A DNA stretch of 64,000 bases from Solirubrum puertoriconensis. GTDB taxonomy: Bacteria; Bacteroidota; Bacteroidia; Cytophagales; Hymenobacteraceae. Within the stretch, counting starts at the first letter, position 1, and every line of letters starts with the position of its first letter. Below the pieces are notes generated by a model that was given only the letters and a program-made list of their open reading frames with translations, was not told the origin of the DNA and did no database searches. Positions 1 to 64,000 of the stretch are shown one piece after another. The stretch is taken from positions 744,001 through 808,000 of the forward strand of contig NZ_LNAL01000008.1 of the NCBI RefSeq assembly GCF_001483135.1, written 5' to 3'. The position numbers and the translations under genes were made by a program.

Positions 1-310
1 GGGTTGGCACTACAGCCATGCCCAGCAAGCCGCTTTCGCCGGTTTCGGTTACGTCGGCAATGGTTAGCAGCGGCGTTACCACGCCCGTAGCCGGGTCGAT
101 GCGGCTTACCCGGCCGCCGCGCTCCGTCATCCACAGAAAATTGTCGGGCCCCCAAAGCAGCTCCCACGGGGTATCGCGGCCGGTGGTAAGCGTAGAAACA
201 CTCACGGTGGTGTTGCCCACCTGGTAGCTGCCGGGCTGTGCATCGGCACTCCTAGGCGTGCAGTAGGCGCCCAATACTATCAGCAGAAAACATGCGGCGA
301 AACGTTTCAT
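1..310 (-). CDS. PQQ-dependent sugar dehydrogenase-like protein, N-terminal part (gene runs off the window)
   Basis: About 103 residues are visible; the rest lies beyond the left edge. The protein starts with a signal peptide (basic start, hydrophobic core at about residues 7-16, likely cleavage after SADA at residue 24), so it should act in the periplasm. The mature N-terminus carries the PWELLWGPD...LWMTERGGRVSRID pattern typical of the glucose/sorbosone dehydrogenase (GSDH) beta-propeller family, whose members oxidise sugars with PQQ as cofactor. Residues that bind PQQ and calcium lie in the missing part, so enzymatic activity cannot be judged. The start is the ATG at 310, the only one that keeps the signal peptide complete. 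A second member of this family, a lipoprotein, is at 21968-23311. Confidence 0.75.
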   Translation of the reverse strand, partial: MKRFAACFLLIVLGAYCTPRSADAQPGSYQVGNTTVSVSTLTTGRDTPWELLWGPDNFLWMTERGGRVSRIDPATGVVTPLLTIADVTETGESGLLGMAVVPT

Positions 311-437
311 ACGCAGGAGCTTAAGGGTAAACACTAACAGGAAAGAGCGAGCTTACAAGCATAACGGTTTTCTGGCCGCTTCGGATTGCTGATATTTCCG
401 ACAGTGCCGCCGCTATTTTGTTTCTTTCTTCCCCACC

Positions 438-2126
438 ATGAAAAAACTTTTTCCTTCTCTGCTCGGCGGCGCCGTCTGCTTTGTGGCCGGTGCCCTTACC
501 ATGCGCGCTACCGATGCACCTAGTGCCGTAACGGTGCCCATGTTACGAGCCGCCCAGGAGCTTATGGGCCTGCATTTTTCCGATGCACAGCTCGATTCGG
601 CCCGCCGCGAAGTGACTGATTCGCGAAGCAGCTACGAAGCCTTGCGCAAGCTGCCCATTCCGAATGGCGTAGCACCCACTACCGTGTTCGACCCGGTGCC
701 GCTGCGCCTGCGGCCCACCGGCATCGAGAAAATGCGCGTCGACCACGGCAAGCTGCCCAAAATGGGCAAAGTAACGCTGCCCTCTAACCGCGACGATCTG
801 GCTTTCTACACCGTGCGCCAGCTCGGCGAGCTGCTGCGTACCAAGCAAGTCAGCTCCGAAGAATTAACCAAGTTCTTTTTGGCGCGCCTGAAAAAGTACG
901 ACTCCAAGCTGCTGTGCGTAACCTCGCTCACCGAGGACCTAGCCCTGCAGCAAGCCCGCCAAGCCGACGATGAAATACGGCGCGGTAAGTACCGCGGGCC
1001 GCTACACGGGGTGCCGTTTGGCGTGAAGGACTTGTTCAGCACCAAGGGCTACAAAACCACTTGGGGTTCGGTGCCTTACAAAGACCAGACGCTCGATGAA
1101 GACGCCGCCGTGGTAACGCGCCTGCGCGACGCCGGCGGAGTGCTGTTAGCCAAATTTACCCTAGGCGAGCTGGCCATGGGCGACGTGTGGTACGGCGGCA
1201 TGACGCGCAGCCCCTGGGACATCAGCAAAGGCAGCAGCGGCTCGTCGGCTGGTTCGGCCTCGGCAGTGGCCGCTGGCTTGGTGCCCTACGCCATCGGTAC
1301 TGAAACCCTAGGTTCGATTGTAAGCCCGAGCACGGCCTGCGGCACCACTGGCCTGCGGCCGACTTACGGCCGTATAAGCCGCGCCGGCGCTATGGCTTTG
1401 AGCTGGTCGATGGACAAAGCCGGACCCATTACCCGCTCGGCCGAAGACTGCGCCCTGGTGTTTGCTGCTTTGGATGGCCTCGACAGCCGCGACGCGGCCA
1501 CCCTAACGGTGCCAAGCAACGTGTGGCCTTTCCGCTACGCTTTCGATACCGACCTCAAAAAGCTACGCATTGGCTACGTAAAAGCCGATTTCGACCGCAC
1601 GTACCCCACCAAAGCCAACGACCAGGCCGTGCTGGAAACCCTTCGTAAGCTGGGCGTGCAGCTGGTGGAAATTGAACTGCCGAAGCTGCCGGCCGGCGAC
1701 ATGACTTTCCTGCTCACGGCTGAAGGGGCCGCCGCTTTCGACGACCTCACCCGCTCGGGCCGCGACGCCTCCATGGTAAAGCAAGACCGCAATGCCTGGC
1801 CCAACCTGTTCCGGGCTTCGCGCTTTGTGCCGGCCGTGGAGTACATCCAAGCCCAACGTGCCCGCCGACTTCTGATCGAAGAATTGGATGCCCGCATCAA
1901 AGACCTCGACGGGTACGTGGCACCTTCGTTCAGCAGCAACCTGGTTATTACCAACCTCACCGGTCACCCGGCCGTGGTGGTGCCGAACGGCTTCCGGCCC
2001 GGCGGGCTTCCGAGTACCATCACCTTCACGGGACAGCTGTACCAAGAGGCCAAGCTACTTGCCCTGGCGAAGGCCTACCAGGATGCCACCGAGTTCGACG
2101 AAAAGCACCCGCCGCTAAACTTCTAG
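438..2126 (+). CDS. Exported amidase, amidase-signature family
   Basis: 562 residues. A hydrophobic N-terminal segment (residues 4-21) indicates export. The catalytic domain has the Ser-cisSer-Lys triad of the amidase signature family: Lys197 in GVPFGVKD, cis-Ser269 in GSSAGSASAVAAG, and nucleophile Ser293 in TETLGSIV, with the usual spacing of 24 residues between the two serines. Such enzymes hydrolyse amide bonds in carboxylic amides; the substrate cannot be told from sequence. A Glu-tRNA(Gln) amidotransferase subunit A role is unlikely because of the export signal and the long N-terminal extension. The gene is followed after six bases by an HD-hydrolase gene, so the two are probably co-transcribed. 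An imperfect -7 box (TATTTTG) lies at 414-420. Confidence 0.85.
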   Translation: MKKLFPSLLGGAVCFVAGALTMRATDAPSAVTVPMLRAAQELMGLHFSDAQLDSARREVTDSRSSYEALRKLPIPNGVAPTTVFDPVPLRLRPTGIEKMRVDHGKLPKMGKVTLPSNRDDLAFYTVRQLGELLRTKQVSSEELTKFFLARLKKYDSKLLCVTSLTEDLALQQARQADDEIRRGKYRGPLHGVPFGVKDLFSTKGYKTTWGSVPYKDQTLDEDAAVVTRLRDAGGVLLAKFTLGELAMGDVWYGGMTRSPWDISKGSSGSSAGSASAVAAGLVPYAIGTETLGSIVSPSTACGTTGLRPTYGRISRAGAMALSWSMDKAGPITRSAEDCALVFAALDGLDSRDAATLTVPSNVWPFRYAFDTDLKKLRIGYVKADFDRTYPTKANDQAVLETLRKLGVQLVEIELPKLPAGDMTFLLTAEGAAAFDDLTRSGRDASMVKQDRNAWPNLFRASRFVPAVEYIQAQRARRLLIEELDARIKDLDGYVAPSFSSNLVITNLTGHPAVVVPNGFRPGGLPSTITFTGQLYQEAKLLALAKAYQDATEFDEKHPPLNF

Positions 2127-2132
2127 CCCTAG

Positions 2133-2816
2133 GTGACAACTCCTGACCAACCCCAAGCAGCCTCGTTGGCCGCGCGCTGGCAACAAACGGTAGCTCCGCT
2201 GTTGCCCACCGCGGCCGGCGAGGCTGCCTGGCGTTATGTACTGGGTGCTTACGCCGGGCCCGATCGGCACTACCACGCGTTGGCACACCTCGCCACCATG
2301 TTTGCGGTGCTCGATGCGCACCCCGAAAAAGCCTCTGATGCGGCGGTGCTGGAGCTGGCCGTGTGGTTTCACGATGCTGTGTACGACTCCTTGCGCCACG
2401 ACAACGAAGCCCGCAGCGCCGAGGCGGCATTGCAGTACTTGCAAGGCAGCCGCCTGTCGGCCGAGCAGCTGGCCCGCCTCGATTACCTTATCCGGCGCAC
2501 CCAGCACCACGCCCGCACCGAGCCCAACGACGGCCTCGACACAGCCTTGCTGCTCGATGCCGACTTGTGGATCCTAGGTGCCGAACCCGCGCAATACGCT
2601 GCCTACGCCCGGCAAGTGCGGCAGGAGTACAACTTGGTACCCAAGCTGCTGTACCGGCCGGGCCGCGCCAAAGTGTTGCGCCACTTGCTCGAGGCGCCGC
2701 AGCTTTACCGCACCCGCTACGCGCAACAACAGCGCGACGCGGCCGCCCGGCGCAACCTCGCCGCCGAGCTGCAAGCTTGGGAAAACGGCCGCGGGCTTGA
2801 TGACCTAAGCGGGTAA
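2133..2816 (+). CDS. Predicted metal-dependent HD-superfamily hydrolase
   Basis: 227 residues from a GTG start at 2133, which is part of a CCTAGGTG copy just after the amidase stop. The protein has the pattern of a small HD-type phosphohydrolase family of unknown substrate: HYHALAH (His46, His48, His52), WFHDAVYD (His80-Asp81) and a later acidic helix with LLLDADLWILG. His and Asp in these positions normally bind one or two divalent metals. No signal peptide is present, so it should be cytoplasmic. Some databases label this family as an NMDA receptor subunit-like protein, which is misleading. Close spacing to the exported amidase suggests a shared transcript, but no functional link is obvious. 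Confidence 0.75.
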   Translation: MTTPDQPQAASLAARWQQTVAPLLPTAAGEAAWRYVLGAYAGPDRHYHALAHLATMFAVLDAHPEKASDAAVLELAVWFHDAVYDSLRHDNEARSAEAALQYLQGSRLSAEQLARLDYLIRRTQHHARTEPNDGLDTALLLDADLWILGAEPAQYAAYARQVRQEYNLVPKLLYRPGRAKVLRHLLEAPQLYRTRYAQQQRDAAARRNLAAELQAWENGRGLDDLSG

Positions 2817-2945
2817 ACTAAACTGCCCCTAGGTGCCGCAGCATGCTCCTTGCCGCAGGCTGGTTGCAACGGCGGCACCTAGGGCTTGTCTTTGGCGATG
2901 CGTAAGTTGCGCTTCTTCCTTTTTCCTCCCCCGAATACCATCGTT

Positions 2946-5417
2946 ATGCGTTTTTCTAGTGCGCTGCGGCTGCTGGCTTTGTGGCCGGTGGCGGCCGTGG
3001 CCCAAACTCCGCAGGCTGGTTCGCCGTTGGCGCCGCTTACCGTCGAGAAAATTATGCGCGAGCCGGCCCAATGGCTCGGCGGTCTGCCCTCGGCCCAGTA
3101 CTGGAGCGAAGACGGCAAGCGCATTTATTTTCAGTGGAACCCCGAGCGCGCCCGCCGCGACTCGCTTTACTACACCACGCCCGATGGCAAAGCCCCGCGT
3201 AAAGTAAGCCTGGCCGAGCAGCGCCAGCTGCCCACCACGCGCGGCGACTACGACGCCTCCCACACCCGCAAGGTGTACGAGAAGGACGGCGACATTTATT
3301 TGCTTGAGTTGAAATCGGGCAAAACGCGGCGCATCACCAATACCGCCGAGCGCGAGATGGAGCCCGAGTTTGCCCTGCAAGGCCGCGCCGTGAGCTACAC
3401 CCGCAACGGCAACCTGTTCACCTGGGACCCCGCTACCGGCGAAACCACCCAGCGCACCGATTTTCGGCGGGGGCAGCGGCCGCCCGGCCCTTCTACGGAT
3501 AAATCGGAGAAGTACCTGCGGGCGCAGCAGTTGGCTTTGTTTCAGGTGATAAAGCTGCGCGAGCAAGACCGCCAAGCCCGCGAGCGGCTGCAAAAGGCCC
3601 TGGCTAAGCTGCGGCCCAAGCCCATTTACCTAGGCAACCAAACCGTCGAGAACCTGCGCCTCTCGCCCGATGGCCGCTACGTAACCTACTCGCTGGTACA
3701 AGCCCCCACCAACGATAAGGTGGCCATTGTGCCGGCCTTCGTCACGGCTTCGGGCTTCACGGAGGACATCAACACCCGCAACAAGGTGGGCGCGCCGCAA
3801 ACGGCCTACGAGCTGGGTATCTACGACATCGGCCGCGACACCACCTTCGTGCTCGGCTACAAGGAGCTGAAGGGCCTCGACGAGCAGCCTGCCTACCGCA
3901 AAGAGTACGCCCTGAAGGCCAAAGCCCCCGTGCCTGCCGAAGGCGACAAAGCCACTAGCAAAGACAAACCTGCCACCGAGCTGCGCCGCGTAATACCGCA
4001 CGGGCCGTATTGGAACGACTCGGGCCAGCGCGCTTTCCTGGTGATGCGCTCCACCGACAACAAAGACCGATGGATTGTGTCGCTCGACCCCACCACGCAG
4101 AAAATTGCCTTGCTCGACCGCCAGCGCGACGAAGCCTGGATTAACGGACCGGGTATTGGCTACGAGGCCGGCAACGTAGGCTGGATGCCCGATGGCCGCC
4201 GCATGTATTTTCAGAGCGAAGAAACCGGCTACTCGCACCTGTATACCGTCGACGTTACTTCGGGCCAGAAGAAAGCCCTGACCAGCGGTAACTTCGAAGT
4301 GCAGCAAGCCAAGCTCAGCCGCGACAAGAAGACGTGGTACATCACGGCCAACAAGTCGCACCCCGGCGAGCAGCACTTCTACCGCATGCCAGCTGAGGGC
4401 GGGCCGCTCACGCAAATCACCACCCAAAGTGGTGCTCATGAGGTAGCCCTCTCGCCAGACGAGAAAACCCTGGCCGTGCGCTACAGCTTCTCCAACAAGC
4501 CCTGGGAACTGTACGTGATGGACAACAAGCCCGGCGCCAAAATGCGCCAGCTTACCCGCTCCACCACCCAGGAGTTCGAGAGCTACAAATGGCGCGAGCC
4601 GGAGGTGGTAACCTTTAAGGCCCGGGACGGCGCCAGGGTGCACGCCCGCCTGTACCGCCCCGCACAGCCCGATCCTACGCGGCCGGCCGTAATCTTTGTG
4701 CACGGCGCCGGCTATCTGCAGAACGCGCACAAGTGGTGGAGCACCTACTTCCGCGAGTACATGTTCCATAACCTGCTCGCCGACCGCGGCTACACCGTGC
4801 TCGATGTGGATTACCGCGGCTCGGCCGGCTACGGCCGCGACTGGCGCACCGGCATCTACCGTTACATGGGCGGCAAAGACCTCTCCGACCACGTTGATGG
4901 CGCCAAGCTGCTTGTTGAGAAGTACAACGTCGATCCGCAGCGCATTGGCATTTACGGCGGCTCCTATGGCGGCTTCATCACGCTGATGGCCATGTTTACG
5001 CAGCCCGAGGTGTTCAAGTCGGGTGCCGCCCTACGCTCCGTTACCGACTGGGCCCACTACAACCACGGCTACACCGACAACATCCTCAACGAGCCCTACA
5101 ACGACTCCATTGCCTACGCCCGCTCGTCGCCCATCAACTACGCCGAGGGCCTGAAAGGCAACCTGCTGATGTGCCACGGCATGGTTGATACCAACGTGCA
5201 CTTCCAGGACATCGTGCGCCTCACGCAGCGCCTCATCGAGCTTGGCAAGGATAACTGGGAGCTAGCCGTGTACCCCGTAGAAGACCACGGCTTCGTGGAG
5301 CCTTCATCCTGGACCGACGAGTACAAGCGCATCCTCAAGCTTTTCGAAACTACGCTGCGCAATCAGTCAGCTGCCGCGGCGGCTGGTACCGCTGTTGGTA
5401 GCAGCGGGGGCAAATAG
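2946..5417 (+). CDS. Exported S9-family serine peptidase (prolyl oligopeptidase/DPP IV type)
   Basis: 823 residues from the ATG at 2946, chosen because it begins a clean signal peptide ending near residue 20 (AVAQ); in-frame codons further upstream only add a poor N-terminus. Residues 30-570 form WD40-like/DPP IV beta-propeller repeats, seen as recurrent SPDGRYV, MPDGRRMYF and LSPDEKTL motifs. The C-terminal alpha/beta-hydrolase domain has the catalytic triad Ser673 (GGSYGG), Asp748 (MVDTNVHF) and His781 (EDHGF). Family members cleave dipeptides or small peptides after proline or related residues. It should act in the periplasm in peptide catabolism. The gene is followed by a long bidirectional terminator shared with the convergent gene on the other strand. 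Confidence 0.9.
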   Translation: MRFSSALRLLALWPVAAVAQTPQAGSPLAPLTVEKIMREPAQWLGGLPSAQYWSEDGKRIYFQWNPERARRDSLYYTTPDGKAPRKVSLAEQRQLPTTRGDYDASHTRKVYEKDGDIYLLELKSGKTRRITNTAEREMEPEFALQGRAVSYTRNGNLFTWDPATGETTQRTDFRRGQRPPGPSTDKSEKYLRAQQLALFQVIKLREQDRQARERLQKALAKLRPKPIYLGNQTVENLRLSPDGRYVTYSLVQAPTNDKVAIVPAFVTASGFTEDINTRNKVGAPQTAYELGIYDIGRDTTFVLGYKELKGLDEQPAYRKEYALKAKAPVPAEGDKATSKDKPATELRRVIPHGPYWNDSGQRAFLVMRSTDNKDRWIVSLDPTTQKIALLDRQRDEAWINGPGIGYEAGNVGWMPDGRRMYFQSEETGYSHLYTVDVTSGQKKALTSGNFEVQQAKLSRDKKTWYITANKSHPGEQHFYRMPAEGGPLTQITTQSGAHEVALSPDEKTLAVRYSFSNKPWELYVMDNKPGAKMRQLTRSTTQEFESYKWREPEVVTFKARDGARVHARLYRPAQPDPTRPAVIFVHGAGYLQNAHKWWSTYFREYMFHNLLADRGYTVLDVDYRGSAGYGRDWRTGIYRYMGGKDLSDHVDGAKLLVEKYNVDPQRIGIYGGSYGGFITLMAMFTQPEVFKSGAALRSVTDWAHYNHGYTDNILNEPYNDSIAYARSSPINYAEGLKGNLLMCHGMVDTNVHFQDIVRLTQRLIELGKDNWELAVYPVEDHGFVEPSSWTDEYKRILKLFETTLRNQSAAAAAGTAVGSSGGK

Positions 5418-5433
5418 CACCTAGGGATAAGCC

Positions 5434-5487
5434 TAACGAAGCAAAGCGGCCGCGCCCAATCTTGAGCGCGGCCGCTTTGCTTCGTTA
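5434..5487. terminator. Bidirectional terminator hairpin, 22-bp perfect arms
   Basis: Arms 5434-5455 and 5466-5487 are exact inverted repeats around a 10-base loop. The hairpin sits between the convergent S9 peptidase and beta-barrel genes. The arms include two NotI-like GCGGCCGC cores. There is no strong T-run on either side. Confidence 0.85.
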
Positions 5488-5513
5488 AGTTGGAAACGCT
5501 GTGTGGGAGTTGG

Positions 5514-6881
5514 TTACTCTTTGGCGTCGGTGTTGCGGTTAATCTGAACCGCGAGGCTCAGCGTCAGGCTGAGGGTGCGCGCTTTGTAATTGTAGCCGCT
5601 GCTGTAAGTCATGCCGGATTCCTGCGCCACCGAGCGCACTACCACGGGGTCGTAGTAGCCGCCTAGACCGTAGCGGCGGGCCTGGAGCATCAGCGTCAGG
5701 CGGTCTTGCCGCAGGCCCACCTCTAGGTACGGGAGGCGTGTGCTCTCGAAGCCGTACACTTCGTTGCGGCTAACCACGTTGCGTCCCCACGGCGTAGTTG
5801 TGTAGCGCAACTCGTTGGCCTCAAAACGCTGGAATGCGTCGGTCGAGAACAGCTGCAGCCCCGTGCCGGCCACCAGCTGAAACTGCGTACCTAGGGGGCG
5901 CAGGTAGCGTAGGCCAATCTCAATCGCCGTAAATGAGCCACGCCAATCAAGTGTGCCCTCGTAACCGCCCGCACGCAGCTCGGCCGTGCGTCCAAAGTTT
6001 GCCCGGCTGATGGCCGTGTGCAGCGCCAACTGCCGGCCCGGAAACAGCAAGTCAAAAAATACCCCTAGCTGTCCGTGTGGGCGGCCGTCGGCTTGCAGGC
6101 CGTCAAGTGTGGGTGGCTCCAGGCCAGGGCTATCGGCGAGGCGCAGGCGATGCGAATTGTAGCGCACGCCAAAGGTTGGTCCCACCACAACCCGGTACCG
6201 GCTGCGGTCCTTGGCAACAAAGTTGGTGCTGCCCGGCTGGCGTGTGGTTGAGCACTCGCGGTTATACAACTGCACAAGGTTGGTCAGTCCCGTTTCTGTA
6301 AAAGCGGTTTTGGGTAGTGCAGCCACCACGCTTGGGCACTCAAGGAAGTATAGCTCCAGCTGGCCGCGGTAGTTGTTGGCATCAACTACCTTGGTGATGC
6401 CGCCTTGGTTTTGGCGGTGCTTGCGTGGCACCAGCTCAATGTAGGGCCGCTGTTCGCGCTGCACAAAGTAGTGCTTCACGTTGCCGTCCTCAATCATCAG
6501 CAGCGAGGCCGCGCCCGTTACCAGCACATCGGCCAGCACTGTGTCGGGCCGTTGCTCAATCCTGAGCTGCTCGGGCATGCGCTTCAGGTCCGATGTCACG
6601 GTGTAGTCGATGGGCAACACCTCGCGCCGCAACAGACGCCCGCTCTCTAGGTGCACGCCACGCAGCTGCCGCGCCAGGTAGGTGGTAGGCGGCGTTTGAG
6701 CAGTAGGGCGGAAGCGGATGTCCTTGGGCGGCGCCGACCAGTAGTTGTTCTCTACCTCGCCGCGCAGCGTGTCGCCCGCTGCTAACACTACGTATCCTGG
6801 CTCGAATACCTGGGCTGATGCTTGTAAGGTACCGAGCAGCAGACCAAAACATAATAAAGCAATACGGGTAAAAAAACGCAT
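5514..6881 (-). CDS. Exported outer-membrane beta-barrel-like protein of unknown function
   Basis: 455 residues from the ATG at 6881, which starts a typical signal peptide (MRFFTRIALL, hydrophobic to about residue 20, ASAQ cleavage). An upstream in-frame extension would put charged residues before it and was not used. Residues 25-200 are rich in beta structure without a family I recognise. From about residue 215 to the end, alternating polar and hydrophobic strands (for example RYRVVVGPTFGVRY, LAVQINRN at the end) look like an outer-membrane beta-barrel of the porin/PorT-like type common in Bacteroidota. The gene is alone between two strong hairpins, so it is probably monocistronic. Function is unknown. 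Confidence 0.6.
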   Translation of the reverse strand: MRFFTRIALLCFGLLLGTLQASAQVFEPGYVVLAAGDTLRGEVENNYWSAPPKDIRFRPTAQTPPTTYLARQLRGVHLESGRLLRREVLPIDYTVTSDLKRMPEQLRIEQRPDTVLADVLVTGAASLLMIEDGNVKHYFVQREQRPYIELVPRKHRQNQGGITKVVDANNYRGQLELYFLECPSVVAALPKTAFTETGLTNLVQLYNRECSTTRQPGSTNFVAKDRSRYRVVVGPTFGVRYNSHRLRLADSPGLEPPTLDGLQADGRPHGQLGVFFDLLFPGRQLALHTAISRANFGRTAELRAGGYEGTLDWRGSFTAIEIGLRYLRPLGTQFQLVAGTGLQLFSTDAFQRFEANELRYTTTPWGRNVVSRNEVYGFESTRLPYLEVGLRQDRLTLMLQARRYGLGGYYDPVVVRSVAQESGMTYSSGYNYKARTLSLTLSLAVQINRNTDAKE

Positions 6882-6980
6882 AGAATCAGGGTTCAAAAAT
6901 CCTGTAAATCTATACACAGGGAATGTTCATTGCATTTAGTTTAAGCCATGGAATATGCCCTAGGTGCTAGTGCGAACGGT

Positions 6981-7032
6981 ACTAAGGCAGAGGGCCGGTG
7001 CAGCAACTGCTGCACCGGCCCTCTGCCTTAGT
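6981..7032. terminator. Long perfect hairpin, 25-bp arms
   Basis: Arms 6981-7005 and 7008-7032 are exact complements with only two bases between them. The hairpin lies just downstream of the PAP2 gene (minus strand) and upstream of the beta-barrel gene, so it most likely ends PAP2 transcription. Confidence 0.8.
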
Positions 7033-7042
7033 GTGGATCAAC

Positions 7043-7873
7043 CTACAGTCGCTTCGTCAACAACAAACCGCCGTAAGAGTAGCCATTTACATTAATACCT
7101 TGCATCGGCACCATCGATACACCACCCCGACGCTTTTTATGCAATTGCGGCACCAGTATACCCGAGGCCGCACCCACGGCATAGCCAACTAGGTTATCCG
7201 ACAAAAAGTGTTTGCCTGCTTTCAGACGCATGTAGCCCACAGCGGCCGGTATGGCCGCAGCCGCCGTCCACACGAAAGGCCGTGCCGCCGATTCAGGGTG
7301 GAAGTCGTGAAATACCTTGGCGAAGAAGAACGTGTTGGTGGCGGTGGCTGCCGTGTGGCCTGCAAAGAAGGAGTTGTTGGCGTTGTTGTTGCCGCGCTGG
7401 CTGAGCGTCAGCCTAGGGTCGTTGCTGTAGGCCAAGGGGCGGCTGCGTTCTACCGTAGCCGTGGAGAGCGTAAACAGCGCGCCTGTAAGCGAAATAGCCT
7501 CTAGGTACAGCACGCCAACCTGGCCTGCTTTGTCGCGCACCTTCGAGTCGGCCAATATCAGAGCAGCGGGTGCTGCAAAAGAGCCATAAAAAGGATAGTC
7601 GCTGGCCTTTTTTACGTCGGGGTTATAGTAGCCCGCCGCAAAACGGTCGAAGCCATTAACGTCTTCGCGGCGCAGGCCTAAAACTTCGCCATCGGTTAGG
7701 CCTTCGCCGTTTTGTGCTTTATCGAAGGCTAAGCCAGTAGCCAGCAACAAGCCGCCAACGATGGGGCCGTCGACGTAGATGCTGGTTTGGTAAGGAGTGC
7801 GGTATTGAGCCTGTGCAGCCAGTGGAAGCAAGCCACTCAGCAACAGGGCTGCACGGAGCATAAGCATTTTCAT
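7043..7873 (-). CDS. Exported PAP2-family phosphatase
   Basis: 276 residues from the ATG at 7873, the first start that yields a signal peptide (hydrophobic residues 7-20, AQAQ cleavage near 22). The three parts of the PAP2 acid-phosphatase signature are present: VERSRPLAY (Arg-Pro at 145-146), SFFAGHTAA (His173, replacing the usual PSGH) and YMRLKAGKHFLSD (Arg216, His222, Asp226). The two histidines and the arginines form the vanadium-haloperoxidase-like active site that removes phosphate from lipids or polyprenyl pyrophosphates. Several hydrophobic helices fit a membrane or periplasmic location. A role in undecaprenyl pyrophosphate recycling or lipid A trimming is possible but not shown. Confidence 0.8.
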   Translation of the reverse strand: MKMLMLRAALLLSGLLPLAAQAQYRTPYQTSIYVDGPIVGGLLLATGLAFDKAQNGEGLTDGEVLGLRREDVNGFDRFAAGYYNPDVKKASDYPFYGSFAAPAALILADSKVRDKAGQVGVLYLEAISLTGALFTLSTATVERSRPLAYSNDPRLTLSQRGNNNANNSFFAGHTAATATNTFFFAKVFHDFHPESAARPFVWTAAAAIPAAVGYMRLKAGKHFLSDNLVGYAVGAASGILVPQLHKKRRGGVSMVPMQGINVNGYSYGGLLLTKRL

Positions 7874-8037
7874 GGTAGGAGGAAAGAAGAAACAGGAATG
7901 TTGTTGCTCCCTGAAACGCAGCCTCAGCCGTAGGGTTGGCCCATGGCTTTGCGCTGGATTTCTCTGCTGGCAATCGGAGATGTAATCGCCGTTGCCGCTT
8001 TCCAGCGGCCGAACCGATGTGCTTTCCTGATTTTCGG

Positions 8038-8045
8038 TAGCTTTG
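8038..8045 (+). promoter_or_regulatory. Probable promoter of metK (-7 box)
   Basis: TAGCTTTG matches the Bacteroidota -7 consensus TAnnTTTG exactly. No good TTG -33 element is visible about 20 bases upstream. It predicts a leader of about 70 bases before the metK ATG at 8124 and rules out the in-frame ATG at 8043 as the start. Confidence 0.55.
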
Positions 8046-8048
8046 CGG

Positions 8049-8109
8049 CCCACCTGTGGGTTGCTCTGCCGGGGCTTCTCCGCGGGTTTTAGGTTTCACC
8101 GAAGCCGGC
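8049..8109 (+). promoter_or_regulatory. Structured 5' leader of metK (two hairpins)
   Basis: A small hairpin (CCCAC/GTGGG, 8049-8060) is followed by a larger stem pairing 8068-8078 with 8101-8109 (nine pairs, two-base bulge, 22-base loop), which ends 14 bases before the metK ATG. I see no match to the core of the known SAM-I or SAM-II riboswitches. Regulation by SAM is only a hypothesis. Confidence 0.3.
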
Positions 8110-8123
8110 ACTATCTCAGCGCA

Positions 8124-9386
8124 ATGCCATATCTGTTTACCTCTGAATCCGTCTCGGAGGGCCACCCCGACAAAGTAGCCGACCAGATTTCCGACGCCAT
8201 CCTGGACGAATTTCTGCGGCAGGACCCTTCCTCCAAAGTCGCCTGCGAAACACTTGTTACCACCGGTCTGGTAGTCGTAGCTGGTGAAGTAAAATCGAAA
8301 GCTTACGTCGATGTGCAAGGCGTAGCTCGCGAGGTTATTCGCCGCATTGGCTACACCAAAGCCGAGTACAAGTTCGAGGCCGAGTCGTGCGGCATTTTGT
8401 CGGCGCTGCACGAGCAGTCGCCCGATATCAACCAAGGCGTAGAGCGCCAGAACCCCGAAGACCAAGGCGCCGGCGACCAAGGCATGATGTTCGGCTACGC
8501 CACGCGCGAAACCGACAACTACATGCCGTTGGCGCTCGATTTGTCGCACCGTTTATTGCGCGAGCTGTCGGCCATTCGCAAAGAAGGCCGCCAGATGACG
8601 TACCTGCGCCCCGACGCCAAGTCGCAGGTAACCATCCGCTACTCCGACGACAACACGCCCGAAGCCATCGACACCATCGTGGTTTCGACGCAGCATGATG
8701 ACTTCGATGCTTCGGAAGAAACCATGCTCCGCCGTATTTCGGAGGATGTTAAAGGTATCCTAATTCCGCGCGTAAAGGCCCAGCTCAGCGCCGAGGTGCA
8801 GCAGCTCTTCACAGATGAAATCACCTACCACATCAATCCCACTGGCAAATTTGTAATCGGCGGCCCCCACGGCGACTCAGGCCTCACCGGCCGTAAGATC
8901 ATCGTGGATACCTACGGTGGCAAAGGAGCCCACGGCGGCGGTGCTTTCTCGGGCAAAGACTCTTCGAAAGTAGATCGCTCGGCCGCTTACGCTGCCCGGC
9001 ACATCGCCAAAAACTTGGTTGCCGCCGGCGTGGCCGACCAAGTGCTGGTGCAAGTAGCTTACGCTATTGGCGTAGCGAAGCCCGTAGGCCTGTACGTAAC
9101 CACCTACGGCACCACCAAGGCCACCGATGGCAATGGCCAGCAACTCACCGATGGGCAAATTGCCGAGAAGGTGCAGCAGCTGTTTGACATGCGCCCGTAC
9201 GCCATTGTACAACGCTTTGGCTTGCAGAACCCCATTTTCGGCGAAACCGCCGCTTACGGCCACATGGGCCGCGAGTCGCAGACTAAGCAAGTATCCTTGC
9301 CAAACAACGAAACCCGCCAAGTAGAAACCTTTACTTGGGAAAAGCTCGATTACGTCGATCAGATCAAGCAAGCCTTCAATCTGTAA
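8124..9386 (+). CDS. metK: S-adenosylmethionine synthetase
   Basis: 420 residues from the ATG at 8124 ([17 protein letters not shown]). The enzyme makes S-adenosylmethionine from methionine and ATP in the cytoplasm. Family motifs are complete: [13 protein letters not shown] with His14, [12 protein letters not shown], the DSGLTGRKI loop, and a variant of the glycine-rich P-loop ([12 protein letters not shown]) followed by [11 protein letters not shown]. Length matches the family. Together with ahcY at 54484-55794 it covers two steps of the methyl cycle; methionine synthase is not in the window. The gene has its own promoter and leader, and it ends at a 68-base perfect palindrome shared with convergent hpf. 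Confidence 0.97.
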
Positions 9387-9391
9387 TTGGC

Positions 9392-9459
9392 CCTAGGTGC
9401 CATAAAACAGGAGGCCCTGCCGCAGCTGCGGCAGGGCCTCCTGTTTTATGGCACCTAGG
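9392..9459. terminator. 68-base perfect palindrome, bidirectional terminator, bounded by CCTAGG
   Basis: 9392-9425 and 9426-9459 are exact reverse complements over 34 bases with no spacer. Both outer ends are CCTAGG. It lies between the convergent metK and hpf genes and includes an A-rich/T-rich pair that could give a U-run in either direction. Confidence 0.85.
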
Positions 9460-9462
9460 AAG

Positions 9463-9762
9463 TTAGTGCGCCGTTTGCTTTTCCTTGTGGCGTATCAACT
9501 GTTTCTTCAATTGCTCCGCTGCCGAGTCGGCGGCGGCTTCAAAGCTCGAAGCGTTTTCCTGACTGAATAGGGTAGTACCCGGTACGAATAGCTTGATTTC
9601 AACAGTTTTATTGTCGACGCCGTCGTTGTTGTTCAGGCGCATGATAACCTCGCCTTCTGTTACGCGGTCGTAAAACGTTTCGAGCTTATCGAGGCGCTTC
9701 TGGATGAAGTCGAGCAACTTTTGATCGGCGGTGAAGTGCACCGATTGCATCTGTACTTTCAT
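9463..9762 (-). CDS. hpf: Ribosome hibernation-promoting factor (short HPF/RaiA family)
   Basis: 99 residues from the ATG at 9762 (MKVQMQSVHFTADQKL). The protein has the beta-alpha-beta-beta-beta-alpha fold pattern of the sigma-54 modulation/S30AE family, with conserved VHFTAD, KLETFYDRV and the C-terminal SFEAAADSAAEQLKKQL helix followed by a basic tail. These proteins bind the decoding region of the 30S subunit in stationary phase. There is no C-terminal dimerisation domain, so this is the short form. The gene follows xerC by 34 bases on the same strand with no promoter visible between, so the two are likely co-transcribed. Longer in-frame upstream starts would overlap xerC and were not used. 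Confidence 0.92.
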   Translation of the reverse strand: MKVQMQSVHFTADQKLLDFIQKRLDKLETFYDRVTEGEVIMRLNNNDGVDNKTVEIKLFVPGTTLFSQENASSFEAAADSAAEQLKKQLIRHKEKQTAH

Positions 9763-9796
9763 CGGTTGTAGGGTTTTGGGGTAAGACAAAGGGAAT

Positions 9797-10684
9797 TCAG
9801 GCCTTTGGGTGGGCCTTTTCAAACACAGCTTTCAATTTGTCGATACTCAGGTGCGTGTACACCTGCGTAGCAGCTAGGTTGGCGTGCCCAAGCAACTCCT
9901 TAATGGCGTTCAAATCGGCCCCTTTGCCCAGCAAGTGCGTAGCAAAGGAGTGGCGCAACACGTGGGGGTGCTGCTGCCCGGGTGCCGAGGTAATTTGCCC
10001 TAGGTAATGCTTTACGGTACGGTACACCAGCTGCGGATAGAGCGGCTTGCCTTTATCCGTAACGAGGAGGGACGCAGTGGCGTTGCCCGCGCTGCCAAAC
10101 TCGCTGGTTTTGCGTGCGATATAATTTTCGAGCACGCCGATAAGCGACGGATTAAGCGGAACCACGCGCTGCTTGTTGCCTTTGCCCGTAACGCGTACCG
10201 TGCGTGCCGGTAAGCTCACGTCGTGATGCTCAATGCCAATTAGTTCGGAAAGGCGAATGCCCGTGCCGTACAGCATTTCCAGCATCAGCTGATCACGTGC
10301 GCCTGCAAACGAATCTTCGAACTGAAACGAATCGAGCAGTTGATTTAACGATTGCTCGGGCACGAAGTCGGGCAGCTTCTTGTTTGTTTTGGGCGGCGTA
10401 ATGCGCAACATGGGGTTGCGAGCAACGTGCCCAGTGCGCAGCAAGAATTTATAGAAGGAGCGCAAGCAGGCAATTTTCCGATTCACCGTACGCGGGTCGC
10501 GCTGCTGCTCCATAAGCGTCACAATCCAGGAGCGAATCAGGGTATGATCGGCCGTGGCTGCGTCCTGCACCTCGTAGGTGTGCAGCAGGTAATCCTGAAA
10601 CTGCCGTAAATCCGTTTGGTACGACAGCACAGTGTGCGGCGAGTAGCGACGCTCGAAGCGTAGGTAATCAAAAAATGCTTCCAT
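9797..10684 (-). CDS. xerC: Tyrosine recombinase, XerC/XerD type
   Basis: 295 residues from the ATG at 10684 (MEAFFDYLRFERRYSPHT). Residues 1-95 form the SAM-like core-binding domain and 105-295 the catalytic domain. All active-site residues are present: Arg144 (GTGIRLSEL), Lys168 (GKGNKQR), His241 and Arg244 (HVLRH), His267 (LLGHANL) and the nucleophile Tyr276 (QVYTHL). The length and intact core fit the housekeeping Xer enzymes that resolve chromosome dimers at dif, rather than a phage integrase. No dif site was recognised here. The gene lies between rpsU and hpf, a translation-related neighbourhood found in related genomes. Whether it is XerC or XerD cannot be decided from the sequence alone. 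Confidence 0.9.
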   Translation of the reverse strand: MEAFFDYLRFERRYSPHTVLSYQTDLRQFQDYLLHTYEVQDAATADHTLIRSWIVTLMEQQRDPRTVNRKIACLRSFYKFLLRTGHVARNPMLRITPPKTNKKLPDFVPEQSLNQLLDSFQFEDSFAGARDQLMLEMLYGTGIRLSELIGIEHHDVSLPARTVRVTGKGNKQRVVPLNPSLIGVLENYIARKTSEFGSAGNATASLLVTDKGKPLYPQLVYRTVKHYLGQITSAPGQQHPHVLRHSFATHLLGKGADLNAIKELLGHANLAATQVYTHLSIDKLKAVFEKAHPKA

Positions 10685-10755
10685 AGGGGAAGCCGCAACA
10701 GCGGCAACTGCAGAGCCCAATGTAGAAAACCCCAACGATAATCGGAACATAAAAA

Positions 10756-10791
10756 ACAGCGGGCCTGCCCTAGGTAGGGCAGGCCCGCTGT
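10756..10791 (-). terminator. Rho-independent terminator of rpsU
   Basis: Arms 10756-10771 and 10776-10791 pair perfectly (16 bp) around a 4-base loop; the apex holds a CCTAGG copy. Read on the minus strand the hairpin is followed by a run of six T, the classic intrinsic terminator layout. Confidence 0.9.
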
Positions 10792-10843
10792 GAGCTTAAT
10801 AGCAGCAATCAGCTGTGCTACTTAGCCAGTACGGCGCAAAAAA

Positions 10844-11035
10844 TTAGTCTTGCGTGCCGTACGTAGCCAGCTTGTAAGCAGCCTTTTCGCGTTGCTTACG
10901 CTTGGTCACCGACGGCTTCTGGAAAAACGTGCGGCGACGTAGTTCTTTCAGCACACCCGTGCGTTCGAATTTTTTCTTGAAACGCTTCAGCGCGCGGTCA
11001 ACCGACTCGTTTTCCTTGATTTGGACGATGAGCAT
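10844..11035 (-). CDS. rpsU: 30S ribosomal protein bS21
   Basis: 63 residues (MLIVQIKENESVDRALKRFKKK...), very basic, matching the full length of bS21. The protein is part of the small-subunit platform near the 3' end of 16S rRNA. In Bacteroidota bS21 helps to hide the anti-Shine-Dalgarno sequence, which is why most mRNAs in this phylum lack such sites. I see no AGGAGG-like site before the ATG; the leader ends in a run of about eight T next to the start. The gene has its own promoter and terminator, so it is a single-gene transcript. Confidence 0.97.
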   Translation of the reverse strand: MLIVQIKENESVDRALKRFKKKFERTGVLKELRRRTFFQKPSVTKRKQREKAAYKLATYGTQD

Positions 11036-11073
11036 AAAAAAAGAAAGCGTGGAGTTTCAGAGTTTGAGGGTTG

Positions 11074-11104
11074 CAAAGGTAACAGCCAAGATGTTACGAT
11101 GCAA
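11074..11104 (-). promoter_or_regulatory. Promoter of rpsU (TTG-N20-TACCTTTG)
   Basis: On the minus strand a -33 TTG (11102-11104) and a -7 TACCTTTG (11074-11081) are separated by 20 bases, matching the Bacteroidota primary sigma consensus. It gives a leader of about 30 bases to the rpsU ATG. Confidence 0.75.
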
Positions 11105-11121
11105 GCCTCTGTCAGGTTCCT

Positions 11122-12261
11122 CTACTTCAGAATAGTACGTGCAATAACGAGCTTCTGAATTTCAGAAGTTCCTTCGCCGATGGTGCACAACTTGGAGTCG
11201 CGGTAGAATTTCTCGGCTGGGTAATCTTTGGTGTAGCCATAGCCACCGAAGATTTGCACAGCCTCGTTCGATACGCGTACGCATACTTCCGAAGCATACA
11301 GTTTGGCCATGGCCGACTCGCGGTTCACGCTCAGGCCTTGGTCCTTCATGTCGGCAGCGCGGTACGTCAGCAGCGAAGCCGCTTCAATTTCTGTCGCCAT
11401 ATCGGCGAGCTTGAAGCTGATGCCTTGGAAGTTGCTGATAGGTTGATTGAATTGCTGACGCTCTTTCGAATACTGCAGTGCTGCTTCGTACGCACCTTGT
11501 GCAATACCCAGCGACAGCGCAGCAATGCTGATGCGGCCACCGTCGAGCACTTTGAGCGCCTGCACAAACCCGTCGCCAACTTTGCCGATTACGTTCTCCT
11601 TAGGTACTCGGCAATCGGTGAAGATCAGTTCGGTGGTTTCCGAAGCACGCATACCGAGCTTGTCTTCTTTGCGGCCTGCTTCAAAGCCGGGAGTGCCCCG
11701 CTCAATGATAAAGGCCGTCATGCCATGCGAGTCGCCAACTTCACCGGTGCGGGCAATTACTACGGCTACGTTGCCGCTCTTGCCGTGCGTAATGAAGTTT
11801 TTGGCGCCGTTCAGTACGTAATGGTCACCGTCGAGCACTGCGGTGGTGCGCATGTTGCCGGCATCGGAGCCGGTATTGGGTTCTGTCAGGCCCCAAGCAC
11901 CGATCCACTCGCCGCTGGCGAGCTTCGGTAGGTATTTACGCTTTTGTTCTTCCGAAGCGTGCTGTAAAATATGACCGGTGCAAAGCGAGTTATGCGCAGC
12001 CATCGACAAGCCAATGCTGGGGTCAATCTTCGACAACTCGGCAATAGCCGTCACGTATTCGGTGTAACCAAATCCGGCGCCGCCATACTCCTGCGGCACC
12101 AACACGCCCATAAGGCCTAGTTCACCCAGTTTGTGGAAGACCTCTACGGGAAACTCCTGCGTATCATCCCACTCACGCATAAAGGGCTTGATGTGGGTGG
12201 CGCCGAAGTCGCGCACCATTTGGGCAATCATTGTCTGGTTTTCAGTAGCTACCAGTTCCAT
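11122..12261 (-). CDS. Acyl-CoA dehydrogenase, short-chain/butyryl type
   Basis: 380 residues from the ATG at 12261 ([16 protein letters not shown]). This FAD enzyme oxidises acyl-CoA to trans-2-enoyl-CoA in beta-oxidation or branched-chain amino acid breakdown. The N-terminal helical domain, the beta-barrel with [15 protein letters not shown], and the C-terminal helical domain with [22 protein letters not shown] are complete. The catalytic base is Glu364 in IGEGTSEIQ, the position used by short-chain and butyryl-CoA dehydrogenases rather than the isovaleryl type. Chain-length preference is not certain. The stop lies about 17 bases from the rpsU -33 element with no terminator between, so some read-through into rpsU is possible. 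Confidence 0.92.
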
Positions 12262-12509
12262 GGAAAAGTGAATGATGTGGGAATGACGGGGAGGTAGGGC
12301 GGTAAAACAAACGCTCGTTTGGTTCAAGCGAAGGTACGAATTTTGCGTAGCCGAAGATGATATGATAGCCCGTCTGCCAAGAGCCAATTTTGAAAGGGGC
12401 TCTTTATTCGATTTCTTTGATGGTTTTTTGGCACAAATTCGTTGTAATCTGACGTTAGTGCCAAAATTGGCAATCCACTAAAACCAGCTCGCCTTATGGG
12501 GCGGTTTTC

Positions 12510-13430
12510 ATGCATCTAATCAAATCATTCCGCCCCTCACGTATTCTGCTATTCTTGTCTTTGCTGACACTGCTTGGTTCGTGCGCATCCTCGCGACGTT
12601 ATCAGCAAAGCATTATGTTTCGCCCCACAAAACGAGACAGTGCCGATACGCTGATGATTCGGGGAGCCTTGTCACAAGTGCAGGGTACCTACCGAATTAA
12701 GCCGAATGATTACTTAGAAGTTCGCGTGTTTACCAACGAAGGCGAACGGCTGATCGACCCGAACGGAGAGCTTGGTTTCGGCTCGCCGGGAGCACAATCT
12801 GGCGGTGTTGGTAGCGCCAATCGTCAGCAGCGGGTATTAACTACCCGCGGCGGAGGTGGCGGCGCTGCACCCGCACCCACTGACTATTTGGTGGGCCCCG
12901 ACGGAAGAGTTGTACTGCCTGTTATTGAACCAGTGCGGGTTGCGGGCCTAACAGCACGTCAAGCAGATAGTCTGCTACAAACTCTTTACGATAAGTTCTA
13001 TCGCGGGGTGTTTGTGCAAACCCGAGTTACCAACCATCGGGTAGTAGTACTTGGTACTCCTGGGGGGCAAATTGTGCCCTTAACAAACGAGAACATGAGT
13101 CTAATTGAGGTGATTGCAGCTGTAGGCGGGCCCAATAACACTGGTGGAGTTGCTTCAGCTATAGGAGGAAAGCTCAATAACATCCGCCTGATCCGGCCCG
13201 AGGCCAGCGGTAGTTTCAAGCGGGCACAAGTACAGGTAATCGACCTGACCACAATTGCTGGTATGCGGCAGGCCAACCTGAAGGTGCAGCCGAATGATGT
13301 GATATACATTGAACCAGCACGTCGTTCGGCATTCATCCAGGGCTTACAGGATGCAGCACCGCTTATTGGATTGCTCGGCACCATAACCGCTCTCGTCTCA
13401 ACTTCGGTCTTTATTATAGATCGTCTCTAA
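12510..13430 (+). CDS. wza: Polysaccharide export outer-membrane lipoprotein (Wza/OPX family)
   Basis: 306 residues. A signal peptide with a lipobox (LLGSC, lipidated Cys25) marks an outer-membrane lipoprotein. Residues 60-175 form the poly-export domain (YRIKPNDYLEVRVF ... DYLVGPDGRVVLPVI ... GLTARQADSLL), interrupted by a Gly-rich insert at about 100-125. An SLBB-type domain follows (VVVLGTPGGQIVPL, SLIEVIAAVGG). The last 25 residues are hydrophobic, as in Wza, whose C-terminal helix forms the outer-membrane pore. The adjacent wzc and cpsB genes on the same strand make a standard export and regulation module for exopolysaccharide or capsule. No glycosyltransferases for a repeat unit follow. 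Confidence 0.9.
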   Translation: MHLIKSFRPSRILLFLSLLTLLGSCASSRRYQQSIMFRPTKRDSADTLMIRGALSQVQGTYRIKPNDYLEVRVFTNEGERLIDPNGELGFGSPGAQSGGVGSANRQQRVLTTRGGGGGAAPAPTDYLVGPDGRVVLPVIEPVRVAGLTARQADSLLQTLYDKFYRGVFVQTRVTNHRVVVLGTPGGQIVPLTNENMSLIEVIAAVGGPNNTGGVASAIGGKLNNIRLIRPEASGSFKRAQVQVIDLTTIAGMRQANLKVQPNDVIYIEPARRSAFIQGLQDAAPLIGLLGTITALVSTSVFIIDRL

Positions 13431-13475
13431 TTTTTGCAAGGGTAGCCGTGAGTGTGGCCAAACCCGCTTTTCCGC

Positions 13476-15920
13476 ATGGCAGTAAATAAGGAAGCAGAAC
13501 TGGAAGAATTGATTCGCGCAAGCGGCGAAGAAACCGACGACGTTGCCGAAAGCAGCTTCGACGTGGCTACGTTGCTAATGGTGACGCGACGGAGCTTGCC
13601 TTGGATGGTGCTGCTCATTGCCCTAGGGTTAACAGCGGCTTGGCTTTACCTGCGCTACACGCAACCTGTTTATCAGTCTGCCTCAACCCTGAAGATTGAC
13701 CAGAAAACTCAAAGTGCTGTTTTAGGACTAGGAGGCGTTGGAGGGTCTGCTGAAGCGCAGCAGAATGCTAAGAACCTAGCCGGCGAAGTTGAGTTGATCA
13801 AATCAAATTTGATTTATCGAAAGCTTCAAGATTCGCTTAATCTTAACGTAAGCTATTTCGTTGAGGGCACTGTATTAGCGAGTGAGCTATATAATGCCAC
13901 TCCTTTTCGGATTGATTACGATCCTGCTGATCAGATTTTGTACAATCGAAAATTTGATATAGTATTTAGCGACGCCAAGCGCTTTTCGCTTGTTAGCAAA
14001 GCAGAGAGTGGTGACGTACGAGTTGATGGTGTGTTTAACCAGCCATTGAAAATTGGTAATTCATTCATTGTTCTAAAGCCAACTGAACAAGCTATACAGC
14101 CCAATATTCCATATTATTTTATAATTCATGATAATTCATCCGTTTGGTCGTATATCGATCAGGGCTTAACGGTTGAAATTATTAATCCAGAAGCAAATAC
14201 TATCGCTATATCGTTCAAAGACCATAATCCTAAGAAAGCACGCGATATAGTTAATAAAATAGATACGCTGTATCTCCAAGAGAAGCTGGCTAAGAATACT
14301 CAAGCAACTCAGCAAGCATTAGCCTTTTTGGAAGGCCAGCTGGATCAGAATAGCCAGCGTTTACAGGGTGCTGAGGAAGCCTTGCAAGAATTTGTAAAGC
14401 GTAATAAGACGTACGACGTTAAATCTGACTTGGCTACCATTACAGAGAAGATGGAAGCCTTGGAGGAGGAAAAAGAACAACTACTGCGTAAGGCGGGAGC
14501 AATTGGGGAAATAGCTCAGTTAGTTGAGCAGAACCAGGTAATGGTGCAGGAAGGAGACGACATAGAGCAAAGTATTCCTGCCCTTGCAATTCTAGAAGAT
14601 GCCCAGTTAACGCAGCAAATTGGAGTTCTGAACGATCAGCAGGCTGATATGAATCGGCTGCTTGAATCCTACAAGCCTACTACCACTGCCGTTCAAATTC
14701 GGCGCGAGCAGTTAGATTTTACCCGTCGATCTATCCGTCGGCTTCTGCAGCAGGCCAGCCAATTAGTGCGCTCAGAAGTAAGTAAGCTAAATCAGCAGCA
14801 GCGTGAATTGGAAGGACGTTTGCAACTACTTCCAGAAAAAGAAACAGAGTTGGTTCGTTTGCGCCGTCCGTTCGATCTGTACGAAAAAACGTACTTGATG
14901 CTGATGGACAAAAAGGTAGAGTTTAGCATTCAGAAAGCTGGAACAACACCTGATTTCCAAATACTCTCACCGGCTACTTTGCCAACTGCACCCATATTCC
15001 CTGTCAGGACTATGGTGTATGCCATCGGTTTGGCGGCGGGTGTAGCCTTAGGGCTAGGATTGGTAGCGGTACGTTTTTTCCTGCACAACACCATTACAAC
15101 TGTGCGAGAATTGGAATCGAACACAGTTGCACCCGTATTAGGGGTGGTGCCGTCGTACGATAAAGAAAAGCTGACCGTCTCTAAGCTGATTGTGGATAAA
15201 AATCCCAAATCGGCGATTTCCGAAGCTATTCGTTCGATTAGAACGAATCTGGAGTTTTTAGCTCCCTCAAAACACAAGCGGCTTATTTCCATTACCTCCA
15301 CTATATCAGGGGAGGGAAAAACCTTTGTGGCTGTAAACTTAGGCGGCATTATTGCACTATCCGATCAACGTGTAATCATCATTGATCTGGACATGCGCAA
15401 GCCCAAAGTGAACTTGGCGTTTGAGGCAGAAAATACTAAGGGCGTAAGCACAATTCTGATTGAACGGCATACGGTGCAGGAGTGTATTCAGCGCACTAGC
15501 ATTCCGACGCTGGATTTTATTTCGGCCGGACCAACACCGCCGAATCCTTCGGAATTGATTCTGCATCCGCAATTTGATCAAATGCTGGAGGAGCTTAAGC
15601 AGCAGTACGACGTGGTTATCATCGATACACCTCCGGTGGGTCTGGTAACCGACGGTGTACTGATCATGCGCAAGGTTGATATCCCGATCTACATTGTGCG
15701 AGCTGGTTATTCCAAAAAGACGTTCCTGAAAAACATTAATAAGCTGGTGCGCGGTAGCGGCTTTAACAAGCTCACTACCATCTTGAACGATGCCCAAGCT
15801 GGAGGAGCTTATGGCTACGGCTACGGCTATGGCTATGGCTACGGCAGCGGCTACGGCTACTACGAGGACGAGCCAGCTCCCAAAGGACTGTTTGGCCAAT
15901 TGCGTCGCCGCTTTTCGTAA
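13476..15920 (+). CDS. wzc: Wzc-type tyrosine autokinase and polysaccharide co-polymerase
   Basis: 814 residues from the ATG at 13476. The layout is Wzz domain, transmembrane helix 41-60, long periplasmic coiled-coil region (about 270-450), second helix 509-532, then a cytoplasmic BY-kinase. Kinase motifs are Walker A with Lys615 (SGEGKT), Walker A' at IDLDMRKP (Asp637, Asp639) and Walker B with Asp717 (VVIIDTPPVG). The C-terminus has the Tyr cluster expected for autophosphorylation, here nearly pure Tyr-Gly from about 778 to 800. The kinase controls polymer length and export with Wza, and CpsB should dephosphorylate it. Bases 13680-15250 are clearly AT-richer than the neighbours and lack CCTAGG, which may mean a different origin. 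Confidence 0.93.
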   Translation: MAVNKEAELEELIRASGEETDDVAESSFDVATLLMVTRRSLPWMVLLIALGLTAAWLYLRYTQPVYQSASTLKIDQKTQSAVLGLGGVGGSAEAQQNAKNLAGEVELIKSNLIYRKLQDSLNLNVSYFVEGTVLASELYNATPFRIDYDPADQILYNRKFDIVFSDAKRFSLVSKAESGDVRVDGVFNQPLKIGNSFIVLKPTEQAIQPNIPYYFIIHDNSSVWSYIDQGLTVEIINPEANTIAISFKDHNPKKARDIVNKIDTLYLQEKLAKNTQATQQALAFLEGQLDQNSQRLQGAEEALQEFVKRNKTYDVKSDLATITEKMEALEEEKEQLLRKAGAIGEIAQLVEQNQVMVQEGDDIEQSIPALAILEDAQLTQQIGVLNDQQADMNRLLESYKPTTTAVQIRREQLDFTRRSIRRLLQQASQLVRSEVSKLNQQQRELEGRLQLLPEKETELVRLRRPFDLYEKTYLMLMDKKVEFSIQKAGTTPDFQILSPATLPTAPIFPVRTMVYAIGLAAGVALGLGLVAVRFFLHNTITTVRELESNTVAPVLGVVPSYDKEKLTVSKLIVDKNPKSAISEAIRSIRTNLEFLAPSKHKRLISITSTISGEGKTFVAVNLGGIIALSDQRVIIIDLDMRKPKVNLAFEAENTKGVSTILIERHTVQECIQRTSIPTLDFISAGPTPPNPSELILHPQFDQMLEELKQQYDVVIIDTPPVGLVTDGVLIMRKVDIPIYIVRAGYSKKTFLKNINKLVRGSGFNKLTTILNDAQAGGAYGYGYGYGYGYGSGYGYYEDEPAPKGLFGQLRRRFS

Positions 15921-15937
15921 GTTGCGGCAACACACCT

Positions 15938-16693
15938 ATGGCCTCCTTCCTTCAAAAGCTCTTCGGGCGTCGAACAAGCGTATCGGAATTTGCGCTGGCT
16001 GAGCTGGGCGCCGATATGCACTCGCACTTACTGCCCGGCCTCGACGATGGCTCAGAGTCAGTGGAACAGTCGGTTGAGCTGTTGCGGGCTATGGAAGCCT
16101 TAGGTTATCGTAAGCTGGTGATGACGCCGCACATCATGGGCGACTTCTACCGCAATACGTCCGAAGGCGTGCATGCTGCCTTGGGCCAACTGCAAGAAGC
16201 TGCAACCAAAGCCGGTTGCGGAATGGAGCTGAGTTGTGCCGCCGAATACTACCTCGACGAGTCGTTGACGCGCAAACTGGCAGCAGGCGAGCAATTGCTG
16301 AGCTTTGGCGCCGATAAGCGCTACTTGCTGTTTGAAACCTCGTACATCAACGAGCCTTTCAATTTGCAGGAGGTCGTTTTTGAATTAAAAGCTGCCGGTT
16401 ACCAGCCCGTGTTAGCGCATCCGGAGCGGTATACATACCTGTATGGCCGTTTTGTCGAGCTCGAGAAAATCCGCGAAATGGGCGTACTGCTGCAACTCAA
16501 TCTTAATTCGCTGGTTGGCTACTACTCATCGGGTGCAAAACGCGTAGCAGAAAAACTCATCGATGCCGGACTGGTTGATTTTGCAGGCACCGACGCACAC
16601 AACCTAAGGCATACCAACTCCTTGCAGCGGGTGTTGCAAAGTGAGTACCTAGGCAAACTGTTGCGCTTGCCGCTGCTTAATCGTGAGCTGTAG
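15938..16693 (+). CDS. CpsB/CapC-type PHP-domain tyrosine-protein phosphatase
   Basis: 251 residues. The PHP metal-binding motifs are clear: DMHSHLLPGLDDG (Asp26, His28, His30), TPHIMGDFYRN (His65), a central AEYYLDE, LAHPERY, and GTDAHN near the C-terminus. In Gram-positive capsule systems CpsB/YwqE removes phosphate from the tyrosine cluster of the BY-kinase; Bacteroidota use the same family beside Wzc. It begins 17 bases after the wzc stop and should be in the same transcript. Its likely substrate is the Tyr-Gly tail of the upstream kinase. The fold is also shared with histidinol phosphatase, but context argues against that. Confidence 0.88.
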   Translation: MASFLQKLFGRRTSVSEFALAELGADMHSHLLPGLDDGSESVEQSVELLRAMEALGYRKLVMTPHIMGDFYRNTSEGVHAALGQLQEAATKAGCGMELSCAAEYYLDESLTRKLAAGEQLLSFGADKRYLLFETSYINEPFNLQEVVFELKAAGYQPVLAHPERYTYLYGRFVELEKIREMGVLLQLNLNSLVGYYSSGAKRVAEKLIDAGLVDFAGTDAHNLRHTNSLQRVLQSEYLGKLLRLPLLNREL

Positions 16694-16730
16694 CAGGTAA
16701 GCAGCGCCCTCACCGGCCTTTCATTAGCTG

Positions 16731-17744
16731 ATGATTTTTGTAACTGGCAGTAGCGGCTTAATTGGTTCGTACCTGATACCGGCGCTGCTGGCCCGCGGTT
16801 TTACCGTTCGGGCCTTGTACCGCGATAAGGTGCCTGGGCATGTGCTAGGTGCCGATCGGGTGGAATGGATTGAAGGCGACGTGCGCGACTCAGGCGTGCT
16901 GCGCGAAGCTACCGCGGGGGTAACACACGTGTTTCATTGTGCCGGGCTGGTTTCGTATGCACCGCAAGATGAGGAGCTGCTGCGGCAAGTAAATGTTGAA
17001 GGCACTGCCGCGGTTGTGGATGCTTGTCTGGCACGGCCAGGCATTCGGTTGTGCCACGTATCGTCGGTGGCCGCGCTGGGCGGTTTGCCGGCTACGGCTA
17101 CCAGCCCCGAGCTCGACGAAAAGGCCAAGTGGGACCTAGGCGCTTCGCACCCGGCATATGCCACTTCCAAGTACCTAGGCGAAACCGAAGTGTGGCGGGG
17201 CGTGGCCGAAGGCCTTTCGGCGATTATTGTAAACCCTTCGGTTATCCTGGGTGCTACCAACTGGGAACGGAGCAGCACGCAGCTATTTCGGTATGCTTAT
17301 AAAGAGCATTCGTTTTACACCCCCGGAAGCGTTAATTTTGTAGATGTACGCGACGTGGTGGAAGCCATGCTGCGCCTGACTTTTGAGCTTGACGTGACGG
17401 GCGAGCGGTACATTTTGAGTGCCGACGCTATGCCGCTGATCGAGTTTTTTCGGCAGGCGGCGGCTTGCTTCGGTAAAAAGCCCCCGACGGTGCAGGTACC
17501 CGATTGGGCCGCCGAAATTATCTGGCGGTTCGAGCACGTACGGGGCGTGCTCACCGGCTCGCGGCCGCTCATCACCAAGGACACGGCTCGTGCGGGCCGC
17601 CGCCCAGTGGTGTACAACGCGGCCAAGGTGCAGCAAGCCACGGGCATGCGTTTCCGGCCACTACTGGAAACAATACAGTGGGCCTGCGCCGGATTGATGG
17701 CCGCTCCGAACTCCACGCCCGCCAGCGGGGTTGTACAACCCTAG
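16731..17744 (+). CDS. NAD(P)-dependent epimerase/dehydratase (extended SDR)
   Basis: 337 residues. The Rossmann motif is at the very N-terminus (VTGSSGLIGSYL, glycines 6, 9, 12), followed by an acidic GDVRD and the active-site pair Tyr143-Lys147 (YATSK). It resembles the dihydroflavonol reductase/3-beta-HSD-like branch of extended SDRs more than a sugar-nucleotide epimerase, for example in NPSVILG and VNFVDVRDVVEAM. The substrate is unknown. The start is 37 bases after cpsB, so it may be read through from the exopolysaccharide operon, but a role there is not shown. The stop codon TAG lies in a CCTAGG copy. Confidence 0.8.
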   Translation: MIFVTGSSGLIGSYLIPALLARGFTVRALYRDKVPGHVLGADRVEWIEGDVRDSGVLREATAGVTHVFHCAGLVSYAPQDEELLRQVNVEGTAAVVDACLARPGIRLCHVSSVAALGGLPATATSPELDEKAKWDLGASHPAYATSKYLGETEVWRGVAEGLSAIIVNPSVILGATNWERSSTQLFRYAYKEHSFYTPGSVNFVDVRDVVEAMLRLTFELDVTGERYILSADAMPLIEFFRQAAACFGKKPPTVQVPDWAAEIIWRFEHVRGVLTGSRPLITKDTARAGRRPVVYNAAKVQQATGMRFRPLLETIQWACAGLMAAPNSTPASGVVQP

Positions 17745-17824
17745 GGCCTGTCCGCAACTATTGGCAAGCCGTACAGAAGAGGGGTGCCGCAGCTACATTG
17801 CTGCCGCAGCCGTTTGCTGATAAC

Positions 17825-19228
17825 ATGAGAATGAACGAACACTCTGAGGAACAGGACGAAGTATTGGCAACGGTGCGCCGCTTTGAGCGCATGATTGCCG
17901 AAGGCGAGCCGGTGTTCTTTGATCTGGCAGATTTCGAGAACATCATCGACCATTATACCTCCACGGCCCAGTTTGATAAAGCTTTGCAAGCCTGCGAAGC
18001 CGCGGTTGCGCAGTACCCGTTCTCTACGGAGTTACTCATCGACCGGGCGCAGGTATTGGCTATGCGTGGCGAGTACCAGCAGGCTTTGCAACAAATAGAT
18101 GAAGTAGCCGGCCGCGAGCCCGACAGCGCCGATGTACCCGTTACGCGTGGCATCATTGCCACGCAACAGGGCGACTTTGCGGCGGCTGTAGGGTATTTTC
18201 AGCAAGGTATAGAACGTGCCCCCGACCGCGACGACATTTACTTCAACCTAGGCCTGGCCTACCAACAGTGGCAGAAGTTTAAGAGCGCAGCCCGCAATTA
18301 CAAGCAAAGCCTGCGCATCAACCCCGACAACGACGCGGCTGTGCAGGAACTACTTTTCTGCCTGGAGGTATCGGGACGACTGGAGCAGAATCTGGAGTTT
18401 TTCCGGCGCTTTACCGACGAAGATCCTTACTCGGCAATTGCTTGGTACAACCTAGGGCAGGCCTACTACAAAGCCGGGCAGTTTGGCAACGCTGCGCAGG
18501 CCTTCGACTACGCCATCGTCATCGATCCGAAGTTTTACGAAGCCCACGCCTACCTGGCCAGTGCCTTCGTGAGCATGGAGGAGTACCAGCGTGCCATCGA
18601 CGAGTTTCAGCTAAGCTACGAGGAGGGCAAACCCACGGCCGAGGCCCTGTGCAATATTGGCGAATGCCACGAGAAGCTGCGCCAGTGGGACCCCGCCCGC
18701 CGCTACTACCGCCAAGCCCTCGACATCGACCCTGAAATGGACGAGGCGTGGTTTGGCATTGGCGTGGTGCTCGATGCGCAGGAGCACTGGTTTGAGGCGC
18801 TGCACTTCTACCGCAAAGCCGTGAGCCTGTACGAGGAAAGCGGCGAGTACTGGCTGGCCCTGGCCAATGCCGAGTACCAGGTGGGCAACGTAGTTAGCGC
18901 CATCGAGGCCTACGACAAAGCCACGCAGGTAGCGCCTGAAATGCCCGAAGGCTGGATTAACTGGAGTGCCATCCTGTACGAGCAGGGCAACTACGATGCC
19001 GCCATCGATTTGATGAAGGCGGCCAGCGAGCTGTTGCCCACCGAGGCCGACCTGATGTACCGCCTGTGCGCCTACTTGTTGGCGGCTGGCCGCTACCGCC
19101 AGGCGTACGATGTACTCGAAAATGCCCTACTTTTGGACTTCGACAAGCACAAGCTGCTGTTCGAGTTCTTTCCGGAGCTGGAGCAGCAGCGCGCCCTAAC
19201 GCGGCTGATCGAGCAATACCGCAAGTAG
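17825..19228 (+). CDS. Tetratricopeptide-repeat protein
   Basis: 467 residues from the ATG at 17825 (an alternative ATG is six bases on). A long in-frame extension upstream overlaps the SDR gene and was rejected. About ten TPR units run from residue 45 to 450, with the usual W-LG-Y-A-F-A-P pattern (for example YNLGQAYYKAGQFGNAAQAFDYAI). The N-terminal 40 residues are acidic. There is no signal peptide or membrane segment, so it is probably a cytoplasmic scaffold. Partners are unknown. Two repeats carry the Asn-Leu-Gly helix start encoded by CCTAGG copies at 18248 and 18450. Confidence 0.8.
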   Translation: MRMNEHSEEQDEVLATVRRFERMIAEGEPVFFDLADFENIIDHYTSTAQFDKALQACEAAVAQYPFSTELLIDRAQVLAMRGEYQQALQQIDEVAGREPDSADVPVTRGIIATQQGDFAAAVGYFQQGIERAPDRDDIYFNLGLAYQQWQKFKSAARNYKQSLRINPDNDAAVQELLFCLEVSGRLEQNLEFFRRFTDEDPYSAIAWYNLGQAYYKAGQFGNAAQAFDYAIVIDPKFYEAHAYLASAFVSMEEYQRAIDEFQLSYEEGKPTAEALCNIGECHEKLRQWDPARRYYRQALDIDPEMDEAWFGIGVVLDAQEHWFEALHFYRKAVSLYEESGEYWLALANAEYQVGNVVSAIEAYDKATQVAPEMPEGWINWSAILYEQGNYDAAIDLMKAASELLPTEADLMYRLCAYLLAAGRYRQAYDVLENALLLDFDKHKLLFEFFPELEQQRALTRLIEQYRK

Positions 19229-19272
19229 ATTTTTGAGTATTGGGTACCAAGTACTGAGTACGTAGACATTTG

Positions 19273-19312
19273 AGGCTTGAAAGAGGTGTAGCACCTTTTT
19301 CAAGCCTTTTGT
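19273..19312 (+). terminator. Terminator after the TPR gene
   Basis: Arms 19273-19288 and 19292-19307 form a stem of about 16 pairs with a G.U pair, followed by TTTTGT. Confidence 0.75.
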
Positions 19313-19361
19313 CTGCTTACCTAGGCGGGTGCGCCCAAGCCTCGTTACCCCACACCAACGC

Positions 19362-20195
19362 ATGAATTACGATCTTACCCAAATCCCCGAACGCACCGAG
19401 AAACCCCGCGAGCAAGGCTTTACCATGGTAATGGATAAAGGCCTGAGCGTACGCGAAGTAGAAGACTTTCTGGAAGTAGGGGCGGCGTATACCGACATTG
19501 TGAAACTAGGCTGGGCCACGTCGTTCGTGACGCCTAACCTGCGTCCAAAACTGGAGGCTTACAAGGCCGCCGGCATTCCGGTGTACTTCGGAGGCACCTT
19601 GTTCGAGGCCTTCATCATCCGCGGACAGTTCGACGATTACCGCCGCCTGCTCGACCAGTTTGGAATGGAGTACGCCGAGGTATCGGATGGTTCAATTGAG
19701 CTCGACCACGACCAAAAGTGCGAGTTCATTCGGCAGCTGTCGGGCCAGGTAAAGGTGTTGTCGGAGGTAGGCTCCAAAGACGCCGAGAAGATTATTCCGC
19801 CCTATAAGTGGATCAGCCAGATGCAAACCGAGTTGGAGGCCGGCGCGCTCAAAGTTATCGGCGAAGCCCGCGAAGGTGGTAATGTGGGTTTGTTCCGCAG
19901 CACCGGCGAAGTACGCTCGGGTCTGGTAGAAGAAATCCTGACCAAAATTCCGTCGGAGCGCATCTTGTGGGAAGCCCCGCAAAAGGCTCAGCAGGTTTGG
20001 TTTGTGAAGCTGCTCGGCGCCAACGTAAACCTCGGCAACATCGCACCCTCGGAGGTAGTTAGCCTCGAAACCATTCGTTTGGGCTTGCGCGGCGACACGT
20101 TCTCGCACTTCCTCGACATGGATGCCGTGGACCCCATGTTCAAGCCCTCGGAAAAGCCCGGTGCCAAGCCCGGCACCTCCATGCCGCGCGGCTAA
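19362..20195 (+). CDS. Phosphosulfolactate synthase (ComA family)
   Basis: 277 residues from the ATG at 19362. The sequence follows the ComA family throughout: GFTMVMDKGLSVREVEDFLEV, YTDIVKLGWATSF, PVYFGGTLFEAF, EVSDGSIEL, VLSEVGSKD and IGEAREGG. ComA adds sulfite to phosphoenolpyruvate to give (R)-phospho-3-sulfolactate, the first step of coenzyme M synthesis in methanogens. Bacteria of this phylum do not make coenzyme M, so the product is probably used for another sulfonate, such as sulfolactate or cysteate for capnine-type sulfonolipids. That link is inference. No ComB or ComC homologue is next to it; the gene is flanked by two terminators and looks monocistronic. Confidence 0.88.
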   Translation: MNYDLTQIPERTEKPREQGFTMVMDKGLSVREVEDFLEVGAAYTDIVKLGWATSFVTPNLRPKLEAYKAAGIPVYFGGTLFEAFIIRGQFDDYRRLLDQFGMEYAEVSDGSIELDHDQKCEFIRQLSGQVKVLSEVGSKDAEKIIPPYKWISQMQTELEAGALKVIGEAREGGNVGLFRSTGEVRSGLVEEILTKIPSERILWEAPQKAQQVWFVKLLGANVNLGNIAPSEVVSLETIRLGLRGDTFSHFLDMDAVDPMFKPSEKPGAKPGTSMPRG

Positions 20196-20209
20196 GTTTG
20201 TCTGAGCAC

Positions 20210-20252
20210 ACAAAAGCGCTGCACGCCTGCTGGTGTGCAGCGCTTTTGTTTT
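20210..20252 (+). terminator. Terminator after the phosphosulfolactate synthase gene
   Basis: Arms 20210-20224 and 20235-20249 pair over 15 bp with a 10-base loop; the right arm ends in TTTTGTTTT. Confidence 0.85.
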
Positions 20253-20331
20253 GGCCGCCACACAAGGCCGCTTGTAGCCGCTGACCAACGCTTTATTGCT
20301 GCCCGGTAAGTTGCCGCTAAGCAGAAACTCC

Positions 20332-20339
20332 TAGGTTTG
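20332..20339 (+). promoter_or_regulatory. Possible -7 box abutting the acetyltransferase start
   Basis: TAGGTTTG fits TAnnTTTG and overlaps a CCTAGG copy. It ends only three bases before the ATG at 20343, so if used it would give a leaderless mRNA. Confidence 0.3.
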
Positions 20340-20342
20340 TTT

Positions 20343-20894
20343 ATGCTCACTATCAATCTGTCGCCCGTAGCCGAGCTGCGTACCAGCCGCTTAAGCCTGC
20401 GCCGCTTGCTGCCCTCCGATGCACCTGCTTTGTTGCGACTCCGCTCCGACGAACGCGTAATGCGCTATTTCGACCGCGAGCCGATGACGACCGAGGAGCA
20501 GGCGTTGGAGCTCATCAGAAGCACCGACGAGCTGATTGCCAAAAACCAAGGCGTTATGTGGGGCATTTGCCTGCGGCCCGGCACTGAGATAGTAGGCACC
20601 ATCGGGCCGTGGAACATTACAGCGGAGCACCACCGCGCCGAGCTTGGCTACCTGTTGCACCCCGATTTGTGGGGACAAGGGCTGATGGGCGAAGCGTTGG
20701 ACGAGGTATGCCGCTACGCCTTCGAACACCTAGGGATGCACAGCCTCGAGGCCAACGTAAACCCCCACAACGCAGCCTCGCGGCGGCTACTCGAAAAACA
20801 CGGCTTTGTGCAGGAGGCTTACTTCCGCGAGAACTTCTACCACAACGGGCAGTTTCTCGACTCCGTCATTTACTCGCGTTTGGCCCCGCGCTAG
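20343..20894 (+). CDS. GNAT acetyltransferase, RimJ/RimL-like
   Basis: 183 residues from the ATG at 20343 (MLTINLSPVAELRTSRLSLRRL). The N-terminal TSRLSLRRLLPSDAPAL and the acetyl-CoA site LGYLLHPDLWGQGLMGEAL, followed by ANVNPHNAASRRLLEKHGFV, are typical of the RimJ/RimL branch, which acetylates protein N-termini or small amines. The true substrate is unknown. Length is normal. It is followed after about 70 bases by a secreted esterase gene on the same strand. Confidence 0.85.
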   Translation: MLTINLSPVAELRTSRLSLRRLLPSDAPALLRLRSDERVMRYFDREPMTTEEQALELIRSTDELIAKNQGVMWGICLRPGTEIVGTIGPWNITAEHHRAELGYLLHPDLWGQGLMGEALDEVCRYAFEHLGMHSLEANVNPHNAASRRLLEKHGFVQEAYFRENFYHNGQFLDSVIYSRLAPR

Positions 20895-20965
20895 GTACTG
20901 ATGAGCGTGGTACACCTCTTTGTAATATCAACCAGCCCTAGGTAGCAGAAACTTCGCTTAGCCTC

Positions 20966-21889
20966 ATGCTCCTTAGTCACACCCGTTGGTACTACCGCGC
21001 CCTGCAGTTGCTAGCACTGTGCCTGCTGCTGGTTGCTTTCCGGACCGATAACCCCCGCGACCCCGGCCGGGTAGAGCACCTCGCCGATTTCAAATCGAAA
21101 CACGTGAAGCCCCGGCACGTGGATGTGTGGCTGCCCGATGGCTACCCGCAGCCCGGGCGCAAGTACGCCGTGCTTTACATGAACGATGGCCAAAACCTCT
21201 ATCACCCAGCCACGGCGTACGGCGGCGTAGCATGGGAAGTCGACAGCACGCTAGCGGCCCTAGGTGGGCAAGTGCGCGATGTAATTGTGGTAGGCATCTG
21301 GAACACCGATTTGCGCTTTGCCGAATATGCCCCGGCCAAACCTTACCAGCTGATGCCGGCCGTTCGCCGCGAGCAACTGGCGCGCGAACGACCCGGCCAA
21401 CCGCTATCCGATGCCTACCTGCGCTTTGTGGTGGAGGAGCTGAAGCCTTACATCGACAAACATTACCGCACCGATAAGCGCCGCCAAAGCACTTTCATTG
21501 GTGGCTCGAGCATGGGCGGGCTGATTTCGCTGTACGCAGCCCTGGAGTACCCGAAGGTGTTTGGCGGAGCAGCGTGCATATCAACGCACTGGCCCCTGAG
21601 CCTGCAGGACAACACGCCCGATTTCACCAACGCCATGCTGCGTTACCTCGCCGATAAACTTCCGCAAGGCAAGCGCCGCCCCCGGCTGTATTTCGATTAT
21701 GGTACCGCCACGCTCGATGCCCGCTACGAGGTGCACCAGCTGCGCATCGACAGCCTGCTGCGCGCCAAAGGCTACGATACGCAGCACTGGCAAACGTTGA
21801 AGTTCGAAGGCGCAGCACACAACGAGGGCTCCTGGAAAAAGCGCTTTGCCACCCCGGCTCGTTTTCTGTTGGGGGCGCAACCCCGCTAG
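20966..21889 (+). CDS. Exported alpha/beta-hydrolase, putative esterase (Fes/esterase D-like)
   Basis: 307 residues. A hydrophobic segment at 11-25 acts as signal peptide or anchor. The catalytic domain has the enterochelin-esterase-like pattern LLYMNDGQNLY-type (VLYMNDGQN), then the nucleophile Ser182 in GGSSMGG and the likely catalytic His285 in GAAHNEGSW. The family hydrolyses esters of carbohydrates, siderophores or other small molecules; no siderophore genes lie nearby, so a carbohydrate esterase is as likely. The start at 20966 is the first ATG and gives the complete hydrophobic segment. Confidence 0.8.
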   Translation: MLLSHTRWYYRALQLLALCLLLVAFRTDNPRDPGRVEHLADFKSKHVKPRHVDVWLPDGYPQPGRKYAVLYMNDGQNLYHPATAYGGVAWEVDSTLAALGGQVRDVIVVGIWNTDLRFAEYAPAKPYQLMPAVRREQLARERPGQPLSDAYLRFVVEELKPYIDKHYRTDKRRQSTFIGGSSMGGLISLYAALEYPKVFGGAACISTHWPLSLQDNTPDFTNAMLRYLADKLPQGKRRPRLYFDYGTATLDARYEVHQLRIDSLLRAKGYDTQHWQTLKFEGAAHNEGSWKKRFATPARFLLGAQPR

Positions 21890-21967
21890 CGCAGGCAGCA
21901 GCGAAGCACCTAGGCAACCCTGCGCGCCAAAGGCAGTAATACTGGGGGTTCAACCACTGAACCTACC

Positions 21968-23311
<1,344 letters not shown>

Positions 23312-23323
23312 GCGAGCAAGTGC

Positions 23324-23331
23324 TATACTTG
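23324..23331 (+). promoter_or_regulatory. Possible promoter of the riboswitch transcript
   Basis: TATACTTG is one base off TAnnTTTG and lies 13 bases after the preceding stop, just upstream of the riboswitch fold. No clear -33 element is seen. Confidence 0.35.
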
Positions 23332-23337
23332 CGGCTG

Positions 23338-23523
23338 GTTCTTTGCCATCCGCAATTGCCGTAGTAAGGTTGCTGCCCCAGCGGGCAGCACGAAGAAGGA
23401 ACCGTGTGCAAATCACGGGCTGACGCGCAACTGTAAGTAACACCACAGAAACGGCCACCTAGGTCCATTGCCCCGCTGGGGCGAGAAGGACGGCCGCTTT
23501 CGTTACAAGCCAGGAGACTTGCC
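23338..23523 (+). promoter_or_regulatory. Cobalamin riboswitch (target uncertain)
   Basis: The B12 box AAGCCAGGAGACTTGCC is at 23507-23523, and the conserved core GGAACCGTG...AAATCACGGGCTGACGCGCAACTGTAA at about 23398-23437. The intermediate arm holds GCCACCTAGG at 23456-23465. These are the diagnostic parts of the AdoCbl-type cobalamin aptamer, which lowers expression of the downstream gene when B12 is bound. The next known gene on this strand is a thioesterase starting 201 bases later, not a transporter or B12-related gene. An in-frame GTG begins 21 bases after the box (see 23545-23724). Confidence 0.92.
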
Positions 23524-23544
23524 TTTACTACGCCGTGCCGACGC

Positions 23545-23724
23545 GTGCTTTCGCGCCTTAAAGCCACCGTCGGGCCAATTGTGCATAGTTGTTTGGGGGT
23601 GTTGCTGCTTGCGGCAAGTGCCCTAGGAGAGCTATGCGCCACTTGGCCCGCGTGTGGGCAATGGGTAAGCGAAAGTGCCGCAGGCCGCAAGGGCAGGTGC
23701 ACCACTTCTTCACCCCAATCCCGC
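23545..23724 (+). other. Open in-frame leader segment between riboswitch and thioesterase, possible gene remnant
   Basis: From a GTG at 23545, 60 codons run without a stop directly into the thioesterase ATG. The first 30 residues look like an export signal (basic start, then CLGVLLLAASALG), which makes no sense for a cytoplasmic thioesterase; the rest is Cys/Ser/Gly-rich and resembles nothing I know. This could be the left-over start of a deleted riboswitch-controlled exported protein such as a TonB receptor, or an N-terminal extension that is really translated. It could also be chance. Confidence 0.35.
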
Positions 23725-24114
23725 ATGACACCGGAACTAACCCAACGCATTGCCCTGGCCGAGACGCGCATCTTCAAGGCAGTATTCCCGAGCACCACCA
23801 ACCACTACGATACGCTGTTTGGCGGCACGGCCATGCAACTAATGGACGAAGTGGCGTTTATCGCAGCCACGCGCTTCAGCCGCAAACGCATGGTTACGGT
23901 ATCCTCCGATAAAATTGACTTTCGCATACCCATTCCGGCCGGTACCATTGTGGAGCTGATTGGCCGCGTAGCGCGCATCGGCAACAAAAGCCTCGATGTG
24001 GAGGTCGACATCTTCACCGAAGAAATGTACTCCGATGCGCGGCAGCACGCCGTGGCCGGTACGTTCACGTTCGTGGCCATCGACGAGCACAAGGTGCCCA
24101 TTAGTGTATTGTAG
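23725..24114 (+). CDS. Acyl-CoA thioesterase, hotdog fold (YciA-like)
   Basis: 129 residues from the ATG at 23725 (MTPELTQRIALAETRIFKAVFP). The hotdog thioesterase signature is complete: TNHYDTLFGGTAMQLMDEVAFIAATRF with the catalytic Asp/Glu helix, VTVSSDKIDFRIPIPAGTIVELIGRV, and the C-terminal GTFTFVAID. YciA-type enzymes hydrolyse a broad range of acyl-CoAs in the cytoplasm. A longer form starting at the GTG at 23545 is open in frame but would add a signal-like peptide. It is the first intact gene behind the cobalamin riboswitch; there is no known reason for B12 control of this enzyme. Confidence 0.85.
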   Translation: MTPELTQRIALAETRIFKAVFPSTTNHYDTLFGGTAMQLMDEVAFIAATRFSRKRMVTVSSDKIDFRIPIPAGTIVELIGRVARIGNKSLDVEVDIFTEEMYSDARQHAVAGTFTFVAIDEHKVPISVL

Positions 24115-24289
24115 CACCCGAGTACCTAGGGTTTGGGCGTGGGGCCGCCGGAAGTCGTTGAGCAATAAACCAACGCATTATTGGGTCGGTACGGCGCCCT
24201 AGGTAGCTGCGGTGGTGGGCGGGCAAGTAGGGCAGGGCAGTGTGGCTTTGCTCGCTAGGCGTTTACTTTGCAGGATAACCCTGCTTTGT

Positions 24290-24940
24290 ATGGAAATACT
24301 TAAGGACTTCGTTGACATTGTCCTGCACCTCGATAAGCACCTGGCCGAGCTGATTCAGCAGTACGACGTCTGGACCTACGCCATTCTGTTCCTGATCATC
24401 TTCGTCGAAACCGGCGTGGTGGTGCTGCCCTTCTTGCCCGGCGACTCGCTGTTGTTTGCCGCCGGCACGCTGGCCGCGCTGCCCAACAGCCCCCTCAACG
24501 TGGTGGTGCTGATGCTGCTGCTCATTGCCGCGGCCGTGCTGGGCGACACGCTCAACTACCACATCGGCGACTACATCGGGCCGCGGGTATTCCGGCGCGA
24601 TTACCGATTCCTGAAGCGGGAGCATCTGCTGCGCACCCAGCAGTTCTACGAGAAGCACGGCGCCAAAACCATCATCATTGCCCGCTTTGTGCCCATCGTG
24701 CGCACGTTTGCGCCTTTTATTGCTGGCGTAGGCACCATGAGCTACGGCAAGTTCCTGTCGTACAACCTGGTTGGGGGCGTAATCTGGGTGGTGTCGCTCA
24801 CCATGGCGGGCTATTTCCTGGGTGGCATCCCGTTCATTCAGAAAAACTTCGGCCTGTTTACGCTGTTGATTATTGCAGTATCGGTACTGCCGGTGGTGGT
24901 AGAGTTTCTGAAACAGCGCTTTGCCTCGGCAGCACGCTAG
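24290..24940 (+). CDS. DedA-family membrane protein
   Basis: 216 residues from the ATG at 24290. Five or so transmembrane helices are visible (about 22-45, 55-85, 145-170, 178-197 and 195-213). Family motifs are the FVETGVVVLPFLPGDSLLF segment, the GDTLNYHIGDYIGPR turn, and RFVPIVRTFAPFIAGVGTMSYGKFLSYN near helix 4. DedA proteins are thought to flip undecaprenyl phosphate or phospholipids across the inner membrane, using conserved Glu and Arg residues that are present here. It ends at a strong terminator and has a near-consensus -7 box (TACTTTG) at 24264-24270. Confidence 0.88.
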   Translation: MEILKDFVDIVLHLDKHLAELIQQYDVWTYAILFLIIFVETGVVVLPFLPGDSLLFAAGTLAALPNSPLNVVVLMLLLIAAAVLGDTLNYHIGDYIGPRVFRRDYRFLKREHLLRTQQFYEKHGAKTIIIARFVPIVRTFAPFIAGVGTMSYGKFLSYNLVGGVIWVVSLTMAGYFLGGIPFIQKNFGLFTLLIIAVSVLPVVVEFLKQRFASAAR

Positions 24941-24961
24941 TATTTGTACATTCCAAAGTGC

Positions 24962-25008
24962 AAAACCGCCCCGGCTAACTTTGGCCGGGGCGGTTTTTTT
25001 TGTTTTTT
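24962..25008 (+). terminator. Rho-independent terminator after the DedA gene
   Basis: AAAACCGCCCCGGC pairs with GCCGGGGCGGTTTT, followed by a long T-rich run. Textbook layout. Confidence 0.92.
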
Positions 25009-25028
25009 CGGGGTAAAATCCGCTATGT

Positions 25029-25772
25029 ATGGCTCGTGAATTTGGCTTGATTGGCAAATCGTTGGTGCACTCGTTTTCCCCTACTTACTTCTCGCAGAAG
25101 TTTGAGCACCTAGGCCTGCGCGACTGCACCTACGAGGCGTTTGAGCTGGAGCACGTACGCGAGTTATCGGCGCTGGTAGCTAGCCGGCCCGACTTGCAAG
25201 GCCTCAACGTAACCATTCCGTACAAAGAGCAAATACTGCCCTACCTCGATGCCCTCGATTCGTCGGCGGCGCGCATCGGGGCCGTCAACGTTATTCAGTT
25301 TGATGCCGACCGCCGCCTGATTGGGCACAACACCGACTACGTGGGCTTCCGCGACTCGCTGCGGCGCTTTTACCCGCTGCGCGGCGAGCAAGCCACGGCA
25401 TTGGTGCTCGGCACCGGCGGTGCCTCCAAAGCCGTGGAGGTAGCTCTGCGCGAGCTGGATATTCATTACTGGCTTGTATCGCGCGACACACTGGCTTTGG
25501 GGCTTACCTACGCCGAGCTTTCGCCCGAGCTTATTGCTGCGCACACGCTCATCATCAATACCACGCCCCTAGGTACCTACCCCCGCACCGAGGAGTGTCC
25601 AGCCATACCGTACGAAGCCCTTACGCCCCAGCATTACCTCTTCGATTTGGTATACAACCCGTCCGAAACCGAATTCATGCGCCGCGGCCGGGCCCAAGGC
25701 GCGCAGGCGCAAAACGGTTTCGAGATGCTGTGCCTGCAAGCCGAGGCCGCCTGGGCAATCTGGAATCGGTAG
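25029..25772 (+). CDS. aroE: Shikimate dehydrogenase
   Basis: 247 residues from the ATG at 25029 (MAREFGLIGKSLVHSFSPTYF). The enzyme reduces 3-dehydroshikimate with NADPH in aromatic amino acid synthesis. Motifs include SLVHSFSP for the substrate, GLNVTIPYKEQI with the catalytic Lys, GAVNVI, HNTDYVGF, the nucleotide loop LGTGGASKAVEVAL and TTPLGTYP. The protein is somewhat shorter than the E. coli enzyme, as usual in Bacteroidota. It has a single-gene layout, with a terminator upstream (DedA) and a bidirectional hairpin downstream. The stop is followed at once by CCTAGG (25777). Confidence 0.95.
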   Translation: MAREFGLIGKSLVHSFSPTYFSQKFEHLGLRDCTYEAFELEHVRELSALVASRPDLQGLNVTIPYKEQILPYLDALDSSAARIGAVNVIQFDADRRLIGHNTDYVGFRDSLRRFYPLRGEQATALVLGTGGASKAVEVALRELDIHYWLVSRDTLALGLTYAELSPELIAAHTLIINTTPLGTYPRTEECPAIPYEALTPQHYLFDLVYNPSETEFMRRGRAQGAQAQNGFEMLCLQAEAAWAIWNR

Positions 25773-25810
25773 CACCTAGGGCGCAACCGCCCCGCGCGTG
25801 CACCAACAAC

Positions 25811-25844
25811 AAAAGGCCGCCTCTCGTGCGAGAGCCGGCCTTTT
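25811..25844. terminator. Bidirectional terminator between aroE and the TonB receptor gene
   Basis: AAAAGGCCG...CTCTCG pairs with CGAGAG...CGGCCTTTT, one C.C mismatch, 2-base loop. The T-run on each strand suits both convergent genes. Confidence 0.85.
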
Positions 25845-25902
25845 GCTAATAGCCTGTTGGTTGTCACTTCTCGGGCAGCCGAGCCGTCCGCGTGCAGGCT
25901 AA

Positions 25903-28530
25903 TTAGTTGCCGCCTTGGCCGCCGCCGTCGCCGGCTTTCTGGTCGTCGTTGCGGATGCTGCGTTTCGGGCGCTGCGGCTTGTTCTCGAGCTTGCCGAAGC
26001 GGTAGCTAAAGGCCAGGCGCACACCGCGGTTGTACACCTTGGTGGTGTTGGTTTGCTCAGAGAAGGCCGTGCGGAAGTCGTTGGTCAGGCGCACGTACTT
26101 CGTGAAGGGGTTGTCGGCGTTCAGCGTCAGGTCGCCTTTGTCCTTCAGGATGTTTTTGCGCAGGCCAAACGAGTACATCTGCCAGGGCGACGACTTGCCT
26201 TGCAGCTGAATGCGCGGCGAGTTGAGCATGCCGAAGAACTGCAGGCTGTAGCCTTTGTCGAATTTGTAGCCCGAGTTGATGTTGGTGGAGTACACCAGGC
26301 CGCTGTTCGAGGTGTTCAGCGCGCCGCTTTTCAGGTACACGTAGTAAATGCTCACGTTGCCGCTGATGTCCCACTTCGGCAGGGGCTTCACCGAGCCAAA
26401 CAGGTTCAGGCCAAAGGTTTGGTTGCGGGCAATGTTGCCGTAGGTGGTTTCTACGATGCTGATTTCGCGGCCCTGCGGATCGGTGCCGGTTTGGGTTTCG
26501 CGCTTGGCCTCGATGGCGTTGTTGGTAATGCGCGAATACGCCGTAATGTTGATGACCGAACCCTTCACGAAGGTGTTCCAGTTCACCTCGTAGTTGTCCG
26601 AGAATTCGGCGTCGAGCTTGGGGTTGCCAAACTGCACGTTGTACGGGTCAATCTGGTTGCGGTAGGGGTTCAGGAAGAAGATACTCGGGCGCTGAATGCG
26701 GCGCGAGTAGCTAAGGCGCAGTGTGGAGCCTTGCTGCTTGAGGTTGCGCGTGAGCGACACGTTGGGCAGCAGGTTGGTGTAATCGGTGCTGAAGCGGTCG
26801 GCCTCGCCCTGGAAGTTGCCACCCAGCTCGGTGCGCTCCAAGCGGCCCCCGAGGCGCACGTTGTACTTCTTACCTAGGGCCGTGCCGTAGGTGGCGTACA
26901 GCGCCTGCACATCCTGGTTGTAGTCGTACACGTTGGTGCGCGCGGCGTCTTCCAGCAATGGGCCGTTGCCAAAGGCGTTGCTCAGGCGGAAGTCGCTGCT
27001 CACGTTGCGCATGATGGTTTTGCCGCCGATTTCCACCGTTTGCTTGTCCGACAGCGGGTGCACGTAGTCGGTTTGGATGGTGGTTTCGAGGTTGCGCGCA
27101 ATGTTGGGGCTTTCCTCGCGGTAGTACGCGTCGGCGTCGGAGCCACCTAGCGCAAACTCATCGAGGGTGTAGAAGCGGCGGTTGCGGTTGCGCGAGTGTT
27201 GGGCCAGCACCGTCCACTCGCGGCGGCTTTGCTGGCCGAAGCTGCGCGTGTACGAGCCCGTAAGGTCGTAGCTCTGCGTGCGGAACTGCTGCTCCAGGTC
27301 GCGCCCGAAGTTGTTTCGCGCGCTCAGCGGCTCGCCTTGGGCCACGCGGTACTGGCTCAGCACATCCACATCGAAGCGGTTGCGGAACATGTTGCCGTTC
27401 CAGGTAACGTTGAAGGCGTGGTTCGGGGCGGGCTCCCAATCGAGGCCAAGGCGGCCGTTGCCGCCGCCGCCGCCGCCAAAGCCGTCGTTGCGCTGCGTCA
27501 GGAAGCCCTCCGTGATGATGCGCTTCTCGATGCCGTTGGCATCGCGCTCTACCGCTATTACGGCGCGGTCTACGCGGTCGACGCCTTGCACGCCCGGCGC
27601 GTAAAAGCCGAAACCGTTGAGTGCGGCCGTAAGGCCTACTTTGCCGCGGCGGGCATTTAAGCCTAGGTTAGCGTTGGAGTTACGCGTGCCGGCAGCCAAG
27701 CCAATGTTGCCGTTTACGCCCTGTAGGTTGTTTTCCTTCAGCACAATGTTGATGATACCCGCCGAGCCCTCGGAGTCGTACTTGGCCGAGGGGTTGGTAA
27801 TCACCTCCACGTTCTTGATCTGGTCGGCGGGCAGTTGCTTCAGCGCCTGGGCCACGTCGCCGGCTACCACCGCCGAGGGTTTGCCGTTGATGAGCACGCG
27901 CACGTTGCCCGAGCCGCGCAGCTGCAGGTTGCCGTCGGGGTCTACGCTCACCATGGGTGCCTTGCGCAGCACGTCGGCCGCGGTGCCGCCGCGGTTGGTA
28001 GCATCTTGCGTGGCGTTGTACACCAGGCGGTCGGGCTTGCTTTCCACCACGGGCCGCTCGCCGGTTACCGTTACCTCGTTCAGCTGCTTCGCCTGCGACT
28101 GCAGCGCGATGCTGCCTAGGTCGAGGTTCATCTTGCCATCGGCCAGGGTTACGGGCTGCACTAGGCTGCCGTAGCCAATAAAACTTACCGACAAGCGGTA
28201 AGAGCCTTCGGCCAAACCCTTAATGGTGAAGTTGCCTTTGTCGTCGGCCACGGCGCCATCGAGCGGCTGCTCGCCTTGGGCCGGCAGCAGGGCTACGGTG
28301 GCAAACTCTACCGGCTGCTTGGTAGTGGCATCAACCACCTTGCCGCTGATGCGGCCATTACCGCGTGGGGCCGGCGCCGCCAGCAGCGGCGATTTGGGGC
28401 TAGCACCACCCGGCGCTCCGGTGGGCGCGCCAGCCGGCGGACCAGCGGGCCTGGTAGCAGGATTTTGGGCAAGGGCATTGCCAGTAAGCAGGCTCGACGA
28501 AGCAAGCAAAAGCAGTACGGCGTTTTTCAT
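25903..28530 (-). CDS. TonB-dependent receptor/outer-membrane beta-barrel protein with carboxypeptidase-regulatory domain
   Basis: 875 residues. The signal peptide (1-21, ALAQ) is followed by a Pro/Gly/Ala-rich linker to about residue 58. A CarboxypepD-reg domain follows at 60-150 (GKVVDATTKQPVEFATVALL ... GSYRLSVSFIGY), then a plug domain at about 155-265 (LNEVTVTGERP, LRGSGNVRVLINGKPS, SAKYDSEGSAGIINIVLK) and a 22-stranded-type barrel to the end, which carries a short basic, Gly-rich tail. It belongs to the outer-membrane beta-barrel family that many Bacteroidota use for peptide or unknown ligand uptake. No SusD partner is adjacent, so a polysaccharide-utilisation role is unlikely. It has its own promoter and a leader of about 140 bases. 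Confidence 0.85.
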   Translation of the reverse strand: MKNAVLLLLASSSLLTGNALAQNPATRPAGPPAGAPTGAPGGASPKSPLLAAPAPRGNGRISGKVVDATTKQPVEFATVALLPAQGEQPLDGAVADDKGNFTIKGLAEGSYRLSVSFIGYGSLVQPVTLADGKMNLDLGSIALQSQAKQLNEVTVTGERPVVESKPDRLVYNATQDATNRGGTAADVLRKAPMVSVDPDGNLQLRGSGNVRVLINGKPSAVVAGDVAQALKQLPADQIKNVEVITNPSAKYDSEGSAGIINIVLKENNLQGVNGNIGLAAGTRNSNANLGLNARRGKVGLTAALNGFGFYAPGVQGVDRVDRAVIAVERDANGIEKRIITEGFLTQRNDGFGGGGGGNGRLGLDWEPAPNHAFNVTWNGNMFRNRFDVDVLSQYRVAQGEPLSARNNFGRDLEQQFRTQSYDLTGSYTRSFGQQSRREWTVLAQHSRNRNRRFYTLDEFALGGSDADAYYREESPNIARNLETTIQTDYVHPLSDKQTVEIGGKTIMRNVSSDFRLSNAFGNGPLLEDAARTNVYDYNQDVQALYATYGTALGKKYNVRLGGRLERTELGGNFQGEADRFSTDYTNLLPNVSLTRNLKQQGSTLRLSYSRRIQRPSIFFLNPYRNQIDPYNVQFGNPKLDAEFSDNYEVNWNTFVKGSVINITAYSRITNNAIEAKRETQTGTDPQGREISIVETTYGNIARNQTFGLNLFGSVKPLPKWDISGNVSIYYVYLKSGALNTSNSGLVYSTNINSGYKFDKGYSLQFFGMLNSPRIQLQGKSSPWQMYSFGLRKNILKDKGDLTLNADNPFTKYVRLTNDFRTAFSEQTNTTKVYNRGVRLAFSYRFGKLENKPQRPKRSIRNDDQKAGDGGGQGGN

Positions 28531-28870
28531 AGTGCAGAACGATGGCGGCTGGGAGAGAAGGGAAGTAGCTACAGGGCATAGCTGTAGCTGGCCAAGCCTA
28601 AGCGAGGCAATGTGGGTGGGGAGGTTGCCCGCAGGGTGTTGCAGGCGAAATCAGGATTGGGTGTGGGTTGCGGCGGCAAAAGTACTAGGGTGTACTTTGC
28701 AAAACAAGGTAGCTTGTAATATTATATATCGTGTTTGATGCGCGCACAAAGAACCGGCGGCCGAGTTTGAGAATCAATCACCTAATGATGTGATGCCTGC
28801 TCGACGGTTGGTGCCCAAGGATCGGGACTATATAGAAAAGGTTGCATCTATTCTGAAATTCCTGCAAGTA
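28531..28870. other. Intergenic region upstream of the TonB receptor gene
   Basis: It holds the receptor promoter (28677-28707, minus strand) and, in the predicted leader, a hairpin pairing AGCTACAG (28567-28574) with CTGTAGCT (28582-28589). From 28740 to 28870 I see no gene, terminator or repeat. Confidence 0.5.
28677..28707 (-). promoter_or_regulatory. Promoter of the TonB receptor gene (TTG-N20-TACTTTTG)
   Basis: On the minus strand a -33 TTG at 28705-28707 and a -7 TACTTTTG at 28677-28684 are 20 bases apart, a full match to the Bacteroidota consensus. Confidence 0.7.
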
Positions 28871-29701
28871 CTACTTCACGCGCTCGTGCCGGAAGCCCAG
28901 GGCTACGTAGCCAATCAGCAGTGTGCCGGCAAAGCAGCCCAGCGAGGCAAGTTCGTTAAGGGGCAGTTTGGTAGCGACTGTGAGCACCGGCTGCCCCGGC
29001 ACAAAGTTGCTCAACGACAGCAGCGGCGAAGCATAAGGAACCCATCCGATATGCTCCCAGCGGAGCAGCGTGAGGGCCGCTACTACGCAACCCATGCCAA
29101 TGGCCACCGGAGCCACAAACGAGCGCCACCACTGCGCTGCCAGGTATTGCAGCGCCAGGATACCTAGGGTAGCCAGGTAGGTGTGGCCGAGTTGGGTAGC
29201 TACGGCTTGCAAAGGTGCGGCGTGGTCGAGAAAGAGCAACTCGGGCCGCAGCACTCCCAGCAAGTAGCCCGAGAGCAATAGCAGTATCGCGTACAGCACC
29301 TGCGCCAGCAAGTTCAGGCCTAGTAGCAGCAGCAACTTGCTCGCAAACAAAGCCAAGCGGCTGGCAGGCTGCGCGCACAGGTGCTTCCAAGCATTGGCTT
29401 TGTTTTCGATGTGCAGCACCAGGCTGGTGAGCAGCACCACAAACAGCGGCAGCAGCAGGCCGGTAGCCGTTTGCCAGTTCTGCATCACGTACGCGGCCCA
29501 CGGCGCTTGGCCGGGCTTCAGGATTTCGTGCCCTTTGAAGTAGTAGATGCAGAACGACAGCAGCACCGGCAGCGCACCGCTACCTAGGGCCAGCCACAGG
29601 GCAGCCGTGCGGCGCAGCTTAAGCGCATCGGCCGAGAGGCTGCGGGCGAGCTGTTGGGCAAACGAAGGAGCAGCAACGGAAGGCGACAAGGCGAGGCTCA
29701 T
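28871..29701 (-). CDS. ABC-2 type transporter permease
   Basis: 276 residues with six predicted membrane helices (about 33-55, 82-101, 120-150, 165-190, 195-220, 240-265). After a cytoplasmic start (SADALKLRRTAALWLALG) the layout matches ABC-2/lantibiotic-immunity-type permeases that pair with a single ATPase. Its ATG overlaps the stop of the upstream ATPase gene by four bases (ATGA at 29698-29701), so the two are translationally coupled and form one transporter. Substrate is unknown; exporters of this type often give resistance to antimicrobial peptides or other toxic molecules. Confidence 0.8.
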   Translation of the reverse strand: MSLALSPSVAAPSFAQQLARSLSADALKLRRTAALWLALGSGALPVLLSFCIYYFKGHEILKPGQAPWAAYVMQNWQTATGLLLPLFVVLLTSLVLHIENKANAWKHLCAQPASRLALFASKLLLLLGLNLLAQVLYAILLLLSGYLLGVLRPELLFLDHAAPLQAVATQLGHTYLATLGILALQYLAAQWWRSFVAPVAIGMGCVVAALTLLRWEHIGWVPYASPLLSLSNFVPGQPVLTVATKLPLNELASLGCFAGTLLIGYVALGFRHERVK

Positions 29702-30627
29702 TGGGCGGTAGCGGTTTCGGTGAGGTGCAGAAAGGTTTGCTCGAGGGTTTGCTGTTGGCAGCGCAGCCCATACAGCGGCTGGCCAGCCGCTACTAGCTGC
29801 TGAGCCAGGTAGGCGGCTTGCTCCTGCGAGTGGTAGGGCAGGGCCAAGGTGCCGGGGCCCACCACGGTGGCGGTGCCTAGGTCGAGGGGCAGCAGGTTGC
29901 GGCAGGTGGCTGCGTCGTCGGTTTCGATGATGAGCTGCGTGTGGCCGTGCTGCCGGTGCTGCAAGGCCGCCAGGCTGCCCTGGAATACCAACCGGCCCTG
30001 CTGAATTACGCCCACGTGGGTAGCCACGCGCTCAATTTCGCTGATGAGGTGACTGGAAAGCAGAATGGTTTTGCCGTGCTCCTGCTGCAAGCGGCGCAGC
30101 AACTCGCGCACCTCAATAATGCCCGTGGGGTCGAGGCCGTTGGTGGGCTCGTCGAGGATGAGCAACTCGGGGTTGGGCATCAGTGCTAAGGCCAAGCCTA
30201 AGCGTTGGCGCATACCCAAGGAGTACTCGCCCGCCGCCCGGTGCCCATCGGCTGCCAGGCCCACTACTTCCAGCACCTCTTCGGAGCGGCCTTTGGCAAG
30301 GCCGCGCAGGCGGCGCGTGGCCTCCAGGTTCTGCAGGCCCGAGAGGTGGTCGTAAAGCGAGGGCATTTCGATGAGGGCGCCCACGCGGCCCAGCACTTGC
30401 AAGCGGTGGCGGCCTAGGTCGTGGCCGAACAGCTGCACCGAGCCGGCCGGGCTGGGCAACAGCCCCAGCAGTATGCGCAGCGTGGTGCTCTTGCCGGCGC
30501 CGTTCGGCCCCAGAAAGCCGTAGATGCTGCCCTGCGGCACGTGCAGGTTTACATCGTGGAGCACTTGGCGCTGGCCAAAGCGGAAGGAGAGGTGCCGGGT
30601 TTCGGCGAGTAGTTCGGCTGTGGGCAT
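29698..30627 (-). CDS. ABC transporter ATP-binding protein
   Basis: 309 residues from the ATG at 30627 (MPTAELLAETRHLSFRFGQ); a 73-codon extension upstream was rejected because homology begins here. Walker A is GPNGAGKST with Lys46, the signature YSLGMRQRL is at 135-143, Walker B LLILDEP has Asp159 and Glu160, and the H-loop is His193. The C-terminal 90 residues resemble the accessory domain found in drug- or bacteriocin-export ATPases. It forms an exporter with the overlapping permease gene. A LytS-type sensor kinase and response regulator are transcribed divergently right next to it and may control it. Confidence 0.88.
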   Translation of the reverse strand: MPTAELLAETRHLSFRFGQRQVLHDVNLHVPQGSIYGFLGPNGAGKSTTLRILLGLLPSPAGSVQLFGHDLGRHRLQVLGRVGALIEMPSLYDHLSGLQNLEATRRLRGLAKGRSEEVLEVVGLAADGHRAAGEYSLGMRQRLGLALALMPNPELLILDEPTNGLDPTGIIEVRELLRRLQQEHGKTILLSSHLISEIERVATHVGVIQQGRLVFQGSLAALQHRQHGHTQLIIETDDAATCRNLLPLDLGTATVVGPGTLALPYHSQEQAAYLAQQLVAAGQPLYGLRCQQQTLEQTFLHLTETATAQ

Positions 30628-30882
30628 GGCAACAGTGGTTGAGCGAAGAACTGACCCAAACCTAGGCGGGCGATTTTGCGCTTGCTGGCTTTTTCGACCA
30701 AGCCCCGTATTGCCAGCCGAAACGCCCGATTTCGACCCTCCAACCGCTGCGCTTGGTTCTGCAACCACGTTCCGCTTACCACGGGCAGCGTTGGTGGCTA
30801 GCCCTAGGTGGTTGGGGGTGGCAAAAGCCCCGTTGGTTGAAAACACCTAGGCGCAACCAAGCCGCCGCGCTATCTTCCAAGC

Positions 30883-32040
30883 GTGGAATACTCTGCTACT
30901 TCGGCCGCTCTGCCGGCATCGGCTACTGCGCAGCCCTCCTCCGGGCGCCGCCTGCGCTATTTTGCCAAGCTACAGTGGTGGCCCAACGCACCCGGCCTAG
31001 CCAGCGTGCCGGCCTGGGTGCACGTGTTGTGGGTGGTGCTGCTGGTGATATCGGACGTATTGCACAGCTACTCATCCCTCAACGGCAAAAACCCGCCTAG
31101 CACCGAGATGATGGTGCTGCGGGCGCTACTCTACGATACCATCGCCTCGCTTATCTTTTACCTCAACTGGGTGGTGCTTATACCACGCACCTTGGCCCGG
31201 AACCGCTTAGGCGCCTATTTGCTGGGGGTACTGGGTTTGCTGCTGTTGTACTCGCCGTTGCGCCTAGGTGCTTCGTGGCTGGTTAATAGCGCAGCCTTAA
31301 CTGCTGAACTACAGAAGTATTGGCTACCTGTGCTGTTTCAGTTCGTCGTGTTTGGGCTGATGATCATCTTCATCAGCTCGGGACTGAAGGTGACGGGCGA
31401 TTATCTGCTGGCTCAGCGCAACCGCCGCGAGCTGGAGCGCCAGCAACTGCTCACCGAGCTGTCGTTGCTGAAGATGCAGGTGAACCCACACTTCTTGTTC
31501 AACACGCTCAATAACATCTACTCGCTGGCCAGCCAAAAGTCAGATAGAGCACCCGAGGCCGTGCTGCGCCTGTCCGAAATCATGCGCTACATGCTTTACG
31601 AAAGCTCCGCCGATGCCGTGCCGCTCAGCAAAGAGCTGAACCACCTGCGCAGCTTCCTGGATTTGCAGCGCCTGCGCTTGCCCGCCAACGGCGCCGATGC
31701 CATCGTGTTCAGCACCGCCGGCCTCAGCCCCGATGCGGCTTACCCCATTGCACCCATGCTGCTGCAGCCCTTGGTGGAAAATGCTTTTAAGCACGGCGAC
31801 CTCACGGCGCGGCCAGCAGTGGTAATTGAGTTGGTGCTCGATGCGCAGGGCGTGCTGCACTTCGCCGTGCAAAACGCTACCGCACCCGCCCCAACCAGCC
31901 AAGGCCTTGAGCACCCGGGCGGGGTAGGGCTCGTAAACCTGCGCCGCCGCCTCGAACTGCTCTACCCCGAGCGGCACCACCTGCACATCAGCGAGCAGCC
32001 GGGGCAGCACCGTGTGGAGCTTACCCTGTTGCCGGCCTAG
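30883..32040 (+). CDS. LytS/YehU-family sensor histidine kinase
   Basis: 385 residues from a GTG at 30883. Four membrane helices lie at about 45-62, 80-103, 110-130 and 145-172, followed by a coiled-coil linker (AQRNRRELERQQLLTEL). The His-kinase domain carries the phospho-acceptor His203 in QVNPHFLFNTLNN and the ATPase N-box PLVENAFKHG, then GVGLVNLRRRLELLY. This family senses a signal at the membrane and passes phosphate to a LytTR regulator, here the gene that follows after 33 bases. The stop codon TAG is part of a CCTAGG copy. The gene is divergent from the ABC exporter. Confidence 0.88.
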   Translation: MEYSATSAALPASATAQPSSGRRLRYFAKLQWWPNAPGLASVPAWVHVLWVVLLVISDVLHSYSSLNGKNPPSTEMMVLRALLYDTIASLIFYLNWVVLIPRTLARNRLGAYLLGVLGLLLLYSPLRLGASWLVNSAALTAELQKYWLPVLFQFVVFGLMIIFISSGLKVTGDYLLAQRNRRELERQQLLTELSLLKMQVNPHFLFNTLNNIYSLASQKSDRAPEAVLRLSEIMRYMLYESSADAVPLSKELNHLRSFLDLQRLRLPANGADAIVFSTAGLSPDAAYPIAPMLLQPLVENAFKHGDLTARPAVVIELVLDAQGVLHFAVQNATAPAPTSQGLEHPGGVGLVNLRRRLELLYPERHHLHISEQPGQHRVELTLLPA

Positions 32041-32073
32041 GTGCCGCACTTACCTACCAATATCTTAGTGCCT

Positions 32074-32850
32074 ATGGACAACGCTACGCCCAGCCGCAAG
32101 CTTACCTGTGTTATCATCGACGACGAGCCCCTGGCCCTCGACCTGCTCGCCGGCTACTGCGCCCAAGTGCCTTACCTCGAGCTGAAAGGCCAGTTTCATG
32201 ATGCGCTGGTGGGCCTGGCGTTTGTGCAGGACAACCCCGTGGACGTGGTGTTTGTCGACATTCATATGCCGCGCATCACGGGCTTGCAGCTGGTGCAGTT
32301 GTTGCCCAGCCCAGGGCCCAAGGTCATCTTCACCACCGCCTACGACCAATACGCCGTGCAGAGCTACGAGCTAAGCGCGGCCGACTACTTGTTGAAGCCC
32401 ATTGCGTTCGAGCGGTTTGTGCAAGCCGTAAACAAAGTGCGGCAGGCTCCGGCTTCTGCTCCGGCCATGCCCGCGGTGGTACCAGCACTAACACCAGCTC
32501 CCGCCGAAACTGCCCCAGTGCCAGTAGCACCCGATGCCATGTTCGTGAAGAACGAGCACCGGTTGCAGCGCGTCGCCTTCAACGACATCCTCTACATCGA
32601 AGGCATGAAGGAGTACCTCATGATTTACACCCTGGGTAGCAAAATCCTCACGCTGCAGTCGTTCAAAAGGGTGGAGGAGGTGCTGCCGCCCGATCGGTTT
32701 GCGCGCATTCACAAGTCGTACATCGTGGCGCTCAACCACATCGAGCACGTAGAGCGCAGCAAAGTGCAAGTAGCCGGCCGCCTGTTACCCATCGGCGACA
32801 CCTACCGCGACTCTTTTGCGGCTACCATCAGAGCTTACAATTTGCTGTAG
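32074..32850 (+). CDS. LytR/AlgR-family response regulator
   Basis: 258 residues from the ATG at 32074 (MDNATPSRKLTCVIIDDEP). The receiver domain has the acidic pocket Asp16/Asp17, the phospho-acceptor Asp62 in VFVDIHMP and Lys108 in LLKPI. A Pro/Ala-rich linker at about 123-150 joins it to a LytTR DNA-binding domain (FVKNEHRLQRVAFNDILYIEGMKEYLMIYT ... RIHKSYIVALNHI). LytTR domains bind pairs of direct repeats upstream of target genes; I did not identify such sites. It is the partner of the kinase just upstream. Likely targets include the divergent ABC exporter, but this is inference. Confidence 0.9.
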   Translation: MDNATPSRKLTCVIIDDEPLALDLLAGYCAQVPYLELKGQFHDALVGLAFVQDNPVDVVFVDIHMPRITGLQLVQLLPSPGPKVIFTTAYDQYAVQSYELSAADYLLKPIAFERFVQAVNKVRQAPASAPAMPAVVPALTPAPAETAPVPVAPDAMFVKNEHRLQRVAFNDILYIEGMKEYLMIYTLGSKILTLQSFKRVEEVLPPDRFARIHKSYIVALNHIEHVERSKVQVAGRLLPIGDTYRDSFAATIRAYNLL

Positions 32851-32871
32851 GGCCAAGCTACCAAAAACCGA

Positions 32872-32911
32872 AAGCGGGCCGGATGCGCTACGTAGCGCAT
32901 CCGGCCCGCTT
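32872..32911. terminator. 40-base perfect palindrome, bidirectional terminator
   Basis: 32872-32891 and 32892-32911 are exact reverse complements with no spacer. It lies between convergent lytTR and wrbA genes. Confidence 0.85.
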
Positions 32912-32932
32912 CATCATTTATCAAGCCCTAGG

Positions 32933-33547
32933 TTAGGGGCGGGCGATTTTGCTGGCAATTTCGGCCGTGAACTTGCCTTGGTGGCGCGCACCCTCCAGCT
33001 CGTTTTCGCTGGGCGTACGCTCGCCGCGGCCGCCGGCAATGGTGCTGGCGCCGTAGGGCGTGCCGCCGGTTACTTCATCGATGCGGGTTTGACCCTGCCA
33101 CGCGTACGGCAAGCCCACAAGCACCATACCGTGGTGGAACAGCTCGGTGTGCAGCGAGCGGATGGTGGTTTCTTGGCCGCCGTGGGCCGTGGCCGTGCTC
33201 ACGAAAGCGCCGCCTACTTTGCCCACCAGCGCACCTTTTGCCCACAACCCTCCGGTACCATCAAGGAAAGCCTGCATTTGGCTGGCCACGTTGCCGTAGC
33301 GGGTTGGCGTACCGAAAATGATGGCGTCGTAATTCACCAGATCTTCTGCCTTTGCTACCGGAATGTGCGCAAACGCCTGCTGTGCTTGGGCCGCGCCAAT
33401 TTGCTCTAGCAGTTCCTGCGGCAGCGTTTCGGGCACGCGCATTACGTCAACTTGGTTGCCTTCAACTTCGCGGGCGCCTTCGGCAATGGCTTCGGCCAGC
33501 GTCCAGACGTGGCCATACGTGGAGTAGAACAAAACGAGGGTTCTCAT
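32933..33547 (-). CDS. wrbA: NAD(P)H:quinone oxidoreductase, WrbA type
   Basis: 204 residues. The flavodoxin-like fold of WrbA is evident: [22 protein letters not shown] for FMN phosphate, [22 protein letters not shown], the [13 protein letters not shown] loop and [13 protein letters not shown] near the end. WrbA proteins are tetrameric flavoproteins that reduce quinones by two electrons and protect against redox stress. The length matches. The gene stands alone after the convergent terminator, with no neighbour on its strand. Confidence 0.93.
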
Positions 33548-33871
33548 GCAGATCCTATATTTAGGTGAAATGGTGGTGCAATTGCCCGATTAGTTGCGGG
33601 GTCATAAGTCATGTATCTACATGGATGCAAGCGTGATTGTTACGCCTGTGCCCGGGTTTGCCGCTGCATACCCTGCTTTCGCAGAAAATATTTTGGGCCC
33701 ATGCAACCGCCCACCATACTCCCGACTCTTACCACTGCCGGCCCACACCGCCGGTAGCTCTCTACATTAGGTGGACCATCAGCGTATGATGAACACGTTA
33801 CAATTGCAGGAGCGCGGCGCGGCCGCTGCTCCGGTTAGCCGCGGAACCGGCCGCCCCTCCCGGAACTACGC
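33548..33871. other. Intergenic region between wrbA and the ECF sigma gene
   Basis: It is divergent, so it must hold both promoters, but I found no full TAnnTTTG box. The only clear feature is a short ORF at 33786-33875 that overlaps the sigma-factor start. A GCCGGCCCACACCGCCGG inverted repeat lies near 33737. Confidence 0.5.
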
Positions 33872-33875
33872 ATGA
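33786..33875 (+). CDS. Possible short upstream ORF overlapping the sigma-factor start
   Basis: 29 codons beginning ATGATG and ending in a TGA that overlaps the sigma-factor ATG (ATGA at 33872-33875). The peptide (MMNTLQLQERG...SRNYA) has no similarity I recognise. The overlap is the arrangement used for translational coupling, so it may be a leader peptide. It could equally be chance in GC-rich sequence. Confidence 0.3.
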   Translation: MMNTLQLQERGAAAAPVSRGTGRPSRNYA

Positions 33876-34555
33876 GCGCCCTGGCCGCTGCCTTTGGAGG
33901 CACTAGCTTGGGCCGGCTTGTGGGTGGCCTTTCGGCATCATCGGCAACGGCAGAGCCCGAGGTGAAGCCCGCGCCTACCCGCCCGCTGCAGCCCTCGGGC
34001 CGCTGGAGCGAGGCCGAGCTGATCGACGCCTGCCTCGAGGGCAGCCGCGTGGCCCAAAAAGAGCTGTACACCCGCTACGCCAGCCGCATGCTGGCCGTGT
34101 GTGCCCGCTACTCGCAAACCACTTTCGAGGCCGAGGATGTGCTGCAGGAAGGGTTTGTAACCGTGTTTAGCAACCTGCGCCACTTTCGCCGCGAGTGCCC
34201 GCTCGAGTTTTGGGTTCGGCGCATCATGATTAATGCCGCGCTGCGGCAACACCGCCGCAACGCGCCCATGCTGGCCGTTACCGAAAGCGAATACCCCGAA
34301 GCCATAGCCGACGAGGAGCTCATCCTCTCGAACTATTCCTTCGACGAATTACTCAAGATGATTCAGGAGCTGGCCCCGCGCTACCGCATGGTGTTCAACC
34401 TGTTTGCCATCGAAGGCTACGGCCACAAAGAAATTGGCGATATGCTGGGCATATCGGAGGGTACCAGCAAATCGCAGTACTCCCGCGCCCGGGCAATTCT
34501 CAAAGCCAAGCTCGAACGTCTCGACCAACGTTGCAATGACACCCGTTTCCAATAA
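33872..34555 (+). CDS. RNA polymerase sigma factor, ECF family
   Basis: 227 residues. A 45-residue low-complexity start precedes region 2 (ELYTRYASRMLAVCARYSQTTFEAEDVLQEGFVTVFSNL), a short linker, and region 4 (LAPRYRMVFNLFAIEGYGHKEIGDMLGISEGTSKSQYSRARAILKAKL). It lacks region 3 and so belongs to the ECF group. The next gene starts inside its last 20 bases and encodes a protein with a cytoplasmic domain of the kind found in Bacteroidota anti-sigma proteins, so the pair probably forms an envelope-stress signalling unit. The real start could lie further downstream, because residues 1-40 are not typical of the family. Confidence 0.88.
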   Translation: MSALAAAFGGTSLGRLVGGLSASSATAEPEVKPAPTRPLQPSGRWSEAELIDACLEGSRVAQKELYTRYASRMLAVCARYSQTTFEAEDVLQEGFVTVFSNLRHFRRECPLEFWVRRIMINAALRQHRRNAPMLAVTESEYPEAIADEELILSNYSFDELLKMIQELAPRYRMVFNLFAIEGYGHKEIGDMLGISEGTSKSQYSRARAILKAKLERLDQRCNDTRFQ

Positions 34556-36134
34556 TCACGACCACCAACAGCCGACCGGCAGCCTGGAGGAGTTGTTCCG
34601 CCAGAAGTTTGCCGAGGCCGAGCTTACGCCCCGCGCCGCCGTGTGGGAGCAGCTCGACCACGAATTGCTGGTGCGCGAAAACCAAGGCTACCGCAAGCGC
34701 CTGGTGGGCTACCGGCGCGCGGCCGCTGCCGCCGCGGTGCTGGCCGTGCTGGGCCTAGGTGGCTTATACACGCAGCACAACCTAGGAACTCATAATACCG
34801 CGAACAACGCTACCGCAACGGTATTTACGCAAGCGGGCCAGCAGGGCCTAGCCGATGCCACCGTGGCCAGTGCCAATAACAACCTAGGCGCCGCTAGCCA
34901 AGCTGCCGAAGCTACCGCTGCTGCCGGCAACTCGCGCCGCGCCCTAGGTGCTGCTACGGGTGCCAACACTGCGGCAGCCGGCCGCAACCTAGGCAACGCT
35001 GCTGCGGGCAGCGTTGCTATGCAAGCTGGTTCGGCGGCGCGCCGCGCTACGGCTTTGTTGGGCGATGCTGCCCCAAGCCGCAGCGCTGCTGGCCGTGCGT
35101 TGGCAGCCATTAAGCAAACATTTGGAGGCTCGGTAGAGGGCAGCCTGCAGGAGCCCGGCATGTTCCGGACGCGCAGTGTTGGCCCGAACAGCAGCAGCCG
35201 CACGGCCATTGCGCAAGCCCAAGCGCCAGCTGCGGGCAACGGCGGCAACTACGTGGCCAGCGAGCTGCAGCCCATGGCTACGCAACTGCGGCAAGCCGGC
35301 TTTGGCGGTAATCTGCTGAACCCCGATTCGATCAAGCGCGCTTTGCAGAGCGTGCCCGTGCAGCAAGCCGTAGCGCAAGCCGCTACCCGCGCCAACAACG
35401 AGCAGGATAAAGAGAAGGAAGCTACCCGGCCCAACCGTTGGCGCTGGCGCAGTGGCTACTCGGCCGAGCGCTACGTGCCCAACGTAAGCAGCCCCACCGG
35501 CGAAGGGCTGGCCTTGCACAAAGCCGCCGCCCCGCTCACCAACTTTATGGCCCCGCCGCCTGCGCCCACCAAACTGCAGCCCGGTTTGGCCCAGCGCGGC
35601 CACCTAGGCGGAGCCATTAGCTTGGATAATAAGCACTGGACGCTGCTCACCGGCGTGGAGCTGACCTCCATCTCTGGCGAAACCATGCGCGAAACGCCGC
35701 GTCAGTACCAGTCGTACTACCCTGGCGCCGACCGCTCCAACCAAGCGCAGCAAGAGGGCCGCTACCGCATGACCACCGCCGGCGTACCCGTGCAGCTGCG
35801 CTACCAGGGTCGCAAGCCCGGTGTATCGGTGTATGCTGCGGTAGGTGCCGCCGTAAACGTGCTGCTGCGCAACCGCACTACCGTGGGCGAGCAAACCGCC
35901 AACAACGACGGCTCTTACCGCCGGCTGCTGGCCTCGGCGCGCGGCAGCGCTGGCTTGCGCTACGCACCGGCCGGCGGCAACTGGCAGGTGCTCCTGGGTC
36001 CGGAAGCCGAAGCCGGCCTGAGCACTCTCAATACCAACCCCGGCGGCCAGTGGAGCGAGCGTACGCGCCCCTATGCGGTAGGCCTCTCGGCCAGCGTAGA
36101 ATTTGGCGGCGGCAAAGTAGCTTTACAACCCTAG
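34536..36134 (+). CDS. Predicted envelope-spanning anti-sigma-like protein with C-terminal beta-barrel-like domain
   Basis: 532 residues from the ATG at 34536, overlapping the sigma gene by 20 bases. Residues 1-58 are a hydrophilic cytoplasmic domain (SLEELFRQKFAEAELTPRAAVWEQLDHEL) of the type that follows ECF sigma genes in Bacteroidota. A single membrane helix spans 61-79. Residues 80-340 are an Ala/Asn/Gly-rich, probably disordered region, rich in CCTAGG-encoded Leu-Gly pairs. From about 345 to the end the sequence looks like an outer-membrane beta-barrel/PorT-like domain (HWTLLTGVELTSI, GVPVQLRYQGRKPGVSVYAAVGAAV, VGLSASVEFGGG). The layout would let one chain link inner and outer membranes. 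Direct binding to the sigma factor is inferred. Confidence 0.6.
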   Translation: MTPVSNNHDHQQPTGSLEELFRQKFAEAELTPRAAVWEQLDHELLVRENQGYRKRLVGYRRAAAAAAVLAVLGLGGLYTQHNLGTHNTANNATATVFTQAGQQGLADATVASANNNLGAASQAAEATAAAGNSRRALGAATGANTAAAGRNLGNAAAGSVAMQAGSAARRATALLGDAAPSRSAAGRALAAIKQTFGGSVEGSLQEPGMFRTRSVGPNSSSRTAIAQAQAPAAGNGGNYVASELQPMATQLRQAGFGGNLLNPDSIKRALQSVPVQQAVAQAATRANNEQDKEKEATRPNRWRWRSGYSAERYVPNVSSPTGEGLALHKAAAPLTNFMAPPPAPTKLQPGLAQRGHLGGAISLDNKHWTLLTGVELTSISGETMRETPRQYQSYYPGADRSNQAQQEGRYRMTTAGVPVQLRYQGRKPGVSVYAAVGAAVNVLLRNRTTVGEQTANNDGSYRRLLASARGSAGLRYAPAGGNWQVLLGPEAEAGLSTLNTNPGGQWSERTRPYAVGLSASVEFGGGKVALQP

Positions 36135-36159
36135 TTCCCCACCATTCACTCACCCAAGC

Positions 36160-36200
36160 AAAACCCCGCAGCCGGTTTCCGGTTGTGGGGTTTTCTTTTG
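36160..36200 (+). terminator. Rho-independent terminator after the anti-sigma-like gene
   Basis: AAAACCCC and GGGGTTTT form the base of a stem of about 16 pairs (36160-36194, 3-base loop, two G.U pairs), followed by CTTTTG. Confidence 0.85.
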
Positions 36201-36273
36201 CTTCTTCGGAAACCCCAAGAGGCGCGCTGCAGTTAAGAAGGGTTATCTTTCCCGCTCTCCGAAACCCCTCCGT

Positions 36274-38313
<2,040 letters not shown>

Positions 38314-38318
38314 CTAAG

Positions 38319-38389
38319 GCTGGCACTTCACAACGACGCCGCCCATTCAGGTTATGCTTGAATGGGCGGCGTTGTTGTGAAGTGCCAGC
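38319..38389. terminator. Long hairpin after uvrB, 31-bp arms
   Basis: Arms 38319-38349 and 38359-38389 pair throughout, with a single G.U pair, around a 9-base loop. It begins five bases after the uvrB stop and serves both uvrB and the convergent DUF421 gene. Confidence 0.85.
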
Positions 38390-38461
38390 TCAAATTTGTA
38401 GTTAAGTACAACTGAGCAGGTGGCCTCTGCTTGGGCTTACGGGGTTGTCTGGGTAAAGTCC

Positions 38462-38974
38462 CTAATTATCCTGTCTCAGCTTTTTGAGGGCGGTGATGCT
38501 GCCGTCGCGCTCTAGTCGAACGGCCGCCAGTTGCTCCAGATCGTCGGTATTCGCGGCACTCCGCACGCCTTCCTGCACGTCGTGTTCGGTAACATTGTGG
38601 GCGCGCATGTTTTCGTGGTGTAGTTTGCCGTTTTCGGCAAGTACCACCGCCTTGCCTTTGATGAGCCTGCCCAAAGCCGGGCTTCGGTAAGTAGCCGATG
38701 CCACCAGACGGTGCAGGCCCACCATCACTACGCAAGCCAGCAACGTAGCGCCAAACGGCGACGCCGCCACGACGGCCCTACCAAGCACCGATCCTATGAT
38801 GATCTTGAGTACCACATCGAAAGAATAGGTGCTGCCAAAAGTGCGTTTGCCAGAAAATCGAAGTAACAGCAGCGCAACAATAAACACAACAACAGCCCGC
38901 AGGGCCATTTGCAAGGGGCTTATGGTCTCGGCAGTGGCTTGCAAGCCCAGCAGATCGTTAATCACTTGTTCCAT
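38462..38974 (-). CDS. DUF421/YetF-family membrane protein
   Basis: 170 residues. Three membrane helices at about 20-40, 50-72 and 75-92 precede a cytoplasmic domain. The family pattern is clear: RFSGKRTFGSTYSFDVVLKIIIGSVLGRAVV, then SPALGRLIKGKAVVLAENGKLHHENMRAHNVTEHDVQEGVR with the conserved Arg at the end. YetF/YrbG-like proteins are widespread and poorly understood; some act in spore germination or as small-molecule channels. The gene starts seven bases after ppa on the same strand and is likely its operon partner. Confidence 0.85.
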   Translation of the reverse strand: MEQVINDLLGLQATAETISPLQMALRAVVVFIVALLLLRFSGKRTFGSTYSFDVVLKIIIGSVLGRAVVAASPFGATLLACVVMVGLHRLVASATYRSPALGRLIKGKAVVLAENGKLHHENMRAHNVTEHDVQEGVRSAANTDDLEQLAAVRLERDGSITALKKLRQDN

Positions 38975-38981
38975 GCGGCGC

Positions 38982-39509
38982 TCAGGCTTGCTGAATGGCT
39001 TTTCGCACGATTTCCTCGGCTCGTTTGTGGCCGCTGCGCCTTGTTACCTTAAACTGCCAGCCCTTTACTTGGTTGTAAGCCACAAAGAAGTGCTCGATTT
39101 CGCGCATTAGCTGCTCCGGTAAGTCGCTCACATCCGTTACATCGCTGTGCATGCGCGACTCAGCAGCTACGGCCAGGAGCCGGTCGTTGCGCTCGGTAGC
39201 TTTGTTGGTTTCTGTCTGCTCGGCTTCGAGCACCCCAATCACGCGGGCTTCTACCACGCAGCCCGGAAACGTAGGCGCGTCCATTAGCAGCAGCACATCG
39301 AGTGGGTCGCCGTCGTCGGCGAGGGTAGAGGGCACGAAGCCGAAATCGTATGGGAAGAAGCTGCCTTCGGGCAGCACCCCTTTTAATTTAAACAAGCCCA
39401 GATGTGGGTCGAAGGCTAGCTTATTGCGGCTGCCCTTGACGGTTTCGATAACTACGTGCAGATGCTTGGTACCGGGGGCGTACGTCGGAAGTTGATTGGG
39501 ATTGGGCAT
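38982..39509 (-). CDS. ppa: Inorganic pyrophosphatase
   Basis: 175 residues from the ATG at 39509 (MPNPNQLPTYAPG). It hydrolyses pyrophosphate to phosphate and pulls biosynthetic reactions forward. The type I family signature DDGDPLDVLLL with the metal-binding aspartates is present, as are KGSRNKLAFDPHLGLFKLKGVLPEGSFFPYDFGFVPST and the C-terminal HFFVAYNQVKGW. The enzyme is the soluble, magnesium-dependent type. It leads a two-gene unit with the DUF421 membrane protein and is divergent from a small secreted protein. Confidence 0.95.
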   Translation of the reverse strand: MPNPNQLPTYAPGTKHLHVVIETVKGSRNKLAFDPHLGLFKLKGVLPEGSFFPYDFGFVPSTLADDGDPLDVLLLMDAPTFPGCVVEARVIGVLEAEQTETNKATERNDRLLAVAAESRMHSDVTDVSDLPEQLMREIEHFFVAYNQVKGWQFKVTRRSGHKRAEEIVRKAIQQA

Positions 39510-39585
39510 AAAGCGGACTAGAATAGAAGAAGTTATACACCGCCTGAAAGCCAGATGTTGCCTGCACACCTCACATCATCATGCG

Positions 39586-39616
39586 TTGGCGGAAGCTATT
39601 TGGGGCGATAATTTTG
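39586..39616 (+). promoter_or_regulatory. Promoter of the small secreted protein gene (TTG-N20-TAATTTTG)
   Basis: -33 TTG at 39586-39588 and -7 TAATTTTG at 39609-39616, 20 bases apart, 30 bases before the ATG at 39646. Full match to the Bacteroidota consensus. Confidence 0.75.
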
Positions 39617-39645
39617 AGCACTCTCAACTTTACCGCCACCATGCC

Positions 39646-40053
39646 ATGCGCAACCATCGTTTTCTTCGCCTGCTGCCCTTGCTGCTTTTGTTGGTGCTAC
39701 CGCTGTTGCCCCAGCGCACCCTCGCGCAGGGAAAAGCAGCAGGCTATCAGTATATGCAAATGACCACTATTGAGTCTATCGTGGCCGGTGGGCTGGGCCG
39801 GTCGCGGGTGCTGTTTACGCCCGAGTTCAAAGGCACCAAAGAAGCCCAGATGGAAAACCTATTCAGCCTCACGGGTATCAACATCGGCAACGTCAAGACC
39901 AATGAAGAAACCATCCTGCGCTACCTGAGCGAAGTGACGGAGGATGGCTGGGAACTGTTTCAGGTAACGCCGCTTACGCAAACCCTGCAGAACACCGGCA
40001 CCACCGGCCAGGGTATTTTCCTCACGCGCTACACCTTCCGGAAAGCTAAGTAG
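39646..40053 (+). CDS. Small secreted protein of unknown function
   Basis: 135 residues from the ATG at 39646, which begins a leucine-rich signal peptide (MRNHRFLRLLPLLLLLVLPLLPQRTLAQG, cleavage near 28). The mature part (about 107 residues) has a GYQYMQMTTIESIVAGGLGRSRVLFTPE start and a DGWELFQVTPLTQ segment, like the small DUF4177-type domain with a conserved Trp, but the match is weak. It has a strong promoter and a long terminator, so it is probably well expressed as a single gene. Earlier in-frame starts precede the promoter and were rejected. Confidence 0.7.
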   Translation: MRNHRFLRLLPLLLLLVLPLLPQRTLAQGKAAGYQYMQMTTIESIVAGGLGRSRVLFTPEFKGTKEAQMENLFSLTGINIGNVKTNEETILRYLSEVTEDGWELFQVTPLTQTLQNTGTTGQGIFLTRYTFRKAK

Positions 40054-40063
40054 GTTTATCCAC

Positions 40064-40123
40064 TCCTGCCCCTAACAACGACGCCCTAGGTAGTTACCTA
40101 GGGCGTCGTTGTTAGGGGCAGGA
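40064..40123. terminator. Long perfect hairpin with two CCTAGG copies at its apex
   Basis: Arms 40064-40092 and 40095-40123 are exact complements (29 bp) around GT. The apex contains two CCTAGG copies facing each other. It separates two convergent genes. Confidence 0.85.
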
Positions 40124-40131
40124 AACAGCGC

Positions 40132-40911
40132 TCAGTGCTGCTGTTGGTCGCGGAGCTGCTGGAGCCGCGCATAGGTTTGGCGGGCGTGGGCGTACTGCCG
40201 CTCCACTTCGGCACCCAGGGCACCTAGAAGCGCAGGCTCGCGCAGGGCTTTTTCGTAAGCTTTCAGGGCCCACTCTTCGCCGTAAATGTTGTCCTCCAGA
40301 ATAGCCTTCTCGTCGTGGCCGGTGAGGGTAGCTTTGGCTTTCATCCAGCCCCGGTACAGCTTGCCTTTGTGCGTGGTGCCATGTTCGTATTCGGCGGCTT
40401 TATCGCGCAGGTAGGTGTTCAAGCGAGTGGCAAATTCGTGGCTTTTGCCGGCTAACTCGTGGTAGTAGCTGCGGAGTTCGGCGTCGCGGCTTTCGTGGTG
40501 TGCACGCCGGTAGCCATCAACGCGGTCGTTCACGAACAATAGCAACTCGTGCAGGGCCTTGGCCTGTTTGCGGCTGCGCTTTTGCACCCGACTGGTTGCC
40601 TTGGCTTTGCCGCCCCCGCGTAGCAGCAGCCAACCACCTAGGGCCAGGGCCCCACCGGCAAGCAGCTTTTGCGTGGTGGTTAGTTGACGCCAAGTATCGC
40701 TTGATGTCTTCGAGGCCTGGCGGATCGTATCCTGAATGTTGCTTGCATTGCCGCTTTTCAGCAGGTTGGTTGCCTTGTTTCGCCATGGCTGCCCAGCAGT
40801 TGCTTCTTGACCCGAATTGCTTTGCGAAGTACCTAGGGAAGAGGTGCCTTGGTTAGCAACTGGCTGGTTAGCAGCGTCGTCTGGCAAACGGTTATCGGTA
40901 GGCTGATTCAT
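40132..40911 (-). CDS. PA2169-family four-helix-bundle protein (DUF2383)
   Basis: 259 residues. The N-terminal 65 residues are Asn/Gln/Ser-rich and disordered. A short hydrophobic, Gly-rich stretch (LLAGGALALGGWLLLRGGGKAKA, about 83-105) may insert in a membrane. The C-terminal half is the ferritin-like DUF2383 domain: ALHELLLFVNDRVDGYRRAHHES, ELRSYYHELAGKSHEFATRLNTYLRDKAAEYEHGTTHKGKLYRGWMKAKA, NIYGEEWALKAYEKAL. Family members are often induced by stress and appear beside CsbD-like or GlsB proteins. Function is unknown. Confidence 0.82.
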   Translation of the reverse strand: MNQPTDNRLPDDAANQPVANQGTSSLGTSQSNSGQEATAGQPWRNKATNLLKSGNASNIQDTIRQASKTSSDTWRQLTTTQKLLAGGALALGGWLLLRGGGKAKATSRVQKRSRKQAKALHELLLFVNDRVDGYRRAHHESRDAELRSYYHELAGKSHEFATRLNTYLRDKAAEYEHGTTHKGKLYRGWMKAKATLTGHDEKAILEDNIYGEEWALKAYEKALREPALLGALGAEVERQYAHARQTYARLQQLRDQQQH

Positions 40912-41092
40912 GGTGCACGGTTTAAAAAGCTGTCGGTTGGAGCTTTCTAAATCGCAGGAGGTAGTGCAAAGGTTACGGAACCTGCCGCACGGGGCTGGTT
41001 GGTAGGACTGGACAGTTGTTTAGATGTAGCTGAGCTCAGTTAATAGTGCCGCTTTACCGAAAACAAGCACATGACGTGGGCACCGAAAACAA

Positions 41093-41126
41093 ATAAGCCA
41101 CTCAGCATTGCTGCTAAGTGGCTTAT
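41093..41126 (-). terminator. Terminator of the tRNA-Gly transcript
   Basis: ATAAGCCACT-AGCA pairs with its complement across 41093-41107 and 41112-41126; on the minus strand it is followed by TTTGTTTTC. Confidence 0.75.
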
Positions 41127-41134
41127 CCTGAATG

Positions 41135-41207
41135 AGCGGGAAACGAGGCTCGAACTCGCGACCCTCAGCTTGGGAAGCTGATGCTCTACCAACTGAGCTA
41201 CTCCCGC
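41135..41207 (-). tRNA. tRNA-Gly, anticodon CCC
   Basis: 73 bases. Acceptor stem GCGGGAG pairs with TTCCCGC; the D arm has AGCTCAGTTGGTAGAGC; the anticodon stem TCAGC/GCTGA encloses the loop TTCCCAA, giving anticodon CCC (codon GGG). The T arm carries GTTCGAG, and the discriminator base is T as in bacterial glycine tRNAs. The CCA end is not encoded. It is a single tRNA gene with its own promoter at 41222-41251 and a terminator. Confidence 0.95.
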
Positions 41208-41221
41208 TGATGATGGTAAAA

Positions 41222-41251
41222 CAAAAATACGGCGTTAAATCAGATTCGCAA
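41222..41251 (-). promoter_or_regulatory. Promoter of tRNA-Gly (TTG-N19-TATTTTTG)
   Basis: On the minus strand TTG (41249-41251) and TATTTTTG (41222-41229) are 19 bases apart, predicting a start about ten bases before the tRNA. Confidence 0.7.
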
Positions 41252-41295
41252 CTGCGGCGTGGCCCGTATAAGCAGCAAATTAGTTGTTTTGCTGC

Positions 41296-41550
41296 ATGCC
41301 CACTTCGCGCCTAAAGCCTGGTTCGCGCCGCCTCGTCGGCTTGTTGTTTATTGTAGCCGGCGGCTTGCTGGTAATTGCGCAAGTGCTCCGGTTTGGAGTA
41401 GTGGCCAGCGAGTGGAACGGCGCCGGCTGGGCTGGCGTGAATACGACCTATCTGATAATGTCGGTGCTGATGCTGGTGGTGGCTGTGTTGCTGATTCGCT
41501 TTGGTTGGCGCATGCGGCGCGACGGGCATATATCGGATGAGCCCGGTTGA
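41296..41550 (+). CDS. Small membrane protein, two helices
   Basis: 84 residues from the ATG at 41296. Two transmembrane helices (about 14-34 and 50-72) flank a short loop with SEWNGAGWAGVNTTY. The ends are basic and acidic. It resembles many unnamed two-helix proteins of Bacteroidota; no family assigned. The gene lies alone between the tRNA promoter and an acetyltransferase gene. A TTG start four codons earlier is possible but less likely. Confidence 0.6.
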   Translation: MPTSRLKPGSRRLVGLLFIVAGGLLVIAQVLRFGVVASEWNGAGWAGVNTTYLIMSVLMLVVAVLLIRFGWRMRRDGHISDEPG

Positions 41551-41658
41551 GGCGCCATTACCTAGGGCATTCGCGCCTGCTGCTTCAGAAATCGTTGCGA
41601 CGCCCAAGAACACCAGTTTTGCGCAGCTACCGGCTCGGGCTGCCTAACTTGCCGTGCT

Positions 41659-42195
41659 ATGTCATCTCCGCTCCGTATTATCACTGCCAAACGCAACGCT
41701 GCCACCGCTGCGCAGCTAGCCATTTTGGGCCGTCGTACTTTCCACGAGGCCTTTGCTGCCCAAAACAAGCCCGAGGATATGGCCGAGTACCTCGAGCAAA
41801 CTTTCAGCCCCGATAAGCAACTGGCCGAACTGCAGGCGCCCAATTCTTTCTTCTTTCTGGCGATGATGCAGCAGGAGGTGGTGGGGTACGCCAAGCTCAT
41901 CATCCCGTCGGCCCTAGGTGCCGAGCCGGGTTCCGACGTAAGCACCCGGGCCGAAATCCAGCGCTTGTATGTGCTGGAAGACTGGATTGGTACCGGCCTG
42001 GGTGCAGCCCTAATGCGGCGCTGCATTGAGGAAGCACGGCAGCGTGGCTGCCGCTCGGTGGTGCTGGGCGTGTGGGAGAAAAACGAGCGGGCCATAGAGT
42101 TTTACCGCCGCTTCGGCTTCAAGCACATTGGTGGCATCGACTTTAAGCTGGGCCAAGACCTACAGCACGACCTCATTTTGCGCAAGGGTCTGTAA
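41659..42195 (+). CDS. GNAT-family N-acetyltransferase
   Basis: 178 residues from the ATG at 41659. The GNAT core is present: beta strands with FFFLAMMQQEVVGYAKL, the acetyl-CoA binding motif IQRLYVLEDWIGTGLGAALMRRCIEEARQRGC, and VWEKNERAIEFYRRFGFKHIG at the end. It belongs to a branch often annotated with spermidine or protein acetylation, but the substrate is unknown. It ends at a short hairpin terminator. Confidence 0.85.
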   Translation: MSSPLRIITAKRNAATAAQLAILGRRTFHEAFAAQNKPEDMAEYLEQTFSPDKQLAELQAPNSFFFLAMMQQEVVGYAKLIIPSALGAEPGSDVSTRAEIQRLYVLEDWIGTGLGAALMRRCIEEARQRGCRSVVLGVWEKNERAIEFYRRFGFKHIGGIDFKLGQDLQHDLILRKGL

Positions 42196-42240
42196 TACCG
42201 CGGGCCGCGCTTCGTTGGCAGCAGGTGCCTACATTTGGCA

Positions 42241-42271
42241 GCAGCTACTGCACCTAGGAGGCAGTAGCTGC
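42241..42271 (+). terminator. Hairpin after the GNAT gene, CCTAGG in the loop
   Basis: GCAGCTACTGC (42241-42251) pairs with GCAGTAGCTGC (42261-42271), 11 bp, with CCTAGG inside the 9-base loop. No T-run follows, so termination efficiency is uncertain. Confidence 0.55.
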
Positions 42272-42290
42272 ATACAGGAACACTGAACGC

Positions 42291-43685
42291 GTGCTTATGC
42301 TTTTCTGCCAACGCTTGCGGGCGCTGCTGATGCTTACCGGTTGCTGGGCCCTGATTTCCCTAGGTGGGTGTTCGTCGGAGGGGCGGCAAACCGAGGCGGC
42401 GCCCCCAACCGGCCATTACGAGGGCACCCTTACCGCTAATGGTACCCCACTGCGCGTGGTGCTCGATGTACGGCAGGACACCACGCAGGCGCTGCAAGCC
42501 GAACTGTATTTTCCGGAGTGGTTGCTGCTGGGTTTCCCGGCCGAGCAATTGCGCTACGAGCATCCGCAGCTGCGCTTTGTGCACCGCCAGCCCGAGGGCC
42601 GCGCCATGCAGTTTAACCTGCGGCATGAAGGCAATTTCCTGCAGGGCGCATTCAAAACCGATTCGCTGCAAGCCGAGGTGCTGCTAATTCGACGCGACCA
42701 AGCACCTCCTAGCCCGTACCGCGAAGTAGCCCTGCGCTGGCAAACGGCCGCTGGCCCTGCTAATGGCACCTTGCTAGTACCTAATGATACCGTGCTGCAA
42801 CACCCCGCCGTAGTGCTGCTGCACGGCAGCACCACGCCGCAGCAGCACGAGCTAAGCACCTACGCCAGCTGGCTGGCGCGGCACGGCATTGCCACGTTGG
42901 TGTTTGACAGGCGCGATGCGCGCGCACCCAAAAATCAGCCGCAGCAATTCGGCCTGCAGGAGTTGGCTGCCGATGCCGCCGCTGCCCTGCGCACGCTTAA
43001 GCTGAACCCTGAAATTGATTCAGCGCGCGTAGGCTTGTGGGGCATCAGCCAAGGCGCTACGGTGGCCGCGCTGGTAGCCGGGCAACCAAGCCGGCCGGCT
43101 GCTTTTGTGGTGGGCGTATCGGCGCCGGGTATGTCGTTGGCCGATGTAGTGCAGTATCAAAACGAAGAGGCCTTGGCCAGGCAAGGTGCCACCAAAGGCG
43201 AGCAAGCGCAGGCCAAGCGCACTTTCGAGGCATTGGAGCGCTACGTGCGTCGGCCCACCAGCAAAACCGAAACCACCAAAGCCACCGAGCTGCTGAGCAA
43301 TGCCCTGCAGCAGCCATGGGTCCGCTTCACCACCTTGCCGCAGCAACTGCCCGATACGGCGGCCATCAGAACCAACTTTTACTGGCGCGAGCTGAACTAC
43401 GACCCGCGCGATGCCTGGCAAGCTGTGCGTGTGCCGGTGCTACTGCAATACGGCACCCACGACGAACGCCTTGATGCCCGTGTCAGTGCCGAGCGGCTGC
43501 GCTTAGCGGCCGGCCGGCGCGGCAGTTCGCTGGTGCGGGTGTACGCCGGAGCCAACCACGAGCTAACCCTGCCCGCCGCCACCGTGGCCGATGGCGAAGC
43601 CGGGCAACAGTGGCAATGGCCCCGGCCCGTGCCCGGCTACCTCGAAGAGCAGCTCGAGTGGCTGCAGGAGCGCACCAGTAACTAA
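42291..43685 (+). CDS. Alpha/beta-hydrolase lipoprotein
   Basis: 464 residues from a GTG at 42291; an ATG two codons later is equally likely. A lipobox (SLGGC, Cys27) marks it as a lipoprotein. Residues 35-150 form a small beta-rich domain (GHYEGTLTANGTPLRVVLDV) seen in front of some S9-type or dienelactone-like hydrolases. The hydrolase domain has VVLLHGSTTPQQHE for the oxyanion hole, the nucleophile Ser253 in GISQG, Asp in YGTHDERLD and His in GANHELT. Likely a peptidase or esterase of the periplasm with unknown substrate. The gene is convergent with the radical SAM gene. Confidence 0.82.
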   Translation: MLMLFCQRLRALLMLTGCWALISLGGCSSEGRQTEAAPPTGHYEGTLTANGTPLRVVLDVRQDTTQALQAELYFPEWLLLGFPAEQLRYEHPQLRFVHRQPEGRAMQFNLRHEGNFLQGAFKTDSLQAEVLLIRRDQAPPSPYREVALRWQTAAGPANGTLLVPNDTVLQHPAVVLLHGSTTPQQHELSTYASWLARHGIATLVFDRRDARAPKNQPQQFGLQELAADAAAALRTLKLNPEIDSARVGLWGISQGATVAALVAGQPSRPAAFVVGVSAPGMSLADVVQYQNEEALARQGATKGEQAQAKRTFEALERYVRRPTSKTETTKATELLSNALQQPWVRFTTLPQQLPDTAAIRTNFYWRELNYDPRDAWQAVRVPVLLQYGTHDERLDARVSAERLRLAAGRRGSSLVRVYAGANHELTLPAATVADGEAGQQWQWPRPVPGYLEEQLEWLQERTSN

Positions 43686-43701
43686 TGGGGCACCTGGGTA
43701 G

Positions 43702-45921
43702 CTACACCAGCAACAGGCCCTTTTCGCGCAACAGCAACCACTGCGGCGAAATCATGAACGCCTCGAAGCTCATGCCGGCTTCGGCGGCGGGGTAGCTGGC
43801 GGCTACTTCTTTAAGCAGGCGCTTGGTGTCGTAATCGGTGGCAAGCTCACCTAGGAGCTGGTGCAGCCACTGGCCAATCATGGGTGTGGTTTTCAGCTCG
43901 AAATCCTCGGCTTGCTCGTAGAACGTCAGGATGGCCTGCTCGATTTGGCGGCCTTTTTTCTGGCGCATTTCGAAGCGGATGTCCGGCGCGTTGCCCAACC
44001 AAAACACGCGCATGTTTTGCTTGGCCGAATCGGGCTTGCCTGGCTCGGTAAGCGCCGACTCGATGAGGTTGCGCGGCACCGTGGTACGAGGCACCCGGAA
44101 ATCAAACCAAAACTGCAGCGGCTCCTCAAGCGCCACGCCGTGCATGTAGTTGTACAGCGCCTTGGCAAGGCCCGGGCCAAACTGCTCGTGGTCGGCACCG
44201 GTGGGGTCGTCGTGCCAGAGGTCGTTCCAGGCAAAGCCCTCGAACTCGGGCCCGATTTGCGCTACTTGGTACTTCGCGGGGTTTTTCCCTACGGGCGAGT
44301 GGGCCGTCATGGCAAAGCGGTGCCAAAAACCCGATTGCACCACGCCCGCGGCCAGCAACTGCCGTACCACTTCCAGCGAGTCAATGGTTTCTTGGGCAGT
44401 TTCGGTAGGGAAGCCATACATCAGGTAAGCATGCACCATAATGCCGGCTTGCGTAAAGCCGTCCGTTACGCGGGCTACCTGGGCAATACTCACGCCCTTT
44501 TCCATCAGCGCCAGCAGGCGGTCGGAGGCAACCTCCAAGCCGCCCGATACGGCAATGCAACCCGAGGCAGCGAGCAATCGGCAGAGGTCGGGCGAAAAGG
44601 TTTTCTCGAAGCGGATGTTGCCCCACCACGTGATGCTCTCGCGGCGCTTCAGCAGCTCAATGGCTAGGTCGCGCAGGGCCAGCGGCGGCGCGGCCTCGTC
44701 GACGAAATGGAAGCCGGTTTGGCCGGTTTGCCGCACAATCTGCTCGATGCGGTCGACGAGCAAGGTGGCCGGCGCGGTTTCGTAGCGGCTGATGTAATCG
44801 AGCGTAACGTCGCAGAAGGAGCAACGCTTCCAGTAGCAGCCGTGCGCCACGGTTAGCTTGTTCCAGCGGCCGTCGCTCCAGAGGCGGTGCATGGGGTTCA
44901 GCACCTCAATTACCGAGAGGTACTCCGTTAGGGGCAGGCCATCGTAATCGGGCGTGCCTACCTCGGTGTGCGGGATGTTGGCATCCTGGCAGCCGTTAAG
45001 GTACTCCACCCGACCTAGGGCGTTGCGGTGGAAGGTGCGCTGCAAATTGCCTAGGTCGCGCTGGCCCTGGAAGTAGTCGAGCAGCTTCAGCCAGGGGCCT
45101 TCGCCGTCGTCGAGGGTCAGGTAATCGATGTAGTCGAAGAACCTGGGCTCCTGAATCTGGCGCAGCTCGGTGTTGGGGTAGCCGCCGCCCATCAGGGTTT
45201 TCACTGCGGGCCGCAACTGCTTGAAGTGCTTGGCCAGCCGCAAAGCACCGTAGAGGTTGCCCGGAAAGGGCACCGAAAACCCAACTACATCGGGTTGCTC
45301 GCGCTCGAGCACCGCCGTGCCCAGCTCCAGCAGCATCTCATCAACTAGGTTCGGAGCTTGCTGCAGGGCCGTGTGCATGGGCTCGAACGACGTAGCCGTC
45401 AGCCCTAGGTGCTCGGCATAGCGGCTCAGGCCGAACTGCGGCCCCACGGTTTCCTTGATGAGGTCGTTGAGGTCTTCGAGGTACAGCGTGGCGAGGTGCC
45501 GGGCCTGGTCGGTAAGGCCCATGGTGCCGAATGCCGTTTCGAGGTCGGCCACTTGGTCGAAGCGCGCGGCCTCGGGCAGGTAGCGGCCGTGGCAAATGCG
45601 AGGGGCCAGCGTCAGGTCTTTGTTCTGCAGAAAGCGGATGACCGGCTCGATGGTCATCTCGTAGCGCCGGCGCAGGCGCAGCATTCGGCGGGCGTTGTCG
45701 CTCAGCTCGAACGCACCTTGCTCCACGGCATCGAACACGCGCCTCAGCCCCGCCGCCGAAAACAGCTTCAGCACGAGCTCAATCCCTAGGTCGGCTTGCG
45801 CTACCTGAAAGCCCTGACCCCGCAGAAAGCCAGTGATGTAGGCCGTAGCAGGGTAGGGGGTATTGAGCTGCGTGAGCGGCGGCGTGATGAGCAGGATGCG
45901 GGGCGTAGAATTCGTCGGCAC
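43702..45921 (-). CDS. B12-binding-type radical SAM protein with CX4CX2C cluster motif
   Basis: 739 residues from a GTG at 45921, chosen because the promoter at 45957-45964 leaves no room for the upstream TTG. An N-terminal Rossmann-like domain (RILLITPPLTQLNTPYPATAYITGFL, VVGFSVPFPGNL, LMGGGYPNTEL) is of the cobalamin-binding type, though no DxHxxG motif is seen. The radical SAM core carries HGCYWKRCSFCD, cysteines 362, 367 and 370, so spacing is CX4CX2C rather than CX3CX2C. The C-terminal region of about 200 residues is helical. Family members include methyltransferases and cyclases of natural products or lipids; no cluster partner is nearby, so the substrate is unknown. Confidence 0.78.
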   Translation of the reverse strand: MPTNSTPRILLITPPLTQLNTPYPATAYITGFLRGQGFQVAQADLGIELVLKLFSAAGLRRVFDAVEQGAFELSDNARRMLRLRRRYEMTIEPVIRFLQNKDLTLAPRICHGRYLPEAARFDQVADLETAFGTMGLTDQARHLATLYLEDLNDLIKETVGPQFGLSRYAEHLGLTATSFEPMHTALQQAPNLVDEMLLELGTAVLEREQPDVVGFSVPFPGNLYGALRLAKHFKQLRPAVKTLMGGGYPNTELRQIQEPRFFDYIDYLTLDDGEGPWLKLLDYFQGQRDLGNLQRTFHRNALGRVEYLNGCQDANIPHTEVGTPDYDGLPLTEYLSVIEVLNPMHRLWSDGRWNKLTVAHGCYWKRCSFCDVTLDYISRYETAPATLLVDRIEQIVRQTGQTGFHFVDEAAPPLALRDLAIELLKRRESITWWGNIRFEKTFSPDLCRLLAASGCIAVSGGLEVASDRLLALMEKGVSIAQVARVTDGFTQAGIMVHAYLMYGFPTETAQETIDSLEVVRQLLAAGVVQSGFWHRFAMTAHSPVGKNPAKYQVAQIGPEFEGFAWNDLWHDDPTGADHEQFGPGLAKALYNYMHGVALEEPLQFWFDFRVPRTTVPRNLIESALTEPGKPDSAKQNMRVFWLGNAPDIRFEMRQKKGRQIEQAILTFYEQAEDFELKTTPMIGQWLHQLLGELATDYDTKRLLKEVAASYPAAEAGMSFEAFMISPQWLLLREKGLLLV

Positions 45922-45956
45922 GGGGCAACAACCGCCAAACGGCGGCAAAGGTGCCG

Positions 45957-45964
45957 CAAAGGTA
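45957..45964 (-). promoter_or_regulatory. -7 box upstream of the radical SAM gene
   Basis: TACCTTTG on the minus strand, exact TAnnTTTG match, 35 bases before the GTG at 45921. No good -33 TTG is visible. Confidence 0.5.
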
Positions 45965-46005
45965 GACCGCAGATGGACTTACCTTGGCTGCCACGCGAAC
46001 AACCT

Positions 46006-46578
46006 ATGCTTGATACAACGCTTATCCTTACTCCTATTGACGCTAAAGAGGCGTTGCACAGGATTCAAAGCTTGCAGCCTCTGCGCAACTACCACGTGCT
46101 CGGTAAACTCGACTTGGCCACATTGATAATTGATGACTACCGCTTTATCTACCCGGTGCTGATCGAAAACTGCCGTGTAGAACACCTGAGCGCATCCGGA
46201 GGAGTGTCGTTCGAATGTGCGGTTACGCTGTTGCAAACGCATTTTATTCAAGCCGATTTCATCTTTGCCTACTTCTTGCAAGGCTTGCACATAGAGGGTT
46301 GCACCTTCGATACTTACTTAGACTTTCAGGCTGGCGGCCATAACAAGCCCGGATTTCCGGTGTGCTTGTTAGCTAATGAGTTCAGCGGCTTTGTCAACTT
46401 CTTCGATTGTTGCTACGAGGCCGAGGTTGTGGTTGAGGACAACGTTTTCAGGCAGGGCACCAACTTGCTTGGAAGACCATTTAATATTCCTGTAACGTTC
46501 GATGTGCCTCTTCGGCAGGCGCGAAACATAGGCGACTTAAGCCGCAACGACGAAGGAGAAGGGGAAACGTCTGAATAA
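46006..46578 (+). CDS. Hypothetical protein with pentapeptide/beta-helix-like repeats
   Basis: 190 residues from the ATG at 46006; an ATG at 45973 would add 11 residues. From about residue 50 to 150 the sequence has a loose five-residue periodicity (VLIENCRVEHLSASGGVSFECAVTLLQTHFIQADFIFAYFLQGLHIEGCTF) with buried aromatic, Cys and Ala positions, as in right-handed parallel beta-helices of the pentapeptide-repeat group. The C-terminal 25 residues are acidic. There is no signal peptide. Pentapeptide proteins can mimic DNA or act as scaffolds; nothing shows that here. The gene lies between the divergent radical SAM gene and the convergent AraC-type regulator gene. Confidence 0.6.
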   Translation: MLDTTLILTPIDAKEALHRIQSLQPLRNYHVLGKLDLATLIIDDYRFIYPVLIENCRVEHLSASGGVSFECAVTLLQTHFIQADFIFAYFLQGLHIEGCTFDTYLDFQAGGHNKPGFPVCLLANEFSGFVNFFDCCYEAEVVVEDNVFRQGTNLLGRPFNIPVTFDVPLRQARNIGDLSRNDEGEGETSE

Positions 46579-46585
46579 AGCGAGC

Positions 46586-47149
46586 CTACGCTATCTGATC
46601 AAGCGAAGTGCGCTCGGGCTTGGCTTTGTATTCCGTTACGGTTTGGCCCGTTACCTGCCGAAACTGCGTGCTTAGGTGTTGGCTGCTGCTGTAGCGCAGC
46701 TCGTCGGCTATTTCGGCCAAGGTTTTTTCGCCGTAGCTCAGCAGTTCCTTCACGCGCTCAATCTTCAGCCGGATGAGGTATTTCTCGAGCGTGATGCCCA
46801 CTACCCGCGAAAACAGCTTGCTTAGGTGCGCATACGAAGCCTCGAACCGTTCGGCTAGAAAAGCCGAGGTGGTAAGCGGCACGCGCGCCGTGCGCAGGTG
46901 CTCGAGGTACTCGGCTAAGGCGGTTTTTACCTGCTCTACCAGCTGTTCGTCTTTGTTCTTAAGCAGCTCAAATCCTTCGGCCTGCAGCAAAGGCTGCAAC
47001 TGCGCGATGTCGGCAGGGGTGCTTTCATCGAGCACGGCATGACCTAGGGTTACCTCCAGCGGCTGCAGGCCGGCTTGCTCCAAAACGGATTTCACCGTGC
47101 TGATGCAGCGCGGGCAAACCATGTTCTTGATGTGCAGTTCGGTACTCAC
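46586..47149 (-). CDS. HMA-like domain fused to AraC-type DNA-binding domain
   Basis: 187 residues. The N-terminal 70 residues resemble a heavy-metal-associated domain: LHIKNMVCPRCISTVKSVLEQAGL with Cys12 and Cys15 in MVCPRC, followed by VTLGHAVLDE. Residues 80-187 are an AraC-type helix-turn-helix (YLEHLRTARVPLTTSAFLAERFEASYAHLSKLF ... ERVKELLSYGEKTLAEIADELRYSSSQHLSTQFRQVTGQT). A metal-binding sensor fused to a DNA-binding domain suggests a copper- or zinc-responsive regulator. The start overlaps the stop of the upstream membrane-protein gene by four bases, so that protein is an obvious partner. No metal exporter is adjacent. Confidence 0.78.
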   Translation of the reverse strand: MSTELHIKNMVCPRCISTVKSVLEQAGLQPLEVTLGHAVLDESTPADIAQLQPLLQAEGFELLKNKDEQLVEQVKTALAEYLEHLRTARVPLTTSAFLAERFEASYAHLSKLFSRVVGITLEKYLIRLKIERVKELLSYGEKTLAEIADELRYSSSQHLSTQFRQVTGQTVTEYKAKPERTSLDQIA

Positions 47150-47511
47150 GAGTTGGCGTCTTTCTCCGACAACCGCGAAGATGCCGGACGGTTGGGTTTG
47201 GAAGCAGCGGCCGCGGGGCGGCTGCGGCGCTTGGGCTGCGGGGTAGGGGCTTCGGCCCAGGTGCGGCCAAACCAGTTATCGGCTGCCCAGTTCACAAACG
47301 GCACCACCGCCAAAAAAGTGACACTCAGCAGAGTGAACCACACGAACGTGGCCCCAGCCAAGCGGCCGAAAAAACCGCTGTCGAGCCCAAACAGGTACGC
47401 AATGAGGGCAAACGAAAGCACCACGCTGATGCCCAGCAGCAAGCCGGCTCGGCGCAGTAATGGGTGTTGCAGGAGCGTGGGTTGAGACGAACGACGACGG
47501 GGAGCAGCCAT
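47146..47511 (-). CDS. Small membrane protein upstream of the AraC-type regulator
   Basis: 121 residues. Two membrane helices (about 22-43 and 52-74) lie between a basic N-terminus and a Pro/Ala/Arg/Ser-rich C-terminal tail. It resembles no named family. It shares an ATGA overlap with the HMA-AraC gene and so is translationally coupled to it. A -7 box at 47516-47523 leaves almost no leader, so the mRNA may be leaderless or the real start lies further in. Confidence 0.6.
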   Translation of the reverse strand: MAAPRRRSSQPTLLQHPLLRRAGLLLGISVVLSFALIAYLFGLDSGFFGRLAGATFVWFTLLSVTFLAVVPFVNWAADNWFGRTWAEAPTPQPKRRSRPAAAASKPNRPASSRLSEKDANS

Positions 47512-47515
47512 ACGG

Positions 47516-47523
47516 CAAAGATA
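47516..47523 (-). promoter_or_regulatory. -7 box for the membrane protein/AraC pair
   Basis: TATCTTTG on the minus strand, exact consensus, ending four bases before the predicted ATG at 47511. No -33 TTG was found at the right distance. Confidence 0.45.
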
Positions 47524-47716
47524 TCAGCTGGCAGTTGCGGGGCAGGTGGGTGCACCTAGGGTACGCAGGTAAGCAAGGCGGCGGCCGTGGCAAACGGCTG
47601 TAAAATCAGCTACATAACCAATCCGCCGAAATGGCGTTTGTGCTAGCGCAGCGTTACCGCTGGGCTTAGCGGTTACGTATATTGCCCCGACACTATTTAT
47701 CTACTTCCTCACTGCC

Positions 47717-47995
47717 ATGAACACCTCCTCCAACCTGCTGCGCCCATTTAGCTACTTGGGTGCGGCCCTGCTGCTGGCAGCGGGCCTTACGGCCTGCAGC
47801 ACCGGCACCGAATCGGGCGACACGAATGTGGAACGCGGCCACGAGAAAATTGCGCTCGACCCCGGCGCCCGGCACCCATCGGGCGGGGTGGATAGCACCC
47901 GCATGCAGCGCGACACCGCCACCAGCTTCCGCGAACGGCAGTACCAAAATGCCCGCAACCGGAAAGACCGCAACAACGACGGCATAGCCGACTAA
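47717..47995 (+). CDS. Small lipoprotein with a calcium-binding-like C-terminal motif
   Basis: 92 residues. The signal peptide ends in a lipobox (GLTAC, Cys27). The mature part of 65 residues is polar and charged (RGHEKIALDPGARHPSGGVDSTRMQRDT). It ends in DRNNDGIAD, which matches the Asp/Asn loop of thrombospondin type-3 repeats. Such short lipoproteins are common in Hymenobacter and relatives, and have no known role. It ends at a terminator with a CCTAGG apex. Confidence 0.75.
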   Translation: MNTSSNLLRPFSYLGAALLLAAGLTACSTGTESGDTNVERGHEKIALDPGARHPSGGVDSTRMQRDTATSFRERQYQNARNRKDRNNDGIAD

Positions 47996-48023
47996 CCCTC
48001 GGCTGGTGCCGCTACTTAATACA

Positions 48024-48056
48024 AAGGCCCCGCAACCTAGGTGGTTGCGGGGCCTT
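48024..48056. terminator. Bidirectional hairpin, CCTAGG at its apex
   Basis: AAGGCCCCGCAACC (48024-48037) pairs with GGTTGCGGGGCCTT (48043-48056); the 5-base loop TAGGT completes a CCTAGG copy. It separates the small lipoprotein and btuG-like genes. Confidence 0.8.
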
Positions 48057-48081
48057 GTTGTGTGCAGGCTGATTACGCAGC

Positions 48082-49161
48082 TTAGCGGAACGAGATGTCG
48101 CCCGGAATCAGGCCTACGTTAAACGAGTCGATAGCCGCGCCCGAGGTGTTGTACCGAATGGTTTTGCCATCGGCCGTGTACGAACCTAGGGCGCCGTACA
48201 GCTCGCCTTCGGTCGGGTCGACATTGATGGCCATAAAGCGGCGGCGAACAAAGGGCGTGGTGGGCAGGGCCGCAGCCGAGGTGGCTATGCGGTACACCGC
48301 ACCCGCGTAGCGGTAGTACAGCTGCGTACCATCAGGCGAAATGCTGAGGTCGTTGGCGCCGCCCGAAGTAAACGAGAAGGTTTGCGGACGCGCAGCCGCC
48401 GTGGGCGTGAAGCGGTGCAAGGCAGCGGGCGTGTTCGAAAGCACCGGGTAGTTGGGCGCACCGCCGTAGCGCGTAATGCCGCTGCACAGCAGCCAGATGT
48501 TACCGGCGTTGTCGCGCTGCAGGTTCTGGGGGCCGTCGGTGTAGGTTAAAGTGGTTTCTACCGCATCGGTAGCGGTGTTGATTACCGTTACGGTGTTCTC
48601 ATCGGAGTTGGGCACGTAAAGCTTGCCCTCGGCCAGCAGCGGCTGCTCGGGGTTGCGACCCACGGCAATGGTTTTGGTAACCTGGTAGGTGTTCAGATCG
48701 ATAACCGAAACGCGGCCCGCGGTGTAGTTGGGTGCCTTGCCCTGCCACTCGGTTACGTAGGCTTTGCTGCTTGAGGCGGCTACCACGTAGCGCGGCTGCG
48801 AGAGGTTGCTGATTTGGCCCACCGAGCGGAAATCGGCTGCATTCACAATCTCGATCTTGCCGCTGTTGTTGGCCACGATAAAGAGCCTGTCGCCGATCGA
48901 GGCTACCGACTGCACCACGTCGCCGGCCGAGCGGCCGTTGGCCCGCTGGAAGGGGTCTTTATCGGCCTGCTTGCTGGGCTTGTCGTACACCGTTACCGAG
49001 CCGGTGGGGGTGCCAAAGTTGCCTTGGTTGGCCACGTACACGGCCTTGGTTACTTGCGGAGCCGGTTGCTCGTTGTTGTCGTCGGAGGGGTTGCAGGCGC
49101 CCAGTAGTAGGGACGTTACAGCCAAGGCGGGTAGCCACTGGCGGCGCATCAGAAGTTGCAT
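48082..49161 (-). CDS. btuG: BtuG-like surface cobalamin-binding lipoprotein (YncE/DUF5074 beta-propeller)
   Basis: 359 residues. A lipobox (LLGAC, Cys23) is followed by a short linker and a seven-bladed-type propeller with YncE-like repeats: AVYVANQGNFGTPTGSVTVYD, RLFIVANNSGKIEIVNAADF, AYVTEWQGK, GRVSVIDLNTYQVTKTIAVG and KLYVPNSDENTVTVINTATD. In Bacteroides the same propeller type, BtuG, binds cobalamin very tightly at the cell surface and hands it to BtuB. Here the gene directly follows a TonB receptor gene behind a cobalamin riboswitch, which is the basis for the name. Affinity and ligand are inferred from context. The start is at 49161; Met5 is also possible. Confidence 0.8.
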   Translation of the reverse strand: MQLLMRRQWLPALAVTSLLLGACNPSDDNNEQPAPQVTKAVYVANQGNFGTPTGSVTVYDKPSKQADKDPFQRANGRSAGDVVQSVASIGDRLFIVANNSGKIEIVNAADFRSVGQISNLSQPRYVVAASSSKAYVTEWQGKAPNYTAGRVSVIDLNTYQVTKTIAVGRNPEQPLLAEGKLYVPNSDENTVTVINTATDAVETTLTYTDGPQNLQRDNAGNIWLLCSGITRYGGAPNYPVLSNTPAALHRFTPTAAARPQTFSFTSGGANDLSISPDGTQLYYRYAGAVYRIATSAAALPTTPFVRRRFMAINVDPTEGELYGALGSYTADGKTIRYNTSGAAIDSFNVGLIPGDISFR

Positions 49162-49212
49162 GTCTGCGGAGTAGATAGGGTGAGTGAGAATGAGTAATTC
49201 AGCATAAAGTAC

Positions 49213-51168
49213 CTAGCGCCAGCCCAGGCGTAAGCTTACCGTAGCCGAGCGGCCGGGCATGGCGCGGCCGGCGTAGTTCTGGTAGCTTTTGTTGGTGAGG
49301 TTGTAGCCCTGTACCAAGCCCGTGAGGGTGTAGCGCCCTAGGTGCACCGTGCGGCCGGTGCTGGCATGCAGCAAGGCGTAGCCCGGCAGGTAGTCGTTGG
49401 CCGAGGCGTTGGTGTAGCGGTAGCCCGTGAACACGCCATTAACGGTAAGCTGCCAGTTGCGCCACCCGTGCTGCGTGCTTACCGAGGCCGAGTGCAGCGG
49501 CACGTAGCGCAGCTGGTTGCCAATGGGGTCGAGGTCGGCAGCGTAGCCGCTTACCTTGCGGGCTTGCGTGTAGGCGTAGGCGGCCGTGGCACTCAGCTGA
49601 TAAGCACCTAGGCGCAGTTGGGCTTGCGTGCTGGCCTCCAGGCCGCGGCTGCGCACCCGCCGCACGTTGCGCGGCGCGAGGGTGGGTGCCTCAATCCACT
49701 CCACCCAGTTATCAACCAGCAAGTGGTAGGCCGTCAGGTCGGCTTGTACGGCCACGGGCAATTGTGTGCCCAGTAGCGCCTCGTAGTGCAGGCCGCCTTC
49801 GTAGCCCACGCCGCTTTCAGGCAGCAGCTCCTTGCGCTCTGCTCCACCCCAGTACCGCTCGTTAAGCGTGGGGGAGCGGTAGCTGCGGGCTGCGTTGGCT
49901 TTCAGCCAAAGCTGCTGTTGCTGGGTGCGCCAGAGTTGGTATTCGGCACCTAGGGTAGGCGCCACCGGTGCCCGGCGGCCGGGTAGCACGGCCTGGCGAG
50001 CATTCAGCGTAAGGCGTAGGCGAGCCGTAGGGTCGTAGCGCAGCAGGGCAAAGCCGGCGTAGCGTTGCTCGGTAATGTGCCGCCGGTAGCCATCTACATC
50101 GGCCACGAAGTGTTGGGCTTCGGTACCCAGGCGCAGGCTGGCGTTGGGGCACCACTGCAAGGTGTGCTCGGCTTGGGCCTGCCACACCACCGTAGTCGAG
50201 TTGCTGGGCTGCACATTGTCGTTGTAGTAGCGGATGTTGTCGGCAAAGCGGGCGGCGCGTACGGCGGTTTCGCTGCGGGCGCCGCGCCGGCGGTAGCCCA
50301 GCACTACTCGGCCACTTTCATCCTGCTGGCGGGCGTGCGCATCAACCGAGCCAATCGAGGGCTGAATTTCGCGGTCGGAACGGGTAAACCACGCCGCGCC
50401 TGTTAGCTCTGCTTTGGGGCTGAGCTGCACACTTAGCTGCTGCGTAAAGCTGCTCTGCCGCAAGGCGGCGCTGGCTTGGCGCCGCTGCACGGGGCCACCA
50501 AAATCAAGAGCTGTATACGGGAAGTTATTTTCTGAGGAGCGCACCAGCAGGCTGGTTTGCACGGCTACGTGCTCGTCGCGGTGGCTGCCGTCGAAGCTCA
50601 CGGCGCCGTAGCCGAAGCTGCCCGCCTCAAGCGTAGCATTTACCTGCTGGCCCAGCCTAGGGGTGGCCGAGCCCAGCACCACGGCACCACCCATGGCACC
50701 GGTGCCGTACAGCGCAGCGGCGGGCCCGTGCTGCACGCTTATTTGGCCCACCGAGGCCACCGGCAGCAGCGCCATGTCGGCCTCGCCGAGGGTAGGGAAG
50801 TTGATGCTAAAGCCATTCCAGAGCACGGCGGTATGCCGCCCCGAAGTGCCCCTGATAGATAACGTGGCCAGCTGCCCCGGCCCGTAGGTGCGCAGGTGCA
50901 GCGGCGTGCGGGCCGACAAAGCATCGGCCACCGAGGCCGACTTGAACGACACCAGCGCGGCCGAATCGAGCACGGTGAAGCGGCTGCCGGCGGCGTAGCG
51001 TGTGGGGCGCAAGCCCTGCACCTGCACCGAGGGCAACACTTGCCGAGTAGTATCGGATGGGGTAGGGGAGCGGGGTGCCTGCGCCTGGGCAGTAGCCGAG
51101 GTACTGAGCCATAATGCCACCGTAGCCCAGCCGCTGCCCAGCAGCCGGAAAGAGGTAAAAGCGTACAT
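49213..51168 (-). CDS. btuB: TonB-dependent cobalamin receptor (BtuB-like)
   Basis: 651 residues from the ATG at 51168; a TTG three codons upstream is less likely. The signal peptide ends near residue 28 (TAQAQ). A plug domain spans about 45-170 (LDSAALVSFKSASVADALSARTPLHLRTYGPGQLATLSIRGTSGRHTAVLWNGFSIN ... ISVQHGPAAALYGTGAMGGAVVLGS) and the barrel 185-651, ending in an aromatic-rich strand with a terminal Trp-Arg. It has no carboxypeptidase-regulatory domain, in contrast to the receptor at 25903. The cobalamin riboswitch in its 5' leader and the BtuG-like gene 50 bases downstream indicate vitamin B12 transport across the outer membrane. Confidence 0.88.
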   Translation of the reverse strand: MYAFTSFRLLGSGWATVALWLSTSATAQAQAPRSPTPSDTTRQVLPSVQVQGLRPTRYAAGSRFTVLDSAALVSFKSASVADALSARTPLHLRTYGPGQLATLSIRGTSGRHTAVLWNGFSINFPTLGEADMALLPVASVGQISVQHGPAAALYGTGAMGGAVVLGSATPRLGQQVNATLEAGSFGYGAVSFDGSHRDEHVAVQTSLLVRSSENNFPYTALDFGGPVQRRQASAALRQSSFTQQLSVQLSPKAELTGAAWFTRSDREIQPSIGSVDAHARQQDESGRVVLGYRRRGARSETAVRAARFADNIRYYNDNVQPSNSTTVVWQAQAEHTLQWCPNASLRLGTEAQHFVADVDGYRRHITEQRYAGFALLRYDPTARLRLTLNARQAVLPGRRAPVAPTLGAEYQLWRTQQQQLWLKANAARSYRSPTLNERYWGGAERKELLPESGVGYEGGLHYEALLGTQLPVAVQADLTAYHLLVDNWVEWIEAPTLAPRNVRRVRSRGLEASTQAQLRLGAYQLSATAAYAYTQARKVSGYAADLDPIGNQLRYVPLHSASVSTQHGWRNWQLTVNGVFTGYRYTNASANDYLPGYALLHASTGRTVHLGRYTLTGLVQGYNLTNKSYQNYAGRAMPGRSATVSLRLGWR

Positions 51169-51339
51169 CCGAACCAAAATTTTCGGGGTCGAAAAATTCG
51201 GTTCAGAACCCTGCGCGCAACCCGTAAGGCCACTCGCAAAGCCGAGTCAGAATCAGGGTAAATAGCCCGTTGCGGCAACATCGGGCCGAAATCGATTCAT
51301 TCTCCGCCCGTCCTCCGCAGGCGCCGAACACTAAAGTTG

Positions 51340-51535
51340 CACGGGCAGGTCTCCTGACTTGCTTCGGCGCCGGGCGGCCTTCCCATTCCTCCAGCCTAGG
51401 TGGCTTTCGCAGGAACAGTGGCGAAGAGAGGCTCGGCGCAGGGTACGGTGAAGCTCACAGTTGCGGGGACAGTCGCCGAATCTCACGGCATTCCCTTTTC
51501 AGCCTCGCCCCACAATCGGGGTTTGGCCACCCATG
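51340..51535 (-). promoter_or_regulatory. Cobalamin riboswitch controlling btuB-btuG
   Basis: Read on the minus strand: GGGAATGCCGTGAGATTCGGCGACTGTCCCCGCAACTGTGA forms the conserved core (about 51459-51500), a CGCCACTG element and GCCACCTAGG follow, and the B12 box AAGTCAGGAGACCTGCC is at 51344-51360. This is a canonical aptamer. It lies about 170 bases before the btuB start, in the same orientation, so B12 should repress the transporter genes. The -7 box at 51542-51549 fits a start right at the 5' edge of the aptamer. Confidence 0.95.
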
Positions 51536-51541
51536 CACCGC

Positions 51542-51549
51542 CAAAGATA
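51542..51549 (-). promoter_or_regulatory. -7 box of the btuB riboswitch transcript
   Basis: TATCTTTG on the minus strand, exact TAnnTTTG match, a few bases upstream of the riboswitch. The -33 element is not clear. Confidence 0.5.
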
Positions 51550-51652
51550 CGCAGCGTTTCGGATTTGCTTGATTACGCGGATTTTTTGCACGCCCGTATT
51601 ATCCTTGAGACAGACATAACCGCACGCAGGCCCTAGCTACGTATAGCCGAGC

Positions 51653-52252
51653 ATGAAGCTTACGCACGACTATTACCGCCAGCCCGATGTAGTGGCGCTG
51701 GCCCGCGACATGCTCGGCAAATACCTGTTTAGTTGCATCGATGGAGTGCTGACCGGTGGCCGCATTGTCGAGACGGAAGCATATGCCCACATAGGCGACC
51801 AAGCCTGCCACTCACACCTAGGGCGTTTCACCAAGCGCACCAGCGTAATGTACGAGGCCGGCGGGGTGGCCTACGTGTACCTCATCTACGGTCGCTACGC
51901 CCTGTTCAACATCATCACCAACGAAGCTGGCAAAGCCGATGCCGTGCTGGTACGGGGGCTTGAGCCTACCGAGGGCATAGCTGAAATGCAACTGCGCAGG
52001 GGCATCACCAGCATCGTGCCCAAACTTACCGCAGGCCCAGGCTTGCTCACGCAGGCCCTGGGTATCAGCACCAAGCACTACGGCACCGACCTCACCGGCA
52101 ACCTCATTTGGATCGAAGACCTAGGCGAGCAAGTGCCCGATGAGCAGGTAGTGGCCAGCCCACGCGTCGGCATTGACTACGCCGGCGACGACGCAGCCTT
52201 GCCGTGGCGCTTCCGCATCAGGGGCAATAAATGGACGAGCCCGGCCAAGTAG
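51653..52252 (+). CDS. mpg: DNA-3-methyladenine glycosylase (AAG/MPG family)
   Basis: 199 residues. The enzyme cuts alkylated purines from DNA to start base-excision repair. The active-site segment GRIVETEAYAHIGDQACHS carries the catalytic Glu42 (equivalent to Glu125 of human AAG) and Tyr44, which intercalates near the flipped base. YVYLIYGRYALFNIIT, VLVRGLEP, LTAGPGLLTQALGI and the C-terminal SPRVGIDYAG are all family motifs. The length matches bacterial MPG. It is divergent from the btuB riboswitch and convergent with the methyltransferase gene. Confidence 0.95.
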   Translation: MKLTHDYYRQPDVVALARDMLGKYLFSCIDGVLTGGRIVETEAYAHIGDQACHSHLGRFTKRTSVMYEAGGVAYVYLIYGRYALFNIITNEAGKADAVLVRGLEPTEGIAEMQLRRGITSIVPKLTAGPGLLTQALGISTKHYGTDLTGNLIWIEDLGEQVPDEQVVASPRVGIDYAGDDAALPWRFRIRGNKWTSPAK

Positions 52253-52266
52253 TTAGGGTAAAAGCA

Positions 52267-52296
52267 AAGCGCCCAAACCTGTTGGTTCGGGCGCTT
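52267..52296. terminator. Bidirectional hairpin between mpg and the methyltransferase gene
   Basis: AAGCGCCCAAACC (52267-52279) pairs with GGTTCGGGCGCTT (52284-52296) with one mismatch and a 4-base loop. Confidence 0.75.
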
Positions 52297-52299
52297 CTG

Positions 52300-53523
52300 T
52301 TATTGCTGCTCTGGGGTTGCACCCGGGTAATGATTAAGTCGGTCGCAGATCAGTACTATCAGGCGGTTGCGCAAGTCGGTAGTGGCAAGCAGGTACGTGG
52401 TGCCGCCTTCCCGAATGCCCGTGCGGTACCGAAAATCGGCTACCGAATCGGGGAAGTTGCGCACCGTTACGTGGGCCCGCTGGTCGGCGTCGAGGTGGGC
52501 GAGCAACTCCTTCTTATCGTACTTGCACACCGCCCGGCACCGGAAGATGCGGCCAGGAAAATCTTCGCGCAGCGTGTGCGATGTGTAGAGGTGGCTGTGC
52601 TGGTGCAGCTTCAGTAAGTTGTAGCTAGCCCCAACGTTTTTAAACCCGCCAGCCTTTAGCACGGCCACGTTGGGCTCGTAGATGTAGGTTTGGGGTTCGG
52701 CGTAGCGTGGTGTGGCCTTGGCCTCGCGGGTGCGGTTGGTGCGGAAGGTTTGCTCGCGCCCGTCTCGCATCAGGTTCACGGTAAGCCGCTCCGGGTCGAT
52801 GGCCGCCTCCTGGCCCAACTCGTAGAGCACCTCCTTGCACTCGTTGTCCACGGCTACTACCCACAACCGACGCACGCGCCCCAGCTCCTGCAGCGCTTGT
52901 TCCACATCGAGCATAGGCGAGGTTTTCAGCAGCACGCGCTCGGCTTTGCGCAGCAGCAACGGCAGCAGGCGCAGCACGTCGGGCTCGCAGTCGGCCAACC
53001 GAAAGATCTTTTTGTCGGCGGTATCGCGGCGGGCTGGGTCGAGGTAAATCCAATCGAAGTAGCCATCGGGCTGCTCGCGCAACCACGCGGCGGCATCGCC
53101 CACGTGCACCTGCACATTGCTGATACCTAGGGTGCCGAGGTTGTGGCGCACCACCTCGGCTAGCTGGGCGTTGCGCTCCACGTAGTGCACTTCGCCCACT
53201 TGCTGGGCAAAGTAGCTGGTATCAACCCCAAAACCGCCGGTAAGGTCGGCTATACGGGCGCCCGACACCAGCTCGGCTTTGAACGCAGCCGTGCGAGCCG
53301 ACGAAGCCTGCTCCACGGATAACGAGGGAGGAAATACCAAATCGGGATTAGCAGCCCAGGCTGGCAGTTTGGCTTTGGCTTTCTGGCGGGCCTGAATCTG
53401 TTGTACCAATTCGCGTACGGGCAGATCGGGGTAGCGCCGGGCTTGCAAGGCCAGCGTAGCGGGGTCATCGTGCAGATGCTCGGCTACGTACTGCCGAGCC
53501 GCTGCCGACAGCGAAACATCCAT
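52300..53523 (-). CDS. SAM-dependent methyltransferase with THUMP-like C-terminal domain
   Basis: 407 residues from the ATG at 53523. The Rossmann methyltransferase motif I is RIADLTGGFGVDTSYFAQQ, motif II VHYVERNAQLAEV, and motif IV YLDPARRD. The C-terminal part (IYEPNVAVLKAGGFKNVGASYNLLKLHQHSHLYTS ... FPGRIFRCRAVCKYDKKEL ... TVRNFPDSVADFRYRTGIREGGTTYLLATT) matches the THUMP-like family. The catalytic DPAR motif resembles enzymes that act on RNA nitrogen, so the substrate is probably an RNA, but this has not been shown for the family. Conserved in many Bacteroidota. Confidence 0.85.
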   Translation of the reverse strand: MDVSLSAAARQYVAEHLHDDPATLALQARRYPDLPVRELVQQIQARQKAKAKLPAWAANPDLVFPPSLSVEQASSARTAAFKAELVSGARIADLTGGFGVDTSYFAQQVGEVHYVERNAQLAEVVRHNLGTLGISNVQVHVGDAAAWLREQPDGYFDWIYLDPARRDTADKKIFRLADCEPDVLRLLPLLLRKAERVLLKTSPMLDVEQALQELGRVRRLWVVAVDNECKEVLYELGQEAAIDPERLTVNLMRDGREQTFRTNRTREAKATPRYAEPQTYIYEPNVAVLKAGGFKNVGASYNLLKLHQHSHLYTSHTLREDFPGRIFRCRAVCKYDKKELLAHLDADQRAHVTVRNFPDSVADFRYRTGIREGGTTYLLATTDLRNRLIVLICDRLNHYPGATPEQQ

Positions 53524-53568
53524 CACAAATAAAATGCGCTTTTACGGCGCTAAGGTAAGGAGCCTGGG

Positions 53569-54186
53569 TTAGCGCAGCGTCCAGCCCACGAGCAGTTGCG
53601 GGCGGCCGGTTGGGGCCGTCACGCCTAGCACATCGGGCTTAACCTGCAAAAAGCCCATACGGCGCGCCGATGGTAAAGTGGCATTATGCGCCTCTACCGC
53701 CCGAATAAAGTGCTCGTTGGTGCGGTGGGTAATCAGCGCGTTGCTGAGTAAGCTACCTAGGGCTACGCCAATGGCTACCTTTTGGGTGTTGTTGAAATAC
53801 TGTTGCTCATCACCACTCAGTACCTGCTGGGCATACACGCCCACGGCACCCATAAACACAGCCCGCTCGCCCAGCAGCATCCATTTTTGGCGGCGGTAAC
53901 GGTTAAGGCTAGCCAAGGCTTCGGCATCGTGCGCTACGTAGGGGCGTAGGCGTTGGCCAAAAAAGCCCGCGTTCTGATAATCCTCGCTGTTGCCGGTTGC
54001 AAACCAAAAGTTTTTCTGTGGGCCATTCAGGCTCCTGTCTTGGTCCTCGGGGCTAAGTTTGATGTACTGCACCGGCTTTTTGGGCGCTTGTGCATAAGCA
54101 GCACCAGCTAAGCCCAAGGCCAGCGGCAACGACAAAGCAAAACGGCGGCTTTTAGGCGTTAAAGCCAGCGAGATAAGAGAACGCAT
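53569..54186 (-). CDS. Exported protein of unknown function
   Basis: 205 residues. The N-terminus (MRSLISLALTPKSRRFALSLPLALGLAGAAYAQ) is a signal peptide with an unusually long N-region. Two weakly hydrophobic stretches at about 106-120 and 140-150 could be membrane segments, giving a DUF5683-like impression, but the match is not convincing. The middle has KNFWFATGNSEDYQNAGFFGQRLRPYVAHD. A -7 box lies four bases upstream of the ATG, so the message may be leaderless. It is the last gene before the divergent ahcY. Confidence 0.55.
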   Translation of the reverse strand: MRSLISLALTPKSRRFALSLPLALGLAGAAYAQAPKKPVQYIKLSPEDQDRSLNGPQKNFWFATGNSEDYQNAGFFGQRLRPYVAHDAEALASLNRYRRQKWMLLGERAVFMGAVGVYAQQVLSGDEQQYFNNTQKVAIGVALGSLLSNALITHRTNEHFIRAVEAHNATLPSARRMGFLQVKPDVLGVTAPTGRPQLLVGWTLR

Positions 54187-54190
54187 GATA

Positions 54191-54198
54191 CAAAGGTA
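54191..54198 (-). promoter_or_regulatory. -7 box next to the start of the exported-protein gene
   Basis: TACCTTTG on the minus strand, exact consensus, ending four bases from the ATG at 54186. It implies a leaderless or near-leaderless transcript. Confidence 0.45.
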
Positions 54199-54448
54199 GG
54201 TGGCAATTACCCAGAAATAATTATATCTCTGGATATAATCTGCTTAACACTGCTGCGCTCCGATACGTTCGGCTGTTCGGCAGTTTGCCTAGGTTAATTT
54301 TTACCCTTGAGCTTGCCTGTAAGGCTCCTTGAAAACAGTTTCCGAAGGGTAATGACAGGCTGCGTATTGATCTGATAGGCTGATTGATAGCGCTAACACC
54401 TTCCTGTGTGCAGCCCAATTACATACTGGCAAAGGCCAACAAATTAGC

Positions 54449-54456
54449 TACCTTTG
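54449..54456 (+). promoter_or_regulatory. -7 box of ahcY
   Basis: TACCTTTG, exact consensus, 27 bases before the ATG at 54484. No clear -33 TTG. The upstream stretch 54199-54448 shows no gene; it contains a CCTAGG at 54289 and an inverted repeat GCCTGT/ACAGGC near 54315-54360. Confidence 0.55.
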
Positions 54457-54483
54457 TAGTTGGATTGCGAAAATTCCAATATT

Positions 54484-55794
54484 ATGGTTGAGACGACCTA
54501 CGTACCCTACAAGGTAAAAGACATTTCGCTGGCCGAATGGGGCCGCAAGGAAATCCGTTTGGCTGAGGCCGAAATGCCGGGTCTGATGGCGCTGCGCGCG
54601 CAGTACGGCGCCAGCAAGCCCCTGCAAGGTGCCCGCATCGCCGGCTGCTTGCACATGACCATTCAAACCGCTGTCCTCATCGAGACGCTGCAGGCCCTAG
54701 GTGCCGAGGTAACCTGGTCGTCGTGCAACATCTTCTCGACCCAGGACCACGCCGCTGCTGCTATTGCTGCTGCTGGTACTGCGGTATATGCCTGGAAAGG
54801 CATGAACGAGGAGGAGTTTAACTGGTGCATTGAGCAGACGCTCTACTTCGGCGAAGACCGTCAGCCCCTGAACATGATCCTCGACGACGGCGGCGACCTT
54901 ACCAACATGGTGCTCGACCGCTACCCCGAGCTGGTGCCCGGCATCCGCGGTATCTCGGAGGAAACCACCACAGGCGTACTGCGCCTGGTAGAGCGCATGA
55001 AGGCGGGCAAGCTGCCCTTGCCCGCTATCAACATCAACGACTCGGTAACCAAGTCGAAGTTCGATAACAAGTACGGCTGCAAAGAGTCGGCTGTCGATGC
55101 CATTCGTCGTGCTACTGACATCATGATGGCCGGCAAAGTGGCTGTGGTAGCCGGTTACGGCGACGTAGGAAAAGGCACCGCTGCTTCGCTGCGTGGTGCT
55201 GGTGCCCGCGTAATCGTAACGGAAATCGACCCGATTTGCGCGCTGCAGGCTGCCATGGATGGCTACGCGGTGAAAAAGATGGCCAACGCCATCAAGGATG
55301 CCGATATCGTCATCACGACCACCGGCAACTGCGACATCGTAACGGAGGAGCACTTCCGTGCCCTGAAAGACAAGGCTATTGTCTGCAACATCGGTCACTT
55401 CGACGATGAAATTGACATGGCGTGGCTGAATAAGAACTACGGCCACACGAAGGACACCATTAAGCCGCAGGTTGATCTGTACACCATCGATGGCAAAGAG
55501 ATTATCATTCTTGCCGAAGGTCGTTTAGTAAACCTGGGCTGTGCCACCGGGCACCCCTCGTTCGTGATGTCGAATTCGTTTACCAACCAGACACTGGCTC
55601 AGCTGGAGCTCTGGCAGAACCACGACAGCTACGAAAACAAGGTATATACCTTGCCTAAGCACCTCGACGAGATGGTGGCCCGCCTGCACCTTGCCAAAAT
55701 TGGCGTTGAGCTGGACGAGCTCAACGAGAAGCAAGCCAACTACATTGGTGTACCGGTAGAAGGCCCGTTCAAGTCGGACCTGTACCGCTACTAA
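54484..55794 (+). CDS. ahcY: S-adenosylhomocysteine hydrolase
   Basis: 436 residues from the ATG at 54484 ([24 protein letters not shown]). The enzyme splits S-adenosylhomocysteine into homocysteine and adenosine, removing the inhibitor left by methyltransferases. Motifs are complete: [60 protein letters not shown] with the catalytic Lys, NAD-binding GYGDVGKG at 224-231, [24 protein letters not shown] and the C-terminal KSDLYRY. NAD is used as an internal redox cofactor. It is a single-gene unit with promoter and terminator. It completes the SAM recycling step that matches metK at 8124. Confidence 0.97.
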
Positions 55795-55807
55795 GAGTTG
55801 CTTAGCA

Positions 55808-55853
55808 CAAACAAAAAGCCCCGCCGAAATACTCCGGCGGGGCTTTTTGTTTG
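55808..55853. terminator. Bidirectional rho-independent terminator after ahcY
   Basis: 19-bp perfect arms (55808-55826 and 55835-55853) with an A-rich left end and a TTTTTGTTTG right end. Confidence 0.92.
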
Positions 55854-55859
55854 CGGCTA

Positions 55860-56351
55860 TTACTTCAGGGAAAAATAGCCGGTGTAATCTTCGGAGGTGC
55901 TGTAAATAGGCATGCCCAACAGCTTCCATTTGTGTAGCATTGCTACGAAGTACTGACAGCGCTGGCCCTGTTGAGTAGCCATGCCAGCCATTGGCTCCCA
56001 AGCATGACCAAAAAGGAAACCGCTTGCAGTGGCATATAGTCCATTTGGCTGCCACGAGTCACCTGCTTTATTGTATTCCAGTAGAAACTCAAGCTTGCTG
56101 CTAGGTCCCAATTCTTGACGTGTTAGGGTTAGAGCGTTACCACGTGCCTTGGTATCGCGCTCGATGAGGTTACGCTTTGCACTGGTCATGTCAGAGTTAG
56201 CACCGCAACCACTAAGCAGCAGTCCTAAAACAAGTACGCTGGTCCAAGCTAGCCCGATCTTGTTTCGGAGTAAATTAAAAACTTTGAAAGTGGCCACCAA
56301 CACGAGCATTGCAAGCACTACATTCAGGACAGACCAAGCTAGTATTAGCAT
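55860..56351 (-). CDS. Hypothetical membrane-anchored protein
   Basis: 163 residues. Two hydrophobic segments (about 3-23 and 33-48) come before a soluble C-terminal part. The second ends in LLLSGC, which looks like a lipobox but follows another helix, so lipidation is uncertain. The soluble part (SKLEFLLEYNKAGDSWQPNGLYATASGFLFGHAWEP) resembles no family I know. It has its own -7 box 29 bases upstream. Base composition is more AT-rich than its neighbours. Confidence 0.55.
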   Translation of the reverse strand: MLILAWSVLNVVLAMLVLVATFKVFNLLRNKIGLAWTSVLVLGLLLSGCGANSDMTSAKRNLIERDTKARGNALTLTRQELGPSSKLEFLLEYNKAGDSWQPNGLYATASGFLFGHAWEPMAGMATQQGQRCQYFVAMLHKWKLLGMPIYSTSEDYTGYFSLK

Positions 56352-56380
56352 AGAGAGTATATTGGTTTAATAGTGTCGAC

Positions 56381-56388
56381 CAAATATA
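56381..56388 (-). promoter_or_regulatory. -7 box of the hypothetical gene at 55860-56351
   Basis: TATATTTG on the minus strand, exact TAnnTTTG match, 29 bases before the ATG. Confidence 0.5.
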
Positions 56389-56417
56389 GAAATCCAAAAT
56401 TGATGAGGAGTTATGGC

Positions 56418-57167
56418 TTAGCTCTTACGCATTGAAGGTTTTGCTATGGATAGGGCCGAGAGGTATTTCCGTACGTAAGTATTGCCCGGAAATAGCTGCA
56501 GCGTTTTATTGCCAAAATAGCGACACAGCTCAGCGTGTCCCATCATATAATGGCATTCGGTAAGGTAGCTTAAGGCCTGCTCGTGAATAGGAGTGTTGAG
56601 TTGATCAGCTGCCCTCAGTCCGATCAAAAAGCGAGTTATATCATAGTCGGCTTCGGCCCACTGCTGGTTATCCAGACGTAGTACCCCGAGCTTCCAGTAC
56701 GCTTCCAAGAAGCTAGCATCAACGGTGGCGCTGGTAGGACCCTCCTGCAATTCCTCATCTAATTGCGCTATGAGTTGCCGGTACACCGTGAAGCTACGGC
56801 CTTTGGTGGCTGTCTGCTGAAATAATGCCCGCGCATAATGAGTCAGGATGTATAGGTTATCGGGCTCCTGACGAGCTGGCTCTTCGAGCAATGCTGCTGC
56901 TTTAGCAAAGTCGCCGCTTTGGTAGGCTTGTGCTGAGGCTTCAACATCGAAGCCGTAGCGCAACGACATGATGGGCAAAGCACCATCAGCCGGCGTTTGC
57001 TCGCTTGTATGATTGGGGATGCGGCGCCCAGCTACCAGCACGTTGGCGGTGTAGCCAATGGTGATGTTTTTCTTAGCGGTTGGCAGGGCGCAATCAGGCG
57101 TATAAAAATAATGCTGAGCAAAGCTCAGATTTGGTAATAGAAGCAGGCAGAATAGCAGTAAGCGCAT
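56418..57167 (-). CDS. Exported TPR-like protein of unknown function
   Basis: 249 residues from the ATG at 57167 (MRLLLFCLLLLPNLSFAQ, a clear signal peptide); an ATG three codons earlier is also possible. The region 95-230 holds about three helical repeats of the TPR type (YQSGDFAKAAALLEEPARQEPDNLYILTHYARALF, WKLGVLRLDNQQWAEADYDITRFLIGLRAAD, HYMMGHAELCRYFGNKTLQLFPGN). Cys residues near the start of the mature part (YTPDCALPT) may be a second structural element. It should be periplasmic. Function is unknown. It is divergent from the glycan-assembly genes. Confidence 0.6.
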   Translation of the reverse strand: MRLLLFCLLLLPNLSFAQHYFYTPDCALPTAKKNITIGYTANVLVAGRRIPNHTSEQTPADGALPIMSLRYGFDVEASAQAYQSGDFAKAAALLEEPARQEPDNLYILTHYARALFQQTATKGRSFTVYRQLIAQLDEELQEGPTSATVDASFLEAYWKLGVLRLDNQQWAEADYDITRFLIGLRAADQLNTPIHEQALSYLTECHYMMGHAELCRYFGNKTLQLFPGNTYVRKYLSALSIAKPSMRKS

Positions 57168-57303
57168 GAGGGCCATATGGGTAACAATGCAGCAATATAG
57201 CTGCGTGCGAGGGCCGCAAGACAAGCCGCTAATCCAATTACTCGACTCGAGCCCAAACGCTTGCTAAGCACTAGCAAAGCAATACCCGATATTTGCGGGC
57301 AAT

Positions 57304-58077
57304 ATGCCCGCAATCCAGCTTTCCGTCGTCATCATCACGTTCAACGAAGAAGCCAACGTCGCCCGCTGCTTGGCAGCCCTAGGTGATGTGGCCGATGACG
57401 TGGTAGTAGTTGATTCGGGCTCCACCGACCGCACAGTAGCTATTTGCGAAGAATACGGTGCCCGCGTAGTGCATCATCCTTTCGCGGGCTACGTGCAGCA
57501 GAAGAACTTTGCCACCGCCCAAGCCCGCTACGACCATGTGCTGCAGCTTGACGCCGACGAGGTACTGACCGAAGAGCTGCGAATTGAAATCGGACAGGTA
57601 AAAGCTAACTGGCAGGCCGCCGGCTACACTTTGCCGCGCCTCACCAACTACTGCGGCCACTGGGTGCGCCACGGCGGCTGGTACCCCGACCGCAAGCTGC
57701 GCCTTTACGACCGGCGCCTAGGTGGCTGGCAAGGCCATCTGCTGCACGAGCGGTACGAGGTAGCCACCGGACAAGCCGTGCAGGCCTTGCAGCACGATTT
57801 GCTGCACTACTCCTACGATTCCATCGAACAGCATTTGGCGCAGTTCAACCGCTTCAGCACCATCGGCGCTCAAGAGCTAGCTACTAAGGGTAAACGCGTA
57901 GCTACTTGGCAATTGTGGCTGAAGCCCGCCTGGAAGTTTGTGCACATGTATTTCCTGCGCCTAGGTATGCTCGATGGTTTTGCCGGCCTCAGCATTGCCT
58001 ACCTCTCGGCCTGTAGCGTGTTCGTGAAGTACGCCAAGCTGCGCGTTATCAACCAGCAAGCCGCTGCTCGCCCATGA
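57304..58077 (+). CDS. Family 2 glycosyltransferase (LPS core type)
   Basis: 257 residues. GT-A fold motifs are VVIITFNEEANVARCLAAL, VVDSGSTDRTVAICEEYGA and the metal site QLDADEVL. The C-terminal part (GGWYPDRKLRLYDRRLGGWQGHLLHERYEV ... LLHYSYDSIEQHLAQFNRFSTIGAQEL) matches the WaaE/KdtX-like beta-1,4-glucosyltransferases that extend the LPS inner core, as does the weakly hydrophobic end. It acts at the inner membrane on the cytoplasmic side. It overlaps the following heptosyltransferase-like gene by four bases (ATGA at 58074), and the pair is coupled. Confidence 0.88.
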   Translation: MPAIQLSVVIITFNEEANVARCLAALGDVADDVVVVDSGSTDRTVAICEEYGARVVHHPFAGYVQQKNFATAQARYDHVLQLDADEVLTEELRIEIGQVKANWQAAGYTLPRLTNYCGHWVRHGGWYPDRKLRLYDRRLGGWQGHLLHERYEVATGQAVQALQHDLLHYSYDSIEQHLAQFNRFSTIGAQELATKGKRVATWQLWLKPAWKFVHMYFLRLGMLDGFAGLSIAYLSACSVFVKYAKLRVINQQAAARP

Positions 58078-59105
58078 AGACGTTTATCATCAGCCGCACC
58101 GACGCCATCGGCGACGTAGTGCTTACGTTGCCCCTGTGCGGTTGGCTGAAGCAACAATACCCCGAATGCCGCGTGGTATTGCTGGGCCGCAGCTACACGC
58201 AGGCCGTAGCAGCTGCTTGCCCCACAGTTGATGAATTTTTGAACGACGACGAGTTACGGCAGCTGCCCAAGGCCGAGCAAGTTCGTGCCTTGCGCCGGGT
58301 GCAAGCCGATGCCATGGTGCACGTGTTCCCGAACCGCCGTTTGGCTGCTTTGGCGCGTAAAGCCGGCATCAGCCAACGCATCGGTACGCGCAGCCGGTGG
58401 TTTCATTGGCTTACGTGTAACCGGCTAGTGGCGCTTAGCCGCCGGCATTCGCCCCTGCACGAGGCGCAACTCAACTGCCACTTACTTCGTCCGCTTGGGC
58501 TGCACCGCATACCTGAGCAAGCGGAGCTGCAGCCCCTAGGTAAGCTGATGCCCATTGAGCCGGTACCTGCCGAGGTAGCAGCACTGCTCGCGCGTAGCCG
58601 AGCCCAGCAGCTGCATGTGGTGTTGCACCCTGGCTCGCGCGGCAGCGGACGCGATTGGCCTCTTGATTACTACGGACAGCTAGCCCGATTACTGCACGCA
58701 CAAGGCCATCGGGTATTTATTACCGGCACCGCAGCCGAGGGGCAAAAGCTGCAACCTTGGCTGCAGGAGCATGTTGACGTTTGCACCAACCTTACCGGTC
58801 GGCTTTCCCTAGGACAGCTTATCAGTTTTATTGCTTTAGCCGATGGGTTAGTGGCTGCCAGCACGGGGCCTGTACACTTAGCGGCTGCGCTTGGCAAGCA
58901 TGCCCTAGGTTTGTTTGTACCCATGCGCCCAATGCACCCTGGCCGCTGGGCACCACTAGGCCCCCGGGCCGAGCACCTCGTGCTCGACAAACCCGATTGC
59001 AACGACTGCCGCCAAGACGCTTCGGTATGCAGTTGTATCCGGAGCGTAGTGCCCATGGAGGTAGCAACGCGCATCAGTGCTTGGCAGCCGCTGCCTACGC
59101 AGTAG
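58074..59105 (+). CDS. Family 9 glycosyltransferase (heptosyltransferase-like)
   Basis: 343 residues. The GT-B fold of family 9 is shown by SRTDAIGDVVLTLPLCGWLKQQYP at the start, LHPGSRGSGRDWPLDYYGQLARLL in the middle and GLVAASTGPVHLAAALGKHALGLFVP near the end. The family transfers heptose or related sugars from ADP/NDP donors onto lipid A core. A cluster of four cysteines (309, 312, 319, 321) sits in the C-terminal tail, as in several Bacteroidota homologues. It is the middle of a three-gene run, GT2, GT9 and O-antigen ligase. Confidence 0.9.
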   Translation: MKTFIISRTDAIGDVVLTLPLCGWLKQQYPECRVVLLGRSYTQAVAAACPTVDEFLNDDELRQLPKAEQVRALRRVQADAMVHVFPNRRLAALARKAGISQRIGTRSRWFHWLTCNRLVALSRRHSPLHEAQLNCHLLRPLGLHRIPEQAELQPLGKLMPIEPVPAEVAALLARSRAQQLHVVLHPGSRGSGRDWPLDYYGQLARLLHAQGHRVFITGTAAEGQKLQPWLQEHVDVCTNLTGRLSLGQLISFIALADGLVAASTGPVHLAAALGKHALGLFVPMRPMHPGRWAPLGPRAEHLVLDKPDCNDCRQDASVCSCIRSVVPMEVATRISAWQPLPTQ

Positions 59106-59115
59106 CTTTGGGTTG

Positions 59116-60411
59116 ATGTTGTTTTCGGAGTTGCACCCATCATTCATCCTACCTGTGCTTGCCCGCTGGTACCGCAACGGCTATCTATCGCAGTATTTGC
59201 TGCTGGTAGCCTGCCTAGGTGGTATGGTAGGTTTGCTCTTCACGGCGCGTGCTTTTGTAGCGTTGGCGCCTGTAGCTGCCGTAATAGCTGCTGGCCTAAA
59301 CCCCAACGTCCGCCGCGAAATACCTCATTGGTTGCGTAATCGTTCGGCCCTGCGCTTAGCAGCACTTTACTTGCTAATGCCGTTTTCGTGGTGGTACACG
59401 CAAGATTGGCCTATTTGGCGGCACGAGGTATATCGTCAGCTGCCACTGATTGGGGTACCATTGGCTTTCAGCCTTGCGGTGCCGCTTACCAGGTGCCAGC
59501 GTATGGGCTTAGGAGGCTTTTTTGTGGGTACAACGGCGCTGTTGGGCGCTGCTACTGTTGGTCGTTACTTACTCGATCAGCAAGCTGCGCAAGACCTCAT
59601 CCGGGTGGGGCAAAACGTGCCTTCGGTTTCGGGCATCTTTCACATTCACTTCGGCATTTTGCTAGCGTTGGCTGCTTTCTTCGCGGTGCCGCTAAGCCGT
59701 GAGCCCAATCTGGGCAAAGCTCCTAGGTGGCTGCTGCTAACTGCCGGAGTTATAGCTGTCAGCAGCTTGCATGTACTGGCCTACCGCACCGGGCTCATGG
59801 CTTTTTATCTAGCCTTGGGCGCTGTTGTGCTGCTGTTGCTAAAGCGTAAACCACTGCTTGCGCTAGGGTTGGTTGCCCTAGGTGTACTGTTGGCCGCTGG
59901 CGCTTACTACAATTTGGAGTCGGTGCAGGAACGCGTATCCAGCACGCTCTACGATCTGGAGCAGTTTCAACGAGGCCACGACATCAACCAATTTTCCTTA
60001 TCGCGGCGCTTAGCGGCCTGGCAAAACGCCCTCACCTTGGCCAAACGGCACCCGTGGTTGGGCGTAGCTCCCGCCGATGTGCGCCAAGCCCTGATGGAGC
60101 AGTTCTCGTGGCGCAGCTACGGCCTCAAGCCCGAAAATTGGGTTATGGTGCACAATCAGTATTTGCACTACTTAGTGGGCAGCGGGGTGCTGGGCCTCGC
60201 CGTATGGCTGTGGGTGCTTATTGGGCCACTAGTGCAACCCTCTTTGCGGCGCAATCCGTACGTGAGGTATTTCTTGCTGACTTTTGGAGCGGCGGCCTTG
60301 GCCGATTCGCTGCTGGAGCTGCAAATCGGGTTCAACTTGTTTGCTTTCCTCTATGGATTTCTGGTGGTGGCTGCCGAACGGCGGGCACAAAACCACAACG
60401 CAACCCTCTGA
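59116..60411 (+). CDS. O-antigen ligase-family membrane protein
   Basis: 431 residues from the ATG at 59116, ten bases after GT9. About ten to twelve transmembrane helices surround a periplasmic loop at roughly 270-355 (ERVSSTLYDLEQFQRGHDINQFSLSRRLAAWQNALTLAKRHPWLGVAPADVRQALMEQF ... HNQYLHYLVGSG). The RLAAW...HPWLGVA...HNQYL pattern is typical of the Wzy_C/O-antigen ligase superfamily, which joins O-polysaccharide to lipid A core or polymerises repeat units. With GT2 and GT9 it forms an LPS core and O-antigen attachment unit. Whether it is WaaL or Wzy cannot be settled from sequence. Confidence 0.85.
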   Translation: MLFSELHPSFILPVLARWYRNGYLSQYLLLVACLGGMVGLLFTARAFVALAPVAAVIAAGLNPNVRREIPHWLRNRSALRLAALYLLMPFSWWYTQDWPIWRHEVYRQLPLIGVPLAFSLAVPLTRCQRMGLGGFFVGTTALLGAATVGRYLLDQQAAQDLIRVGQNVPSVSGIFHIHFGILLALAAFFAVPLSREPNLGKAPRWLLLTAGVIAVSSLHVLAYRTGLMAFYLALGAVVLLLLKRKPLLALGLVALGVLLAAGAYYNLESVQERVSSTLYDLEQFQRGHDINQFSLSRRLAAWQNALTLAKRHPWLGVAPADVRQALMEQFSWRSYGLKPENWVMVHNQYLHYLVGSGVLGLAVWLWVLIGPLVQPSLRRNPYVRYFLLTFGAAALADSLLELQIGFNLFAFLYGFLVVAAERRAQNHNATL

Positions 60412-60477
60412 GCCCTTCCTTTCGTTACATTTATTCCGCGGCACTACCGCCGTGCGCTTGCCCGAATACTCCCTTTT

Positions 60478-61128
60478 ATGAGCGACACTCCCGAACGGGT
60501 ACCTAAACTGAGCAAGGAGGAGAAAGACCGCCGATTCCAGGCCGAGCTGCTGCCCGTGCTGGATTCGCTGTACAACTTTGCCTACCGTCTCACCCTCGAC
60601 GAGGACGATGCCAACGACCTCGTGCAGGAGACTTATCTAAAGGCCTACCGCTTCTTCGAGTACTTTGAGCCGGGAACCAACGCAAAAGCGTGGCTGTTTC
60701 GCATCCTGAAAAATTCGTTCATCAACGACTTCCGGAAGAAGAGCAAGCAACCCGCCAAGGTCGACTACAGCGAGATTGAGGGTTACTACAACACGGAAGA
60801 AGTCGATGCCGAGGGCGACACAGGTTCTACCTCGCCCGATTTGCGCCAGCAGGCCACCCGGGATCTGATCGGCGATGAAGTAGCTAGCGCGTTGAACTCG
60901 CTGCCGGTGGATTTCCGCACCGTCATTATTCTCTGCGACCTAGAAGGGTTTACCTACGAGGAGATGGCCAAGGTGCTCGATATTCCGATCGGTACGGTCC
61001 GCTCGCGTCTGCACCGAGCCCGTAATTTCCTCAAAGACAAGCTCGAGCGCTACGCAAAAAAAATGGGCTACGGCAACGATTCTGAAGAAGCCGATGTTGC
61101 CGAAGCGTACGACGAAGATGAAGACTAA
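60478..61128 (+). CDS. RNA polymerase sigma factor, ECF family
   Basis: 216 residues. Region 2 is SLYNFAYRLTLDEDDANDLVQETYLKAYRFFEYFEPGTNAKAWLFRILKNSFINDFRKK and region 4 SLPVDFRTVIILCDLEGFTYEEMAKVLDIPIGTVRSRLHRARNFLKDKL. An acidic insertion lies between them (about 102-125) and the C-terminus is very acidic. It heads the unit sigma, zinc anti-sigma-like, gmk, nadD. This type is conserved and near-universal in Cytophagales-like bacteria, resembling the SigR/SigH redox-stress class paired with a Zn-binding anti-sigma. Confidence 0.92.
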   Translation: MSDTPERVPKLSKEEKDRRFQAELLPVLDSLYNFAYRLTLDEDDANDLVQETYLKAYRFFEYFEPGTNAKAWLFRILKNSFINDFRKKSKQPAKVDYSEIEGYYNTEEVDAEGDTGSTSPDLRQQATRDLIGDEVASALNSLPVDFRTVIILCDLEGFTYEEMAKVLDIPIGTVRSRLHRARNFLKDKLERYAKKMGYGNDSEEADVAEAYDEDED

Positions 61129-61170
61129 GTACATTTAACTTCCTCCCTCCACCACATTACCTTCCCCGTT

Positions 61171-61461
61171 ATGGCCACGAAGTCTACACCCAACCAACAA
61201 GGCGCGGCTGCTACCACTGCCGTCGGCGCCGACTGTGAGCGTGTGAATACCATTCTCGATCAAATCATCGTGGGCCAAGAGCCCAACGTGGAAGACGAGG
61301 AATACTTCGTTAACCATGCCGAAGATTGCTCTCCGTGCTTCGATAGCATTGACAAGCAGCGCATTTTCGTTGACTTCCTGAACCAGTACGTAGGCCGCAA
61401 AGGGGTGCCCACTGGTCTTTCTGATAACATTCTAGCGCGAGTGCAGTCCGAAAAGGTCTAA
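61171..61461 (+). CDS. Zinc anti-sigma-like protein (ZAS type)
   Basis: 96 residues. The sequence CERVNTILDQIIVGQEPNVEDEEYFVNHAEDCSPCFDSIDKQR holds Cys22 and the His49-X3-Cys53-X2-Cys56 signature of zinc-binding anti-sigma domains. In RsrA and ChrR such clusters release the sigma factor on oxidation or other stress. No membrane segment is present, so it should act in the cytoplasm. The gene begins 43 bases after the sigma factor gene. The protein is shorter than RsrA but similar to small Bacteroidota partners. Binding to the upstream sigma factor is inferred from position and motif. Confidence 0.8.
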   Translation: MATKSTPNQQGAAATTAVGADCERVNTILDQIIVGQEPNVEDEEYFVNHAEDCSPCFDSIDKQRIFVDFLNQYVGRKGVPTGLSDNILARVQSEKV

Positions 61462-61470
61462 TTTTGCCCC

Positions 61471-62055
61471 ATGCAGGGGAAGATTATCGCCTTTTCGGCG
61501 CCATCAGGCGCTGGTAAAACCACCATCGTCCATCGGCTCATGGAGCGTATTCCGGAGCTGAGCTTTTCTATCTCGGCGTGCACGCGCGACCGGCGCGGCC
61601 GCACCGAGCAGAACGGCAAGGACTACTATTTCATTACGGTTCAGGAGTTTCAGGAGAAAATCCGCCACGATGAGTTCGTGGAGTGGGAAGAAGTCTACGA
61701 AGGCTCTTACTACGGAACCCTGAAATCCGAAATCGAACGTATCTGGAGCGGCGGTAAGCACGCCATTCTCGATATCGACGTGAAAGGTGGCCTCAGTGTA
61801 AAGGAGTTTTACAAAGACCGCGCGTTGTGCATCTTCGTGAAGCCCCCATCATTGGAGGTACTAGAGCAGCGTTTGAAGGCGCGAGCTACCGATTCGGCTT
61901 CTAGCATTTCAGCCCGACTGTACAAGGCCAACTTCGAGCTTACGTTTGAAGATCGGTTTGATGCCGTTATCGTCAACGACGATTTGGACCAAGCCACCGC
62001 GCAGGCCGAAAAGCTCGTGCGTGACTTCATCACAGCCGAGTTGGCAATTGTCTGA
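61471..62055 (+). CDS. gmk: Guanylate kinase
   Basis: 194 residues. It phosphorylates GMP to GDP. The P-loop is APSGAGKTT with Lys16, followed by SISACTRDRRGRTEQNGKDYYFITVQEF, EWEEVYEGSYYGT for GMP, ILDIDVKGGLSVKE and SSISARLYKANFEL. Length and motifs are complete. It begins nine bases after the anti-sigma-like gene and its TGA stop overlaps the nadD ATG, so the four genes from 60478 to 62642 form one operon. Confidence 0.96.
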   Translation: MQGKIIAFSAPSGAGKTTIVHRLMERIPELSFSISACTRDRRGRTEQNGKDYYFITVQEFQEKIRHDEFVEWEEVYEGSYYGTLKSEIERIWSGGKHAILDIDVKGGLSVKEFYKDRALCIFVKPPSLEVLEQRLKARATDSASSISARLYKANFELTFEDRFDAVIVNDDLDQATAQAEKLVRDFITAELAIV

Positions 62056-62642
62056 TGAATACCCCGCGGCGTGTGGGGCTGCTTTTCGGCTCCTTCAATC
62101 CCATTCATACCGGACACCTGATTGTGGCTAACCACATGGCCACGCACACCGACCTTGATGCGGTGTGGCTGGTGGTGTCGCCGCAGAGCCCGTTTAAGGT
62201 GGGAGAGGAGTTGTTGCCCGAGCAGGAGCGCTTGGCTATGGTAAACCTAGCCATTACTGGCAACCACAAACTGCAAGCCTCGGATGTGGAGTTTGATATG
62301 CCCCGCCCGAGCTACACCATCGATACCCTCGACGAACTGCGTGCCCGCCATCCGGGTACGCAGTTCGTGCTTTTAATGGGCGGCGACAATTTGCCGGGGC
62401 TTCCTAGGTGGAAAGCGGCCGAGCGCCTGCTTAGCGAGATAAGTATTTACGTGTACCCAAGGCCCGGCGAAGTGCTCCCGAGCGAGTTGCCCAACAACGT
62501 ACGCATTGCAAGTGCTCCTTTGCTCGATATCTCGGCTACGTTCGTTCGCAACAGTGTGCGGGCAGGCAAATCGGTTCGCTACCTCGTGCCCGATGCTGTA
62601 TTACAGCGTATCAACGAAGCTGGTCATTGGCGCACCTCCTAG
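62055..62642 (+). CDS. nadD: Nicotinate-nucleotide adenylyltransferase
   Basis: 195 residues. It adenylates nicotinate mononucleotide in NAD synthesis. The nucleotidyltransferase motif GLLFGSFNPIHTGHL with His18 and His21 is at the start; VSPQSPFK, FVLLMGGDNLPGLPRWK and the C-terminal ISATFVRNSVRAG complete the family signature. It overlaps gmk by one base. The TAG stop is part of a CCTAGG copy that itself forms the base of the downstream terminator. Confidence 0.95.
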   Translation: MNTPRRVGLLFGSFNPIHTGHLIVANHMATHTDLDAVWLVVSPQSPFKVGEELLPEQERLAMVNLAITGNHKLQASDVEFDMPRPSYTIDTLDELRARHPGTQFVLLMGGDNLPGLPRWKAAERLLSEISIYVYPRPGEVLPSELPNNVRIASAPLLDISATFVRNSVRAGKSVRYLVPDAVLQRINEAGHWRTS

Positions 62643-62707
62643 GTGATGAAAACAGAAAGGCCCGGTTACATCTGTAACCGGGCCTTTCTGTTTTCATCAC
62701 CTAGGAG
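62636..62707. terminator. Long perfect hairpin, 35-bp arms, bounded by CCTAGG
   Basis: Arms 62636-62670 and 62673-62707 are exact complements around TC. Both ends hold CCTAGG, and the left arm contains the nadD stop codon. It separates convergent nadD and frr. Confidence 0.88.
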
Positions 62708-62708
62708 C

Positions 62709-63272
62709 TTAGATCGTCATGATCTCGGCTTCCTTCTTGCTCATCAAGTCGTCGATCTTTACGATGTAGCTATCGGTGTATTTCTGCACCTTGGCTTCAG
62801 CATCCTTAACGGCATCCTCCGAGGCGCCGTCTTTCAGCAGCTTACGCAACGACTCATTCACGTCTTTGCGGATACCGCGAATGCGGATTTTGCCGTTTTC
62901 AGCCTCATTTTTTACTTGCTTCACCAGGTCGCGGCGACGTTCCTCCGTCATGGGCGGCAGGTTCAGGCGTACCGAGTCAGCATCCATTACTGGGTTTAGG
63001 CCTAGGTCACTGTTTTTGATGGCCTTCGAAATTTCACCCAGCATGTTTTTTTCCCAGGGGCGGATAACCAGCGAGCGGGCATCGGGAGCCGAAACATTGG
63101 CTACCTGTGCTACCGGGGTGGGGGAGCCGTAGTAATCTACGCGCAACGAATCGAGCATGGTCGGGGTGGCTTTACCAGCCCGAATGCGCGACAACTCGGT
63201 GTTGGTGTGCTGCAGGGCTTTGCCCATCGACTCCTCGGCGTCGCTCAGGTACAGCTGAATTTCTTCGTCCAC
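62709..63272 (-). CDS. frr: Ribosome recycling factor
   Basis: 187 residues. It splits the post-termination ribosome together with EF-G. The three-helix-bundle motifs SMGKALQHTNTELSRIRAGKATPTMLDSLRVDYYGSPTPVAQVANVS, RSLVIRPWEKNMLGEISKAIKNSDLGLNPVMDADSVRLNLPPMTEERRRDLVKQVKNEAENGKIRIRGIRKD are all present, with the C-terminal helix complete. It follows pyrH on the minus strand, the conserved pyrH-frr order of bacteria. The stop lies right next to the CCTAGG-bounded terminator. Confidence 0.97.
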   Translation of the reverse strand: MDEEIQLYLSDAEESMGKALQHTNTELSRIRAGKATPTMLDSLRVDYYGSPTPVAQVANVSAPDARSLVIRPWEKNMLGEISKAIKNSDLGLNPVMDADSVRLNLPPMTEERRRDLVKQVKNEAENGKIRIRGIRKDVNESLRKLLKDGASEDAVKDAEAKVQKYTDSYIVKIDDLMSKKEAEIMTI

Positions 63273-63311
63273 TTCTGAAAAATTAAATGTTAAAAGTTGA
63301 GTGCTTAAATG

Positions 63312-63335
63312 GGGCGGCTACAAACGTAGCTGCCC
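63312..63335 (-). terminator. Hairpin between pyrH and frr
   Basis: GGGCGGCTAC (63312-63321) pairs with GTAGCTGCCC (63326-63335), ten pairs with one G.U, loop AAAC. No T-run follows on the minus strand, so it may be a weak attenuator or an mRNA processing or stabilising element in the pyrH-frr transcript. Confidence 0.4.
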
Positions 63336-63338
63336 TGT

Positions 63339-64000
63339 TCAGGCTTGCTCTGCTTGCGTACTAGAAGCTTGCTTTAAATCGGGTGCTAGGCTGGGCTCAA
63401 CGTCGGCATCGGGAGTTGGGGTGCCACTCATGGTCACCAGCGTGCCTACGGTTTCGCCTTGCACTAACTTAAGCAGGTTGCCCTCTTTGTTCATGTCGAA
63501 CACAATAATGGGCAAATTATTCTCCTTGCAGAGCGTGAAGGCCGTCATGTCCATCACGTTAAGGTTCTTCTCCATTACCTCATCGAAGGTAATCTGCGGG
63601 AAGCGGGTGGCCGATGGGTCTTTCTCTGGATCGGCGGTATAAATGCCGTCAACCCGAGTGCCCTTAAGCACCACATCCGCTTCTACCTCAATAGCCCGCA
63701 ACGATGCGGCCGAATCGGTGGTAAAGTAGGGCGAGCCAATGCCCGCGCCAAAAATTACCACGCGGCCTTTCTCGAGGTGGCGCAATGCTCGGCGGCGGAT
63801 ATAAGGTTCGCACACGCGCTGAATGGTAACTCCCGAAAGCAGACGCGTTGGAATGCCCAGCTTCTCTAGAGCGCTTTGCAGCGCCATCGAGTTGATAACG
63901 GTAGCCAGCATACCCATGTAGTCGCCCTGTACGCGGTCGAGGCCAAAAGCTTCGGCCTGTACGCCGCGAAAGATGTTGCCGCCGCCAATTACCACGGCTA
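63339..64000 (-). CDS. pyrH: UMP kinase, C-terminal part (gene runs off the window)
   Basis: About 220 residues are visible, lacking the first codons. UMP kinase phosphorylates UMP to UDP and is allosterically controlled. The visible part has [89 protein letters not shown] and [22 protein letters not shown], all characteristic of bacterial PyrH. After the usual end the protein carries an extra tail of about 30 polar residues ([13 protein letters not shown]...), which most PyrH proteins lack. It leads into frr on the same strand. Confidence 0.95.

What the first reader, a model, noticed from the sequence alone, without database searches (positions are those of the whole stretch)
1..64000. CCTAGG is a highly iterated palindrome (HIP1-like) in this genome
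By eye there are about 95-100 CCTAGG copies in 64 kb, about six times the roughly 16 expected from uniform base frequencies, while CTAG outside this context is scarce. This is notable because CTAG is normally strongly avoided in bacteria. The extended form is ACCTAGGG/CCCTAGGT. Copies occur in spacers, in genes (mostly as Leu CTA followed by Gly GGN, a codon pair chosen far more than CTA is otherwise used) and in RNA structures. This resembles HIP1 in cyanobacteria, whose function is still debated. Possible causes are a methylation target, a biased repair system, an orphan restriction-modification relict or a nucleoid protein site.
Basis: partly seen in the sequence, partly recalled or inferred. 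Interest (0 to 1): 0.75.

Follow-up and report, generated by a model that had tools for sequence, protein, structure and literature searches.

The report
Clade-specific iterated DNA motif in Hymenobacter
The genome is peppered with thousands of copies of a short DNA word built on CCTAGG, related bacteria carry different words of the same kind, and the pattern looks most like the "self" tags that some bacteria use to recognise their own kind's DNA, although that function is not yet shown.

Summary
The window has 98 CCTAGG (100 shuffles: mean 14, maximum 26) and the 4.8 Mb genome has 6,212. Five of the eight held genomes of the genus have only 123-249. Copies are kept between sister species (CTA codons: 45/55 inside the motif, 18/107 outside) and almost absent at the same positions in motif-free relatives.

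The interpretation needs changing. Here the unit is not a simple palindrome but an oriented ACCTAGGV: A on exactly one side in 88 of 98 copies. Other clades of the family carry other iterated words: ACCTAG(G/C)T, CCCTAGGG, TAGGCCA(C/G), CCTACCCC and A(A/G)GTATA(A/G). In all, 63 of 204 genomes carry one at high count. The words show no replication-strand polarity in the two clades tested along a chromosome, are denser between genes, and are rare in one plasmid and one island. Vsr and the two methyltransferase families tested are not shared by the carriers.

Best reading: uptake-sequence-like dialects spread by sequence-biased DNA exchange, as in Neisseriaceae and Pasteurellaceae. The carriers lack the pilus marker PF00482, so a receptor would be new. 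Mechanism confidence is about 0.45.

The parts
1..64000 (.). 98 copies of CCTAGG spread over the whole window (one per 653 bp); 43 read ACCTAGGV on +, 45 on -, 2 are ACCTAGGT, 8 have neither flank
40067..40120 (.). Perfect 25-bp-stem hairpin between two convergent ORFs (39496-40053 + and 40132-40911 -), built around an inverted motif pair (40085-40090 and 40097-40102)
   Evidence: -51.8 kcal/mol, z -13.1 against 200 shuffles
2828..2883 (.). Inverted motif pair in the spacer between ORFs 2133-2816 and 2886-5417; a spacer of similar sequence in G004 and G007 also carries the pair
   Evidence: L127 and L130 examples
34754..34993 (+). Cluster of five CCTAGG in 240 bp inside the ORF 34404-36134

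Best explanation
CCTAGG here is the core of a genome-wide 'self' word (oriented ACCTAGGV, extended GCACCTAGGGC) of the DNA-uptake-sequence kind. Inferred mechanism: cells of this lineage preferentially take up, or recombine, DNA that carries their word. Each exchange therefore tends to replace a word-less allele by a word-bearing one, and copies accumulate by point changes wherever proteins tolerate them (spacers, and Leu-Gly as CTA-GGN) until gain balances loss. Different clades have drifted to different words ('dialects') because the recognising protein changed. Shown: the words, their density, clade specificity, mutual exclusiveness, lack of polarity in two clades, conservation, coding constraint and scarcity in one plasmid and one island. 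Inferred and not shown: that uptake or recombination is what favours them, and the identity of the recognising protein. Since the carriers lack type IV pili as judged by PF00482 alone, the receptor would have to be of another type; Riemerella, also in Bacteroidota, is known to be competent with partly unfamiliar proteins.
For: Dialects: CCTAGG over 2,000 in 12 of 204 family genomes, three of which are really the TAGGCCA dialect; TAGGCCAS 4,482-7,059 in 4 of 204, all others 910 or fewer; A(A/G)GTATA(A/G) 3,000-10,400 in 36 of 50 genomes of genus g6 and at most 1,523 in the other 154; CCTACCCC 1,019-5,122 in 14 of 204, all others 536 or fewer. Flank dialects A, C and D are each one 100%-supported side of the uvrB tree; B fits one side too but with weak support. 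Orientations are balanced along the chromosome in clade A (G004, 20 stretches: 255/250; G-rich/C-rich strand 263/242, p 0.37) and clade B (G129: 217/215; 231/201, p 0.16). Density is 3.25/kb between ORFs and 1.07/kb in ORFs in clade A. CTA kept 45/55 and 37/51 in motif, 18/107 and 17/111 outside. Kept in all three clade-A species at 47 of 99 sites; control palindromes 291 of 1,709. Sites present in one species only, and sites missing from one only, both occur in the clade. Plasmid contig: 2 copies, 16.2 expected; island L205: 2 copies, 30 typical. Inverted pairs and hairpins in clades A and B, as reported for Neisseriaceae uptake sequences (PMC3630211, passages).
Against: No uptake or transformation data for these bacteria turned up in my searches. 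PF00482 (type IV pilus / type II secretion) is found in only 4 of 204 genomes, none of them a motif carrier, so the known pilin receptors are unlikely. ComEC is in 203 of 204 and does not separate carriers from non-carriers. No bias to gene ends (KS p 0.53 in clade A, 0.11-0.89 in five other groups), unlike Pasteurellaceae (PMC2346458, abstract). Flanks of the motif are not more conserved than average. Window stretches not shared with motif-free congeners are not poorer in copies. Dialect C is largely palindromic (ACCTAGGT, 87 of 157 CCTAGG in G030), which resembles HIPs more than uptake sequences. Close intergenic pairs in the Pontibacter loci are not mainly inverted (0 of 9 and 5 of 13), and the word leans to one strand there locally (40:88 in four loci of the same region; uneven in G173, p 0.007).
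Confidence: 0.45

Rival explanations
1. HIP-type by-product of methylation and repair (Elhai's model): an orphan methyltransferase modifies the word and methyl-directed mismatch repair ratchets near-misses into it.
For: Density of about one per kb, a CCTAGG palindromic core in three clades and sporadic alternative words all match cyanobacterial HIPs (PMC4390886, abstract, section 7 and part 1 of section 18). Some one-step forms such as ACCTAAG and ACCTAGC are commoner than in motif-free congeners.
Against: Vsr in 3 of 12 carriers only; C5 methyltransferases in 4 of 13 and PF01555 in 5 of 13, five of the 13 having neither; the PF01555 enzyme of this genome sits beside a SmaI-family nuclease. 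Dialects TAGGCCA, CCTACCCC and AGTATAA are not palindromic, and clade A is oriented. Raised neighbours are not confined to C-to-T changes. Other methyltransferase families (e.g. PF02384, PF02086, PF07669) were not tested.
Confidence: 0.2
2. Binding sites of a sequence-specific chromosome protein (nucleoid organisation, segregation, repair), maintained by selection for an even spread.
For: No empty 5-kb bin among 36 and slightly even spread in clade A (variance/mean 0.81); 22-38 copies in each of 20 spread 20-kb stretches of G004, variance/mean about 0.5 by my arithmetic; strong conservation at synonymous sites.
Against: Presence, absence and the word itself change between species of one genus; a cell-essential binding protein could hardly swap thousands of sites so often. 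Low count on the plasmid and island is unexplained unless these are young.
Confidence: 0.2
3. Polar recombination or translocation signals such as Chi or FtsK-orienting KOPS sites; the CCTACCCC dialect (GGGGTAGGG) even looks like GGGNAGGG, recalled as the E. coli KOPS.
For: Short, GC-rich, genome-wide, differing between species; a local strand lean in four Pontibacter loci of one region (40:88).
Against: Such sites are strand-polarised along a replication arm (recalled); along whole chromosomes clade A gives 263:242 and clade B 231:201 for the G-rich against the C-rich strand, five G173 stretches give 74:70, and dialect C is largely a palindrome. The CCTACCCC dialect was checked in four loci only (38:47).
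Confidence: 0.03
4. Ordinary codon or composition effect (Leu-Gly codon choice, GC content).
For: Most coding copies are CTA-GGN (155 of 185 in clade A).
Against: Density is three times higher outside ORFs; five congeners use CTA in that context 0-6% of the time; CCTAGG is 33-63 fold commoner per Mb than in five congeners.
Confidence: 0.01

Closest known systems
DNA uptake sequences of Neisseriaceae (DUS) and Pasteurellaceae (USS)
   Same: Word of 7-11 bases at about one per kb, oriented, no replication polarity in clades A and B, clade-specific dialects following the species tree, denser between genes, inverted pairs in hairpins in clades A and B, rare in one plasmid and one island
   Different: Phylum Bacteroidota; no type IV pilus marker PF00482 in carriers; shorter strict core; one largely palindromic dialect; no uptake data; no gene-end bias
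HIP1 and alternate HIPs of cyanobacteria
   Same: Very dense iterated word with a palindromic core here; sporadic alternatives in relatives; function unsettled
   Different: Oriented or plainly non-palindromic words; no shared methyltransferase of the two families tested; Vsr not found in most carriers
Chi and KOPS
   Same: Short genome-wide words that differ between species
   Different: No strand polarity in the two clades tested along a chromosome

Membership tests
DUS/USS | Short word at roughly one per kb, far above expectation | tested here: met
   6,212 in 4.80 Mb, one per 773 bp
DUS/USS | Oriented, non-palindromic word | tested here: met
   Clade A 88 of 98 and 505 of 564 one-sided; TAGGCCA, CCTACCCC and AGTATAA dialects. 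Clade C is an exception
DUS/USS | Dialects congruent with phylogeny | tested here: met
   for A, C and D (100% support, one gene, 22 genomes); B weakly supported; wider exclusiveness
DUS/USS | Inverted pairs in terminator-like hairpins | tested here: inconclusive
   Close intergenic pairs (starts under 60 bp apart) inverted: clade A 12 of 12 (three overlapping; three related species, so not independent), clade B 28 of 35 (16 overlapping), Pontibacter loci 0 of 9 and 5 of 13; hairpin
DUS/USS | Type IV pilus with DUS-binding minor pilin | tested here: not met
   PF00482 not found in any motif carrier counted; other pilus families not searched
DUS/USS | Word raises DNA uptake or transformation | not testable with these tools
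   Needs an experiment
HIP1/HIP | Palindromic word highly over-represented | tested here: inconclusive
   Core CCTAGG is palindromic, the full unit is not
HIP1/HIP | Methyltransferase specific for the word in carriers | tested here: inconclusive
   PF00145 and PF01555 not shared; other families not tested
Very-short-patch repair product | Vsr endonuclease present | tested here: not met
   3 of 12 carriers; not found in G000
Chi/KOPS | Strand polarity along replication arms | tested here: not met
   Clades A and B, 20 stretches of 20 kb along one chromosome each; other dialects not fully tested

The most novel reading that the evidence does not exclude
Hymenobacteraceae have a third, independently evolved DNA-uptake-sequence system, the first in Bacteroidota. 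It works without a type IV pilus through an unknown surface DNA receptor, and it has diversified into at least five words within one family.
Probability: 0.4. Interest if true: 0.92.

Novelty: new variant of a known kind. Interest (0 to 1): 0.8.

Why it matters
[quoted passage not shown] A dialect system in a family of another phylum would show that such tagging evolves repeatedly and without type IV pili. It would also offer related species with and without the word, which makes the long-open question of why such words spread (HIP1 included) testable by genetics, and could help to transform bacteria that are hard to manipulate.

Tried and rejected
Vsr as the shared cause: rejected. C5 or N6/N4 methyltransferase as the shared cause: not supported. 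Type IV pilus as uptake machine: marker not found in carriers. ComEC as a separating gene: near-universal, uninformative. Chi/KOPS polarity: not seen in clades A and B. Gene-end bias: not seen. Motif discovery by expectation-maximisation collapsed onto codon periodicity in most groups and was discarded. In one search the motif-free samples showed mainly codon-type words (CAGCAGC, CGACTAC); weaker CAGGTCG/CAGGTAG excesses there were not followed up. The H. qilianensis word AAAAGCCCCCCAG was set aside because it sits mainly between ORFs (14 of 22) and looks like a terminator stem. (intergenic words) double-counted part of one genome (L047 with L136-138) and is not used for any count. ORFs in my scripts are longest non-overlapping ORFs of 100 aa or more, so 'intergenic' holds some small genes.
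Full report
THE OBSERVATION. The window holds 98 CCTAGG; 100 dinucleotide shuffles give 14.25 on average and 26 at most. First- and second-order Markov expectations are 14.4 and 13.2; the maximal-order one (75.9) is uninformative because the sub-words are themselves part of the motif. CTAG outside CCTAGG is scarce: 84 copies, where shuffles give 216 CTAG in all. Genome-wide there are 6,212 copies in 4.80 Mb against 136 of the reversed word GGATCC. Of eight held genomes of the genus, three have 5,325-6,212 copies and five have 123-249.

CONSERVATION AND CODING. Window orthologues were fetched from seven congeners and projected on the window. At alignable positions CCTAGG is kept in 61/82 (G004) and 57/80 (G007) cases at 86-88% nucleotide identity, but in only 1/31 to 1/59 in motif-free congeners at about 75% identity. 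Some other palindromes are also well kept, perhaps because of what they encode (GTGCAC 13/17, CCATGG 11/16), so the better control is the CTA codon: kept 45/55 (G004) and 37/51 (G007) inside the motif, 18/107 and 17/111 outside. Sites present in all three clade-A species: 47 of 99; pooled control palindromes 291 of 1,709. CTA makes up 63 of 90 Leu codons before GGN and after a C-ending codon, and 158 of 2,044 elsewhere; in five motif-free congeners it is 0-6% in that context. Leu-Gly dipeptides are slightly raised (observed/expected 1.20, 1.03 and 1.06 in carriers, 0.83-1.01 in non-carriers). In motif-free relatives the same positions differ from CCTAGG by 1, 2, 3, 4 or 5 bases in 63, 60, 53, 29 and 5 of 215 comparisons, and 5 are identical, so many copies probably arose through several point changes.

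THE REAL UNIT. The flanks are asymmetric: A at the left or T at the right, but not both, in 88 of 98; both in 2; neither in 8. Over 400 kb spread along G004 the figures are 505, 13 and 46 of 564. Over three clade-A species the oriented unit is (C)ACCTAGG(G/C)(C). ACCTAGG occurs 253 times in 184 kb of clade A and 7 times in 280 kb of motif-free congeners, while the one-step neighbour ACCTGGG (the usual CTG-GG) is depleted (26 against 98).

DIALECTS. Counting CCTAGG in 204 family genomes gave 12 with more than 2,000. Reading 20-140 kb from each showed different units: ACCTAGGV in G000/G004/G007 (A); ACCTAG(G/C)T in G030/G036/G123 (C); CCCTAGGG in G072 and mixed CCTAGG in G088/G104 (D); (C/G)TAGGCCA(C/G)T in G041/G043/G137, and also in G129, which has 1,209 CCTAGG (B), where CCTAGG is largely an overlap product. 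Samples of named relatives showed still others: CCTACCCC in H. citatus, H. sp. UV11, H. sediminis and H. ginkgonis, and AGGTATAG or AAGTATAA in nine Pontibacter loci. Whole-genome counts confirmed three of them (forward plus reverse summed by me): TAGGCCAS 4,482-7,059 in 4 of 204 genomes, next highest 910; A(A/G)GTATA(A/G) at least 3,000 in 36 of 50 genomes of genus g6 (731-2,508 in the other 14) and at most 1,523 in the other 154; CCTACCCC at least 1,000 in 14 of 204, next highest 536. By these cut-offs 9 + 4 + 36 + 14 = 63 of 204 genomes carry one word at high count, none two independent ones. In a uvrB tree of 22 genomes A, C and D are each one side of a branch with 100% support; B is so with weak support, with one low-count genome (G061) near it. 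That g6 is Pontibacter-like, and that G002 is H. edaphi and G036 H. crusticola, is inferred from record titles and equal contig lengths.

DISTRIBUTION. In clade A density is 3.25/kb outside ORFs and 1.07/kb inside, in B 3.53 and 1.09, in C 3.97 and 1.93, in the two Pontibacter groups 1.83 against 1.43 and 3.17 against 2.20. Coding copies sit mostly in the harmless CTA-GGN frame (155 of 185 in clade A). For polarity I sampled 20 stretches of 20 kb along one chromosome each: G004 (A) 255/250 for the two strands and 263/242 for the G-rich against the C-rich strand (p 0.37), G129 (B) 217/215 and 231/201 (p 0.16), with no heterogeneity between stretches (p 0.37 and 0.54). Against this, the Pontibacter word leans 40:88 in four loci of the same region and is uneven over five G173 stretches (p 0.007), though 74:70 by skew there. 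Spacing is near random; clade A has no empty 5-kb bin of 36 and variance/mean 0.81; G004 has 22-38 copies per 20 kb in all 20 stretches. A 12.5-kb contig of this genome has a type IV coupling-protein ORF, a DUF5712 ORF, a PF01555 methyltransferase and a SmaI-family nuclease and holds 2 copies where 16.2 are expected. A 20-kb stretch of G137 that holds a Vsr and a C5 methyltransferase has 2 TAGGCCA where 30 are typical. Within the window, however, stretches not shared with motif-free congeners are not poorer in copies. Close intergenic pairs are inverted in clade A (12 of 12) and mostly in B (28 of 35), and one in the window forms a hairpin with a 25-bp stem, -51.8 kcal/mol; in the Pontibacter loci they are not mainly inverted (0 of 9 and 5 of 13). 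There is no gene-end bias.

GENES. Vsr occurs in 89 of 204 genomes but in only 3 of the 12 CCTAGG-rich ones. PF00145 is in 4 and PF01555 in 5 of 13 genomes tested (the 12 plus G129); five have neither. The type IV pilus / type II secretion family PF00482 is in 4 of 204, no carrier among them. ComEC is in 203 of 204. So the inner-membrane DNA channel is general, the known pilus appears to be missing, and no tested gene separates carriers from the rest.

READING. Lineage-specific, exclusive, mostly oriented words at about one per kb without polarity in the clades tested, held back by coding constraint and scarce in the mobile DNA sampled, are what molecular drive by sequence-biased DNA exchange is thought to produce in Neisseriaceae and Pasteurellaceae (PMC3630211, passages; PMC1939737, passages). 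HIP1 of cyanobacteria is the other model; its author ties alternate HIPs to matching methyltransferases (PMC4390886, abstract, section 7 and part 1 of section 18), which the tests here do not support but do not exhaust. Competence that needs ComEC, DprA, ComF, RecA and four proteins unlike known transformation machinery is reported in Riemerella, a Bacteroidota member (PMC8459023, abstract and passages), so uptake by other means is possible in the phylum.

IN PRINT. CCTAGG with Hymenobacter gave 0 papers, and a six-term search on these words, uptake sequences and dialects gave 0. Searches pairing Hymenobacter or Pontibacter with uptake or competence terms held 38 and 135 papers, of which I saw listings of 10 and 8, none on such words. 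Searches on uptake sequences in Bacteroidetes (3 papers listed of 3) and on Hymenobacter with methylome terms (10 listed of 7,487) showed none either. Elhai's paper names neither CCTAGG nor Hymenobacter in its main text. Only an open-licence library was searched.

Noticed in passing
control columns: GGATCC (the control word) is almost absent (0-20 copies) in many genus-g4 genomes and 100-300 in others, which suggests avoidance by BamHI-like restriction systems in part of the genus.
   Followed up: no
L166 1-12518 (contig C4 of this genome): Plasmid-like contig with a type IV coupling-protein ORF, a DUF5712 ORF and an N4/N6 methyltransferase beside a SmaI-family nuclease; only 2 CCTAGG.
   Followed up: partly
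L051 (H. qilianensis): AAAAGCCCCCCAG-like words about once per kb, mainly between ORFs; looks like a standard terminator stem.
   Followed up: partly
L069 and L092 (H. caeli, H. coccineus): GGGCCCC is 3-5 times over expectation and may be a further iterated word.
   Followed up: no
L088 (Rufibacter immobilis), L068 (Hymenobacter sp. IS2118): AGACTCG(C) and CCTCTGCG are raised in single 22-kb samples; possible further words or local repeats.
   Followed up: no
G118, G136, G134, G061, G067: Intermediate CCTAGG counts (574-888), four of them near clade B in the uvrB tree; could be decaying or starting dialects.
   Followed up: no
G161, G183, G187, G189: Genus-g6 genomes with only 731-1,068 copies of the genus word, a natural contrast set for finding the recognising gene.
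   Followed up: no
L076, L094, L097, L102 and G173: The Pontibacter word leans to one strand locally (40:88 in four loci of one region); whether this is polarity or shared ancestry of the sites is open.
   Followed up: partly
window 34754-34993: Five CCTAGG within 240 bp of one ORF (34404-36134).
   Followed up: no
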